From Plasmopara viticola (Eukaryota > Oomycota > Peronosporomycetes > Peronosporales > Peronosporaceae), in contig MBPM02000166.1 of NCBI GenBank assembly GCA_001695595.3, positions 24,026 through 88,025 on the forward strand: a stretch of DNA of 64,000 nucleotides. The letters are read 5' to 3'. Shown here one piece after another: positions 1 through 64,000 of this stretch (positions are counted from its first letter, which is position 1; the number at the start of each line of letters is the position of its first letter). Both the position numbers and the translations under genes were made by a program. The notes under the pieces are model-generated. The model ran no database searches. It saw only the letters and a program-made list of their open reading frames with translations, and had not been told where the DNA came from.

Positions 1-1278
1 TTTTCGCTCTGGACTCTTGTACTGCACGCTGCAGCGAGGTCATCGACTTGGACTTCGAAATGGCTATGTTTGGGTTCGTTTGATGCTCCTGTTTTGCTAC
101 AGCAAGTGCCGTGACAGTTTGCAGTGGCGATGACCCGGTTGGAGTGGCTGGACGTTGCAAGTTGGTGTCGCTCGTGCACAGGTCGATGAAATGATGCGAA
201 CGATAGCCGAACGGCAAGCGCTCGGAAGGATATGGAGCGTTTTTCCGTGCACGGGGTGCAGTTTGTTGTCGAATTGGAGCTGGTCACAAACCGATCCATT
301 CACAATGAGAGGACCAGGGCATGTCGTGCTAAGGAAGTATACTCTCCAGGTGGCTGACGTTATTCCAGTTGCAAGGTTCACTTCACGGAAGGTATCGTAC
401 ACCGGTTTGCAGCCCATCAAGAATAAGCGGTGCAACATTACGTCCGTTTTCGTGTCCGAGTCAACATTAGAAATATCGACAAAGTACTTGCCACCTAGCA
501 CGTCGAATTCCTTAAACATAAATACACCCCCTAAGATGTTTATCTTTGTGCGTTCGAGAGCGATGCAGGCGTCCTTCGACTTAACTTTGATTCGAAGATT
601 GCCACCGGGAAGTTTGGACACTTGGCCAATCTCGAAGTTGCTGTACAGGCGCTCAAGTACATCATTGCCGTGATGCTTGCCCGTTAGCGATGCCATAATC
701 TTCTGGAGCGGTGTTTTTGCAAACATGCGTCCGGTATCGATAACCATATCGTACTTGGCACGAGGAAGGGTATATGGCCGCGCCTGCTCCATGTGAGAGG
801 CGATAAATGACCAGTCCCCGCCAGCAGCGTACTGACGTTCGATTGCTTCAATGTCGCAGGCGAGTGGCTTGGGCGTTTCTACACGCCGACGCGCAGCGTC
901 AACGTCCTCGGCGCTCCGACGAATGGTTTCTTGCTGCGCAAGTAAGCTAGCCATGGTCGGACGCATGTCTTCATCTGGTGGGGACGAGACATTCTTGACG
1001 CCTGACTGAGGGGAGAGAATCGATTCACTGTCCGTACCACCAGGCGCACTTGACCCAGCGAACGCGTCCGAGGTGGAAGCATTAAGTTTCGGCAGCGTGA
1101 CCGTAGCCGCGTCGTCAGTTGAATTGGATGGCAGAGGCAACTCTATATCGAGTCCGTTCTCCAATTGATGATTACTTACAGTGAGTAACAACGCAGACGG
1201 GACAGCAGACGGGACAGATTTGACGTTTTCGAAAGATTCTTTGCGAAACGCGCGCGAAGAAATGTCAGGGCTGTCCAT
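1..1278 (-). pseudogene. LINE A ORF1 protein (copy 1, frameshifted, partial)
   Basis: The reading frame starts with ATG at 1278, 86 nt inside the element 5' end. It follows the ORF1 of copy 2 closely for about 340 residues (low-complexity N-terminus, then the conserved core with GGDWSFIAS, RPYTLPRAKYDMVIDTG and PGGNLRIKVKSKDAC). Near 241 one base is missing relative to copy 2 (GCGTTTTTCC against GCGTTCTTTCC), which shifts the frame to a stop at 97. Homology continues in the other frame to base 1. Relative to copy 2 there is a four-residue repeat (SAVP) near residue 25. ORF1 proteins of LINEs normally bind the element RNA; that role here is inferred from position and from homology to LINE B ORF1. 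Confidence 0.8.
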
Positions 1279-1349
1279 TGCGATAGAACGAAGGGTAGAA
1301 AAGGTGGTTGAAAGGGGGTACTTCCTATGATTTGACTTGCGTAGTTGCC

Positions 1350-1364
1350 GGCAAATTGGGAAGT
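1350..1364 (-). other. Conserved LINE 5' terminus
   Basis: The element sense strand begins ACTTCCCAATTTGCC. The same 15-nt start occurs in LINE A copy 2 (43049-43063) and, with one change (ACTTCTCAATTTGCC), in both LINE B copies (13625-13639 and 56946-56960). It may be a promoter or RNA-processing signal; its role is unknown. Confidence 0.75.
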
Positions 1365-1365
1365 C

Positions 1366-1437
1366 GCCCCTATAGCTCAGTGGTAGAGCACTCGCTTCGA
1401 AAGCGAAAGGTCGGTGGTTCGATCCCGCCTGGAGGCT
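1366..1437 (+). tRNA. tRNA-Thr-like gene with anticodon CGA (Ser codon UCG)
   Basis: The fold is a 72-nt type I cloverleaf: acceptor GCCCCTA/TGGAGGC, D stem GCTC/GAGC, anticodon loop TTCGAAA (anticodon CGA at 1398-1400), T stem GGTGG/CCGCC and discriminator T. Box A is at 1373-1383 and box B at 1416-1426. The body is that of the array's tRNA-Thr(CGU), but anticodon base 36 is A instead of T, so it would read UCG. It also has a C4.A69 acceptor mismatch. There is no long variable arm, so charging with serine is not expected. It is either a decayed copy or a miscoding variant. Confidence 0.85.
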
Positions 1438-1447
1438 CTTCTTACCA

Positions 1448-1451
1448 TTTT
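1448..1451 (+). terminator. Pol III T4 terminator of tRNA-Thr
   Basis: TTTT lies 11 nt past the tRNA-Thr 3' end in CCATTTTATAC. The same run follows nearly every tRNA-Thr copy at the same distance. Confidence 0.75.
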
Positions 1452-1985
1452 ATACTGCTTCTTCACGTATATTTGGTCAGAGCAATTGAGTAAGCTATTC
1501 GCCGCTCATTTTATAATCTATTTGTCATGCACTTATCTTGTGGTGGTTTGTGGTGGGGCGCATACTGTTCGATTGGTGCGCACGGCACCTTCACACACGG
1601 TATGACTGTCTGTTGGAAGAAGAAAGCCTAACGCCAGGACTATGCAAGTAAGCTATTGCAATCGTGATGGTGGTTAGCATCGAAGACGTTAGAAAGGGGT
1701 GACAGCTCGTTTTCTCTGTGATCTAAAAAGTCATCTCCTTCGCATGGTATCATTTTCTCAAACTTGTACGTATATACATCCTCGAACTTGACATGCCGAC
1801 CGAAAAAGGTCAATGCATCTAGCTGCTATTGGGCGGCCGCTTTCGAGTGTTTTTTTAGCGTACTACGCTTTGTGTCATGTGCTATACTTTAATGTGTCGC
1901 ACGAGCGATTTGCATGACTATGGTGGTATGCTTGAGTAAGGGTGGAAAAAGTTTGTAATCAGTGTATCAGTTAGCAGCCAGGGAT

Positions 1986-2066
1986 GACAGCTTGGCCGAG
2001 TGGTTAAGGCGTTAGCCTGCTAGGTTAATGGGGTAACCCGCGTGAGTTCGAATCTCACAGCTGTCG
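1986..2066 (+). tRNA. tRNA-Ser(GCU), A38G variant
   Basis: This is an 81-nt type II tRNA: acceptor GACAGCT/AGCTGTC, D stem GCC/GGC, anticodon stem TTAGC/GTTAA around loop CTGCTAG (anticodon GCT), variable arm with GGG/CCC, T arm GTGAG-TTCGAAT-CTCAC and discriminator G, the usual eukaryotic serine identity base. Box A is at 1993-2003 and box B at 2045-2055. The loop base 38 is G, where all other copies have A. Confidence 0.95.
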
Positions 2067-2100
2067 CATTAGTACAATTTATGTCAGTCAGCCAATGACC

Positions 2101-2104
2101 TTTT
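2101..2104 (+). terminator. Pol III T4 terminator of tRNA-Ser (outer-type units)
   Basis: The first TTTT after tRNA-Ser is 35 nt past its 3' end (GACCTTTTCATT). It is present in outer-type units and changed to GACCGTTTC in central ones. Confidence 0.6.
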
Positions 2105-2300
2105 CATTTGCCTTCCAAACATTCAAGCTTTTTGCCCATCGAGTAGGTTTGCCCATCGGATGACATGCGCTTAATTCGAGACAAACTGAGATGCTCTTTA
2201 TGAAAGTGAATTGGGATCTGAGGTCCAAGCACGCGATTTAAAGCTTTTTTTATGCATCGCTCAATAGGATTATTTTGGTGATCAGCCGTACAAGTAAAAG

Positions 2301-2367
2301 CGGTACAGATAGTATTAGCGCGGCCCTGTGCAAGGACTTTACGCATTAACGAGAAGTATTGCACTTT
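2301..2367 (+). ncRNA. U6 snRNA-like sequence (probably a relic), outer-type representative
   Basis: This stretch aligns with the central and 3' part of eukaryotic U6 snRNA as I remember it, at roughly two-thirds identity over about 69 columns with one gap. In order it has TACAGATA (U6 ACAGAGA box), ATTAGC (keeping the catalytic AGC triad), GGCCCTGTGCAAGGA (internal stem-loop), ACGCA, and a tail similar to the U6 3' end. The U6 5' stem-loop is not evident upstream, and one ACAGAGA base is changed. It occurs 235 nt after the end of nearly every tRNA-Ser. A functional divergent U6 is unlikely; a U6-derived pseudogene amplified with the unit is more likely. Confidence 0.45.
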
Positions 2368-2643
2368 CATTTGGATTTGAAGCCATGACTCGGCTCGTTG
2401 TCATCTTTCATGTCAGCTCAATTACAGTAGACATCGTTTGTTATCTAAATTAATTAGCGAGGTGAGGCTTGTGTTAGTTCTATACATACCAGCTGTTGTT
2501 GCTGTAACGCATAAGTGTTATTTCTTACGCGCACCGCAACTAATGTAGAGACATTATGATGCTAATAGACCCACTCCGCTCTTTGTTTGCGCTTGATACT
2601 TGCGTGTATTATTAGTTGTGTGTAAGCTACCTCCGGTTGCCAC

Positions 2644-2715
2644 GCCCCTATAGCTCAGTGGTAGAGCACTCGCTTCGAAAGCGAAAGGTCGGTGGTTCGA
2701 TCCCGCCTGGAGGCT
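2644..2715 (+). tRNA. tRNA-Thr-like gene with anticodon CGA (second copy)
   Basis: The same variant as at 1366: anticodon CGA at 2676-2678 and acceptor TGGAGGC with the C4.A69 mismatch. The two changes are linked in adjacent units, so they were copied together by array expansion or gene conversion. Confidence 0.85.
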
Positions 2716-3263
2716 CTTCTTACCATTTTATACTGCTTCTTCACGTATATTTGGTCAGAGCAATTGAGTAAGCTATTCGCCGCTCATTTTATACTCTATT
2801 TGTCATGCACTTATCTTGTGGTGGTTTGTGGTGGGGCGCATACTGTTCGATTGGTGCGCACGGCACCTTCACACACGGTATGACTGTCTGTTGGAAGAAG
2901 AAAGCCTAACGCCAGGACTATGCAAGTAAGCTATTGCAATCGTGATGGTGGTTAGTATCGAAGACGTTAGAAAGGGGTGACAGCTCGTTTTCTCTGTGAT
3001 CTAAAAAGTCATCTCCTTCGCATGGTATCATTTTCTCAAACTTGTACGTATATACACCCTCGAACTTGACATGCCGACCGAAAAAGGTCAATGCATCTAG
3101 CTGCTATTGGGCGGCCGCTTTCGAGTGTTTTTTTAGCGTACTACGCTTTGTGTCATGTGCTATACTTTAATGTGTCGCACGAGCGATTTGCATGACTATG
3201 GTGGTATGCTTGAGTAAGGGTGGAAAAAGTTTGTAATCAGTGTATCAGTTAACAGCCAGGGAT

Positions 3264-3344
3264 GACAGCTTGGCCGAGTGGTTAATGCGTTAGCCTGCTA
3301 AGTTAATGGGGTAACCCGCGTGAGTTCGAATCTCACAGCTGTCG
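3264..3344 (+). tRNA. tRNA-Ser(GCU), D-stem variant
   Basis: The D-stem 3' strand is TGC instead of GGC (GTTAATGCG), which breaks one of three D-stem pairs. The rest is consensus. Confidence 0.9.
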
Positions 3345-3921
3345 CATTATTACAATTTATGTCAGTCAGCCAATGACCTTTTCATTTGCCTTCCAAACAT
3401 TCAAGCTTTTTGCCCATCGAGTAGGTGTGCCCATCGGATGACATGCGCTTAATTCGGGACAAACTGAGATGCTCTTTATGAAAGTGAATTGAGATCTGAG
3501 GTCCAAGCACGCGATTTGAAGCTTTTTTTATGCATCGCTCAATAGGATTATTTTGGTGATCAGCCGTACAAGTAAAAGCGGTACAGATAGTATTAGCGCG
3601 GCCCTGTGCAAGGACTTTACGCATTAACGAGAAGTATTGCACTTTCATTTGGATTTGAAGCCATGACTCGGCTCGTTGTCATCTTTCATGTCAGCTCAAT
3701 TACAGTAGACATCGTTTGTTATCTAAATTAATTAGCGAGGTGAGGCTTGTGTTAGTTCTATACATACCAGCTGTTGTTGCTGTAACGCATAAGTGTTATT
3801 TCTTACGCGCACCGCAACTAATGTAGAGACATTATGATGCTAATAGACCCACTCCGCTCTTTGTTTGCGCTTGAAACTTGCGTGTATTATTAGTTGTGTG
3901 TAAGCTACCTACGGTTGCCAC

Positions 3922-3993
3922 GCCCCTATAACTCAGTGGTAGAGCACTCGCTTCGTAAGCGAAAGGTCGGTGGTTCGATCCCGCCTGGGGGCT
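3922..3993 (+). tRNA. tRNA-Thr(CGU), box A variant
   Basis: The anticodon is CGT in loop TTCGTAA and the acceptor is fully paired (GCCCCTA/TGGGGGC). G10 is A (ATAACTC), which weakens the D stem and box A. Confidence 0.88.
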
Positions 3994-4541
3994 CTTCTTA
4001 CCATTTTATACTGCTTCTTCACGTATATTTGGTCAGAGCAATTGAGTAAGCTATTCGCCGCTCATTTTATAATCTATTTGTCATGTACTTGTCTTGTGGT
4101 GGTTTGTGGTGGGGCGCATACTGTTCGATTGGTGCGCACGGCACCTTCACACACGGTATGACTGTCTGTTGGAAGAAGAAAGCCTAACGCCAGGACTATG
4201 CAAGTAAGCTATTGCAATCGTGATGGTGGTTAGCATCGAAGACGTTAGAAAGGGGTGACAGCTCGTTTTCTCTGTGATCTAAAAAGTCATCTCCTTCGCA
4301 TGGTATCATTTTCTCAAACTTGTACGTATATACATCCTCGAACTTGACATGCCGACCGAAAAAGGTCAATGCATCTAGCTGCTATTGGGCGGCCGCTTTC
4401 GAGTGTTTTTTTAGCGTACTACGCTTTGTGTCATGTGCTATACTTTAATGTGTCGCACGAGCGATTTGCATGACTATGGTGGTATGCTTGAGTAAGGGTG
4501 GAAAAAGTTTGTAATCAGTGTATCAGTTAACAGCCAGGGAT

Positions 4542-4622
4542 GACAGCTTGGCCGAGTGGTTAAGGCGTTAGCCTGCTAAGTTAATGGGGTAACCCGCGTG
4601 AGTTCGAATCTCACAGCTGTCG
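4542..4622 (+). tRNA. tRNA-Ser(GCU)
   Basis: Consensus copy of the 81-nt type II gene: loop CTGCTAA, variable arm TGGGGTAACCCGC, discriminator G. Confidence 0.97.
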
Positions 4623-5198
4623 CATTATTACAATTTATGTCAGTCAGCCAATGACCTTTTCATTTGCCTTCCAAACATTCAAGCTTTTTGCCCATCGAGT
4701 AGGTTTGCCCATCGGATGACATGCGCTTAATTCGGGACAAACTGAGATGCTCTTTATGAAAGTGAATTGGGATCTGAGGTCCAAGCACGCGATTTGAAGC
4801 TTTTTTTATGCATCGCTCAATAGGATTATTTTGGTGATCAGCCGTACAAGTAAAAGCGGTACAGATAGTATTAGCGCGGCCCTGTGCAAGGACTTTACGC
4901 ATTAACGAGAAGTATTGCACTTTCATTTGGATTTGAAGCCATGACTCGGCTCGTTGTCATCTTTCATGTCAGCTCAATTACAGTAGACATCGTTTGTTAT
5001 CTAAATTAATTAGCGAGGTGAGGCTTGTGTTAGTTCTATACATACCAGCTGTTGTTGCTGTAACGCATAAGTGTTATTTCTACGCGCACCGCAACTAATG
5101 TAGAGACATTATGATGCTAATAGACCCACTCCGCTCTTTGTTTGCGCTTGATACTTGCGTGTATAATTAGTTGTGTGTAAGCTACCTACGGTTGCCAC

Positions 5199-5270
5199 GC
5201 CCCTATAGCTCAGTGGTAGAGCACTCGCTTCGTAAGCGAAAGGTCGGTGGTTCGATCCCGCCTGGGGGCT
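5199..5270 (+). tRNA. tRNA-Thr(CGU), consensus
   Basis: This is a 72-nt type I tRNA: acceptor GCCCCTA/TGGGGGC, D stem GCTC/GAGC, anticodon stem CTCGC/GCGAA (one C27.A43 mismatch) around loop TTCGTAA, T stem GGTGG/CCGCC and discriminator T. Anticodon CGU reads ACG. It is the reference for the copies below. Confidence 0.97.
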
Positions 5271-5820
5271 CTTCTTACCATTTTATACTGCTTCTTCACG
5301 TATATTTGGTCAGAGCAATTGAGTAAGCTATTCGCCGCTCATTTTATAATCTATTTGTCATGCACTTGTCTTGTGGTGGTTTGTGGTGGGGCGCATACTG
5401 TTCGATTGGTGCGCACGGCACCTTCACACACGGTATGACTGTCTGTTGGAAGAAGAAAGCCTAACGCCAGGACTATGCAAGTAAGCTATTGCAATCGTGA
5501 TGGTGGTTAGCATCGAAGACGTTAGAAAGGGGTGACAGCTCGTTTTCTCTGTGATCTAAAAAGTCATCTCCTTCGCATGGTATCATTTTCTCAAACTTGT
5601 ACGTATATACATCCTCGAACTTGACATGCCGACCAAAAAAAGAATCAATGCATCTAGCTGCTATTGGGCGGCCGCTTTCGAGTGTTTTTTTAGCGTACTA
5701 CGCTTTGTGTCATGTGCTATACTTTAATGTGTCGCACGAGCGATTTGCATGACTATGGTGGTATGCTTGAGTAAGGGTGGAAAAAGTTTGTAATCAGTGT
5801 ATCAGTTAACAGCCAGGGAT

Positions 5821-5835
5821 GACAGCTTGGCCGAG
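5821..5835 (+). pseudogene. tRNA-Ser 5' stub (left target duplication of LINE B copy 1)
   Basis: GACAGCTTGGCCGAG, the first 15 nt of tRNA-Ser, ends here and runs straight into the LINE B 3' end. The matching copy is 13640-13654, the start of a complete tRNA-Ser. Confidence 0.95.
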
Positions 5836-6825
5836 TTCAAGTAGTGTGTATTACTTAATACGACTTCCACTTCTCTATGCCTACGTCGTTTAACTAATAT
5901 ACAATCTACTACCTGTCTACAGGTTAACTTGAGGCTTTCTTTTAATCGTTTGGTGTGACAAGCACTTTGATCGGCTGGATAGAACTGATTGATTTTAATT
6001 CACAATCCTTCACCGGGACCAGTATTTCTGTTGGTTTCGCGGATATCCACTTGGACGTGATAGTTGACCTACCTAGCAAAGTATTGACCTCCCATGTACA
6101 GTTCGAAGCCTTGTCCATCGTTGCGGGAAGCGAAGCCGGTGTTCCAGCTCTCGGTCCGCTGCAGACACGCCTGCTTAGAACGGTCAACCACTATCTCCAC
6201 AACAGAATTCGGGCTCGAGCCGCCCGTCGCCCTTTCGGGCCCTGGCGACGACCCTCTAGTCTCCGAAACTGAAGTGGAGAAGTGGAGGCTCACTCTTTGG
6301 ACGCGCAGCCCTGATGCAGCGCCTCGACCACAGGGTCCTCTACCGCAGCAACTGGATTGAGAGTCAGGCTCAGGCCGCCCGTCACCCTTTCGGGCCCTGG
6401 CGACGACCGTCTAGTCTCTGACCTCAATCCAGTCGTCTTGGTCGGGAGGGCCTGGCTGGTTGCCGGTTGAGTTCATCCTGGCTACTTGGGGCTTGATCGG
6501 CTTGACTTGGGTACTTGGAGGAAAATTGGAAAGTGAGGATGTGTGTTATGAGGCACAAAATCACCTCTATATCTTATCCCCTCCGAAAATCGATCACAAA
6601 ATCACCTCTAGATCTTATCCCCTCCGAAAATCGACGCTCTTAAAATAATATTCTGACCTGTCAGACTTATCCCCCGTCTAAGCCGATCACTTCGGGACAT
6701 GATATTCTGTAAAATTCATATACAGTATCACAGGTAAACCGAAATTTTGGCCAATTTTGGAGCCGAATTGAGTCCGCCGGCGAAAAGAAACGGCTGAGGC
6801 GAAGTGTTGGTAGAAGTAGGGACGG
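5836..6825 (-). other. LINE B copy 1 3' UTR
   Basis: About 990 bp between the ORF2 stop and the element 3' end. It contains a 41-bp tandem duplication (6553-6593 and 6594-6634, with CTTATCCCCTCCGAAAATCGA) and two GC-rich copies of a 45-bp motif (6220-6264 and 6374-6418, with CCCTTTCGGGCCCTGGCGACG). A hairpin sits near the 3' end. ORFs on both strands between 5942 and 6272 are not supported as coding: base differences from copy 2 there change amino acids in both frames. Confidence 0.8.
5848..5861 (-). other. 3'-terminal hairpin of LINE B copy 1
   Basis: GTATTA-CT-TAATAC is a perfect 6-bp stem with a 2-nt loop, 12 nt from the element 3' end. LINE A (38437-38454) and the SINE have hairpins at almost the same distance. 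It is probably a recognition element for the reverse transcriptase (inference). Confidence 0.55.
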
Positions 6826-9800
6826 CTACAGGAAACGCACAGCAAACAGCGGAGCGTTGGTGCGCATAAAGGCACCCATCGAGCGAGAGCATCGGAGCCG
6901 GGTCAGCACAGAATGGAGCGATGCTTGCTGGTCTTCGTCGTACACCCTACGTTTGCATGCACGCACGTGGGCACTAAGTGTGGTGTACACGACCCGGAGC
7001 GCAGGCACCAGAGGCAAAAGCTCACGCTGGCGGAACAATCCGTCATTGCGCACTGTCCACAGCAAGTGGAGCGTGATGCAACGTGTGATCTGCCACAGAT
7101 CATGCACCACGGCGGCATGGTTGTGCCAAGCGGATGTAAGGGCTGGTGGGCGACCAAGGGCGATGTCGAGCCATGTCGGTGTGGTGACAAAGAAAGCTGA
7201 CCAGTCCGAAACAGAACTGGCCATAGCTCGGCTGGTAGAACGCACTCAAAGAACAGGTGCCGTCTGTTTCCACTGCGTTGCATCCGCTGCGTACGCAGTA
7301 GATGATGCCAGGATGCGCCTCGCGCAGAAAAGAGAATCGTGAACGCACTGGCAACAGACGGAAGGCGAGTCGGAATTGCAGATCTTCGTATACAGGAAGC
7401 AGCAGCCGACGTAAACGCTTGGACTGTTCCACGAAAACTTTGATGTCGATTGTTGTGGCGTGCTCATCGTGCAGCTGGATTGGGTGTGGCTTCGTGGGCG
7501 TGGGGATCTTCCACACAAGCAGGAGCAACTGGGAACGTGGTACTAATGGCGCAACACAGACGCGTTCCCCCACGCGCACGCCAACGTATGGTGCAGTGGG
7601 ACACACCCAGGCCACGCCTGGAGGCGGAAGCGGTGTATTGGCGCATAGATCCCGTAGTCGCTCGAAGACTTGTGTGGCTTCGTGATGCAGGCGTCGGAGC
7701 CACTGGTACTGCTGGTACACAGGGACTGACGTGAGCCGGTAGTCAATGTGTCCGCGCGCAAACGCGTCAGCATCCGGCCATGCACCGCCAGCGTTCAAGA
7801 AGTCAGCAAGACACCGAAGTTTGAAAGTTGTTGCGGTGTGCTGGCGGTAGCTGCGCTGGGGTTCGGCAACCATGCAAAGACTACGCCGCTGTACTTTTGA
7901 GCTGCTAACACGGGCGGCGAGTTCAAACTGGAAATCAGCGTCGGCGTGGAACCAAATCGGTTGGTTCAGCACATAGCCGAGGCGGGCGAGGGGGGCGAGG
8001 TCTCGCCATGTGACTTCCCACTTGGTCATATACCATAGACGCCAGACTTGGCGCCACCACTGTGACAACACATCCCACCGCAGCAGAGCGCCGTGGCGCA
8101 TGGGGCTAACCGTAAGATAGTCGAGAGGACGCCGGGGACCCCAAGTGGGCAACACAAGCGACAGAAGCACGACTCCTGGTGTGGTCCAGTTACATTGGGA
8201 CGAGGTCGACGCAGCGATGAACTGGAGCAGCACGCTGAGCTTTTGACGCTTGAGTGAGGCTTCGATGCTGGGTACTGACAGACCACCGTCGGAGCGAGGT
8301 TGATACAGAAACTCCTTGGGAATCAGCTGGACGTGTTTGGCGTTGCGTTCGTAGCGACGTGCAAGTACAAAGCGGTTGAGCGTGGACTGCCACTGCTTAA
8401 CGATCCGCTGCGGGATTGGCACATGCACAGTGTAGTGCCACAACCGAGAAAGCACCATTGTTAGCGCAACCAGCAGGCGTCCTCGCAAGGTGCGAGCGCG
8501 ACGAAACCATTGGAGAAAACCTTCGTAGAATCGCCTGTCCAAGAGCTCTATGATGGCGTTTTCAACAGGATCCTGACCAAACAGGATGCCCAGAAACTTG
8601 ACCGTCTCACCACGCTGGAGCAACTTGACACCAGGAAAACAAGGAGGGTTTGTCCGTCGGTTTAGAGGCATAAGCACGCATTTGGCATAGTTGAGCTTGG
8701 CTCCGGAGCCATCGCAGTACAGCTGAACCAGGCCAAGCTGTGCCTGGATGCCGGACACCGAGCCAGAGAGCAACGTTGTGTCATCAGCAAAAAAGACGCT
8801 GGTGGCGGTGTGGTCTTCGGTGAGGCAAACACCATGCTCTTCATGCTGTCGGAGCAGGTTCCCCAGTGGCTCGATAGCCATAAGAAACAGCAGCGCTGAG
8901 AGTGGGTCGCCTTGCTTGACTCCTCTTGTGGGGAAAAACGGCGGCTGGATGTGACCGTTGAGCAAGAGGTGTGCTTGTGGGGCGGTGTAAAGCAACCTCG
9001 CCCAGTTGGTGAAGGCGCCGCCGCAACCCATGCGATCGAGCACTTGAAACATGTAGTCCCAGTCGACCCGATCGTACGCCTTCTCGAAATCGAGAAACAA
9101 AGCGTAGGCTTCTTCGTCGCGTGCAGTCGTGAGGTCTTGCAGATCGGCCATGAACCGCACATGATGATGAAGAGACCGACCCTTGACGAACGCCTTCTGG
9201 TCGGTGTGTATAAGTTCAGGAAGGCAGTGCTGGAGGCGGTAGGTCAAGACCTTGGATAACGCCTTCACGTCAACGCCAATGAGCGAGATCGGCCGAAAGT
9301 TTCCGGGGTCGTCACGCGAGCCTTTCTTGTGCAACATGCACACAGCCGACTTGCGCTGGGAAGGGAGGAGCTCACCTCGTGCCAACTGATAATTGAACAC
9401 TATGCTCAGACATTCCCCGAAAACGTCGGGCGCGACCTGATAGAAGCCAGCTGTGAGACCGTCCATGCCAGGCGCGGAGTTGGTCTTCATATGCTTGAGC
9501 GCGTCAGCAAGATTGGCTCCGGAAATCGGGGCGTTGAGACGGTCTTGTTCATCGGTTGTTAGACGCTTGTCAATCGTGTTCAACAGCTTTCGTCGGCTGC
9601 TGGGATTGATGGGTGGTAATGGTCCGGCAGGATTGGCAGCATCGCCCATGATACAACCCCAGTGGGCCCGAAAGCATGCTGAGATGTCCGCTGGGTTTTG
9701 CGAGATGTCGCCGCTGGAGTCCGAACTTGTTCAATGCTGACCCGTCGGAGTGATGGGTCGATCGGACGGAAGAAGTACGTGGAAGACGTCTCGGCCTTCT

Positions 9801-10960
9801 GAACTTTAAAGTCAAAGGCCGAGTCTTGGTTGTAGCAGCGAGACCGGGTCACGCAGTCGCGGTATGTGTCTAGTGCAGCTCGAAAGGCCTCTTGGGAGGT
9901 TGCGTCTCGCTTGTTATGGTACCGCATTGCTGCTTGATCTAGCGTGATTTGTGCGGCTGTAATGGCGACGTCGTTTTGGCTGCGTAGCTTACGTTGGAGG
10001 GCCTGTAGCTGGCGCCGCATAAATTTCTTCCACTGCTCCCAGACTTTGCCTGGGTTCGATGCAGTCTGGAGATTCTCGAGCACCTGTCGGGCTTCACCAC
10101 AGATGGCATCGACAACATCGGAGTACTCAAGAAGATACTCCGGAAAGCGCCAGTAGCCATATCCGTGGAGTTGAGACACCGAGCGCAAGGTTACTGTGTG
10201 CGCCAGGTGGTCACCAGCACCTTTGGGCTCAAAGTACTTAGAGTCGCCGTACAACGCGTTGCAGAAGTCTTCCGACAACATAGCATAGTCAAGTCGGTTC
10301 TGCCTCGGCTGGGGGCCAGTGTATATGCGCTCGTCTTGGTGGTGGATCCGCCAGGCATCTACGACACCTAGCTGGCTCAGCCAGCTCATACAAGCGCTGC
10401 GGCCCGGGCGAGCAAGCAAGCGTGGCTGGGATGAGTCGAGGCTGGGGTTCAGCGGCGTGTTCAAATCGCCGAGGACTATGTGCGTTGCATTGTCCTCAAA
10501 GCGGTCCACTGGAAGATGGTTGAAGAACACAGCTTTTTCGTGGTCGTCCACCGGCGAGTACACATTGTGGATGTACACAGGTGCACTGACGACCACCAAT
10601 CGAACAACTAGATAGCGTCCCGGACAGTCAGCTCGCGAAGCTCTTCGGCCGCATCGAAGCCTGGAAAGTCGTAGCGAAGCACAGTGAGCACTCCGCCAGA
10701 TCGGTGTGTTGTCTGTGTGGCACTGACTGCACCAGGGTCGCTGACGAATAGCTTGTGCCTGAAACGGGCCTGAAGGTTAAATTTGAAGGTGTCAAGATGG
10801 TGGCAATCGCGGAATTTGGTCTCCTGGATGCAAGAGAGGCTGTGCTTCTCGAGCAAATTCTCGATTAGTAGGTGCCGTTTTTCTTGATCCCGTTGGTATT
10901 AACGGTCAGCAAGCTGACTTCTTGCCACGAGACCTCGGGTGCGTCCACGCGTGGGACCAC
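6826..10960 (-). pseudogene. LINE B ORF2: APE endonuclease and reverse transcriptase (copy 1, several frameshifts)
   Basis: The product is an element-encoded replicase of about 1,378 residues. The N-terminal endonuclease has VNTNGI, QETKF, GDLN (codons at 10459-10470), RLDY and GDHLAH in the order of the exonuclease-endonuclease-phosphatase fold. The reverse transcriptase has APGMDGL, LDFEKAYDRV, GVKQGDPLS and FADD (codons at 8780-8791). Near the C-terminus is a C-X4-C-X7-H-X4-C motif, seen whole in copy 2. No RNase H domain is recognisable. Frame breaks lie near 10890, 10622, 9716 and 7263, with more close to the C-terminus; each is a one-base difference from copy 2. The frame opens just before the ORF1 stop and has no ATG before the endonuclease. 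Confidence 0.88.
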
Positions 10961-10961
10961 C

Positions 10962-13549
10962 TTAGCACCTTAAGGCGAGCGGTCCAGTCACAAGCACAGA
11001 CTGACCGTCGACTTGCTGGAGCTGGAGCACATCCGCGTTCTCTGGGAAGTAATGGCCGCAGTCACGAAGGTACTCGAGGTCTTCGAGTATATCCCCTTGC
11101 CACTGGACTGCTTCCCAAATCTTGAAGCAGTGTGTGCCGATCTCGGAGCGAAGCAGGACCAACAACATATTGGGGTGAAGAAGACGTCGGTTGTGCGCTG
11201 GTATCCAAGGCACCGACCACCCGGTCAGACGCTGGAGCCAGTAGTCCTTTTCAAAGATCTGGGGCGCTGTGCACATCAACATCAACTCAAAGAGGGACAG
11301 CGCCCTAGTCGCACGCACAATAGTTGGTGTGTCCGGGTTGTTCCACCACTGGGCAACGCATCGGAATACACCGTCACGCGTCTTAGGCACCTTGGTGCCG
11401 AGATACTTGGCCCACTTGCGAGCGAACGTATTCGTTTCGGTGTTGTCGGTCGCGCTTAAGATGCGATTGATCATGTGAAGCTGGGCCAGCTCGGTGACGC
11501 TGGGGCTCAGCTCACGCATCTCACGCAAGAGCGCGGTGTTAAACGCCATTGGAGCTTTAACGGACCCCATGAACGTCAGCGTGTCGGGGTTGTTCGTCGT
11601 GCGAAGCGACTTGCGAAGGCCACTCACCATGGTGTCGGCGGCGGCCAAGCGATCCGGAAGCAGCTGGAGATCGGCTGTCTGTTCAGTAGCCTCCATCTCG
11701 CTGACAATCTCTTGGATTGGAGTAGGCTCTTTGGTTTTCACCACTCTGGTGTGGTGTTTGGTCAGAAAGTGACTGGCTTCTTTGCTGTCAGTCAGGTTGC
11801 GCGGCGCCTGCACCTTGCGTGGCACAATTTGAAACCGTGGGATCTCGACCTCATCGAGCGTTGCTGGGCAGCAGTCAAACTCGACCTCGACATTGCTGAG
11901 CACGTCGAAATAGTTGCTTGTCGTGACGCCGGTGAGAGGTTTCGGACGAGATTTCATCAGCATATTGGCAAAGTCTTCATCAGCACGAGAACGTTTGCCT
12001 TTGCGTTTGCCACCGACCCTGGGCACCAACTCAGATTGGGCAGTCGGTGGTGGTGGGAGCAAGAGCAACGGAGACGATGTCGGGCTGCTTGGTGGCGACA
12101 CGACTTGGGAGCCTGCAGTGCTTAGGGACAGCTCACTAGGCTCTAAGGTATCAGTCGGTGCTGCAACGATAGCAGTGGTCGCGGCAGAGTCTTCACGGAT
12201 CGATCGTTGGAGCGACGTTTCCTGCACGCCACGACGTACCACGGCAGCATAAGATGGCTGCGACGGGCATTTATCTGGCCGCCTTTGGCTAGTGTTGGAG
12301 GATGGACCACCGTCTCTAGCTAAGTCGAGCGCGTGGATTGAGCGTTGACCGAACGACATGCGTTGGGTTGGAAACGGAGCGTTTTTTGTGTGTACTGGGT
12401 AAATGCGTCCAGCAAAAACGAGCTGGTCGCACACAGTACCACTTATCACGAGCTCCGGAGGGCAATGGCTAGAGCGGAAGTACACACGCCAAGTGGCGGT
12501 GGTGATCACCGCGTCCAGATTTACATCGCGGAAAGTGCCGTAGATCGGCTGCGTACCGAGCTCGAAGAAGCGTTTCAACATGAGATCAGCATCGAAGTCA
12601 CTGTCGACACTTGACACATCAATAAAGAAGCGGTCGGCAAGGATGTCAAACCCGCCGAATCGGTACCTGCCTCCGAGGATCTTGACTTCCTGGCCAGCAA
12701 GACTCTGGCAGGCTTCTTTCGTCTTCACCTTGACGCGGATGTTGCCGCCGGGAGCTTTGGTCAGCTGACCTAGTTGCTGCTGGTCGATTTGCTGTTGTAC
12801 GACAGGGTTGCCCTGGTCCTTGAGCAACGACGCGAGGATTTTGCTTGGTGCAGTGCGCTGGAAGGCGTGTCCAGTCTCGATGACCATTACATAGCGTGCA
12901 CGAGGCAGCGCGTATGGACGAGCTCGGTCAATCGAGGCGGCGAGTTGGCTCCAATCGCCTCCGGCTTCATAAAGAGCATCAATGGTTTCGATGTCCATCG
13001 CCTTGGGGCGGGGCATCTCGACACGCGGCGGGGCGGGTGCCTCAACGTTGTCGCGGCGGATCTCCGTAGAACGTTGAAGCAGGGCACGAAGCGTTGGCAT
13101 GCGCGTTGGTGCGCTCGCAGTCGAACGCGTGCGAGTTGCTGCGGTTTGCGGGAGAGCACTGGCGTTAGTTGGTGGCGTATATTGGCGTGTGTCGCTGTTG
13201 GGCTGCACATCTTCCACAAAATCCTGCGAAGCAGGTGGCTTGTGCGCAGGCGTGACCCGCAGCTGCACGATCATGCCATCACTTGTTTCGTGCGAGGCTT
13301 GCGACACAGAACCAGCGTTACTACCCTGGTCGTGCATAAACACGAAGCTTCGATGGAACCGTGAATCCCACCGGCATCTGGGTTGTTGGGTACGGACCCA
13401 GCTGAACTGTCGCTTGGTAGGGTTGCGGAACCTTCTATAGGCGATGGGTCGTGGGTACGTGCGGGGGAAGATGGGCGTAGAATCAGCTCACCCATCTCAC
13501 AATCAGCTTGCGCTGACTCTAAGAAAGGGCAACTGGCTTCGGTGTCCAT
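10962..13549 (-). pseudogene. LINE B ORF1 protein (copy 1, one frameshift near the N-terminus)
   Basis: Copy 2 shows that the protein starts with MDTEASC (13549 here) and ends with LALRC-stop, about 862 residues. In copy 1 a T is missing near 13330 (CCTGGTCGTG against CCTGGTTCGTG), so the long open frame begins only at 13343. After a low-complexity N-terminus, two blocks match LINE A ORF1: a core from GGDWSQLAAS through VCDQLVF, whose strand pattern could fit an RRM-like fold, and a C-terminal block from AQLHMINRILSAT to VQWQGDILEDLEYL. I see no CCHC zinc knuckle. An RNA-binding role is expected for LINE ORF1 and is inferred here. Confidence 0.85.
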
Positions 13550-13639
13550 TGGGGGAAAGGCTTGCTTGGGTGCTTGAGAAACTGGATACTTCGAAACTTG
13601 ACTTGGTCGACTTGAGCACGACGAGGCAAATTGAGAAGT

Positions 13640-13720
13640 GACAGCTTGGCCGAGTGGTTAAGGCGTTAGCCTGCTAAGTTAATGGGGTAACCCGCGTGAG
13701 TTCGAATCTCACAGCTGTCG
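13640..13720 (+). tRNA. tRNA-Ser(GCU), rebuilt next to LINE B copy 1
   Basis: A consensus gene whose first 15 nt are the right-hand target duplication. It reads away from the element 5' end, so the insertion cost no tRNA-Ser gene. Confidence 0.97.
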
Positions 13721-14295
13721 CATTATTACAATTTATGTCAGTCAGCCAATGACCTTTTCATTTGCCTTCCAAACATTCAAGCTTTTTGCCCATCGAGTAG
13801 GTTTGCCCATCGGATGACATGCGCTTAATTCGGGACAAACCGAGATGCTCTTTATGAAAGTGAGTTGGGATCTGAGGTCCAAGCACGCGATTTGAAGCTT
13901 TTTTTATGCATCGCTCAATAGGATTATTTTGGTGATCAGCCGTACAAGTTAAAGCGGTACAGATAGTATTAGCGCGGCCCTGTGCAAGGACTTTACGCAT
14001 TAACGAGAAGTATTGCACTTTCATTTGGATTTGAAGCCATGACTCGGCTCGTTGTCATCTTTCATGTCAGCTCAATTACAGTAGACATCGTTTGTTATCT
14101 AAATTAATTAGCGAGGTGAGGCTTGTGTTAGTTCTATACATACCAGCTGTTGTTGCTGTAACGCATAAGTGTTATTTCTTACGCGCACCGCAACTAATGT
14201 AGAGACATTATGATGCTAATAGACCCACTGCGCTTTTGTTTGCGCTTGAACTTGCGTGTATTATTAGTTGTGTGTAAGCTACCTACGGTTGCCAC

Positions 14296-14367
14296 GCCCC
14301 TATAGCTCAGTGGTAGAGCACTCGCTTCGTAAGCGAAAGGTCGGTGGTTCGATCCCGCCTGGGGGCT
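14296..14367 (+). tRNA. tRNA-Thr(CGU)
   Basis: Identical to the consensus copy at 5199. The following spacer already has the central-type GTCTGATGG. Confidence 0.97.
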
Positions 14368-14915
14368 CTTCTTACCATTTTATACTGCTTCTTCACGTAT
14401 ATTTGGTCAGAGCAATTGAGTAAGCTATTCGCCGCTCATTTCATAATCTATTTGTCATGCACTTGTCTTGTGGTGGTTTGTGGTGGGGCGCATACTGTTC
14501 GATTGGTGCGCACGGCACCTTCACACACGGTATGACTGTCTGATGGAAGAAAAAGCCTAACGCCAGGACTATGCAAGTAAGCTATTGCAATTGTGATTGT
14601 GGTTAGCATCGAAGACGTTAGAAAGGGGTGACAGCTCGTTTTCTCTGTGATCTAAAAAGTCATCTCCTTCGCATGGTATCATTTTCTCAAACTTGTACGT
14701 ATATACATCCTCGAACTTGACATGCCGACCGAAAAAAGAATCAATGCATCTAGCTGCTATTGGGCGGCCGCTTTCGAGTTTTTTTTAGCGTACTACGCTT
14801 TGTGTCATGTGCTATACTTTAATGTGTCGCACGAGCGATTTGCATGACTATGGTGGTATGCATGAGTAAGGGTGGAAAAAGTTTGTAATCAGTGTATCAG
14901 TTAACAGCCAGGGAT

Positions 14916-14996
14916 GACAGCTTGGCCGAGTGGTTAAGGCGTTAGCCTGCTAAGTTAATGGGGTAACCCGCGTGAGTTCGAATCTCACAGCTGTCG
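14916..14996 (+). tRNA. tRNA-Ser(GCU)
   Basis: Consensus copy; the rearranged stretch starts 36 nt downstream. Confidence 0.97.
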
Positions 14997-15031
14997 CATT
15001 ATTACAATTTATGTCAGTCAGCCAATGACCT

Positions 15032-15138
15032 TTTCATTTGCCTTCCAAACATTCAAGCTTTTTGCCCATCGAGTAGGTTTGCCCCGTTTCATTTGCCTTC
15101 CAAACATTCAAGCTTTTTGCCCATCGAGTAGGTTTGCC
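15032..15138 (+). repeat. Local 52-bp duplication in the degenerate unit
   Basis: The stretch from TTTCATTTGCC to GAGTAGGTTTGCC occurs at 15032-15083 and again at 15087-15138, once in all other units. The next 170 bp lack several 4-12 nt words present elsewhere, including parts of the U6-like core. Confidence 0.85.
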
Positions 15139-15601
15139 GGATGACATGCGCTTAATACAAACCGAGATGCTCTTTATGAAAGTGAACCGGGATCTGAGGT
15201 AAGCACGCATTTGAATTATGCATCGCTCAATAGGATTATTTTGGTGATCAGCCGTACAAGTTAAAGCGGTACAGATAGTATTATCCCTGTCAAGGACTTT
15301 ATTTAACGAGAAGTATTGCAGTTTCATTTGGATTTTGAAGCCATGACTCGGCTCGTTGTCATCTTTCATGTCAGCTCAATTACAGTAGACATCGTTTGTT
15401 ATCTAAATTAATTAGCGAGGTGAGGCTTGTGTTAGTTCTATACATACCAGCTGTTGTTGCTGTAACGCATAAGTGTTATTTCTTACGCGCACCGCAACTA
15501 ATGTAGAGACATTATGATGCTAGTAGACCCACTGCGCTCTTTGTTTGCGCTTGAAACTTGCGTGTATTATTAGTTGTGTGTAAGCTACCTACGGTTGCCA
15601 C

Positions 15602-15639
15602 GCCCCTATAGCTCAGTGGTAGAGCACTCGCTTCGTAAG
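15602..15639 (+). pseudogene. Truncated tRNA-Thr (5' half)
   Basis: It matches tRNA-Thr through the anticodon (TTCGTAAG) and then joins TCAGTCAGCCAATGACC, the sequence normally 20 nt past tRNA-Ser. About 0.6 kb of unit, including the tRNA-Thr 3' half and a tRNA-Ser, was deleted. A second junction near 16091 (GATGCTATTTGTCATG) removes another tRNA-Thr. Confidence 0.92.
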
Positions 15640-16576
15640 TCAGTCAGCCAATGACCGTTTCATTTGCCTTCCAAACATTCAAGCTTTTTGCCCATGAGTA
15701 GGTTTGCCCATCGGATGACATGCGCTTAATTCGGGACAAACCGAGATGCTCTTTATGGTGAAGGGATCTGAGGTCTTTGAAGCTTATGCATCGCTCAATT
15801 TTTTTGGTGATCAGCCGTACAAGTTAAAGCTACAGATAGTATTAGCGCGGCCCTGTGCAAGGACTTTACGCATTAACGAGAAGTATTGCACTTTCATTTG
15901 GATTTTGAAGCCATGACTCGGCTCGTTGTCATCTTTCATGTCAGCTCAATTACAGTAGACATCGTTTGTTATCTAAATTAATTAGCGAGGTGAGGCTTGT
16001 GTTAGTTCTATACATACCAGCTGTTGTTGCTGTAACGCATAAGTGTTATTTCTTACGCGCACCGCAACTAATGTAGAGACATTATGATGCTATTTGTCAT
16101 GCACTTACGGTCTTGTGTGGTGAGTTTGTGGTGGGGCGCATACTGTTCGATTGGTGCGCACGGCGCCTTCACACACGGTATGACTGTCTGATGGAAGAAA
16201 AAAGCCTAACGCCAGGGCTATGCAAGTAAGCTATTGCAATTGTGATTGCAGGGGGATTCTGGTTAGCATCGAAGACGTTAGAAAGGGGTGACAGCTCGTT
16301 TTCTCTGTGATCTAAAAAGTCATCTCCTTCGCATGGTATCATTTTCTCAAACTTGTACGTATATACATCCTCGAACTTGACATGCCGACCAAAAAAAGAA
16401 TCAATGCATCTAGCTGCTATTGGGCGGCCGCTTTCGAGTGTTTTTTTAGCGTACTACGCTTTGTGTCATGTGCTATACTTTAATGTGTCGCACGAGCGAT
16501 TTGCATGACTATGGTGGTATGCATGAGTAAGGGTGGAAAAAGTTTGTAATCAGTGTATCAGTTAACAGCCAGGGAT

Positions 16577-16657
16577 GACAGCTTGGCCGAGTGGTTAAGG
16601 CGTTAGCCTGCTAAGTTAATGGGGTAACCCGCGTGAGTTCGAATCTCACAGCTGTCG
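16577..16657 (+). tRNA. tRNA-Ser(GCU)
   Basis: Consensus copy. From here on, the downstream T4 is changed to GTTT. Confidence 0.97.
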
Positions 16658-16719
16658 CATTATTACAATTTATGTCAGTCAGCCAATGACCGTTTCATTT
16701 GCCTTCCAAACATTCAAGC

Positions 16720-16724
16720 TTTTT
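16720..16724 (+). terminator. Likely Pol III terminator of tRNA-Ser in central-type units
   Basis: With CCTTTTC changed to CCGTTTC, the first run of four or more T after tRNA-Ser is this TTTTT, about 63 nt past the 3' end, predicting a longer precursor trailer. Confidence 0.45.
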
Positions 16725-17235
16725 GCCCATCGAGTAGGTTTGCCCATCGGATGACATGCGCTTAATTCGGGACAAACCGAGATGCTCTTTATGAAAGTGA
16801 ACCGGGATCTGAGGTTCAAGCACGCAATTTGAAGCTTTTTTTATGCATCGCTCAATAGGATTATTTTGGTGATCAGCCGTACAAGTTAAAGCGGTACAGA
16901 TAGTATTAGCGCGGCCCTGTGCAAGGACTTTACGCATTAACGAGAAGTATTGCAGTTTCATTTGGATTTTGAAGCCATGACTCGGCTCGTTGTCATCTTT
17001 CATGTCAGCTCAATTACAGTAGACATCGTTTGTTATCTAAATTAATTAGCGAGGTGAGGCTTGTGTTAGTTCTATACATACCAGCTGTTGTTGCTGTAAC
17101 GCATAAGTGTTATTTCTTACGCGCACCGCAACTAATGTAGAGACATTATGATGCTAGTAGACCCACTGCGCTCTTTGTTTGCGCTTGAAACTTGCGTGTA
17201 TTATTAGTTGTGTGTAAGCTACCTACGGTTGCCAC

Positions 17236-17307
17236 GCCCCTATAGCTCAGTGGTAGAGCACTCGCTTCGTAAGCGAAAGGTCGGTGGTTCGATCCCGCCT
17301 GGGGGCT
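17236..17307 (+). tRNA. tRNA-Thr(CGU)
   Basis: Consensus copy with the C27.A43 mismatch. Confidence 0.97.
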
Positions 17308-17868
17308 CTTCTTACCATTTTATACTGCTTCTTCACGTACATTTGGTCAGAGCAATTGAGTAAGCTATTCGCCGCTCATTTCATAATCTATTTGTCATGC
17401 ACTTGTCTTGTGGTGGTTTGTGGTGGGGCGCATACTGTTCGATTGGTGCGCACGGCGCCTTCACACACGGTATGACTGTCTGATGGAAGAAAAAAGCCTA
17501 ACGCCAGGGCTATGCAAGTAAGCTATTGCAATTGTGATTGCAGGGGGATTGTGGTTAGCATCGAAGACGTTAGAAAGGGGTGACAGCTCGTTTTCTCTGT
17601 GATCTAAAAAGTCATCTCCTTCGCATGGTATCATTTTCTCAAACTTGTACGTATATACATCCTCGAACTTGACATGCCGACCGAAAAAAAGAATCAATGC
17701 ATCTAGCTGCTATTGGGCGGCCGCTTTCGAGTGTTTTTTAGCGTACTACGCTTTGTGTCATGTGCTATACTTTAATGTGTCGCACGAGCGATTTGCATGA
17801 CTATGGTGGTATGCATGAGTAAGGGTGGAAAAAGTTTGTAATCAGTGTATCAGTTAACAGCCAGGGAT

Positions 17869-17949
17869 GACAGCTTGGCCGAGTGGTTAAGGCGTTAGCC
17901 TGCTAAGTTAATGGGGTAACCCGCGTGAGTTCGAATCTCACAGCTGTCG
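17869..17949 (+). tRNA. tRNA-Ser(GCU)
   Basis: Consensus copy; the downstream spacer has GAACCGGGATCTG, shared with units near 16.8 and 58.4 kb. Confidence 0.97.
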
Positions 17950-18525
17950 CATTATTACAATTTATGTCAGTCAGCCAATGACCGTTTCATTTGCCTTCCA
18001 AACATTCAAGCTTTTTGCCCATCGAGTAGGTTTGCCCATCGGATGACATGCGCTTAATTCGGGACAAACCGAGATGCTCTTTATGAAAGTGAACCGGGAT
18101 CTGAGGTTCAAGCACGCATTTGAACTTTTTTTATGCATCGCTCAATAGGATTATTTTGGTGATCAGCCGTACAAGTTAAAGCGGTACAGATAGTATTAGC
18201 GCGGCCCTGTGCAAGGACTTTACGCATTAACGAGAAGTATTGCACTTTCATTTGGATTTTGAAGCCATGACTCGGCTCGTTGTCATCTTTCATGTCAGCT
18301 CAATTACAGTAGACATCGTTTGTTATCTAAATTAATTAGCGAGGTGAGGCTTGTGTTAGTTCTATACATACCAGCTGTTGTTGCTGTAACGCATAAGTGT
18401 TATTTCTTACGCGCACCGCAACTAATGTAGAGACATTATGATGCTAATAGACCCACTGCGCTCTTTGTTTGCGCTTGAAACTTGCGTGTATTATTAGTTG
18501 TGTGTAAGCTACCTACGGTTGCCAC

Positions 18526-18597
18526 GCCCCTATAGCTCAGTGGTAGAGCACTCGCTTCGTAAGCGAAAGGTCGGTGGTTCGATCCCGCCTGGGGGCT
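18526..18597 (+). tRNA. tRNA-Thr(CGU)
   Basis: Consensus copy. Confidence 0.97.
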
Positions 18598-19159
18598 CTT
18601 CTTACCATTTTATACTGCTTCTTCACGTATATTTGGTCAGAGCAATTGAGTAAGCTATTCGCCGCTCATTTCATAATCTATTTGTCATGCACTTGTCTTG
18701 TGGTGGTTTGTGGTGGGGCGCATACTGTTCGATTGGTGCGCACGGCGCCTTCACACACGGTATGACTGTCTGATGGAAGAAAAAAGCCTAACGCCAGGGC
18801 TATGCAAGTAAGCTATTGCAATTGTGATTGCAGGGGGATTGTGGTTAGCATCGAAGACGTTAGAAAGGGGTGACAGCTCGTTTTCTCTGTGATCTAAAAA
18901 GTCATCTCCTTCGCATGGTATCATTTTCTCAAACTTGTACGTATATACATCCTCGAACTTGACATGCCGACCGAAAAAAAGAATCAATGCATCTAGCTGC
19001 TATTGGGCGGCCGCTTTCGAGTGTTTTTTTAGCGTACTACGCTTTGTGTCATGTGCTATACTTTAATGTGTCGCACGAGCGATTTGCATGACTATGGTGG
19101 TATGCATGAGTAAGGGTGGAAAAAGTTTGTAATCAGTGTATCAGTTAACAGCCAGGGAT

Positions 19160-19240
19160 GACAGCTTGGCCGAGTGGTTAAGGCGTTAGCCTGCTAAGTT
19201 AATGGGGTAACCCGCGTGAGTTCGAATCTCACAGCTGTCG
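19160..19240 (+). tRNA. tRNA-Ser(GCU)
   Basis: Consensus copy; start of the run of units whose U6-like stretch has AAC instead of AGC. Confidence 0.97.
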
Positions 19241-19474
19241 CATTATTACAATTTATGTCAGTCAGCCAATGACCGTTTCATTTGCCTTCCAAACATTCAA
19301 GCTTTTTGCCCATCGAGTAGGTTTGCCCATCGGATGACATGCGCTTAATTCGGGACAAACCGAGATGCTCTTTATGAAAGTGAAGTGGGATCTGAGGTCC
19401 AAGCACGCGATTTGAAGCTTTTTTTATGCATCGCTCAATAGGATTATTTTGGTGATCAGCCGTACAAGTTAAAG

Positions 19475-19541
19475 CGGTACAGATAGTATTAACGCGGCCC
19501 TGTGCAAGGACTTTACGCATTAACGAGAAGTATTGCACTTT
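19475..19541 (+). ncRNA. U6 snRNA-like relic, central-type representative
   Basis: Same stretch as at 2301, but ATTAGC is ATTAAC, so the AGC triad that U6 needs for catalysis is lost. This change is present from about 19.4 to 46.6 kb. A T4 (GGATTTTGAAG) follows, where outer units have only TTT. Confidence 0.42.
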
Positions 19542-19818
19542 CATTTGGATTTTGAAGCCATGACTCGGCTCGTTGTCATCTTTCATGTCAGCTCAATTAC
19601 AGTAGACATCGTTTGTTATCTAAATTAATTAGCGAGGTGAGGCTTGTGTTAGTTCTATACATACCAGCTGTTGTTGCTGTAACGCATAAGTGTTATTTCT
19701 TACGCGCACCGCAACTAATGTAGAGACATTATGATGCTAATAGACCCACTGCGCTCTTTGTTTGCGCTTGAAACTTGCGTGTATTATTAGTTGTGTGTAA
19801 GCTACCTACGGTTGCCAC

Positions 19819-19890
19819 GCCCCTATAGCTCAGTGGTAGAGCACTCGCTTCGTAAGCGAAAGGTCGGTGGTTCGATCCCGCCTGGGGGCT
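19819..19890 (+). tRNA. tRNA-Thr(CGU)
   Basis: Consensus copy. Confidence 0.97.
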
Positions 19891-20452
19891 CTTCTTACCA
19901 TTTTATACTGCTTCTTCACGTATATTTGGTCAGAGCAATTGAGTAAGCTATTCGCCGCTCATTTCATAATCTATTTGTCATGCACTTGTCTTGTGGTGGT
20001 TTGTGGTGGGGCGCATACTGTTCGATTGGTGCGCACGGCGCCTTCACACACGGTATGACTGTCTGATGGAAGAAAAAAGCCTAACGCCAGGGCTATGCAA
20101 GTAAGCTATTGCAATTGTGATTGCAGGGGGATTGTGGTTAGCATCGAAGACGTTAAAAAGGGGTGACAGCTCGTTTTCTCTGTGATCTAAAAAGTCATCT
20201 CCTTCGCATGGTATCATTTTCTCAAACTTGTACGTATATACATCCTCGAACTTGACATGCCGACCGAAAAAAAGAATCAATGCATCTAGCTGCTATTGGG
20301 CGGCCGCTTTCGAGTGTTTTTTTAGCGTACTACGCTTTGTGTCATGTGCTATACTTTAATGTGTCGCACGAGCGATTTGCATGACTATGGTGGTATGCAT
20401 GAGTAAGGGTGGAAAAAGTTTGTAATCAGTGTATCAGTTAACAGCCAGGGAT

Positions 20453-20533
20453 GACAGCTTGGCCGAGTGGTTAAGGCGTTAGCCTGCTAAGTTAATGGGG
20501 TAACCCGCGTGAGTTCGAATCTCACAGCTGTCG
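20453..20533 (+). tRNA. tRNA-Ser(GCU)
   Basis: Consensus copy. Confidence 0.97.
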
Positions 20534-21111
20534 CATTATTACAATTTATGTCAGTCAGCCAATGACCGTTTCATTTGCCTTCCAAACATTCAAGCTTTTT
20601 GCCCATCGAGTAGGTTTGCCCATCGGATGACATGCGCTTAATTCGGGACAAACCGAGATGCTCTTTATGAAAGTGAAGTGGGATCTGAGGTCCAAGCACG
20701 CGATTTGAAGCTTTTTTTATGCATCGCTCAATAGGATTATTTTGGTGATCAGCCGTACAAGTTAAAGCGGTACAGATAGTATTAACGCGGCCCTGTGCAA
20801 GGACTTTACGCATTAACGAGAAGTATTGCACTTTCATTTGGATTTTGAAGCCATGACTCGGCTCGTTGTCATCTTTCATGTCAGCTCAATTACAGTAGAC
20901 ATCGTTTGTTATCTAAATTAATTAGCGAGGTGAGGCTTGTGTTAGTTCTATACATACCAGCTGTTGTTGCTGTAACGCATAAGTGTTATTTCTTACGCGC
21001 ACCGCAACTAATGTAGAGACATTATGATGCTAATAGACCCACTGCGCTCTTTGTTTGCGCTTGAAACTTGCGTGTATTATTAGTTGTGTGTAAGCTACCT
21101 ACGGTTGCCAC

Positions 21112-21183
21112 GCCCCTATAGCTCAGTGGTAGAGCACTCGCTTCGTAAGCGAAAGGTCGGTGGTTCGATCCCGCCTGGGGGCT
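21112..21183 (+). tRNA. tRNA-Thr(CGU)
   Basis: Consensus copy. Confidence 0.97.
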
Positions 21184-21744
21184 CTTCTTACCATTTTATA
21201 CTGCTTCTTCACGTATATTTGGTCAGAGCAATTGAGTAAGCTATTCGCCGCTCATTTCATAATCTATTTGTCATGCACTTGTCTTGTGGTGGTTTGTGGT
21301 GGGGCGCATACTGTTCGATTGGTGCGCACGGCGCCTTCACACACGGTATGACTGTCTGATGGAAGAAAAAAGCCTAACGCCAGGGCTATGCAAGTAAGCT
21401 ATTGCAATTGTGATTGCAGGGGGATTGTGGTTAGCATCGAAGACGTTAAAAGGGGTGACAGCTCGTTTTCTCTGTGATCTAAAAAGTCATCTCCTTCGCA
21501 TGGTATCATTTTCTCAAACTTGTACGTATATACATCCTCGAACTTGACATGCCGACCGAAAAAAAGAATCAATGCATCTAGCTGCTATTGGGCGGCCGCT
21601 TTCGAGTGTTTTTTTAGCGTACTACGCTTTGTGTCATGTGCTATACTTTAATGTGTCGCACGAGCGATTTGCATGACTATGGTGGTATGCATGAGTAAGG
21701 GTGGAAAAAGTTTGTAATCAGTGTATCAGTTAACAGCCAGGGAT

Positions 21745-21825
21745 GACAGCTTGGCCGAGTGGTTAAGGCGTTAGCCTGCTAAGTTAATGGGGTAACCCGC
21801 GTGAGTTCGAATCTCACAGCTGTCG
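21745..21825 (+). tRNA. tRNA-Ser(GCU)
   Basis: Consensus copy. Confidence 0.97.
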
Positions 21826-22403
21826 CATTATTACAATTTATGTCAGTCAGCCAATGACCGTTTCATTTGCCTTCCAAACATTCAAGCTTTTTGCCCATCG
21901 AGTAGGTTTGCCCATCGGATGACATGCGCTTAATTCGGGACAAACCGAGATGCTCTTTATGAAAGTGAAGTGGGATCTGAGGTCCAAGCACGCGATTTGA
22001 AGCTTTTTTTATGCATCGCTCAATAGGATTATTTTGGTGATCAGCCGTACAAGTTAAAGCGGTACAGATAGTATTAACGCGGCCCTGTGCAAGGACTTTA
22101 CGCATTAACGAGAAGTATTGCACTTTCATTTGGATTTTGAAGCCATGACTCGGCTCGTTGTCATCTTTCATGTCAGCTCAATTACAGTAGACATCGTTTG
22201 TTATCTAAATTAATTAGCGAGGTGAGGCTTGTGTTAGTTCTATACATACCAGCTGTTGTTGCTGTAACGCATAAGTGTTATTTCTTACGCGCACCGCAAC
22301 TAATGTAGAGACATTATGATGCTAATAGACCCACTGCGCTCTTTGTTTGCGCTTGAAACTTGCGTGTATTATTAGTTGTGTGTAAGCTACCTACGGTTGC
22401 CAC

Positions 22404-22419
22404 GCCCCTATAGCTCAGT
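22404..22419 (+). pseudogene. tRNA-Thr 5' stub (left target duplication of SINE copy 1)
   Basis: GCCCCTATAGCTCAGT, the first 16 nt of tRNA-Thr, joins the SINE 3' end TGAAAG. Confidence 0.95.
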
Positions 22420-22679
22420 TGAAAGTTGTCATGTATTTAATCTTAACACAACCTATACCTTCTCGGCTTGGCTAGGATTTCTACATTTACATTTTTAGTC
22501 TGAAGATTCTTTTTCGTCTTGTTATCGTCTTATTCTTGATCGGGGTCGGAAATATTTCGCTTGGGGCCGTCCTCTCCCCAAGTCTGGTTGATTACGAAGT
22601 TTGTCCGGTGTGGGGCTCGAACCCGCACCACACACCGTGAGGACCAGAAGCATAATCCACTAACCCACGCCACCGGGTG
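22420..22679 (-). mobile_element. tRNA-derived SINE, copy 1, in tRNA-Thr
   Basis: An element of about 260 bp on the minus strand. Its 5' head (about 22603-22678) is tRNA-like, with an intact box B (GGTTCGAGCCC, complement at 22613-22623) and a box A-like region with a short insertion; the remainder is unrelated and ends ...ATGACAACTTTCA(A). Near the 3' end the sense strand can form a 7-bp stem (GTGTTAA against TTAATAC with one bulged A). It is flanked by at least 14 bp of target duplication. Box A and B would give Pol III transcription. It encodes no protein, so it must use another element's machinery; LINE A shares its target and a similar 3' end. Confidence 0.85.
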
Positions 22680-22749
22680 CCCTATAGCTCAGTGGTAGAG
22701 CACTCGCTTCGTAAGCGAAAGGTCGGTGGTTCGATCCCGCCTGGGGGCT
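22679..22749 (+). tRNA. tRNA-Thr(CGU) with shortened acceptor (71 nt)
   Basis: The 5' end is GCCCTATAG, one C short of GCCCCTATAG, exactly at the SINE 5' junction. Imprecise second-strand processing probably removed it. The acceptor helix loses one pair, so function is doubtful. Confidence 0.85.
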
Positions 22750-23310
22750 CTTCTTACCATTTTATACTGCTTCTTCACGTATATTTGGTCAGAGCAATTG
22801 AGTAAGCTATTCGCCGCTCATTTCATAATCTATTTGTCATGCACTTGTCTTGTGGTGGTTTGTGGTGGGGCGCATACTGTTCGATTGGTGCGCACGGCGC
22901 CTTCACACACGGTATGACTGTCTGATGGAAGAAAAAAGCCTAACGCCAGGGCTATGCAAGTAAGCTATTGCAATTGTGATTGCAGGGGGATTGTGGTTAG
23001 CACGAAGACGTTAAAAAGGGGTGACAGCTCGTTTTCTCTGTGATCTAAAAAGTCATCTCCTTCGCATGGTATCATTTTCTCAAACTTGTACGTATATACA
23101 TCCTCGAACTTGACATGCCGACCGAAAAAAAGAATCAATGCATCTAGCTGCTATTGGGCGGCCGCTTTCGAGTGTTTTTTTAGCGTACTACGCTTTGTGT
23201 CATGTGCTATACTTTAATGTGTCGCACGAGCGATTTGCATGACTATGGTGGTATGCATGAGTAAGGGTGGAAAAAGTTTGTAATCAGTGTATCAGTTAAC
23301 AGCCAGGGAT

Positions 23311-23391
23311 GACAGCTTGGCCGAGTGGTTAAGGCGTTAGCCTGCTAAGTTAATGGGGTAACCCGCGTGAGTTCGAATCTCACAGCTGTCG
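23311..23391 (+). tRNA. tRNA-Ser(GCU)
   Basis: Consensus copy; the downstream CCATCAATTC variant starts here. Confidence 0.97.
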
Positions 23392-23969
23392 CATTATTAC
23401 AATTTATGTCAGTCAGCCAATGACCGTTTCATTTGCCTTCCATCAATTCAAGCTTTTTGCCCATCGAGTAGGTTTACCCATCGGATGACATGCGCTTAAT
23501 TCGGGACAAACCGAGATGCGCTTTATGACAGTGAAGTGGGATCTGAGGTCCAAGCACGCGATTTGAAGCTTTTTTTATGCATCGCTCAATAGGATTATTT
23601 TGGTGATCAGCCGTACAAGTTAAAGCGGTACAGATAGTATTAACGCGGCCCTGTGCAAGGACTTTACGCATTAACGAGAAGTATTGCACTTTCATTTGGA
23701 TTTTGAAGCCATGACTCGGCTCGTTGTCATCTTTCATGTCAGCTCAATTACAGTAGACATCGTTTGTTATCTAAATTAATTAGCGAGGTGAGGCTTGTGT
23801 TAGTTCTATACATACCAGCTGTTGTTGCTGTAACGCATAAGTGTTATTTCTTACGCGCACCGCAACTAATGTAGAGACATTATGATGCTAATAGACCCAC
23901 TGCGCTCTTTGTTTGCGCTTGAAACTTGCGTGTATTATTAGTTGTGTGTAAGCTACCTACGGTTGCCAC

Positions 23970-24041
23970 GCCCCTATAGCTCAGTGGTAGAGCACTCGCT
24001 TCGTAAGCGAAAGGTCGGTGGTTCGATCCCGCCTGGGGGCT
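23970..24041 (+). tRNA. tRNA-Thr(CGU)
   Basis: Consensus copy. Confidence 0.97.
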
Positions 24042-24601
24042 CTTCTTACCATTTTATACTGCTTCTTCACGTATATTTGGTCAGAGCAATTGAGTAAGCT
24101 ATTCGCCGCTCATTTCATAATCTATTTGTCATGCACTTGTCTTGTGGTGGTTTGTGGTGGGGCGCATACTGTTCGATTGGTGCGCACGGCGCCTTCACAC
24201 ACGGTATGACTGTCTGATGGAAGAAAAAAGCCTAACGCCAGGGCTATGCAAGTAAGCTATTGCAATTGTGATTGCAGGGGGATTGTGGTTAGCACGAAGA
24301 CGTTAAAAGGGGTGACAGCTCGTTTTCTCTGTGATCTAAAAAGTCATCTCCTTCGCATGGTATCATTTTCTCAAACTTGTACGTATATACATCCTCGAAC
24401 TTGACATGCCGACCGAAAAAAAGAATCAATGCATCTAGCTGCTATTGGGCGGCCGCTTTCGAGTGTTTTTTTAGCGTACTACGCTTTGTGTCATGTGCTA
24501 TACTTTAATGTGTCGCACGAGCGATTTGCATGACTATGGTGGTATGCATGAGTAAGGGTGGAAAAAGTTTGTAATCAGTGTATCAGTTAACAGCCAGGGA
24601 T

Positions 24602-24682
24602 GACAGCTTGGCCGAGTGGTTAAGGCGTTAGCCTGCTAAGTTAATGGGGTAACCCGCGTGAGTTCGAATCTCACAGCTGTCG
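24602..24682 (+). tRNA. tRNA-Ser(GCU)
   Basis: Consensus copy. Confidence 0.97.
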
Positions 24683-25260
24683 CATTATTACAATTTATGT
24701 CAGTCAGCCAATGACCGTTTCATTTGCCTTCCAAACATTCAAGCTTTTTGCCCATCGAGTAGGTTTGCCCATCGGATGACATGCGCTTAATTCGGGACAA
24801 ACCGAGATGCTCTTTATGAAAGTGAAGTGGGATCTGAGGTCCAAGCACGCGATTTGAAGCTTTTTTTATGCATCGCTCAATAGGATTATTTTGGTGATCA
24901 GCCGTACAAGTTAAAGCGGTACAGATAGTATTAACGCGGCCCTGTGCAAGGACTTTACGCATTAACGAGAAGTATTGCACTTTCATTTGGATTTTGAAGC
25001 CATGACTCGGCTCGTTGTCATCTTTCATGTCAGCTCAATTACAGTAGACATCGTTTGTTATCTAAATTAATTAGCGAGGTGAGGCTTGTGTTAGTTCTAT
25101 ACATACCAGCTGTTGTTGCTGTAACGCATAAGTGTTATTTCTTACGCGCACCGCAACTAATGTAGAGACATTATGATGCTAATAGACCCACTGCGCTCTT
25201 TGTTTGCGCTTGAAACTTGCGTGTATTATTAGTTGTGTGTAAGCTACCTACGGTTGCCAC

Positions 25261-25332
25261 GCCCCTATAGCTCAGTGGTAGAGCACTCGCTTCGTAAGCG
25301 AAAGGTCGGTGGTTCGATCCCGCCTGGGGGCT
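25261..25332 (+). tRNA. tRNA-Thr(CGU)
   Basis: Consensus copy. Confidence 0.97.
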
Positions 25333-25895
25333 CTTCTTACCATTTTATACTGCTTCTTCACGTATATTTGGTCAGAGCAATTGAGTAAGCTATTCGCCGC
25401 TCATTTCATAATCTATTTGTCATGCACTTGTCTTGTGGTGGTTTGTGGTGGGGCGCATACTGTTCGATTGGTGCGCACGGCGCCTTCACACACGGTATGA
25501 CTGTCTGATGGAAGAAAAAAGCCTAACGCCAGGGCTATGCAAGTAAGCTATTGCAATTGATAATTGCAGGGGGATTGTGGTTAGCTTCGAAGACGTTAGA
25601 AAGGGGTGACAGCTCGTTTTCTCTGTGATCTAAAAAGTCATCTCCTTCGCATGGTATCATTTTCTCAAACTTGTACGTATATACATCCTCGAACTTGACA
25701 TGCCGACCGAAAAAAAGAATCAATGCATCTAGCTGCTATTGGGCGGCCGCTTTCGAGTGTTTTTTTAGCGTACTACGCTTTGTGTCATGTGCTATACTTT
25801 AATGTGTCGCACGAGCGATTTGCATGCCTATGGTGGTATGCATGAGTAAGGGTGGAAAAAGTTTGTAATCAGTGTATCAGTTAACAGCCAGGGAT

Positions 25896-25976
25896 GACAG
25901 CTTGGCCGAGTGGTTAAGGCGTTAGCCTGCTAAGTTAATGGGGTAACCCGCGTGAGTTCGAATCTCACAGCTGTCG
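25896..25976 (+). tRNA. tRNA-Ser(GCU)
   Basis: Consensus copy. Confidence 0.97.
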
Positions 25977-26554
25977 CATTATTACAATTTATGTCAGTCA
26001 GCCAATGACCGTTTCATTTGCCTTCCAAACATTCAAGCTTTTTGCCCATCGAGTAGGTTTGCCCATCGGATGACATGCGCTTAATTCGGGACAAACCGAG
26101 ATGCTCTTTATGAAAGTGAAGTGGGATCTGAGGTCCAAGCACGCGATTTGAAGCTTTTTTTATGCATCGCTCAATAGGATTATTTTGGTGATCAGCCGTA
26201 CAAGTTAAAGCGGTACAGATAGGATTAACGCGGCCCTGTGCAAGGACTTTACGCATTAACGAGAAGTATTGCACTTTCATTTGGATTTTGAAGCCATGAC
26301 TCGGCTCGTTGTCATCTTTCATGTCAGCTCAATTACAGTAGACATCGTTTGTTATCTAAATTAATTAGCGAGGTGAGGCTTGTGTTAGTTCTATACATAC
26401 CAGCTGTTGTTGCTGTAACGCATAAGTGTTATTTCTTACGCGCACCGCAACTAATGTAGAGACATTATGATGCTAATAGACCCACTGCGCTCTTTGTTTG
26501 CGCTTGAAACTTGCGTGTATTATTAGTTGTGTGTAAGCTACCTACGGTTGCCAC

Positions 26555-26570
26555 GCCCCTATAGCTCAGT
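26555..26570 (+). pseudogene. tRNA-Thr 5' stub (left target duplication of SINE copy 2)
   Basis: GCCCCTATAGCTCAGT followed directly by the SINE 3' end. With the preceding C the duplication is 17 bp (26554-26570 and 26830-26846). Confidence 0.95.
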
Positions 26571-26829
26571 TGAAAGTTGTCATGTATTTAATCTTAACAC
26601 AACCTATACCTTCTCGGCTTGGCTAGGATTTCTACATTTACATTTTTAGTCTGAAGATTCTTTTTCGTCTTGTTATCGTCTTATTCTTGATCGGGGTCGG
26701 AAATATTTCGCTTGGGGCCGTCCTCTCCCCAAGTCTGGTTGATTACGAAGTTTGTCCGGTGTGGGGCTCGAACCCGGACCACACACCGTGAGGACCAGAA
26801 GCATAATCCACTAACCCACGCCACCGGGT
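26571..26829 (-). mobile_element. tRNA-derived SINE, copy 2, in tRNA-Thr
   Basis: A 259-bp element, nearly identical to copy 1. One base in the T arm of its tRNA-like head (26754-26829) differs (CCCGGACC against CCCGCACC). Its 5' junction (GGGT|CGCCCC) differs from copy 1, which points to a separate insertion at the same 3' nucleotide. Confidence 0.85.
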
Positions 26830-26830
26830 C

Positions 26831-26902
26831 GCCCCTATAGCTCAGTGGTAGAGCACTCGCTTCGTAAGCGAAAGGTCGGTGGTTCGATCCCGCCTGGGGG
26901 CT
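26831..26902 (+). tRNA. tRNA-Thr(CGU), rebuilt next to SINE copy 2
   Basis: A consensus 72-nt gene; its first 16 nt belong to the right-hand target duplication. Confidence 0.97.
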
Positions 26903-27458
26903 CTTCTTACCATTTTATACTGCTTCTTCACGTATATTTGGTCAGAGCAATTGAGTAAGCTATTCGCCGCTCATTTCATAATCTATTTGTCATGCACTTG
27001 TCTTGTGGTGGTTTGTGGTGGGGCGCATACTGTTCGATTGGTGCGCACGGCGCCTTCACACACGGTATGACTGTCTGATGGAAGAAAAAAGCCTAACGCC
27101 AGGGCTATGCAAGTAAGCTATTGCAATTGTGATTGCAGGGGGATTGTGGTTAGCACCGAAGACGTTAAAAAGGGGTGACAGCTCGTTTTCTCTGTGATCT
27201 AAAAAGTCATCTCCTTCGCATGGTATCATTTTCTCAAACTTGTACGTATATACATCCTCGAACTTGACATGCCGACCGAAAAAAAGAATCAATGCATCTA
27301 GCTGCTATTGGGCGGCCGCTTTCGAGTGTTTTTTTAGCGTACTACGCTTTGTGTCATGTGCTATACTTTAATGTGTCGCACGAGCGATTTGCATGACTAT
27401 GGTGGTATGCATGAGTAAGGGTGGAAAAAGTTTGTAATCAGTGTCAACAGCCAGGGAT

Positions 27459-27539
27459 GACAGCTTGGCCGAGTGGTTAAGGCGTTAGCCTGCTAAGTTA
27501 ATGGGGTAACCCGCGTGAGTTCGAATCTCACAGCTGTCG
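27459..27539 (+). tRNA. tRNA-Ser(GCU)
   Basis: Consensus copy; its upstream spacer lacks ATCAGTTA, marking the 27-34 kb sub-block. Confidence 0.97.
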
Positions 27540-28117
27540 CATTATTACAATTTATGTCAGTCAGCCAATGACCGTTTCATTTGCCTTCCATCAATTTCAA
27601 GCTTTTTGCCCATCGAGTAGGTTTGCCCATCGGATGACATGCGCTTAATTCGGGACAAACCGAGATGCGCTTTATGAAGTGAAGTGGGATCTGAGGTCCA
27701 AGCACGCGATTTGAAGCTTTTTTTATGCATCGCTCAATAGGATTATTTTGGTGATCAGCCGTACAAGTTAAAGCGGTACAGATAGTATTAACGCGGCCCT
27801 GTGCAAGGACTTTACGCATTAACGAGAAGTATTGCACTTTCATTTGGATTTTGAAGCCATGACTCGGCTCGTTGTCATCTTTCATGTCAGCTCAATTACA
27901 GTAGACATCGTTTGTTATCTAAATTAATTAGCGAGGTGAGGCTTGTGTTAGTTCTATACATACCAGCTGTTGTTGCTGTAACGCATAAGTGTTATTTCTT
28001 ACGCGCACCGCAACTAATGTAGAGACATTATGATGCTAATAGACCCACTGCGCTCTTTGTTTGCGCTTGAAACTTGCGTGTATTATTAGTTGTGTGTAAG
28101 CTACCTACGGTTGCCAC

Positions 28118-28189
28118 GCCCCTATAGCTCAGTGGTAGAGCACTCGCTTCGTAAGCGAAAGGTCGGTGGTTCGATCCCGCCTGGGGGCT
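28118..28189 (+). tRNA. tRNA-Thr(CGU)
   Basis: Consensus copy. Confidence 0.97.
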
Positions 28190-28744
28190 CTTCTTACCAT
28201 TTTATACTGCTTCTTCACGTATATTTGGTCAGAGCAATTGAGTAAGCTATTCGCCGCTCATTTCATAATCTATTTGTCATGCACTTGTCTTGTGGTGGTT
28301 TGTGGTGGGGCGCATACTGTTCGATTGGTGCGCACGGCGCCTTCACACACGGTATGACTGTCTGATGGAAGAAAAAAGCCTAACGCCAGGGCTATGCAAG
28401 AAGCTATTGCAATTGTGATTGCAGGGGGATTGTGGTTAGCACCGAAGACGTTAAAAAGGGGTGACAGCTCGTTTTCTCTGTGATCTAAAAAGTCATCTCC
28501 TTCGCATGGTATCATTTTCTCAAACTTGTACGTATATACATCCTCGAACTTGACATGCCGACCGAAAAAAAGAATCAATGCATCTAGCTGCTATTGGGCG
28601 GCCGCTTTCGAGTGTTTTTTTAGCGTACTACGCTTTGTGTCATGTGCTATACTTTAATGTGTCGCACGAGCGATTTGCATGACTATGGTGGTATGCATGA
28701 GTAAGGGTGGAAAAAGTTTGTAATCAGTGTCAACAGCCAGGGAT

Positions 28745-28825
28745 GACAGCTTGGCCGAGTGGTTAAGGCGTTAGCCTGCTAAGTTAATGGGGTAACCCGC
28801 GTGAGTTCGAATCTCACAGCTGTCG
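28745..28825 (+). tRNA. tRNA-Ser(GCU)
   Basis: Consensus copy. Confidence 0.97.
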
Positions 28826-29403
28826 CATTATTACAATTTATGTCAGTCAGCCAATGACCGTTTCATTTGCCTTCCATCAATTCAAGCTTTTTGCCCATCG
28901 AGTAGGTTTACCCATCGGATGACATGCGCTTAATTCGGGACAAACCGAGATGCGCTTTATGACAGTGAAGTGGGATCTGAGGTCCAAGCACGCGATTTGA
29001 AGCTTTTTTTATGCATCGCTCAATAGGATTATTTTGGTGATCAGCCGTACAAGTTAAAGCGGTACAGATAGTATTAACGCGGCCCTGTGCAAGGACTTTA
29101 CGCATTAACGAGAAGTATTGCACTTTCATTTGGATTTTGAAGCCATGACTCGGCTCGTTGTCATCTTTCATGTCAGCTCAATTACAGTAGACATCGTTTG
29201 TTATCTAAATTAATTAGCGAGGTGAGGCTTGTGTTAGTTCTATACATACCAGCTGTTGTTGCTGTAACGCATAAGTGTTATTTCTTACGCGCACCGCAAC
29301 TAATGTAGAGACATTATGATGCTAATAGACCCACTGCGCTCTTTGTTTGCGCTTGAAACTTGCGTGTATTATTAGTTGTGTGTAAGCTACCTACGGTTGC
29401 CAC

Positions 29404-29475
29404 GCCCCTATAGCTCAGTGGTAGAGCACTCGCTTCGTAAGCGAAAGGTCGGTGGTTCGATCCCGCCTGGGGGCT
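29404..29475 (+). tRNA. tRNA-Thr(CGU)
   Basis: Consensus copy. Confidence 0.97.
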
Positions 29476-30030
29476 CTTCTTACCATTTTATACTGCTTCT
29501 TCACGTATATTTGGTCTGAGCAATTGAGTAAGCTATTCGCCGCTCATTTCATAATCTATTTGTCATGCACTTGTCTTGTGGTGGTTTGTGGTGGGGCGCA
29601 TACTGTTCGATTGGTGCGCACGGCGCCTTCACACACGGTATGACTGTCTGATGGAAGAAAAAAGCCTAACGCCAGGGCTATGCAAGAAGCTATTGCAATT
29701 GTGATTGCAGGGGGATTGTGGTTAGCACCGAAGACGTTAAAAAGGGGTGACAGCTCGTTTTCTCTGTGATCTAAAAAGTCATCTCCTTCGCATGGTATCA
29801 TTTTCTCAAACTTGTACGTATATACATCCTCGAACTTGACATGCCGACCGAAAAAAAGAATCAATGCATCTAGCTGCTATTGGGCGGCCGCTTTCGAGTG
29901 TTTTTTTAGCGTACTACGCTTTGTGTCATGTGCTATACTTTAATGTGTCGCACGAGCGATTTGCATGACTATGGTGGTATGCATGAGTAAGGGTGGAAAA
30001 AGTTTGTAATCAGTGTCAACAGCCAGGGAT

Positions 30031-30111
30031 GACAGCTTGGCCGAGTGGTTAAGGCGTTAGCCTGCTAAGTTAATGGGGTAACCCGCGTGAGTTCGAATCT
30101 CACAGCTGTCG
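30031..30111 (+). tRNA. tRNA-Ser(GCU)
   Basis: Consensus copy. Confidence 0.97.
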
Positions 30112-30688
30112 CATTATTACAATTTATGTCAGTCAGCCAATGACCGTTTCATTTGCCTTCCATCAATTCAAGCTTTTTGCCCATCGAGTAGGTTTACCCA
30201 TCGGATGACATGCGCTTAATTCGGGACAAACCGAGATGCGCTTTATGAAGTGAAGTGGGATCTGAGGTCCAAGCACGCGATTTGAAGCTTTTTTTATGCA
30301 TCGCTCAATAGGATTATTTTGGTGATCAGCCGTACAAGTTAAAGCGGTACAGATAGTATTAACGCGGCCCTGTGCAAGGACTTTACGCATTAACGAGAAG
30401 TATTGCACTTTCATTTGGATTTTGAAGCCATGACTCGGCTCGTTGTCATCTTTCATGTCAGCTCAATTACAGTAGACATCGTTTGTTATCTAAATTAATT
30501 AGCGAGGTGAGGCTTGTGTTAGTTCTATACATACCAGCTGTTGTTGCTGTAACGCATAAGTGTTATTTCTTACGCGCACCGCAACTAATGTAGAGACATT
30601 ATGATGCTAATAGACCCACTGCGCTCTTTGTTTGCGCTTGAAACTTGCGTGTATTATTAGTTGTGTGTAAGCTACCTACGGTTGCCAC

Positions 30689-30760
30689 GCCCCTATAGCT
30701 CAGTGGTAGAGCACTCGCTTCGTAAGCGAAAGGTCGGTGGTTCGATCCCGCCTGGGGGCT
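30689..30760 (+). tRNA. tRNA-Thr(CGU)
   Basis: Consensus copy. Confidence 0.97.
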
Positions 30761-31315
30761 CTTCTTACCATTTTATACTGCTTCTTCACGTATATTTGGT
30801 CTGAGCAATTGAGTAAGCTATTCGCCGCTCATTTCATAATCTATTTGTCATGCACTTGTCTTGTGGTGGTTTGTGGGGGGCGCATACTGTTCGATTGGTG
30901 CGCACGGCGCCTTCACACACGGTATGACTGTCTGATGGAAGAAAAAAGCCTAACGCCAGGGCTATGCAAGAAAGCTATTGCAATTGTGATTGCAGGGGGA
31001 TTGTGGTTAGCACCGAAGACGTTAAAAAGGGGTGACAGCTCGTTTTCTCTGTGATCTAAAAAGTCATCTCCTTCGCATGGTATCATTTTCTCAAACTTGT
31101 ACGTATATACATCCTCGAACTTGACATGCCGACCGAAAAAAAGAATCAATGCATCTAGCTGCTATTGGGCGGCCGCTTTCGAGTGTTTTTTTAGCGTACT
31201 ACGCTTTGTGTCATGTGCTATACTTTAATGTGTCGCACGAGCGATTTGCATGACTATGGTGGTATGCATGAGTAAGGGTGGAAAAAGTTTGTAATCAGTG
31301 TCAACAGCCAGGGAT

Positions 31316-31396
31316 GACAGCTTGGCCGAGTGGTTAAGGCGTTAGCCTGCTAAGTTAATGGGGTAACCCGCGTGAGTTCGAATCTCACAGCTGTCG
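31316..31396 (+). tRNA. tRNA-Ser(GCU)
   Basis: Consensus copy. Confidence 0.97.
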
Positions 31397-31974
31397 CATT
31401 ATTACAATTTATGTCAGTCAGCCAATGACCGTTTCATTTGCCTTCCATCAATTCAAGCTTTTTGCCCATCGAGTAGGTTTACCCATCGGATGACATGCGC
31501 TTAATTCGGGACAAACCGAGATGCGCTTTATGACAGTGAAGTGGGATCTGAGGTCCAAGCACGCGATTTGAAGCTTTTTTTATGCATCGCTCAATAGGAT
31601 TATTTTGGTGATCAGCCGTACAAGTTAAAGCGGTACAGATAGTATTAACGCGGCCCTGTGCAAGGACTTTACGCATTAACGAGAAGTATTGCACTTTCAT
31701 TTGGATTTTGAAGCCATGACTCGGCTCGTTGTCATCTTTCATGTCAGCTCAATTACAGTAGACATCGTTTGTTATCTAAATTAATTAGCGAGGTGAGGCT
31801 TGTGTTAGTTCTATACATACCAGCTGTTGTTGCTGTAACGCATAAGTGTTATTTCTTACGCGCACCGCAACTAATGTAGAGACATTATGATGCTAATAGA
31901 CCCACTGCGCTCTTTGTTTGCGCTTGAAACTTGCGTGTATTATTAGTTGTGTGTAAGCTACCTACGGTTGCCAC

Positions 31975-32046
31975 GCCCCTATAGCTCAGTGGTAGAGCAC
32001 TCGCTTCGTAAGCGAAAGGTCGGTGGTTCGATCCCGCCTGGGGGCT
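31975..32046 (+). tRNA. tRNA-Thr(CGU)
   Basis: Consensus copy. Confidence 0.97.
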
Positions 32047-32602
32047 CTTCTTACCATTTTATACTGCTTCTTCACGTATATTTGGTCTGAGCAATTGAGT
32101 AAGCTATTCGCCGCTCATTTCATAATCTATTTGTCATGCACTTGTCTTGTGGTGGTTTGTGGGGGGGCGCATACTGTTCGATTGGTGCGCACGGCGCCTT
32201 CACACACGGTATGACTGTCTGATGGAAGAAAAAAGCCTAACGCCAGGGCTATGCAAGAAAGCTATTGCAATTGTGATTGCAGGGGGATTGTGGTTAGCAC
32301 CGAAGACGTTAAAAAGGGGTGACAGCTCGTTTTCTCTGTGATCTAAAAAGTCATCTCCTTCGCATGGTATCATTTTCTCAAACTTGTACGTATATACATC
32401 CTCGAACTTGACATGCCGACCGAAAAAAAGAATCAATGCATCTAGCTGCTATTGGGCGGCCGCTTTCGAGTGTTTTTTTAGCGTACTACGCTTTGTGTCA
32501 TGTGCTATACTTTAATGTGTCGCACGAGCGATTTGCATGACTATGGTGGTATGCATGAGTAAGGGTGGAAAAAGTTTGTAATCAGTGTCAACAGCCAGGG
32601 AT

Positions 32603-32683
32603 GACAGCTTGGCCGAGTGGTTAAGGCGTTAGCCTGCTAAGTTAATGGGGTAACCCGCGTGAGTTCGAATCTCACAGCTGTCG
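32603..32683 (+). tRNA. tRNA-Ser(GCU)
   Basis: Consensus copy. Confidence 0.97.
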
Positions 32684-33261
32684 CATTATTACAATTTATG
32701 TCAGTCAGCCAATGACCGTTTCATTTGCCTTCCATCAATTCAAGCTTTTTGCCCATCGAGTAGGTTTACCCATCGGATGACATGCGCTTAATTCGGGACA
32801 AACCGAGATGCGCTTTATGACAGTGAAGTGGGATCTGAGGTCCAAGCACGCGATTTGAAGCTTTTTTTATGCATCGCTCAATAGGATTATTTTGGTGATC
32901 AGCCGTACAAGTTAAAGCGGTACAGATAGTATTAACGCGGCCCTGTGCAAGGACTTTACGCATTAACGAGAAGTATTGCACTTTCATTTGGATTTTGAAG
33001 CCATGACTCGGCTCGTTGTCATCTTTCATGTCAGCTCAATTACAGTAGACATCGTTTGTTATCTAAATTAATTAGCGAGGTGAGGCTTGTGTTAGTTCTA
33101 TACATACCAGCTGTTGTTGCTGTAACGCATAAGTGTTATTTCTTACGCGCACCGCAACTAATGTAGAGACATTATGATGCTAATAGACCCACTGCGCTCT
33201 TTGTTTGCGCTTGAAACTTGCGTGTATTATTAGTTGTGTGTAAGCTACCTACGGTTGCCAC

Positions 33262-33333
33262 GCCCCTATAGCTCAGTGGTAGAGCACTCGCTTCGTAAGC
33301 GAAAGGTCGGTGGTTCGATCCCGCCTGGGGGCT
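33262..33333 (+). tRNA. tRNA-Thr(CGU)
   Basis: The gene is consensus, but the spacer after it has several small deletions (TTACTTTTATAC, GGTCAGAAAAAGC, ATGCAAGTATTGC) that shorten this unit to 1271 bp. Confidence 0.97.
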
Positions 33334-33873
33334 CTTCTTACTTTTATACTGCTTCTTCACGTATATTTGGTCAGAAAAAGCTATTCGCCGCTCATTTCAT
33401 AATCTATTTGTCATGCACTTGTCTTGTGGTGGTTTGTGGGGGGCGCATACTGTTCGATTGGTGCGCACGGCGCCTTCACACACGGTATGACTGTCTGATG
33501 GAAGAAAAAAGCCTAACGCCAGGGCTATGCAAGTATTGCAATTGTGATTGCAGGGGGATTGTGGTTAGCACCGAAGACGTTAAAAAGGGGTGACAGCTCG
33601 TTTTCTCTGTGATCTAAAAAGTCATCTCCTTCGCATGGTATCATTTTCTCAAACTTGTACGTATATACATCCTCGAACTTGACATGCCGACCGAAAAAAA
33701 GAATCAATGCATCTAGCTGCTATTGGGCGGCCGCTTTCGAGTGTTTTTTTAGCGTACTACGCTTTGTGTCATGTGCTATACTTTAATGTGTCGCACGAGC
33801 GATTTGCATGACTATGGTGGTATGCATGAGTAAGGGTGGAAAAAGTTTGTAATCAGTGTCAACAGCCAGGGAT

Positions 33874-33954
33874 GACAGCTTGGCCGAGTGGTTAAGGCGT
33901 TAGCCTGCTAAGTTAATGGGGTAACCCGCGTGAGTTCGAATCTCACAGCTGTCG
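33874..33954 (+). tRNA. tRNA-Ser(GCU)
   Basis: Consensus copy; last unit of the sub-block lacking ATCAGTTA. Confidence 0.97.
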
Positions 33955-34532
33955 CATTATTACAATTTATGTCAGTCAGCCAATGACCGTTTCATTTGCC
34001 TTCCATCAATTCAAGCTTTTTGCCCATCGAGTAGGTTTACCCATCGGATGACATGCGCTTAATTCGGGACAAACCGAGATGCGCTTTATGACAGTGAAGT
34101 GGGATCTGAGGTCCAAGCACGCGATTTGAAGCTTTTTTTATGCATCGCTCAATAGGATTATTTTGGTGATCAGCCGTACAAGTTAAAGCGGTACAGATAG
34201 TATTAACGCGGCCCTGTGCAAGGACTTTACGCATTAACGAGAAGTATTGCACTTTCATTTGGATTTTGAAGCCATGACTCGGCTCGTTGTCATCTTTCAT
34301 GTCAGCTCAATTACAGTAGACATCGTTTGTTATCTAAATTAATTAGCGAGGTGAGGCTTGTGTTAGTTCTATACATACCAGCTGTTGTTGCTGTAACGCA
34401 TAAGTGTTATTTCTTACGCGCACCGCAACTAATGTAGAGACATTATGATGCTAATAGACCCACTGCGCTCTTTGTTTGCGCTTGAAACTTGCGTGTATTA
34501 TTAGTTGTGTGTAAGCTACCTACGGTTGCCAC

Positions 34533-34604
34533 GCCCCTATAGCTCAGTGGTAGAGCACTCGCTTCGTAAGCGAAAGGTCGGTGGTTCGATCCCGCCTGGG
34601 GGCT
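34533..34604 (+). tRNA. tRNA-Thr(CGU)
   Basis: Consensus copy. Confidence 0.97.
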
Positions 34605-35166
34605 CTTCTTACCATTTTATACTGCTTCTTCACGTATATTTGGTCAGAGCAATTGAGTAAGCTATTCGCCGCTCATTTCATAATCTATTTGTCATGCACT
34701 TGTCTTGTGGTGGTTTGTGGTGGGGCGCATACTGTTCGATTGGTGCGCACGGCGCCTTCACACACGGTATGACTGTCTGATGGAAGAAAAAAGCCTAACG
34801 CCAGGGCTATGCAAGTAAGCTATTGCAATTGTGATTGCAGGGGGATTGTGGTTAGCATCGAAGACGTTAAAAAGGGGTGACAGCTCGTTTTCTCTGTGAT
34901 CTAAAAAGTCATCTCCTTCGCATGGTATCATTTTCTCAAACTTGTACGTATATACATCCTCGAACTTGACATGCCGACCGAAAAAAAGAATCAATGCATC
35001 TAGCTGCTATTGGGCGGCCGCTTTCGAGTGTTTTTTTAGCGTACTACGCTTTGTGTCATGTGCTATACTTTAATGTGTCGCACGAGCGATTTGCATGACT
35101 ATGGTGGTATGCATGAGTAAGGGTGGAAAAAGTTTGTAATCAGTGTATCAGTTAACAGCCAGGGAT

Positions 35167-35247
35167 GACAGCTTGGCCGAGTGGTTAAGGCGTTAGCCTG
35201 CTAAGTTAATGGGGTAACCCGCGTGAGTTCGAATCTCACAGCTGTCG
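35167..35247 (+). tRNA. tRNA-Ser(GCU)
   Basis: Consensus copy. Confidence 0.97.
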
Positions 35248-35825
35248 CATTATTACAATTTATGTCAGTCAGCCAATGACCGTTTCATTTGCCTTCCAAA
35301 CATTCAAGCTTTTTGCCCATCGAGTAGGTTTGCCCATCGGATGACATGCGCTTAATTCGGGACAAACCGAGATGCTCTTTATGAAAGTGAAGTGGGATCT
35401 GAGGTCCAAGCACGCGATTTGAAGCTTTTTTTATGCATCGCTCAATAGGATTATTTTGGTGATCAGCCGTACAAGTTAAAGCGGTACAGATAGTATTAAC
35501 GCGGCCCTGTGCAAGGACTTTACGCATTAACGAGAAGTATTGCACTTTCATTTGGATTTTGAAGCCATGACTCGGCTCGTTGTCATCTTTCATGTCAGCT
35601 CAATTACAGTAGACATCGTTTGTTATCTAAATTAATTAGCGAGGTGAGGCTTGTGTTAGTTCTATACATACCAGCTGTTGTTGCTGTAACGCATAAGTGT
35701 TATTTCTTACGCGCACCGCAACTAATGTAGAGACATTATGATGCTAATAGACCCACTGCGCTCTTTGTTTGCGCTTGAAACTTGCGTGTATTATTAGTTG
35801 TGTGTAAGCTACCTACGGTTGCCAC

Positions 35826-35897
35826 GCCCCTATAGCTCAGTGGTAGAGCACTCGCTTCGTAAGCGAGAGGTCGGTGGTTCGATCCCGCCTGGGGGCT
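35826..35897 (+). tRNA. tRNA-Thr(CGU), fully paired anticodon stem
   Basis: The anticodon stem is CTCGC/GCGAG, five Watson-Crick pairs, where most copies have GCGAA and a C27.A43 mismatch. Confidence 0.97.
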
Positions 35898-36459
35898 CTT
35901 CTTACCATTTTATACTGCTTCTTCACGTATATTTGGTCAGAGCAATTGAGTAAGCTATTCGCCGCTCATTTCATAATCTATTTGTCATGCACTTGTCTTG
36001 TGGTGGTTTGTGGTGGGGCGCATACTGTTCGATTGGTGCGCACGGCGCCTTCACACACGGTATGACTGTCTGATGGAAGAAAAAAGCCTAACGCCAGGGC
36101 TATGCAAGTAAGCTATTGCAATTGTGATTGCAGGGGGATTGTGGTTAGCATCGAAGACGTTAAAAAGGGGTGACAGCTCGTTTTCTCTGTGATCTAAAAA
36201 GTCATCTCCTTCGCATGGTATCATTTTCTCAAACTTGTACGTATATACATCCTCGAACTTGACATGCCGACCGAAAAAAAGAATCAATGCATCTAGCTGC
36301 TATTGGGCGGCCGCTTTCGAGTGTTTTTTTAGCGTAGTACGCTTTGTGTCATGTGCGATACTTTAATGTGTCGCACGAGCGATTTGCATGACTATGGTGG
36401 TATGCATGAGTAAGGGTGGAAAAAGTTTGTAGTCAGTGTATCAGTTAACAGCCAGGGAT

Positions 36460-36540
36460 GACAGCTTGGCCGAGTGGTTAAGGCGTTAGCCTGCTAAGTT
36501 AATGGGGTAACCCGCGTGAGTTCGAATCTCACAGCTGTCG
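36460..36540 (+). tRNA. tRNA-Ser(GCU)
   Basis: Consensus copy. Confidence 0.97.
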
Positions 36541-37118
36541 CATTATTACAATTTATGTCAGTCAGCCAATGACCGTTTCATTTGCCTTCCAAACATTCAA
36601 GCTTTTTGCCCATCGAGTAGGTTTGCCCATCGGATGACATGCGCTTAATTCGGGACAAACCGAGATGCTCTTTATGAAAGTGAAGTGGGATCTGAGGTCC
36701 AAGCACGCGATTTGAAGCTCTTTTTATGCATCGCTCAATAGGATTATTTTGGTGATCAGCCGTACAAGTTAAAGCGGTACAGATAGGATTAACGCGGCCC
36801 TGTGCAAGGACTTTACGCATTAACGAGAAGTATTGCACTTTCATTTGGATTTTAGAGCCATGACTCGGCTCGTTGTCATCTTTCATGTCAGCTCAATTAC
36901 AGTAGACATCGTTTGATATCTAAATTAATTAGCGAGGTGAGGCTTGTGTTAGTTCTATACATACCAGCTGTTGTTGCTGTAACGCATAAGTGTTATTTCT
37001 TACGCGCACCGCAACTAATGTAGAGACATTATGATGCTAATAGACCCACTGCGCTCTTTGTTTGCGCTTGAAACTTGCGTGTATTATTAGTTGTGTGTAA
37101 GCTACCTACGGTTGCCAC

Positions 37119-37190
37119 GCCCCTATAGCTCAGTGGTAGAGCACTCGCTTCGTAAGCGAAAGGTCGGTGGTTCGATCCCGCCTGGGGGCT
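37119..37190 (+). tRNA. tRNA-Thr(CGU)
   Basis: Consensus copy with the GCGAA stem. Confidence 0.97.
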
Positions 37191-37751
37191 CTTCTTACCA
37201 TTTTATACTGCTTCTTCACGTATATTTGGTCAGAGCAATTGAGTAAGCTATTCGCCGCTCATTTCATAATCTATTTGTCATGCACTTGTCTTGTGGTGGT
37301 TTGTGGTGGGGCGCATACTGTTCGATTGGTGCGCACGGCGCCTTCGCACACGGTATGACTGTCTGATGGAAGAAAAAAGCCTAACGCCAGGGCTATGCAA
37401 GTAAGCTATTGCAATTGTGATTGTAGGGGGATTGTGGTTAGCATCGAAGACGTTAAAAAGGGGTGACAGCTCGTTTTCTCTGTGATCTAAAAAGTCATCT
37501 CCTTCGCATGGTATCATTTTCTCAAACTTGTACGTATATACATCCTCGAACTTGACAAGCCGACCGAAAAAAAGAATCAATGCATCTAGCTGCTATTGGG
37601 CGGCCGCTTTCGAGTGTTTTTTAGCGTACTACGCTTTGTGTCATGTGCTATACTTTAATGTGTCGCACGAGCGATTTGCATGACTATGGTGGTATGCATG
37701 AGTAAGGGTGGAAAAAGTTTGTAATCAGTGTATCAGTTAACAGCCAGGGAT

Positions 37752-37832
37752 GACAGCTTGGCCGAGTATTTAAGGCGTTAGCCTGCTAAGTTAATGGGGT
37801 AACCCGCGTGAGTTCGAATCTCACAGCTGTCG
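37752..37832 (+). tRNA. tRNA-Ser(GCU), box A defective
   Basis: The D loop reads GAGTATTTAA instead of GAGTGGTTAA, so the invariant G18-G19 of the tRNA elbow and of box A is lost. It is probably inactive. Confidence 0.8.
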
Positions 37833-38410
37833 CATTATTACAATTTATGTCAGTCAGCCAATGACCGTTTCATTTGCCTTCCAAACATTCAAGCTTTTTG
37901 CCCATCGAGTAGGTTTGCCCATCGGATGACATGCGCTTAATTCGGGACAAAACGAGATGCTCTTTATGAAAGTTAAGTGGGATCTGAGGTCCAAGCACGC
38001 GATTTGAAGCTTTTTTTATGCATCGCTCAATAGGATTATTTTGGTGATCAGCCGTACAAGTTAAAGCGGTACAGATAGTATTAACGCGGCCCTGTGCAAG
38101 GACTTTACGCATTAACGAGAAGTATTGCACTTTCATTTGGATTTTGAAGCCATGACTCGGCTCGTTGTCATCTTTCATGTCAGCTCAATTACAGTAGACA
38201 TCGTTTGTTATCTAAATTAATTAGCGAGGTGAGGCTTGTGTTAGTTCTATACATACCAGCTGTTGTTGCTGTAACGCATAAGTGTTATTTCTTACGCGCA
38301 CCGCAACTAATCTTGAGACATTATGATGCTAATAGACCCACTGCACTCTTTGTTTGTGCTTGAAACTTGCGTGTATTATTAGTTGTGTGTAAGCTACCTA
38401 CGGTTGCCAC

Positions 38411-38426
38411 GCCCCTATAGCTCAGT
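38411..38426 (+). pseudogene. tRNA-Thr 5' stub (left target duplication of LINE A copy 2)
   Basis: GCCCCTATAGCTCAGT joins TGAAGGTCGTC, the LINE A 3' end. The matching copy is 43064-43079. Confidence 0.95.
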
Positions 38427-38436
38427 TGAAGGTCGT

Positions 38437-38454
38437 CTATATTATGTAATATAG
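38437..38454 (-). other. 3'-terminal hairpin of LINE A
   Basis: CTATATTA-TG-TAATATAG is a perfect 8-bp stem with a 2-nt loop, 10 nt from the element 3' end. Position and AT-rich make-up match the LINE B hairpin at 5848-5861. Confidence 0.55.
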
Positions 38455-39425
38455 GCGAATGTCTTCCCAACTAGCCTGGCGTAATATCTGTTCTAAACTA
38501 TTCTAGTGTACTATATATAGTTTTTCATTTTTATCCAGAGTAGGAATATACAAAAATTTATGTAATTTCCTCAAAAAAGGAAATTACATAATTTATGTTT
38601 TCCACGTATTTTTTGGATTTCATCCAATCACTGGCCTGGGAGGGTTTCGGTTCCACACTTTTGCCCCCATTTCGACTTCAACTTCGGGCGAAAAAGGCCT
38701 TTTGGACCCTTTGTGCGTGGCAACGTTGCTCGATAACCGCGGTCGATCAACAGCCGAAACTTTTGGCACTTGGGCAGCACATACAGCGCCCATTGCGTGC
38801 AAATTGTTCACGCGTATCGAGACTTCAGGTGCCTAAACCAAAGTCCGGTCTTTTAGCACACTGCTGCATCGTTTCACAACGGCATAGCCCGCAACTCAAT
38901 CCGTGGGCCGACCCATAAGTGGGATCGGGTTTCGACCTTATAGTTCATAAGGTAAAAAACCCTGGCTTTTCATTCGTCATGGAAAATATTTTTTTTTTTC
39001 CACGCCTCACAGCGAATATTTTTTTCCCCTCTTTGGCCTCACAGGTTATGGGCCGTGCAGGGTTACCAAAATCACTGTATTTCAGCTCCCAGGCTCAACC
39101 AAGAAAACCCGGGCCTCCCAGGGCGCACACCAGACAGAAGCCTCGTCTTCAACTCAAAACCGCTTTCTCACTGCTTTTTAGCAGGCGCCGCCTTCTCCGG
39201 CCACTGGCGCGACTGGTTCGCATCCGATTATCCTTCAGGCTCACCGTATTGCTACACCAAGTGCGAGGCTTGCGTCGACAGATCCCATAGCGACCCAGAC
39301 GTTCTTTAAGTGATATGTCATCACCCGCAAGGGCAACCGGCAGGCTGCCCGACCAGGTAGCAATCTCAGCATCTGAAGGTGGATTGTAATCATTTAAATT
39401 GAACTCAATATCTGCCGACATTAAT
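38455..39425. other. Unassigned filler inside LINE A copy 2
   Basis: This stretch has no similarity that I recognise to LINE B or to the array. It includes a perfect 14-bp inverted repeat (38558-38571 and 38578-38591, TTATGTAATTTCCT) with a 6-nt loop, two T-rich tracts (38985-39035), and a minus-strand ORF 39421-39149 starting MSADIEFNLND that I cannot identify. It may be a nested insertion or a fragment picked up by template switching. Confidence 0.5.
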
Positions 39426-39429
39426 CTTG

Positions 39430-40498
39430 TTCTCTCCTAGACGTTGCACATTTTTTCTTGTGCGCTCCATCTCCCGCGTATCTTGTTGCTTGAACTTCTT
39501 CTGTTCGTGATAAAGCTGAGTCTTGATGCTTTTTATCCAGTTTATCCAAATTTGTCGGGGGTTTCTGATCGGCGAGTTTTGTCCAGGACCTGCTCGGCCT
39601 CGCTCTCAATTTCTGCACAACCTTCGAATATTCGAGGAGGTATCGCAAGAATTTTTAATAACCAGGACCATGTAGCTGCGTACCACTGCGAAAGAGAAAC
39701 ACTATGAGCAAGATGGTCACCAGTGTGCATTGGGAAAATATTTGGCATTTTCGTTAAAGCGGGCACAGAATTGCTCCGAAACCAGAATGTGGTCCGGTCG
39801 ATATTTCCGAGGAAGAGGACCAGTAAACACTCGCTTGAAGTCATAGCGGGTACGCAGCGCGTCAATGACACCTAGTTTGGCAACCAACTCGAGACAAGCA
39901 GTGCGGCTCGGGTCGAAGTGCAAGTCAGGTTTCGAGCAGTCAAGTGGCGTAATTTAATCTCCAAGCATGAAGTGCGTCGCATCATCTTCAAACCCTTCTA
40001 TTGGAAGGATTAAAAGAACGATTGCTTTTCGTGTCTATCGACAGGCGCATACACATTGTGAATATAGGCAGGAGCACGTTGAACCGTTACTGTTACGACA
40101 AGATACCGTCCCGGCACCGACAAGTTTAATATTTCTGCAGCCGTGTCGATACCAGGGAAATCAGAACGTAGCTGCGTCAGAACTCCACTACTGCAACCGC
40201 GCGTGGGTCGGTCGAGTCTCATGTTACTGTCATTCACAAAGACTTTGTGGGCAAAATTTGAGCCGAGGTGAAACTTGAATGTATTGAGATGCTCCAAGTC
40301 AGCAAATCTGGTTACTTGGACGCATGTTAGCGAGTGCTTGGCTAGAAGTTTTTCAATAGAGGTGACCATTTTGCTTGATGCCGTTTGTGTTGACGGTAAT
40401 AAGCGAGATAGCACGTTCCAGGCGTGTTGTTCTTCCGATCCAACTTTAGCAGCGACTGGAGACAGCTCCAGCCACTGTCGTAGCCAAGGAGCCAGCAT
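39430..40498 (-). pseudogene. LINE A ORF2, endonuclease part only (frameshifted)
   Basis: In several frames it matches the LINE B endonuclease: VNTNGI and KQNGH near 40390, KHSLTCVQVTRF (the catalytic QE position reads QV), GVLTQLRSDFPGIDTA, GRYLVV, YIHNVYAPVDRHEK, then GPLPRKYRPDHILVSEQF, GDHLAH and a short stretch matching the linker after the endonuclease. The QE to QV change would remove a metal-binding glutamate. The ORF overlaps the ORF1 stop; an ATG at 40498 exists but is not in the endonuclease frame. No palm, finger or FADD motifs follow. I take it as a dead remnant. Confidence 0.75.
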
Positions 40499-42977
40499 TC
40501 AATTGAATCTTCAGCACCGACGAGTCGTCCGGATAATATCCTTCAAGTTGGCGGAGCACTTCAAGGTCGTCAAGAAGGTGACCTTGCCATTGCACGTCAC
40601 GCCACTGCTCCATGCAAAGCTCTCCAACCTTAGAACGCAGCAGCCGTAGCAGTGTGTTGGGATGCAAGAGGCGCATGTGGTGTGCTGGAATCCATTCGAC
40701 TGGCTGGCCTGTAAAATATTGAATCCAGTGGTCATTTTTAAAGAGTGTCGGAGGAATGGACATGAGCGCAAGCTCGAATATACCGAGTGCCTTCGAAGCA
40801 CGCGCAAGCTCCGTAATCAAGTCAGAGTGGGTCCACCACTTGGCACACGCCTTGAAGATGTCATGGCGGTTGGACGGTAGCGGCAAATTCATGACACGCT
40901 TCCACTTTGTAACAAAAGTTGTGTCTTCTGTTGGATACGTAGCTGATAATACGCGGTTGATCGCATGCAGTTGGGCAATTTCAGCGATGATGCGATGGTC
41001 ATCTGCCATTTTAAGGGACAATGCGCTGTTGAAAGCCATCGGACATTGAGCTGCTGGCTTCATCACAAGGTCTGGATTTGTGGCGTTATCAAGTAGCTTG
41101 ACCATGCCATCGACCTTTTCGTCTGCAAGCACAAGACGATCTGGCAACGTATCAAGCAGTGCAGTATTTTCATCATCGATCATTGCCTCGGTGACTTCGA
41201 GGATCGACGAAGCCTTTGCAGCTTTTTTTATTTTTGTGTGATGTTTTTCCATGAAAAATACCGACTCCTTCCTGGTGGTTATCCCCGAAGGACGTGCCAC
41301 GGCTACTGGTACGATCTGCTTGCGCACGCCAAACTTCTTGCTTGCCGTGACGTCTTTAAGCTCAAGATCGACTTCCATGGTCTGCAGGACTTCAAAAACG
41401 TTTTTAGTCGCGATTCCGTCGAGTGATTGCGGTTGCTTTTTAGTGAGAAGATTCGAGAGGTCAATGTCTCCGCGGCTCCGCTTCTTGCTGTTGAAGACGG
41501 TTGCGAATCCGTCTGAGGTCTCTCCGTTGGTAAGGTACATCATTGGTGTCTTAATACTGCTTTCGGGACTACGGGGTGGGGAGATTTTCCCGCCCGACCC
41601 TTCGAACGTTGCAACTGATAGAATATCATCGATGCAGCTTGGGGAACTTGCAAGCTGATTGCAGTTGAGCGGCAGACCATGCTGAACTTCTTGCTGAAGC
41701 TTCTTATCATTTTTTGCTTTGGACTCCTGTACTGCACGCTGCAGCGAGGTCATCGATTTGGACTTCGAAATGGCTAGTTTTGGTGTCGCTTGATGATCCT
41801 GTTTTGCTGCAGCAAGTGCTGTGACAGGATGCAGTGGCTGTGACCTGGTTGGAGTGGCTGGACGTTGCAATTTGGTGTCACTCGTGCGCAGGTCGATGAA
41901 ATGATGCGAACGATAACCGAACGGCAAACGCTCGGAAGGATATGGAGCGTTCTTTCCGTGCACGGGGTGCAGCTTGTTGTCGAAGTGGAACTGGTCACAC
42001 ACTGATCCATTCACAATGAGAGGACCTGGGCATGTCGTGCTAAGGAAGTATACTCTCCAGGTGGCTGACGTTATTCCAGTTGCAAGATTCACTTCACGGA
42101 AGGTATCGTACACCGGTTTGCAGCCCATCAAGAACAAGCGGTGCAACATTACGTCCGTCTTCGTGTCCGAGTCAACATTCGAAATATCGACAAAGTACTT
42201 GCCACCTAGCACGTCGAATTCCTTAAACATAAATACACCCCCTAAGATGTTTATCTTTGTGCGCTCGAGAGCGATGCAGGCGTCCTTCGACTTAACTTTA
42301 ATTCGAAGATTGCCACCGGGAAGTTTGGACACTTGGCCTATCTCGAACTTGCTGTACAGGCGCTCAAGTACGTCGTTGCCGTGATGCTTGCCCGTTAGCG
42401 ATGCCATAATCTTCTGGAGCGGTGTTTTTGCAAACATGCGTCCGGTATCGATGACCATATCGTACTTGGCACGAGGTAGGGTATATGGCCGCGCCTGCTC
42501 CATCTGAGAGGCGATGAATGACCAGTCCCCACCAGCAGCGTACTGGCGTTCGATTGCTTCAATGTCGCAGGCGAGTGGCTTGGGTGTTTCTACACGCCGA
42601 CGCGCAGCTTCAGCGTCCTCGGTGCTCCGACGAATGGTTTCTTGCTGCGCAAGTAAGCTAGCCATGGTCGGACGCATGTCTTCATCTTGTGGGGACGAGG
42701 CATTCTTGACGCCTGACAGAGGGGAGATAATCGATTCACTCTCCGGACCACCAGGCGCACTTGACCCAGCGAACGCGTCCGAGGTGGAAGCATTGAGTTT
42801 CGGCAGCGTGACCGTAGCCACGTCGCCAGTTGAACTGGATGTCAGAGGCAACTCTATATCGAGTCCTTTCTCCAATTGATGATTACTTACAGTAAGTAAA
42901 AACGCAGACGGGACAGATTTGACGTTTTCGAAAGATTCTTTGCGAAACGCGCGGGCAGAAATGTCAGGGCTGTCCAT
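40446..42977 (-). CDS. LINE A ORF1 protein (843 aa, intact)
   Basis: The longest intact LINE reading frame in the window. ATG at 42977 lies 86 nt inside the element. The Ser/Pro-rich N-terminus (about 1-130) is followed by a core (about 140-345: YAAGGDWSFIAS, RPYTLPRAKYDMVIDTG, PGGNLRIKVKSKDAC, TSATWRVYF) and a C-terminal block (about 665-830: AQLHAINRVLSAT, WIPAHHMRLLHPN, VQWQGHLLDDLEVL). Both blocks are shared with LINE B ORF1, the middle is not. There is no zinc knuckle. The protein ends SRC-stop with TGCTAAAG, close to the LINE B ending (TGCTAAGG). An RNA-binding or RNP role is inferred. Confidence 0.85.
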   Translation of the reverse strand: MDSPDISARAFRKESFENVKSVPSAFLLTVSNHQLEKGLDIELPLTSSSTGDVATVTLPKLNASTSDAFAGSSAPGGPESESIISPLSGVKNASSPQDEDMRPTMASLLAQQETIRRSTEDAEAARRRVETPKPLACDIEAIERQYAAGGDWSFIASQMEQARPYTLPRAKYDMVIDTGRMFAKTPLQKIMASLTGKHHGNDVLERLYSKFEIGQVSKLPGGNLRIKVKSKDACIALERTKINILGGVFMFKEFDVLGGKYFVDISNVDSDTKTDVMLHRLFLMGCKPVYDTFREVNLATGITSATWRVYFLSTTCPGPLIVNGSVCDQFHFDNKLHPVHGKNAPYPSERLPFGYRSHHFIDLRTSDTKLQRPATPTRSQPLHPVTALAAAKQDHQATPKLAISKSKSMTSLQRAVQESKAKNDKKLQQEVQHGLPLNCNQLASSPSCIDDILSVATFEGSGGKISPPRSPESSIKTPMMYLTNGETSDGFATVFNSKKRSRGDIDLSNLLTKKQPQSLDGIATKNVFEVLQTMEVDLELKDVTASKKFGVRKQIVPVAVARPSGITTRKESVFFMEKHHTKIKKAAKASSILEVTEAMIDDENTALLDTLPDRLVLADEKVDGMVKLLDNATNPDLVMKPAAQCPMAFNSALSLKMADDHRIIAEIAQLHAINRVLSATYPTEDTTFVTKWKRVMNLPLPSNRHDIFKACAKWWTHSDLITELARASKALGIFELALMSIPPTLFKNDHWIQYFTGQPVEWIPAHHMRLLHPNTLLRLLRSKVGELCMEQWRDVQWQGHLLDDLEVLRQLEGYYPDDSSVLKIQLNAGSLATTVAGAVSSRC

Positions 42978-43048
42978 TGCGAAAGAACGAAGGGTAGAAA
43001 TGGTGGTTAAAAGGGGGCACTTCCTATGATTTGACTTGCGTAGTAGCC

Positions 43049-43063
43049 GGCAAATTGGGAAGT
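43049..43063 (-). other. Conserved LINE 5' terminus (LINE A copy 2)
   Basis: Sense strand ACTTCCCAATTTGCC, identical to copy 1 and one base different from LINE B. Confidence 0.75.
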
Positions 43064-43135
43064 GCCCCTATAGCTCAGTGGTAGAGCACTCGCTTCGTAA
43101 GCGAGAGGTCGGTGGTTCGATCCCGCCTGGGGGCT
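43064..43135 (+). tRNA. tRNA-Thr(CGU), rebuilt next to LINE A copy 2
   Basis: A complete gene with the fully paired GCGAG anticodon stem; its first 16 nt are the target duplication. Confidence 0.97.
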
Positions 43136-43697
43136 CTTCTTACCATTTTATACTGCTTCTTCACGTATATTTGGTCAGAGCAGTTGAGATAGCTATTCGC
43201 CGCTCATTTCATAATCTATTTGTCATGCACTTGTCTTGTGGTGGTTTGTGGTGGGGCGCATACTGCTCGATTGGTGCGCACGGCGCCTTCACACACGGTA
43301 TGACTGTCTGATGGAAGAAAAAAGCCTAACGCCAGGGCTATGCAAGTAAGCTATTGCAATTGTGATTGCAGGGGGATTGTGGTTAGCATCGAAGACGTTA
43401 AAAAGGGGTGACAGCTCGTTTTCTCTGTGATCTAAAAAGTCATCTCCTTCGCATGGTATCATTTTCTCAAACTTGTACGTATATACATCCTCGAACTTGA
43501 CATGCCGACCGAAAAAAAGAATCAATGCATCTAGCTGCTATTGGGCGGCCGCTTTCGAGTGTTTTTTTAGCGTACTACGCTTTGTGTCATGTGCTATACT
43601 TTAATGTGTCGCACGAGCGATTTGCATGACTATGGTGGTATGCATGAGTAAGGGTGGAAAAAGTTTGTAATCAGTGTATCAGTTAACAGCCAGGGAT

Positions 43698-43778
43698 GAC
43701 AGCTTGGCCGAGTGGTTAAGGCGTTAGCCTGCTAAGTTAATGGGGTAACCCGCGTGAGTTCGAATCCCACAGCTGTCG
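43698..43778 (+). tRNA. tRNA-Ser(GCU), T-stem variant
   Basis: The T stem is GTGAG/CCCAC, with one A.C mismatch. The rest is consensus. Confidence 0.93.
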
Positions 43779-44355
43779 CATTATTACATTTATGTCAGTC
43801 AGCCAATGACCGTTTCATTTGCCTTCCAAACATTCAAGCTTTTTGCCCATCGAGTAGGTTTGCCCATCGGATGACATGCGCTTAATTCGGGACAAAACGA
43901 GATGCTCTTTATGAAAGTGAAGTGGGATCTGAGGTCCAAGCACGCGATTTGAAGCTTTTTTTATGCATCGCTCAATAGGATTATTTTGGTGATCAGCCGT
44001 ACAAGTTAAAGCGGTACAGATAGTATTAACGCGGCCCTGTGCAAGGACTTTACGCATTAACGAGAAGTATTGCACTTTCATTTGGATTTTGAAGCCATGA
44101 CTCGGCTCGTTGTCATCTTTCATGTCAGCTCAATTACAGTAGACATCGTTTGTTATCTAAATTAATTAGCGAGGTGAGGCTTGTGTTAGTTCTATACATA
44201 CCAGCTGTTGTTGCTGTAACGCAAAAGTGTTATTTCTTACGCGCACCGCAACTAATGTAGAGACATTATGATGCTAATAGACCCACTGCGCTCTTTGTTT
44301 GCGCTTGAAACTTGCGTGTATTATTAGTTGTGTGTAAGCTACCTACGGTTGCCAC

Positions 44356-44427
44356 GCCCCTATAGCTCAGTGGTAGAGCACTCGCTTCGTAAGCGAGAGG
44401 TCGGTGGTTCGATCCCGCCTGGGGGCT
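44356..44427 (+). tRNA. tRNA-Thr(CGU)
   Basis: Consensus except for the fully paired GCGAG stem. Confidence 0.97.
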
Positions 44428-44989
44428 CTTCTTACCATTTTATACTGCTTCTTCACGTATATTTGGTCAGAGCAATTGAGTAAGCTATTCGCCGCTCATT
44501 TCATAATCTATTTGTCATGCACTTGTCTTGTGGTGGTTTGTGGTGGGGCGCATACTGTTCGATTGGTGCGCACGGCGCCTTCACACACGGTATGACTGTC
44601 TGATGGAAGAAAAAAGCCTAACGCCAGGGCTATGCAAGTAAGCTATTGCAATTGTGATTGCAGGGGGATTGTGGTTAGCATCGAAGACGTTAAAAAGGGG
44701 TGACAGCTCGTTTTCTCTGTGATCTAAAAAGTCATCTCCTTCGCATGGTATCATTTTCTCAAACTTGTACGTATATACATCCTCGAACTTGACATGCCGA
44801 CCGAAAAAAAGAATCAATGCATCTAGCTGCTATTGGGCGGCCGCTTTCGAGTGTTTTTTTAGCGTACTACGCTTTGTGTCATGTGCTATACTTTAATGTG
44901 TCGCACGAGCGATTTGCATGACTATGGTGGTATGCATGAGTAAGGGTGGAAAAAGTTTGTAATCAGTGTATCAGTTAACAGCCAGGGAT

Positions 44990-45070
44990 GACAGCTTGGC
45001 CGAGTGGTTAAGGCGTTAGCCTGCTAAGTTAATGGGGTAACCCGCGTGAGTTCGAATCTCACAGCTGTCG
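44990..45070 (+). tRNA. tRNA-Ser(GCU)
   Basis: Consensus copy. Confidence 0.97.
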
Positions 45071-45647
45071 CATTATTACATTTATGTCAGTCAGCCAATG
45101 ACCGTTTCATTTGCCTTCCAAACATTCAAGCTTTTTGCCCATCGAGTAGGTTTGCCCATCGGATGACATGCGCTTAATTCGGGACAAAACGAGATGCTCT
45201 TTATGAAAGTGAAGTGGGATCTGAGGTCCAAGCACGCGATTTGAAGCTTTTTTTATGCATCGCTCAATAGGATTATTTTGGTGATCAGCCGTACAAGTTA
45301 AAGCGGTACAGATAGTATTAACGCGGCCCTGTGCAAGGACTTTACGCATTAACGAGAAGTATTGCACTTTCATTTGGATTTTGAAGCCATGACTCGGCTC
45401 GTTGTCATCTTTCATGTCAGCTCAATTACAGTAGACATCGTTTGTTATCTAAATTAATTAGCGAGGTGAGGCTTGTGTTAGTTCTATACATACCAGCTGT
45501 TGTTGCTGTAACGCAAAAGTGTTATTTCTTACGCGCACCGCAACTAATGTAGAGACATTATGATGCTAATAGACCCACTGCGCTCTTTGTTTGCGCTTGA
45601 AACTTGCGTGTATTATTAGTTGTGTGTAAGCTACCTACGGTTGCCAC

Positions 45648-45719
45648 GCCCCTATAGCTCAGTGGTAGAGCACTCGCTTCGTAAGCGAGAGGTCGGTGGT
45701 TCGATCCCGCCTGGGGGCT
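45648..45719 (+). tRNA. tRNA-Thr(CGU)
   Basis: Consensus except for the fully paired GCGAG stem. Confidence 0.97.
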
Positions 45720-46281
45720 CTTCTTACCATTTTATACTGCTTCTTCACGTATATTTGGTCAGAGCAATTAAGTAAGCTATTCGCCGCTCATTTCATAATC
45801 TATTTGTCATGCACTTGTCTTGTGGTGGTTTGTGGTGGGGCGCATACTGTTCGATTAATGCGCACGGCGCCTTCACACGCGGTATGACTGTCTGATGGAA
45901 GAAAAAAGCCTAACGCCAGGGCTATGCAAGTAAGCTATTGCAATTGTGATTGCAGGGGGATTGTGGTTAGCATCGAAGACGTTAAAAAGGGGTGACAGCT
46001 CGTTTTCTCTGTGATCTAAAAAGTCATCTCCTTCGCATGGTATCATTTTCTCAAACTTGTACGTATATACATCCTCGAACTTGACATGCCGACCGAAAAA
46101 AAGAATCAATGCATCTAGCTGCTATTGGGCGGCCGCTTTCGAGTGTTTTTTTAGCGTACTACGCTTTGTGTCATGTGCTATACTTTAATGTGTCGCACGA
46201 GCGATTTGCATGACTATGGTGGTATGCATGAGTAAGGGTGGAAAAAGTTTGTAGTCAGTGTATCAGTTAACAGCCAGGGAT

Positions 46282-46362
46282 GACAGCTTGGCCGAGTGGT
46301 TAAGGCGTTAGCCTGCTAAGTTAATGGGGTAACCCGCGTGAGTTCGAATCTCACAGCTGTCG
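46282..46362 (+). tRNA. tRNA-Ser(GCU)
   Basis: Consensus copy. Confidence 0.97.
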
Positions 46363-46939
46363 CATTATTACAATTTATGTCAGTCAGCCAATGACCGTTT
46401 CATTTGCCTTCCAAACATTCAAGCTTTTTGCCCATCGAGTAGGTTTGCCCATCGGATGACATGCGCTTAATTCGGGACAAAACGAGATGCTCTTTATGAA
46501 GTGAAGTGGGATCTGAGGTCCAAGCACGCGATTTGAAGCTTTTTTTATGCATCGCTCAATAGGATTATTTTGGTGATCAGCCGTACAAGTTAAAGCGGTA
46601 CAGATAGGATTAACGCGGCCCTGTGCAAGGACTTTACGCATTAACGAGAAGTATTGCACTTTCATTTGGATTTTAGAGCCATGACTCGGCTCGTTGTCAT
46701 CTTTCATGTCAGCTCAATTACAGTAGACATCGTTTGTTATCTAAATTAATTAGCGAGGTGAGGCTTGTGTTAGTTCTATACATACCAGCTGTTGTTGCTG
46801 TAACGCATAAGTGTTATTTCTTACGCGCACCGCAACTAATGTAGAGACATTATGATGCTAATAGACCCACTGCGCTCTTTGTTTGCGCTTGAAACTTGCG
46901 TGTATTATTAGTTGTGTGTAAGCTACCTACGGTTGCCAC

Positions 46940-46955
46940 GCCCCTATAGCTCAGT
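46940..46955 (+). pseudogene. tRNA-Thr 5' stub (left target duplication of SINE copy 3)
   Basis: GCCCCTATAGCTCAGT joins the SINE 3' end; with the preceding C the duplication is 17 bp (46939-46955 and 47217-47233). Confidence 0.95.
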
Positions 46956-47216
46956 TGAAAGTTGTCATGTATTTAATCTTAACACAACCTATACCTTCTC
47001 GGCTTGGCTAGGATTTCTACATTTACATTTTTAGTCTGAAGATTCTTTTTCGTCTTGTTATTGTCTTATTCTTGATCGGGGTCGGAAATATTTCGCTTGG
47101 GGCCGTCCTCTCCCCAAGTCTGGTTGATTACGAAGTTTGTCCGGTGTGGGGCTCGAACCCGCACCACACACCGTGAGGACCAGAAGCATAATCCACTAAC
47201 CCACGCCACCGGGTCC
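46956..47216 (-). mobile_element. tRNA-derived SINE, copy 3, in tRNA-Thr
   Basis: A 261-bp element with the tRNA-like head at 47139-47214. It has two extra C at the 5' junction (GGGTCC|CGCCCC) and GTTATTGTC where copies 1 and 2 have GTTATCGTC. Confidence 0.85.
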
Positions 47217-47217
47217 C

Positions 47218-47289
47218 GCCCCTATAGCTCAGTGGTAGAGCACTCGCTTCGTAAGCGAAAGCTCGATGGTTCGATCCCGCCTGGGGGCT
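47218..47289 (+). tRNA. tRNA-Thr(CGU), T-arm variant
   Basis: AGCTCGATGG replaces AGGTCGGTGG, so one T-stem pair is an A.C mismatch and the variable loop is altered. It was rebuilt next to SINE copy 3. Confidence 0.88.
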
Positions 47290-47851
47290 CTTCTTACCAT
47301 TTTATACTGCTTCTTCACGTATATTTGGTCAGAGCAATTGAGTAAGCTATTCGCCGCTCATTTCATAATCTATTTGTCATGCACTTGTCTTGTGGTGGTT
47401 TGTGGTGGGGCGCATACTGTTCGATTGGTGCGCACGGCGCCTTCACACACGGTATGACTGTCTGATGGAAGAAAAAGCCTAACGCCAGGGCTATGCAAGT
47501 AAGCTATTGCAATTGTGATTGCAGGGGGGATTGTGGTTAGCATCGAAGACGTTAAAAAGGAGTGACAGCTCGTTTTCTCTGTGATCTAAAAAGTCATCTC
47601 CTTCGCATGGTATCATTTTCTCAAACTTGTACGTATATACATCCTCGAACTTGACATGCCGACCGAAAAAAAGAATCAATGCATCTAGCTGCTATTGGGC
47701 GGCCGCTTTCGAGTGTTTTTTTAGCGTACTACGCTTTGTGTCATGTGCTATACTTTAATGTGTCGCACGAGCGATTTGCATGACTATGGTGGTATGCATG
47801 AGTAAGGGTGGAAAAAGTTTGTAATCAGTGTATCAGTTAACAGCCAGGGAT

Positions 47852-47932
47852 GACAGCTTGGCCGAGTGGTTAAGGCGTTAGCCTGCTAAGTTAATGGGGT
47901 AACCCGCGTGAGTTCGAATCTCACAGCTGTCG
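47852..47932 (+). tRNA. tRNA-Ser(GCU)
   Basis: Consensus copy; last one followed by the central-type CCGTTTC in this segment. Confidence 0.97.
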
Positions 47933-48509
47933 CATTATTACAATTTATGTCAGTCAGCCAATGACCGTTTCATTTGCCTTCCAAACATTCAAGCTTTTTG
48001 CCCATCGAGTAGGTTTGCCCATCGGATGACATGCGCTTAATTCGGGACAAACCGAGATGCTCTTTATGAAAGTGAAGTGGGATCTGAGGTCCAAGCACGC
48101 GATTTGAAGCTTTTTTTATGCATCGCTCAATAGGATTATTTTGGTGATCAGCCGTACAAGTTAAAGCGGTACAGATAGTTTTAGCGCGGCCCTGTGCAAG
48201 GACTTTACGCATTAACGAGAAGTATTGCACTTTCATTTGGATTTGAAGCCATGACTCGGCTCGTTGTCATCTTTCATGTCAGCTCAATTACAGTAGACAT
48301 CGTTTGTTATCTAAATTAATTAGCGAGGTGAGGCTTGTGTTAGTTCTATACATACCAGCTGTTGTTGCTGTAACGCATAAGTGTTATTTCTTACGCGCAC
48401 CGCAACTAATGTAGAGACATTATGATGCTAATAGACCCACTCCGCTCTTTGTTTGCGCTTGATACTTGCGTGTATTATTAGTTGTGTGTAAGCTACCTAC
48501 GGTTGCCAC

Positions 48510-48581
48510 GCCCCTATAGCTCAGTGGTAGAGCACTCGCTTCGTAAGCGAAAGGTCGGTGGTTCGATCCCGCCTGGGGGCT
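48510..48581 (+). tRNA. tRNA-Thr(CGU)
   Basis: Consensus copy; the spacer after it switches back to outer-type (CTCATTTTATAATC, GTCTGTTGG). Confidence 0.97.
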
Positions 48582-49130
48582 CTTCTTACCATTTTATACT
48601 GCTTCTTCACGTATATTTGGTCAGAGCAATTGAGTAAGCTATTCGCCGCTCATTTTATAATCTATTTGTCATGCACTTGTCTTTTGGTGGTTTGTGGTGG
48701 GGCGCATACTGTTCGATTGGTGCGCACGGCACCTTCACACACGGTATGACTGTCTGTTGGAAGAAGAAAGCCTAACGCCAGGACTATGCAAGTAAGCTAT
48801 TGCAATCGTGATTGTGGTTAGCATCGAAGACGTTAGAAAGAGGTGACAGCTCGTTTTCTCTGTGATCTAAAAAGTCATCTCCTTCGCATGGTATCATTTT
48901 CTCAAACTTGTACGTATATACATCCTCGAACTTGACATGCCGACCGAAAAAGGTCAATGCATCTAGCTGCTATTGGGCGGCCGCTTTCGAGTGTTTTTTT
49001 TAGCGTACTACGCTTTGTGTCATGTGCTATACTTTAATGTGTCGCACGAGCGATTTGCATGACTATGGTGGTTTGCTTGAGTAAGGGTGGAAAAAGTTTG
49101 TAATCAGTGTATCAGTTAACAGTCAGGGAT

Positions 49131-49145
49131 GACAGCTTGGCCGAG
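49131..49145 (+). pseudogene. tRNA-Ser 5' stub (left target duplication of LINE B copy 2)
   Basis: GACAGCTTGGCCGAG joins TTCAAGAAGTC, the LINE B 3' end. The matching copy is 56961-56975. Confidence 0.95.
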
Positions 49146-50145
49146 TTCAAGAAGTCTGTATTACTTAATACGACTTCCACTTCTCTATGCCTACGTCGTT
49201 TAACTAATATACAATCTACTACCTGTCTACAGGTTAACTTGAGGTTTTCTTCTAATCGTTTGGTGTGACAAGCACTTTGATCGGCCGGATAGAAGTGATT
49301 GATTTTATTTCACAACCCTTCACCGGGACCAGTGTTTCTGCTGGTTTCGCGGATATCCACTTGGACGTGATAGTTGACCTACCTAGCAAAGTATTGACCT
49401 TCCATGTACAGTTCGAAGCCTTGTCCGTCGTTGCGGGAAGCGAAGCCGGTGTTCCAGCTCTCGGTCCGCTGCAGACACGCCCGCTTAGAGCAGTCAACCA
49501 CTATCTCCACAACAGAATTCGGGCTCGAGCCGCCCGTCGCCCTTTCGGGCCCTGGCGATGACCCTCTAGTCTCCGAAACTGAAGTGGAGAAGTGGAGGCT
49601 CACTCTTTGGACGCGCAGCCCTGATGCAGCGCCTCGACCACAGGGTCCTCTACCGCAGCGACTGGATCGAGAGTCAGGCTCAGGCCGCCCGTCACCCTTT
49701 CGGGCCCTGGCGACGACCGTCTAGTCTCCGACCTCGGTCCAGTCGTCTTGGTCGGGGGGGCCCTGGGGAAGCACTGGTTGCTGGATGAGTTCATCCTGGC
49801 TACTTGGGGCTTGATCGGCTTGACTTGGGTACTTGGAGGAAAATTGGAAAGTGAGGATGTGTGTTATGAGGCACAAAATCACCTCTATATCTTATCCCCT
49901 CCGAAAATCGATCACAAAATCACCTCTCGATCTTATCCCCTCCGAAAATCGATCGCTCTTAAAATAATATTCTGACCTGTCAGACTCATCCCCCGTCAAA
50001 GCCGATCACTTCGGGACATGATATTTTTGTAAAATTCATATACAGTATCACAGGTAAACCGAAATTTTGGCCAATTTTGGAGCCGAATTGAGTCCGCTGG
50101 CGAAAAGAAACGGCTAAGGCGAAGTGTTGGTAGAAGTAGGGACGG
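49146..50145 (-). other. LINE B copy 2 3' UTR
   Basis: About 1 kb with the 41-bp tandem duplication (49872-49912 and 49913-49953), the paired GC-rich CCCTTTCGGGCCCTGG motifs, and the terminal hairpin GTATTA-CT-TAATAC at 49158-49171. No coding sequence is supported. Confidence 0.8.
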
Positions 50146-53100
50146 CTACAGGAAACGCACAGCAAACAGCGGAGCGTTGGTGCGCATAAAGGCACCCATC
50201 GAGCGAGAGCATCGGAGCCGGGTCAGCACAGACTGGAGCGATGCTTGCTGGTCTTCGTCGTACACCCTACGTTTGCATGCACGCACGTGGGCACTAAGTG
50301 TGGTGTACACGACCCGAAGCGCAGGCACCAGAGGCAAAAGCTCACGCTGGCGGAACAATCCGTCATTGCGCACTGTCCACAGCAAGTGGAGCGTGATGCA
50401 ACGTGTGATCTGCCACAGATCATGAACCACGGCGGCATGGTCGTGCCAAGCGATGTAAGGGCTGGTGGGCGACCAAGGGCGATGTCGAGCCATGTCGGTG
50501 TGGTGACGAAGAAAGCTGACCAGTCACGAAACAGAACTGGCCATAGCTCGGCTGGCAAACCGCACTCAAAGAACAGGTGCCGCTCTGTTTCCACTGCGTT
50601 GCATCCGCTGCGTACGCAGTAGATGATGCCGGGATGCGCCTCGCGCAGAAAAGAGAATCGTGAACGCACTGGCAACAGACGGAAGGCGAGTCGGAATTGC
50701 AGATCTTCGTATACAGGAAGCAGCAGCCGACGTAAACGCTTGGACTGTTCCACGAAAACTTTGATGTCGATTGTTGTGGCGTGCTCATCGTGCAGCTGGA
50801 TTGGGTGTGGCTTCGTGGGCGTGGGGATCTTCCACACAAGCAGGAGCAACTGGGAACGTGGTACTAAGGGCGCAACACAGACGCGTTCCCCCACGCGCAC
50901 GCCAACGTATGGTGCAGTGGGACACACCCAGGCCACGCCTGGAGGCGGAAGCGGTGTATTGGCGCATAGATCCCGTAGTCGCTCGAAGACTTGTGTGGCT
51001 TCGTGATGCAGGCGTCGGAGCCACTGGTACTGCTGGTACACAGGGACTGACGTGAGCCGGTAGTCAATGTGTCCGCGCGCAAACGCATCAGCATCCGGCC
51101 ATGCACCGCCAGCGTTCAAAAGTCAGCAAGACACCGAAGTTTGAAAGTTGTTGCGGTGTGCTGGCGGTAGCTGCGCTGGGGCTCGGCAACCATGCAAAGA
51201 CTACGCCGCTGTACTTTTGAGCTGCTAACACGGGCGGCGAGTTCAAACTGGAAAGCAGCGTCGGCGTGGAACCAAATCGGTTGGTTCAGTACATAGCCGA
51301 GGCGAGCGAGGGGGGCGAGGTCTCGCCATGTGACTTCCCACTTGGTCATATACCATAGACGCCAGACTTGGCGCCACCACTGTGACAACACATCCCACCG
51401 CAGCAGAGCGCCGTGGCGCATGGGGCTAACCGTAAGATAGTCGAGAGGACGCCGGGGACCCCAAGTGGGCAGCACAAGCGACAGAAGCACGACTCCTGGT
51501 GTGGTCCAGTTACATTGGGACGAGGTCGACGCAGCGATGAACTGGAGCAGCACGCTGAGCTTTTGACGCTTGAGTGAGGCTTCGATGCTGGGTACTGACA
51601 GACCACCGTCGGAGCGAGGTTGATACAGAAATTCCTTGGGAATCAGCTGGACGTGTTTGGCGTTGCGTTCGTAGCGACGTGCAAGTACAAAGCGGTTGAG
51701 CGTGGACTGCCACTGCTTAACGATCCGCTGCGGGATTGGCACATGCACAGTGTAGTGCCACAACCGAGAAAGCACCATTGTTAGCGCAACCAGCAGGCGT
51801 CCTCGCAAGGTGCGAGCGCGACGAAACCATTGGAGAAAACATTCGTAGAATCGCCTGTCCAAGAGCTCTATGATGGCGTTTTCAACAGGATCCTGACCAA
51901 ACAGGATGCCCAGAAACTTGACCGTCTCGCCACGCTGGAGCAACTTGACACCAGGAAAACAAGGAGGGTTTGTCCGTCGGTTTAGAGGCATAAGCACGCA
52001 TTTGGCATAGTTGAGCTTGGCTCCAGAGCCATCGCAGTACAGCTGAACCAGGTCAAGCTGTGCCTGGATGCCGGACACCGAGCCAGAGAGCAACGTTGTG
52101 TCATCAGCAAAAAAGACGCTGGTGGCGGTGTGGTCTTCGGTGAGGCAAACACCATGCTCTTCATGCTGTCGGAGCAGGTTCCCCAGTGGCTCGATAGCCA
52201 TAAGAAACAGCAGCGCTGAGAGTGGGTCGCCTTGCTTGACTCCTCTTGTGGGGAAAATCGGCGGCTGGATGTGACCGTTGAGCAAGAGGTGTGCTTGTGG
52301 GCGGTGTAAAGCAACCTCACCCAGTTGGTGAAGGCGCCGCCGCAACCCATGCGATCGAGCACTTGAAACATGTAGTCCCAGTCGACCCGATCGTACGCCT
52401 TCTCGAAGTCGAGAAACAAAGCGTAGGCTTCTTCGTCGCGTGCGGTCGTGAGGTCTTGCAGATCGGCCATGAACCGCACATGATGATGAATAGACCGACC
52501 CTTGACGAACGCCTTCTGGTCGGTGTGTATAAGCTCAGGAAGGCAGTGCTGGAGGCGGTAGGTCAAGACCTTGGATAACGCCTTCACGTCAACGCCAATG
52601 AGCGAGATCGGCCGAAAGTTTCCGGGGTCGTCACGCGAGCCTTTCTTGTGCAGCATGCACACAGCCGACTTGCGCTGGGAAGGGAGGAGCTCACCTCGTG
52701 CCAACTGATAATTGAACACTATGCTCAGACATTCCCCGAAAACGTCGGGCGCGACCTGATAGAAGCCAGCTGTGAGACCGTCCATGCCAGGCGCGGAGTT
52801 GGTCTTCATATGCTTGAGCGCGTCAGCAAGATTGGCTCCGGAAATCGGGGCGTTGAGACGGTCTTGTTCATCGGTTGTTAGACGCTTGTCAATCGTGTTC
52901 AACAGCTTTCGTCGGCTGCTGGGATTGATGGGTGGTAATGGTCCGGCAGGATTGGCAGCATCGCCCATGATACAACCCCAGTGGGCCCGAAAGCATGCTG
53001 AGATGTCCGCTGGGTTTTGCGAGATGTCGCCGCTTGGAGTCCGAACTTGTTCAATGCTGACCCGTCGGAGTGATGGGTCGATCGGACGGAAGAAGTACGT

Positions 53101-54281
53101 GGAAGACGTCTCGGCCTTCTGAACTTGAAAGTCAAAGGCCGAGTCTTGGTTGTAGCAGCGAGACCGGGTCACGCAGTCGCGGTATGTTTCTAGTGCAGCA
53201 CGAAAGGCCTCTTGGGAGGTTGCGTCTCGCTTGTTATGGTACCGCATTGCTGCTTGGTCTAGCGTGATTTGTGCAGCTGTAATGGCGACGTCGTTTTGGC
53301 TGCGTAGCTTACGTTGGAGGGCCTGTATCTGGCGCCGCATAAATTTCTTCCACTGCTCCCAGACTTTGCCTGGGTTCGATGCAGCCTGGAGATTCTCGAG
53401 CACCTGTCGGGCTTCGCCACAGATGGCATCGACAACATCGGAGTATTCAAGAAGATACTCCGGAAAGCGCCAGTAGCCATATCCGTGGAGTTGAGACACC
53501 GAGCGCAAGGTTACTGTGTGCGCCAGGTGGTCACCAGCACCTTTGGGCTCAAAGTACTTAGAGTCGCCGTACAACGCGTTGCAGAAGTCTTCCGACAACA
53601 TAGCATAATCAAGTCGGTTCTGCCTCGGCTGGGGGCCAGTGTATATGCGCTCGTCTTGGTGGTGGATCCGCCAGGCATCTACGACACCTAGCTGGCTCAG
53701 CCAGCTCATACAAGCGCTGCGGCCCGGGCGAGCAAGCAAGCGTGGCTGGGATGAGTCGAGGCTGGGGTTCAGCGGCGTGTTCAAATCGCCGAGGACTATG
53801 TGCGTTGCATTGTCCTCAAAGCGGTCCACTGGAAGATGGTTGAAGAACACAGCTTTTTCGTGGTCGTCCACCGGCGAGTACACATTGTGGATGTACACAG
53901 GTGCACTGACGACCACCAATCGAACAACTAGATAGCGTCCCGGAACAGTCAGCTCGCAAAGCTCTTCGGCCGCATCGAAGCCTGGAAAGTCGTAGCGAAG
54001 CACAGTGAGCACTCCGCCAGATCGGTGTGTTGTCTGTGTGGCACTGACTGCACCAGGGTCGCTGACGAATAGCTTGTGCCTGAAACGGGCCTGAAGGTTA
54101 AATTTGAAGGTGTCAAGATGGTGGCAATCGCGGAATTTGGTCTCCTGGATGCAAGAGAGGCTGTGCTTCTCGAGCAAATTTCTATTAGTAGGTGCCCGTT
54201 TTTCTTGATCCCGTTGGTATTAACGGTCAGCAAGCTGACTTCTTGCCAAGAGACCTCGGGTGCGTCCACGCGTGGGACCAC
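50146..54281 (-). pseudogene. LINE B ORF2: APE endonuclease and reverse transcriptase (copy 2, frameshifted)
   Basis: Domains are as in copy 1; the endonuclease through most of the RT fingers and palm is one open frame. Frame breaks: near 54180 (an A missing before ATTTGCTCG), near 52300 (one G missing, GTGGGCGG against GTGGGGCGG, between the LDFEKAYDRV and GVKQGDPLS blocks) and near 51118 (one G missing). FADD is encoded at 52100-52111. The C-terminal C-X4-C-X7-H-X4-C (YCVRSGC...RHLFFEC) is intact here. The end APLFAVRFL-stop lies at 50146. The frame opens at the ORF1 stop and lacks an ATG before VNTNGI. Confidence 0.88.
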
Positions 54282-54282
54282 C

Positions 54283-56870
54283 TTAGCACCTTAAGGCGAG
54301 CGGTCCAGTCACAAGCACAGACTGACCGTCGACTTGCTGGAGCTGGAGCACATCCGCGTTCTCTGGGAAGTAATGGCCGCAGTCACGAAGGTACTCGAGG
54401 TCTTCGAGTATATCCCCTTGCCACTGGACTGCTTCCCAAATCTTGAAGCAGTGTGTGCCGATCTCGGAGCGAAGCAGGACCAACAACATATTGGGGTGAA
54501 GAAGACGTCGGTTGTGCGCTGGTATCCAAGGCACCGACCACCCGGTCAGACGCTGGAGCCAGTAGTCCTTTTCAAATATCTGGGGCGCTGTGCACATCAA
54601 CATCAACTCAAAGAGGGACAGCGCCCTAGTCGCACGCACAATAGTTGGTGTGTCCGGGTTGTTCCACCACTGGGCAACGCATCGGAATACACCGTCACGC
54701 GTCTTAGGCACCTTGGTGCCGAGATACTTGGCCCACTTGCGAGCGAACGTATTCGTTTCGGTGTTGTCGGTCGCGCTTAAGATGCGATTGATCATGTGAA
54801 GCTGGGCCAGCTCGGTGACGCTGGGGCTCAGCTCACGCATCTCACGCAAGAGCGCGGTGTTAAACGCCATTGGAGCTTTAACGGACCCCATGAACGTCAG
54901 CGTGTCGGGGTTGTTCGTCGTGCGAAGCGACTTGCGAAGGCCACTCACCATGGTGTCGGCGGCGGCCAAGCGATCCGGAAGCAGCTGGAGATCGGCTGTC
55001 TGTTCAGTAGCCTCCATCTCGCTGACAATCTCTTGGATTGGAGTAGGCTCTTTGGTTTTCACCACTCTGGTGTGGTGTTTGGTCAGAAAGTGACTGGCTT
55101 CTTTGCTGTCAGTCAGGTTGCGCGGCGCCTGCACCTTGCGTGGCACAATTTGAAACCGTGGGATCTCGACCTCATCGAGCGTTGCTGGGCAGCAGTCAAA
55201 CTCGACCTCGACATTGCTGAGCACGTCGAAATAGTTGCTTGTCGTGACGCCGGTGAGAGGTTTCGGACGAGATTTCATCAGCATATTGGCAAAGTCTTCA
55301 TCAGCACGAGAACGTTTGCCTTTGCGTTTGCCACCGACCCTGGGCACCAACTCAGATTGGGCAGTCGGTGGTGGTGGGAGCAAGAGCAACGGAGACGATG
55401 TCGGGCTGCTTGGTGGCGACACGACTTGGGAGCCTGCAGTGCTTAGGGACAGCTCACTAGGCTCTAAGGTATCAGTCGGTGCTGCAACGATAGCAGTGGT
55501 CGCGGCAGAGTCTTCACGGATCGATCGTTGGAGCGACGTTTCCTGCACGCCACGACGTACCACGGCAGCATAAGATGGCTGCGACGGGCATTTATCTGGC
55601 CGCCTTTGGCTAGTGTCGGAGGATGGACCACCGTCTCTAGCTAAGTCGAGCGCGTGGATTGAGCGTGACCGAACGACATGCGTTGGGTTGGAAACGGAGC
55701 GTTCTTTGTGTGTACTGGGTAAATGCGTCCAGCAAAAACGAGCTGGTCGCACACAGTACCACTTATCACGAGCTCCGGAGGGCAATGGCTAGAGCGGAAG
55801 TACACACGCCAAGTGGCGGTGGTGATCACCGCGTCCAGATTTACATCGCGGAAAGTGCCGTAGATCGGCTGCGTACCGAGCTCGAAGAAGCGTTTCAACA
55901 TGAGATCAGCATCGAAGTCACTGTCGACACTTGACACATCAATAAAGAAGCGGTCGGCAAGGATGTCAAACCCGCCGAATCGGTACCTGCCTCCGAGGAT
56001 CTTGACTTCCTGGCCAGCAAGACTCTGGCAGGCTTCTTTCGTCTTCACCTTGACGCGGATGTTGCCGCCGGGAGCTTTGGTCAGCTGACCTAGTTGCTGC
56101 TGGTCGATTTGCTGTTGTACGACAGGGTTGCCCTGGTCCTTGAGCAACGACGCGAGGATTTTGCTTGGTGCAGTGCGCTGGAAGGCGTGTCCAGTCTCGA
56201 TGACCATTACATAGCGTGCACGAGGCAGCGCGTATGGACGAGCTCGGTCAATCGAGGCGGCGAGTTGGCTCCAATCGCCTCCGGCTTCATAAAGAGCATC
56301 AATGGTTTCGATGTCCATCGCCTTGGGGCGGGGCATCTCGACACGCGGCGGGGCGGGTGCCTCAACGTTGTCGCGGCGGATCTCCGTAGAACGTTGAAGC
56401 AGGGCACGAAGCGTTGGCATGCGCGTTGGTGCGCTCGCAGTCGAACGCGTGCGAGTTGCTGCGGTTTGCGGGAGAGCACTGGCGTTAGTTGGTGGCGTAT
56501 ATTGGCGTGTGTCGCTGTTGGGCTGCACATCTTCCACAAAATCCTGCGAAGCAGGTGGCTTGTGCGCAGGCGTGACCCGCAGCTGCACGATCATGCCATC
56601 ACTTGTTTCGTGCGAGGCTTGCGACACAGAACCAGCGTTACTACCCTGGTTCGTGCATAAACACGAAGCTTCGATGGAACCGTGAATCCCACCGGCATCT
56701 GGGTTGTTGGGTACGGACCCAGCTGAACTGTCGCTTGGTAGGGTTGCGGAACCTTCTATAGGCGATGGATCGTGGGTACGCGCGGGGGAGGATGGGCGTA
56801 GAATCAGCTCACCCATCTCACAATCAGCTTGCGCTGACTCTAAGAAAGGGCAACTGGCTTCGGTGTCCAT
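54283..56870 (-). pseudogene. LINE B ORF1 protein (copy 2, one frameshift)
   Basis: It starts with MDTEASC at 56870, 90 nt inside the element, and stays open for about 405 residues. A T is then missing near 55667 (GAGCGTGACC against GAGCGTTGACC in copy 1), and the frame resumes to the LALRC-stop at 54283. Copy 1 is intact here but broken elsewhere, so together the two copies show the family encodes one ORF1 of about 862 residues. Domains are as in copy 1. Confidence 0.87.
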
Positions 56871-56945
56871 TGGTGGAAAGGCTTGCTTGGGTGCTTGAAA
56901 AACTGGATACTTCGAAACTTGACTTGGTCGACTTGAGCACGACGA

Positions 56946-56960
56946 GGCAAATTGAGAAGT
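56946..56960 (-). other. Conserved LINE 5' terminus (LINE B copy 2)
   Basis: Sense strand ACTTCTCAATTTGCC, identical to LINE B copy 1 at 13625-13639. Confidence 0.75.
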
Positions 56961-57041
56961 GACAGCTTGGCCGAGTGGTTAAGGCGTTAGCCTGCTAAGT
57001 TAATGGGGTAACCCGCGTGAGTTCGAATCTCACAGCTGTCG
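56961..57041 (+). tRNA. tRNA-Ser(GCU), rebuilt next to LINE B copy 2
   Basis: A consensus gene; its first 15 nt are the target duplication. CCTTTTC (T4) follows. Confidence 0.97.
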
Positions 57042-57617
57042 CATTATTACAATTTATGTCAGTCAGCCAATGACCTTTTCATTTGCCTTCCAAACATTCA
57101 AGCTTTTTGCCCATCGAGTAGGTTTGCCCATCGGATGACATGCGCTTAATTCGGGACAAACCGAGATGCTCTTTATGAAAGTGAATTGGGATCTGAGGTC
57201 CAAGCACGCGATTTGAAGCTTTTTTTATGCATCGCTCAATAGGATTATTTTGGTGATCAGCCGTACAAGTTAAAGCGGTACAGATAGTATTAGCGCGGCC
57301 CTGTGCAAGGACTTTACGCATTAACGAGAAGTATTGCACTTTCATTTGGATTTGAAGCCATGACTCGGCTCGTTGTCATCTTTCATGTCAGCTCAATTAC
57401 AGTAGACATCGTTTGTTATCTAAATTAATTAGCGAGGTGAGGCTTGTGTTAGTTCTATACATACCAGCTGTTGTTGCTGTAACGCATAAGTGTTATTTCT
57501 TACGCGCACCGCAACTAATGTAGAGACATTATGATGCTAATAGACCCACTCCGCTCTTTGTTTGCGCTTGAACTTGCGTGTATTATTAGTTGTGTGTAAG
57601 CTACCTACGGTTGCCAC

Positions 57618-57689
57618 GCCCCTATAGCTCAGTGGTAGAGCACTCGCTTCGTAAGCGAAAGGTCGGTGGTTCGATCCCGCCTGGGGGCT
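57618..57689 (+). tRNA. tRNA-Thr(CGU)
   Basis: Consensus copy. Confidence 0.97.
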
Positions 57690-58238
57690 CTTCTTACCAT
57701 TTTATACTGCTTCTTCACGTATATTTGGTCAGAGCAATTGAGTAAGCTATTCGCCGCTCATTTTATAATCTATTTGTCATGCACTTGTCTTTGGTGGTTT
57801 GTGGTGGGGCGCATACTGTTCGATTGGTGCGCACGGCACCTTCACACACGGTATGACTGTCTGTTGGAAGAAGAAAGCCTAACGCCAGGACTATGCAAGT
57901 AAGCTATTGCAATTGTGATTGTGGTTAGCATCGAAGACGTTAGAAAGGGGTGACAGCTCGTTTTCTCTGTGATCTAAAAAGTCATCTCCTTCGCATGGTA
58001 TCATTTTCTCAAACTTGTACGTATATACATCCTCGAACTTGACATGCCGACCGAAAAAAAAGGTCAATGCATCTAGCTGCTATTGGGCGGCCGCTTTCGA
58101 GTGTTTTTTTAGCGTACTACGCTTTGTGTCATGTGCTATACTTTAATGTGTCGCACGAGCGATTTGCATGACTATGGTGGTATGCTGAGTAAGGGTGGAA
58201 AAAGTTTGTAATCAGTGTATCAGTTAACAGCCAGGGAT

Positions 58239-58319
58239 GACAGCTTGGCCGAGTGGTTAAGGCGTTAGCCTGCTAAGTTAATGGGGTAACCCGCGTGAGT
58301 TCGAATCTCACAGCTGTCG
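58239..58319 (+). tRNA. tRNA-Ser(GCU)
   Basis: Consensus copy; only TTT (GACCTTTCATT) at the usual T4 site. Confidence 0.97.
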
Positions 58320-58896
58320 CATTATTACAATTTATGTCAGTCAGCCAATGACCTTTCATTTGCCTTCCAAACATTCAAGCTTTTTGCCCATCGAGTAGGT
58401 TTGCCCATCGGATGACATGCGCTTAATTCGGGACAAACCGAGATGCTCTTTATGAAAGTGAACCGGGATCTGAGGTCCAAGCACGCGATTTGAAGCTTTT
58501 TTTATGCATCGCTCAATAGGATTATTTTGGTGATCAGCCGTACAAGTTAAAGCGGTACAGATAGTATTAGCGCGGCCCTGTGCAAGGACTTTACGCATTA
58601 ACGAGAAGTATTGCACTTTCATTTGGATTTTGAAGCCATGACTCGGCTCGTTGTCATCTTTCATGTCAGCTCAATTACAGTAGACATCGTTTGTTATCTA
58701 AATTAATTAGCGAGGTGAGGCTTGTGTTAGTTCTATACATACCAGCTGTTGTTGCTGTAACGCATAAGTGTTATTTCTTACGCGCACCGCAACTAATGTA
58801 GAGACATTATGATGCTAGTAGACCCACTGCGCTCTTTGTTTGCGCTTGAAACTTGCGTGTATTATTAGTTGTGTGTAAGCTACCTACGGTTGCCAC

Positions 58897-58968
58897 GCCC
58901 CTATAGCTCAGTGGTAGAGCACTCGCTTCGTAAGCGAAAGGTCGGTGGTTCGATCCCGCCTGGGGGCT
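58897..58968 (+). tRNA. tRNA-Thr(CGU)
   Basis: Consensus copy. Confidence 0.97.
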
Positions 58969-59516
58969 CTTCTTACCATTTTATACTGCTTCTTCACGTA
59001 TATTTGGTCAGAGCAATTGAGTAAGCTATTCGCCGCTCATTTCATAATCTATTTGTCATGCACTTGTCTTGTGGTGGTTTGTGGTGGGGCGCATACTGTT
59101 CGATTGGTGCGCACGGCGCCTTCACACACGGTATGACTGTCTGATGGAAGAAAAAAGCCTAACGCCAGGGCTATGCAAGTAAGCTATTGCAATCGTGATT
59201 GTGGTTAGCATCGAAGACGTTAGAAAGGGGTGACAGCTCGTTTTCTCTGTGATCTAAAAAGTCATCTCCTTCGCATGGTATCATTTTCTCAAACTTGTAC
59301 GTATATACATCCTCGAACTTGACATGCCGACCGAAAAAAGTCAATGCATCTAGCTGCTATTGGGCGGCCGCTTTCGAGTGTTTTTTTAGCGTACTACGCT
59401 TTGTGTCATGTGCTATACTTTAATGTGTCGCACGAGCGATTTGCATGACTATGGTGGTATGCTTGAGTAAGGGTGGAAAAAGTTTGTAATCAGTGTATCA
59501 GTTAACAGCCAGGGAT

Positions 59517-59597
59517 GACAGCTTGGCCGAGTGGTTAAGGCGTTAGCCTGCTAAGTTAATGGGGTAACCCGCGTGAGTTCGAATCTCACAGCTGTCG
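59517..59597 (+). tRNA. tRNA-Ser(GCU)
   Basis: Consensus copy; followed by CCGTTTC. Confidence 0.97.
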
Positions 59598-60172
59598 CAT
59601 TATTACAATTTATGTCAGTCAGCCAATGACCGTTTCATTTGCCTTCCAAACATTCAAGCTTTTTGCCCATCGAGTAGGTTTGCCCATCGGATGACATGCG
59701 CTTAATTCGGGACAAACCGAGATGCTCTTTATGAAAGTGAATTGGGATCTGAGGTCCAAGCACGCGATTTGAAGCTTTTTTTATGCATCGCTCAATAGGA
59801 TATTTTGGTGATCAGCCGTACAAGTTAAAGCGGTACAGATAGTATTAGCGCGGCCCTGTGCAAGGACTTTACGCATTAACGAGAAGTATTGCACTTTCAT
59901 TTGGATTTGAAGCCATGACTCGGCTCGTTGTCATCTTTCATGTCAGCTCAATTACAGTAGACATCGTTTGTTATCTAAATTAATTAGCGAGGTGAGGCTT
60001 GTGTTAGTTCTATACATACCAGCTGTTGTTGCTGTAACGCATAAGTGTTATTTCTTACGCGCACCGCAACTAATGTAGAGACATTATGATGCTAATAGAC
60101 CCACTGCGCTCTTTGTTTGCGCTTGAACTTGCGTGTATTATTAGTTGTGTGTAAGCTACCTACGGTTGCCAC

Positions 60173-60244
60173 GCCCCTATAGCTCAGTGGTAGAGCACTC
60201 GCTTCGTAAGCGAAAGGTCGGTGGTTCGATCCCGCCTGGGGGCT
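60173..60244 (+). tRNA. tRNA-Thr(CGU)
   Basis: Consensus copy. Confidence 0.97.
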
Positions 60245-60795
60245 CTTCTTACCATTTTATACTGCTTCTTCACGTATATTTGGTCAGAGCAATTGAGTAA
60301 GCTATTCGCCGCTCATTTTATAATCTATTTGTCATGCACTTGTCTTGTGGTGGTTTGTGGTGGGGCGCATACTGTTCGATTGGTGCGCACGGCGCCTTCA
60401 CACACGGTATGGCTGTCTGATGGAAGAAGAAAGCCTAACGCCAGGACTATGCAAGTAAGCTATTGCAATCGTGATTGTGGTTAGTATCGAAGACGTTAGA
60501 AAGGGGTGACAGCTCGTTTTCTCTGTGATCTAAAAAGTCATCTCCTTCGCATGGTATCATTTTCTCAAACTTGTACGTATATACATCCTCGAACTTGACA
60601 TGCCGACCGAAAAAAAAAATCAATGCATCTAGCTGCTATTGGGCGGCCGCTTTCGAGTGTTTTTTTAGCGTACTACGCTTTGTGTCATGTGCTATACTTT
60701 AATGTGTCGCACGAGCGATTTGCATGACTATGGTGGTATGCATGAGTAAGGGTGGAAAAAGTTTTTAATCAGTGTATCAGTTAACAGCCAGGGAT

Positions 60796-60876
60796 GACAG
60801 CTTGGCCGAGTGGTTAAGGCGTTAGCCTGCTAAGTTAATGGGGTAACCCGCGTGAGTTCGAATCTCACAGCTGTCG
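60796..60876 (+). tRNA. tRNA-Ser(GCU)
   Basis: Consensus copy; followed by CCTTTTC. Confidence 0.97.
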
Positions 60877-61453
60877 CATTATTACAATTTATGTCAGTCA
60901 GCCAATGACCTTTTCATTTGCCTTCCAAACATTCAAGCTTTTTGCCCATCGAGTAGGTTTGCCCATCGGATGACATGCGCTTAATTCGGGACAAACCGAG
61001 ATGCTCTTTATGAAAGTAAATTGGGATCTGAGGTCCAAGCACGCGATTTGAAGCTTTTTTTATGCATCGCTCAATAGGATTATTTTGGTGATCAGCCGTA
61101 CAAGTTAAAGCGGTACAGATAGTATTAGCGCGGCCCTGTGCAAGGACTTTACGCATTAACGAGAAGTATTGCACTTTCATTTGGATTTGAAGCCATGACT
61201 CGGCTCGTTGTCATCTTTCATGTCAGCTCAATTACAGTAGACATCGTTTGTTATCTAAATTAATTAGCGAGGTGAGGCTTGTGTTAGTTCTATACATACC
61301 AGCTGTTGTTGCTGTAACGCATAAGTGTTATTTCTTACGCGCACCGCAACTAATGTAGAGACATTATGATGCTAATAGACCCACTCCGCTCTTTGTTTGC
61401 GCTTGAAACTTGCGTGTATTATTAGTTGTGTGTAAGCTACCTACGGTTGCCAC

Positions 61454-61469
61454 GCCCCTATAGCTCAGT
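61454..61469 (+). pseudogene. tRNA-Thr 5' stub (left target duplication of SINE copy 4)
   Basis: GCCCCTATAGCTCAGT joins the SINE 3' end; with the preceding C the duplication is 17 bp (61453-61469 and 61728-61744). Confidence 0.95.
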
Positions 61470-61727
61470 TGAAAGTTGTCATGTATTTAATCTTAACACA
61501 ACCTATACCTTCTCGGCTTGGCTAGGATTTCTACATTTACATTTTTAGTCTGAAGATTTTTTTCGTCTTTGTTATTGTCTTTTTCTTGATCGGGGTCGGA
61601 AATATTTCGCTTGGGCCGTCCTCTCCCCAAGTCTGGTTGATTACGAAGTTTGCCGGTGTGGGGCTCGAACCCGCACCACACACCGTGAAGACCAGAAGCA
61701 TAATCCACTAACCCACGCCGCCGGTCT
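61470..61727 (-). mobile_element. tRNA-derived SINE, copy 4, in tRNA-Thr
   Basis: The most diverged SINE copy (258 bp): GATTTTTTTCGTC, GTCTTTTTCTTG, CTTGGGCCGTCC, GTTTGCCGGTG and CGCCGCCGGTCT differ from copies 1-3. The box B in its tRNA-like head (61652-61727) is intact. Its divergence and its own 5' junction support an insertion independent of the others. Confidence 0.85.
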
Positions 61728-61728
61728 C

Positions 61729-61800
61729 GCCCCTATAGCTCAGTGGTAGAGCACTCGCTTCGTAAGCGAAAGGTCGGTGGTTCGATCCCGCCTGGGGGCT
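61729..61800 (+). tRNA. tRNA-Thr(CGU), rebuilt next to SINE copy 4
   Basis: A consensus gene; its first 16 nt are the target duplication. Confidence 0.97.
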
Positions 61801-62346
61801 CTTCTTACCATTTTATACTGCTTCTTCACGTATATTTGGTCAGAGCAATTGAGTAAGCTATTCGCCGCTCATTTTATAATCTATTTGTCATGCACTTGTC
61901 TTTTGGTGGTTTGTGGTGGGGCGCATACTGTTCGATTGGTGCGCACGGCACCTTCACACACGGTATGACTGTCTGTTGGAAGAAGAAAGCCTAACGCCAG
62001 GACTATGCAAGTAAGCTATTGCAATCGTGATTGTGGTTAGCATCGAAGACGTTAGAAAGGGGTGACAGCTCGTTTTCTCTGTGATCTAAAAAGTCATCTC
62101 CTTCGCATGGTATCATTTTCTCAAACTTGTACGTATATACACCTCGAACTTGACATGCCGACCGAAAAAGGTCAATGCATCTAGCTGCTATTGGGCGGCC
62201 GCTTTCGAGTTTTTTTTAGCGTACTACGCTTTGTGTCATGTGCTATACTTTAATGTGTCGCACGAGCGATTTGCATGACTATGGTGGTATGCTTGAGTAA
62301 GGGTGGAAAAAGTTTGTAATCAGTGTATCAGTTAACAGCCAGGGAT

Positions 62347-62426
62347 GACAGCTTGGCCGAGTGGTTAAGGCGTTAGCCTGCTAAGTTAATGGGTAACCCG
62401 CGTGAGTTCGAATCTCACAGCTGTCG
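62347..62426 (+). tRNA. tRNA-Ser(GCU), variable arm one base shorter
   Basis: TGGGTAACCCGC replaces TGGGGTAACCCGC, giving 80 nt. The GGG/CCC variable stem can still form. Confidence 0.93.
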
Positions 62427-63003
62427 CATTATTACAATTTATGTCAGTCAGCCAATGACCTTTTCATTTGCCTTCCAAACATTCAAGCTTTTTGCCCATC
62501 GAGTAGGTTTGCCCATCGGATGACATGCGCTTAATTCGGGACAAACCGAGATGCTCTTTATGAAAGTGAATTGGGATCTGAGGTCCAAGCACGCGATTTG
62601 AAGCTTTTTTTATGCATCGCTCAATAGGATTATTTTGGTGATCAGCCGTACAAGTTAAAGCGGTACAGATAGTATTAGCGCGGCCCTGTGCAAGGACTTT
62701 ACGCATTAACGAGAAGTATTGCACTTTCATTTGGATTTGAAGCCATGACTCGGCTCGTTGTCATCTTTCATGTCAGCTCAATTACAGTAGACATCGTTTG
62801 TTATCTAAATTAATTAGCGAGGTGAGGCTTGTGTTAGTTCTATACATACCAGCTGTTGTTGCTGTAACGCATAAGTGTTATTTCTTACGCGCACCGCAAC
62901 TAATGTAGAGACATTATGATGCTAATAGACCCACTCCGCTCTTTGTTTGCGCTTGATACTTGCGTGTATTATTAGTTGTGTGTAAGCTACCTACGGTTGC
63001 CAC

Positions 63004-63075
63004 GCCCCTATAGCTCAGTGGTAGAGCACTCGCTTCGTAAGCGAAAGGTCGGTGGTTCGATCCCGCCTGGGGGCT
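63004..63075 (+). tRNA. tRNA-Thr(CGU)
   Basis: Consensus copy. Confidence 0.97.
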
Positions 63076-63621
63076 CTTCTTACCATTTTATACTGCTTCT
63101 TCACGTATATTTGGTCAGAGCAATTGAGTAAGCTATTCGCCGCTCATTTTATAATCTATTTGTCATGCACTTGTCTTTGGTGGTTTGTGGTGGGGCGCAT
63201 ACTGTTCGATTGGTGCGCACGGCACCTTCACACACGGTATGACTGTCTGTTGGAAGAAGAAAGCCTAACGCCAGGACTATGCAAGTAAGCTATTGCAATC
63301 GTGATTGTGGTTAGCATCGAAGACGTTAGAAAGGGGTGACAGCTCGTTTTCTCTGTGATCTAAAAAGTCATCTCCTTCGCATGGTATCATTTTCTCAAAC
63401 TTGTACGTATATACATCCTCGAACTTGACATGCCGACCGAAAAAGGTCAATGCATCTAGCTGCTATTGGGCGGCCGCTTTCGAGTGTTTTTTTAGCGTAC
63501 TACGCTTTGTGTCATGTGCTATACTTTAATGTGTCGCACGAGCGATTTGCATGACTATGGTGGTATGCTTGAGTAAGGGTGGAAAAAGTTTGTAATCAGT
63601 GTATCAGTTAACAGCAGGGAT

Positions 63622-63702
63622 GACAGCTTGGCCGAGTGGTTAAGGCGTTAGCCTGCTAAGTTAATGGGGTAACCCGCGTGAGTTCGAATCTCACAGCTGT
63701 CG
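63622..63702 (+). tRNA. tRNA-Ser(GCU)
   Basis: Consensus copy; last tRNA in the window. Confidence 0.97.
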
Positions 63703-64000
63703 CATTATTACAATTTATGTCAGTCAGCCAATGACCTTTTCATTTGCCTTCCAAACATTCAAGCTTTTTGCCCATCGAGTAGGTTTGCCCATCGGATGAC
63801 ATGCGCTTAATTCGGGACAAACCGAGATGCTCTTTATGAAAGTAATTGGGATCTGAGGTCCAAGCACGCGATTTGAAGCTTTTTTTATGCATCGCTCAAT
63901 AGGATTATTTTGGTGATCAGCCGTACAAGTTAAAGCGGTACAGATAGTATTAGCGCGGCCCTGTGCAAGGACTTTACGCATTAACGAGAAGTATTGCACT

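Follow-up and report, generated by a model that had tools for sequence, protein, structure and literature searches.

In Plasmopara viticola, tRNA genes very probably serve as landing sites for APE-type LINEs and for partners that lack autonomy, which have the 3′ ends of the LINEs in common. The fuller picture, which we regard as probable though with less assurance, is of an APE-type LINE clade in which two lineages split the tRNA gene set by D-arm sequence into class I and Ser/Leu targets, each with a non-autonomous satellite, and integrate after a nearly invariant A14 while regenerating the target gene, such that tRNA genes become harmless reusable landing pads and the most recent insertion lies closest to the tRNA.

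The window, the whole stretch of DNA analyzed, comprises 64,000 nt of P. viticola contig MBPM02000166.1, and feature coordinates are counted within it (Table 1). A sequence-only reading had placed LINE B twice in tRNA-Ser and LINE A with four SINEs in tRNA-Thr, and these insertions were as described, with the elements antisense to the tRNA in all eight cases. The further LINE A copy that it had set beside tRNA-Thr at 1366 was confirmed, its 5′ junction lying directly before the rebuilt gene; ARAGORN calls this gene Ser because its anticodon has changed to CGA. LINE A copy 1 has 94% identity with the 5′ terminal part of LINE A copy 2, which retains an open ORF1 (40446-43067), has no reverse transcriptase and is missing approximately 3.2 kb relative to the LINE at locus L169. 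The two LINE B copies are 98.7% identical, the coding frame of copy 1 being interrupted between its ORF1, endonuclease and reverse transcriptase pieces, while the four SINE A copies of the window differ in their 5′ ends.

Table 1. Retroelements, tRNA stubs and rebuilt tRNA genes of the window (bits, Rfam score of the rebuilt tRNA; joined flanks, bases matching the uninserted unit).
Feature	Position	Strand	Remarks
LINE A copy 1	1..1365	-	5′ part only; runs off left window edge
LINE A copy 1, 3′ end	C166:17576		Left of window; 3′ junction, seen in L042, is a tRNA-Thr 5′ end
Rebuilt tRNA-Thr-like gene at LINE A copy 1 5′ end	1366..1438	+	59.8 bits; anticodon now CGA
tRNA-Ser stub	5821..5834	+	14 nt, residues 1-14; at LINE B copy 1 3′ end
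LINE B copy 1	5835..13639	-	3′ boundary placed after A14 by analogy with A15 targets
LINE B copy 1 reverse transcriptase	7100-9730		
LINE B copy 1 endonuclease part	9580-10776		
LINE B copy 1 ORF1	10962-13487		
Rebuilt tRNA-Ser(GCT), LINE B copy 1	13640..13721	+	61.5 bits; joined flanks 140/140
tRNA-Thr stub	22404..22417	+	At SINE 1 3′ end
SINE A copy 1 (SINE 1)	22418..22676	-	
Rebuilt tRNA-Thr, SINE A copy 1	~22677-22750		51.4 bits; CCCC run short by one C
SINE A copy 2	26569..26830	-	Stub 26555-26568
Rebuilt tRNA-Thr, SINE A copy 2	26831-26903		64.2 bits; joined flanks 140/140
LINE A copy 2	38425..43063	-	Stub 38411-38424; joined flanks 139/140
Rebuilt tRNA-Thr, LINE A copy 2	43064..43136	+	68.2 bits
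SINE A copy 3	46954..47217	-	Stub 46940-46953
Rebuilt tRNA-Thr, SINE A copy 3	47218-47290		55.4 bits; joined flanks 138/140
LINE B copy 2	49145..56960	-	Stub 49131-49144; joined flanks 138/140
LINE B copy 2 endonuclease and part of reverse transcriptase	51982-54219		In frame
Rebuilt tRNA-Ser(GCT), LINE B copy 2	56961..57042	+	61.5 bits
SINE A copy 4	61468..61728	-	Stub 61454-61467
Rebuilt tRNA-Thr, SINE A copy 4	61729-61801		64.2 bits; joined flanks 140/140

Genome-wide tabulation of 3′ flanks bore out target-specific insertion in the D arm/box A. In the sequence examined the junction pattern gave 111 matches, one of which was removed as a false match that is not an element end; all 110 element ends were followed by tRNA-type 5′ ends (in 105 cases with the tRNA identified), with A at residue 14 in 109, the pattern missing one LINE A copy with a variant CGTGAGC end (L002/L066). 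Among distinct copies of the first loci, a tally that drops incomplete ends, 3′ flanks of fewer than 60 bases and 73%-identical SINE relatives, tRNA-type flanks were found in 76/76 with two variants (CGTGAGC and ACTTAGC). Further LINE B 3′ flanks were tRNA-type in 23/23, 25 of 38 LINE B flank rows having been read (these 23 beyond the window and the two within it) together with four of six weaker ones. Exact SINE 3′ ends continued with ACTGAGC in 97 of the 100 among the matches listed (of 151 with at most one mismatch); one of the other three reads ACTTAGC (L014) and the flank of two was not read. The SINE and LINE A places were the best 40 scored candidates, which favors young copies, and the junction reads are not independent events because arrays multiply copies. 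The single-site pattern is beyond chance, as had been argued from the eight insertions of the window.

The step itself was originally put at residue 15/16 and is here corrected to 14/15. In Ala and Arg target genes with A15 the stub reads A14 followed by GTT, and the GTT therefore belongs to the element with the nick after A14. The Ala-CGC gene gives no proof of this step, since two uninserted Ala-CGC reads have G15, and for LINE B the boundary after A14 is drawn by analogy because A15 targets do not exist for this family.

Rather than merely breaking the tRNA gene, insertion duplicates tRNA residues 1-14, a feature that the first description missed, leaving a full tRNA gene at the element 5′ end and a stub at its 3′ end, and the rebuilt tRNAs of the window lie above the Rfam cut-off in 8/8 (51.4 to 68.2 bits). 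In six of the seven insertions with both junctions within the window, an exact repeat of residues 1-16 flanks the element; the exception is SINE 1, in which the rebuilt tRNA-Thr copy is one C short. When the flanks are joined and compared with an uninserted unit, 138-140 of 140 bases match in six of the seven and only 102/140 in SINE 1, where the one-base loss shifts the ungapped comparison. An uninterrupted repeat of at least 14 nt was found in 36 of 44 distinct SINE copies, and five of the other eight are Ala genes with A15.

At the 5′ side the junction falls at tRNA residue 1 or at most 2 bases before it. The LINE 5′ 15-mer runs into a tRNA start at 77 of 122 places, 60 of the 77 having the exact residue 1 spacing; of 37 places read outside the strict pattern 24 are not tRNA, and 15 of those are LINE D or an unrelated repeat. 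Of 20 sampled LINE 5′ flanks, 17 scored above the Rfam tRNA cut-off and an 18th (L153) was called by ARAGORN, while at L136 the flank of a LINE B-like 5′ end is unrelated. When loci were chosen by reverse transcriptase alone, a tRNA start or stub was present at the LINE 5′ end in 42 of 52 (58 rows minus six short ones taken as continuations of neighbors); of the other 10, two adjoin a Lys spacer, two adjoin the 3′ half of a tRNA and three were left unassigned, and at three places (L177, L178, L186) a tRNA was not seen in the sequence piece examined. Read from sequence, each insertion copies the gene start such that a predicted complete tRNA gene is restored beside the new element.

While Thr and Ser hold as the targets within the window, genome-wide they do not exhaust the range, which takes in 11 amino-acid families of tRNA genes whose spacers are unrelated, and involves four element families. 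LINE A, LINE C and the SINE lie in class I tRNAs in 89/89 reads, whereas LINE B and its non-autonomous relative lie in Ser/Leu tRNAs in 21/21, a class split of 89:0 vs 0:21. The D-arms used follow suit, being GCTCA or GCCCA for LINE A, LINE C and SINE A, and GCCGA or CCCGA in the Ser/Leu genes used by LINE B and its relative.

The elements are APE-type (L1/Tx1-like) non-LTR retrotransposons. In L169 a single ORF2 carries Pfam Exo_endo_phos and RVT_1, both above cut-off, with the endonuclease N-terminal; the APE endonuclease and reverse transcriptase are closest to L1 ORF2p, and a model of the endonuclease (mean pLDDT 65) best matches the LINE-1 endonuclease. The presence of a target site duplication and absence of terminal repeats fit this assignment. 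A CX4CX8HX4C motif, which we take to be a CCHC knuckle, follows the reverse transcriptase in LINE A, B and C. ORF1 had no Pfam match, and its low-confidence model (mean pLDDT 59) weakly matched tandem RRMs, with no match at E ≤0.001. Terminal stem folds were noted at the LINE A and LINE B 5′ ends, with no clear stem at those of LINE C and D, and known ribozyme families gave no match at the LINE A 5′ end up to E 5.

Protein relatives occur in other oomycetes, and this relatedness suggests that the target may be conserved there. The reverse transcriptase tree was composed only of database hits and elements of this genome. Searches for LINE A ORF2 relatives gave no pattern match in viral contigs and 14 in genome contigs, none of them a relative; the junction pattern was found in no viral contig, and antisense tRNA read-through was not recognized by eye in the N-termini of 43 ORF1 homologues. 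Within P. viticola a related family, LINE D, lies outside tRNA genes. Its flanks carry TGG in seven of eight distinct cases, which is a lead only as the motif was picked after the flanks were seen.

The SINE A 3′ end, CAACTTTCAAC, can be set beside those of LINE A, GACCTTCAAC, and LINE C, GACAACTTTAAAC, and the non-autonomous LINE B relative has approximately 260 nt in common with LINE B at 72-73% identity. Having both the 3′ end and the target class of an autonomous LINE, as these elements do, is what marks SINEs that depend on LINEs. The SINE head gave no Rfam match as a tRNA up to E 5, and an origin as a tRNA-derived SINE was rejected on this ground; box A/B-like motifs were seen by eye only. 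The array unit also contains a U6 match, which proved to be a degenerate copy.

In the proposed mechanism the element endonuclease, presumably recognizing the site itself, would nick the tRNA-sense strand at the 14/15 step, and the freed 3′ end would prime reverse transcription of an element RNA ending in AAC. The second strand would be cut approximately 14 nt away at the first base of the tRNA gene, and fill-in would duplicate residues 1-14 and restore the gene. The restored site could then be used again, with later copies arriving between the tRNA and older copies.

Alternatively the element complex might be tethered to TFIIIC/TFIIIB on tRNA genes, as for Dictyostelium TRE5-A and yeast Ty3, the endonuclease being hardly specific in itself. 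Every target seen is a Pol III gene, and the TRE5-A ORF1 protein is reported to bind TFIIIB and TRE5-A to need box B (PMC5911963). However, the 3′ junction stays in place instead of wandering over a range of positions, with A14 in 109/110 reads. Within one array, served by a single Pol III machinery, Thr genes hold the six LINE A/SINE inserts and Ser genes the two of LINE B (Fisher p 0.036), and none of the 110 reads departs from the class split, although these are not independent. Targeting by Pol III factors alone is therefore unlikely, while such factors may play a helper role alongside the endonuclease. Broad insertion followed by selective loss of copies outside tRNA genes would agree with multicopy gene targets being harmless and with the sampled copies being mainly young, but insertion at exactly one nucleotide, with the second cut also fixed, requires site-specific cleavage, and in this genome the related LINE D has survived outside tRNA genes, making this highly improbable.

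Site specificity could be an illusion of copying if a handful of old insertions had been multiplied as arrays expanded and underwent gene conversion. Repeated inserted units are indeed seen within arrays, such as nine LINE A copies that have one 3′ flank in common, and their spacing is regular on C113 and C76. Yet the same step is found in 11 amino-acid families with unrelated spacers and in four element families, and the four SINE copies of the window have different 5′ ends; the wide range of tRNAs targeted leaves this account with very little credence. That the junction is an artefact of assembling tRNA arrays, which are difficult to assemble, has practically no probability, given that it recurs across dozens of contigs and many types of tRNA, every one having a duplication of its own, and given the element-coded bases seen at A15 targets. 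Site-specific cleavage by the element endonuclease remains the preferred reading.

Most targeted LINEs described so far either disrupt the gene that they target, as R2 and Utopia do, or insert outside it, as TRE does. A cut inside the gene that nonetheless leaves a complete copy would remove much of the host cost and make each tRNA gene reusable. The LINE A and LINE B lineages offer a natural pair for how an APE endonuclease switches D-arm sequences, with LINE D as a related comparison element outside tRNA genes. If the rebuilt genes are transcribed, the system would serve as a model of near-scarless integration into safe sites that exist in many copies, and it bears on the large, variable tRNA arrays of oomycetes.

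The initial view that no comparable family had been described goes too far, since tRNA gene-specific elements are in print, although in the open-access literature searched no APE-type LINE group was found with this site, target range, class split and restored gene. The planarian LIN15_SM (tRNA-Arg) and LIN25_SM (tRNA-Glu) are, like the Plasmopara elements, reported as non-LTR and tRNA gene-specific, but by their description they are NeSL-related with a restriction-like endonuclease and use one tRNA each (PMC4640811). Utopia, reported in the same source from U2 snRNA genes and present in oomycetes too, is likewise non-LTR, small-RNA-gene-specific and kept in multicopy genes of oomycetes, differing in its restriction-like endonuclease, its U2 target and the U2 gene left disrupted (PMC4640811). 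The APE endonuclease and tRNA targets place the Plasmopara elements outside the Utopia/NeSL-related group. Dada DNA transposons are described as inserting in box A of several tRNA genes at nucleotides 8-13, TAGCTC (PMC8869645, PMC3706591), with a DDE transposase, a 6-bp duplication and a tRNA of its own for each family; the Plasmopara elements, with reverse transcriptase and APE ORFs and an approximately 14-nt duplication, are not Dada. Dewa of zebrafish is a target-specific non-LTR element associated with tRNA repeats, its reported target being the tRNA-Leu spacer and not the gene (PMC3706591).

The dictyostelid TRE5, TRE3, NLTR-A and NLTR-B are reported as L1-clade APE-type LINEs targeted to tRNA genes, with NLTR-A inserting just 2-6 bp upstream of the tRNA gene (PMC5911963, PMC5006619). 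TRE5 resembles the Plasmopara elements in that the opposite orientation to the tRNA gene also occurs. By the same reports, the dictyostelid elements differ in that they insert beside the tRNA gene and not in it, over windows that range from a few to more than 100 bp, with TRE5-A targeting linked to TFIIIB/TFIIIC and with NLTR-A and NLTR-B carrying RNase H. The Plasmopara elements are set apart from the dictyostelid TREs by a 3′ junction that follows residue 14 of the tRNA gene itself, their insertion being confined to one nucleotide step inside the gene with the gene restored. NLTR-A may be closer to them than its description suggests.

Relative to the tRNA, all eight elements of the window are antisense (minus strand), each with the first tRNA residues and then the element 3′ end on its left and the element 5′ end followed by a complete tRNA on its right. 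In six of the seven insertions with both junctions inside the window, residues 1-16 are identical on both sides, the exception being SINE 1, where the rebuilt tRNA (the complete gene at the element 5′ end) lacks one C. With the flanks joined, 138-140 of 140 bases agree with the uninserted unit in six of these seven and 102 of 140 in SINE 1. For the eighth element, at the left window edge, the 3′ end lies at C166:17576, again in the start of a tRNA-Thr (L042). All eight rebuilt tRNAs in the window are above the Rfam cut-off, and LINE A copy 2 is without reverse transcriptase. Because the start residues are repeated and a complete tRNA stands beside each element, the target site duplication restores the tRNA gene although the elements sit at box A. 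The sequence-only reading had placed all eight inside tRNA genes at box A in antisense; the box A location and the orientation stood in every case, the regeneration of the gene having been missed.

The window consists of tRNA-Thr(CGT)/tRNA-Ser(GCT) pairs arrayed in tandem, with about 1.3 kb per pair. In Phytophthora infestans, tRNA genes are reported to form large tandem arrays, one of them of Thr-Trp-Ser type (PMC9584435). A degenerate U6 snRNA lies between tRNA-Ser and tRNA-Thr in the array unit, scoring 43.9-44.5 bits where scored (three copies barely above the cut-off of 44), with U6 arrays at other genome places scoring 101-106 bits. At 15602-15640 a tRNA-Thr ends after about residue 38 and runs into the spacer that lies downstream of tRNA-Ser (TCAGTCAGCC), which is an array rearrangement and not an element. 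At the left end, the anticodon of the tRNA-Thr copies at 1366 and 2644 is CGA rather than CGT; ARAGORN assigns both to Ser.

Across the 92.9-Mb assembly (358 contigs), the 19-base SINE 3′ end has 151 matches at no more than one mismatch and, with ACTGAGC appended, 163 at no more than two; among the matches listed, 97 of 100 exact SINE 3′ ends were also among the exact matches listed for the extended sequence. A tRNA-type 3′ flank was present in all 76 distinct copies at the loci fetched first (29 LINE A, 3 LINE B, 44 SINE), including one CGTGAGC and one ACTTAGC variant, and Ser/Leu-type starts in all 23 further LINE B flanks fetched. The collected sequence contained 111 pattern matches of the 3′ junction, one of which was internal to an element and was removed. 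In the genome-wide 3′ flank table that the sequence-only reading had called for, the remaining 110, which are distinct reads rather than independent events, all have tRNA-type starts; SINE and LINE A places were drawn from the best 40 scored candidates, favouring young copies. The stub (tRNA residues 1-14 left at the element 3′ end) was matched to a tRNA of the collected sequence in 105 (first 14 bases, at most one mismatch), the other three stub sequences (five reads) being unmatched yet of the same form. The targets had been given as tRNA-Thr and tRNA-Ser 5′ ends; the range is wider, covering 11 amino-acid families, with Cys contributed by 5′ junctions.

The 5′ end ACTTCYYAATTTGCC is common to LINE A, B, C and D, and its complement occurs 122 times in the genome (reversed control, 3). 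At 77 of these places it leads into the start of a tRNA (control, 0), with a spacing to residue 15 of exactly 15 in 60, 16 or 17 in 16 and 14 in one. The Rfam tRNA cut-off was passed by 17 of 20 sampled tRNA-side flanks from these 77, those below it being L153 (tRNA-Ile by ARAGORN), L154 (a stub, then a SINE) and L167 (a short piece). Of the 45 other places 37 were read and classed by eye, giving six tRNA or tRNA-like starts beyond the pattern (Arg, Ala, Ser, two Phe-like, one other), five tRNA 3′ halves, two next to a Lys spacer, ten LINE D, five in an unrelated repeat and nine others, among them L136 with a LINE B-like end in appearance. Searching the genome with the LINE B reverse transcriptase gave 58 rows, 52 of 890 candidates being scored; 52 rows were used and six short continuation rows dropped. 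At 42 of the 52 places the LINE 5′ end met either the start of a tRNA or a tRNA stub on which another element is stacked, at two a tRNA 3′ half and at two a Lys spacer; three have a tRNA somewhere within the 561 bases fetched, the exact junction unplaced, and three (L177, L178 and L186, the last at a contig end) have no tRNA at the LINE 5′ end. Several of these copies have uninterrupted frames of at least 1,380 codons, and a full-length LINE A (L169) is flanked by exact 16-base repeats of tRNA-Tyr.

Targets divide by D-arm. Class I tRNAs, with GCTCA or GCCCA D-arms (Lys, Thr, Tyr, Met, Ile, Phe, Ala and Arg at 3′ junctions), hold 27 LINE A, 56 SINE A and 6 LINE C junctions, and Ser and Leu tRNAs hold 21 of LINE B or its non-autonomous relative of about 520 bp, which carries the last 260 nt of LINE B at 72-73%. 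The tree places LINE B among Globisporangium sequences (100/99). A second group (100/100) unites LINE A and C with sequences from Plasmopara and Peronospora and with further Globisporangium sequences; the two lineages therefore probably predate the host genus. Both tRNAs share the window array, yet tRNA-Thr has received the six LINE A or SINE inserts and tRNA-Ser the two of LINE B (p 0.036). This division is taken to mean that the machinery of the element itself recognizes the target, with the endonuclease as the presumed chooser of the site; a contribution from Pol III factors or open chromatin is possible.

The typical target is A14-G15-T and the elements bring GTT, so that the boundary is ambiguous at most targets. 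A15 targets resolve it: uninserted Ala-AGC reads GCTCA-AATGG (5 reads) against GCTCA-GTT in the stub (4 reads), and Arg-ACG reads GCCCA-ATGG (4 reads) against GCCCA-GTT (1 read), these read counts not being de-duplicated. In Ala genes, five SINE insertions show a difference at residue 15 between their own stub and rebuilt gene, Ala-CGC being less clean with G15 in two uninserted reads. Such targets place the putative nick of SINE A and LINE C after A14, with a predicted RNA end of ...AAC. The same last letters occur in LINE A (TTCAAC) and LINE B (CTTGAAC), with A15 targets for neither, and read-through may add some bases of the previous target to the RNA. In the proposed order of cuts, the nick after A14 comes first and the other strand is cut about 14 nt away. 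The site would then be restored at each insertion, ready for another; stacking is expected of a restored, reusable site, the newest insert adjoining the tRNA. Twelve loci, some of them array duplicates, have a stub between the end of one element and the start of another.

ORF2 encodes an APE endonuclease and a reverse transcriptase, its nearest PDB entry being human L1 ORF2p; the endonuclease model, of moderate confidence, best matches the LINE-1 endonuclease. A CCHC knuckle is present in LINE A, B and C. ORF1 (about 840 aa) has no match in Pfam and 43 database relatives, and its low-confidence model weakly resembles tandem RRMs. Among named sequences, the proteins of the elements come closest to those of oomycetes (Globisporangium, Plasmopara and Peronospora), with more distant relatives in Phytophthora and Aphanomyces, which makes an oomycete the probable host. 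For LINE A and LINE B, folding predicts a 5′-terminal stem-loop about 45-52 nt long, with ACTTC/GAAGT as its closing sequence. LINE D is a related LINE that has the shared 5′ end and lies outside tRNA genes; one copy (L171) has a 14-bp duplication, and TGG lies 10-14 nt from the junction in seven of eight distinct flanks. Two distant SINE relatives (L013 and L036; about 68-74% over the 3′ half) end in TTTTTAA beside tRNA-Ala-like sequence and possibly represent a second SINE family.

Positions in the window and loci (L-numbers) fetched from the same genome
Feature	Position or loci	Remark
Degenerate U6 snRNA copies	18149-18251, 26178-26280, 36742-36844, 46563-46665	
Predicted 5′ stem-loop, LINE A	43019-43063	minus strand
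Predicted 5′ stem-loop, LINE B	13588-13639	minus strand
Stacked loci	L037, L052, L055, L060, L089, L090, L104, L154, L175, L180, L184, L190	
LINE D loci	L170, L171, L116, L123-L126, L128, L130, L133, L137, L142	L124/L126 are the same places as L170/L171
Element of about 520 bp with LINE B 3′ end	L193, L194, L195, L196	in Leu or Ser tRNA genes

The rebuilt genes are putatively transcribed, and the same target is presumably used in other species. Open-access full texts (subscription papers, Repbase reports and supplements lying outside the search) yielded no APE-type LINE group combining this site, tRNA range, class split and restored gene. Insertion at tRNA genes as such is already known: the examples are planarian LIN15_SM and LIN25_SM, Dada DNA transposons (tRNA nucleotides 8-13), Dewa (in a spacer of tRNA-Leu), and dictyostelid TRE and NLTR elements, which land outside the tRNA gene.
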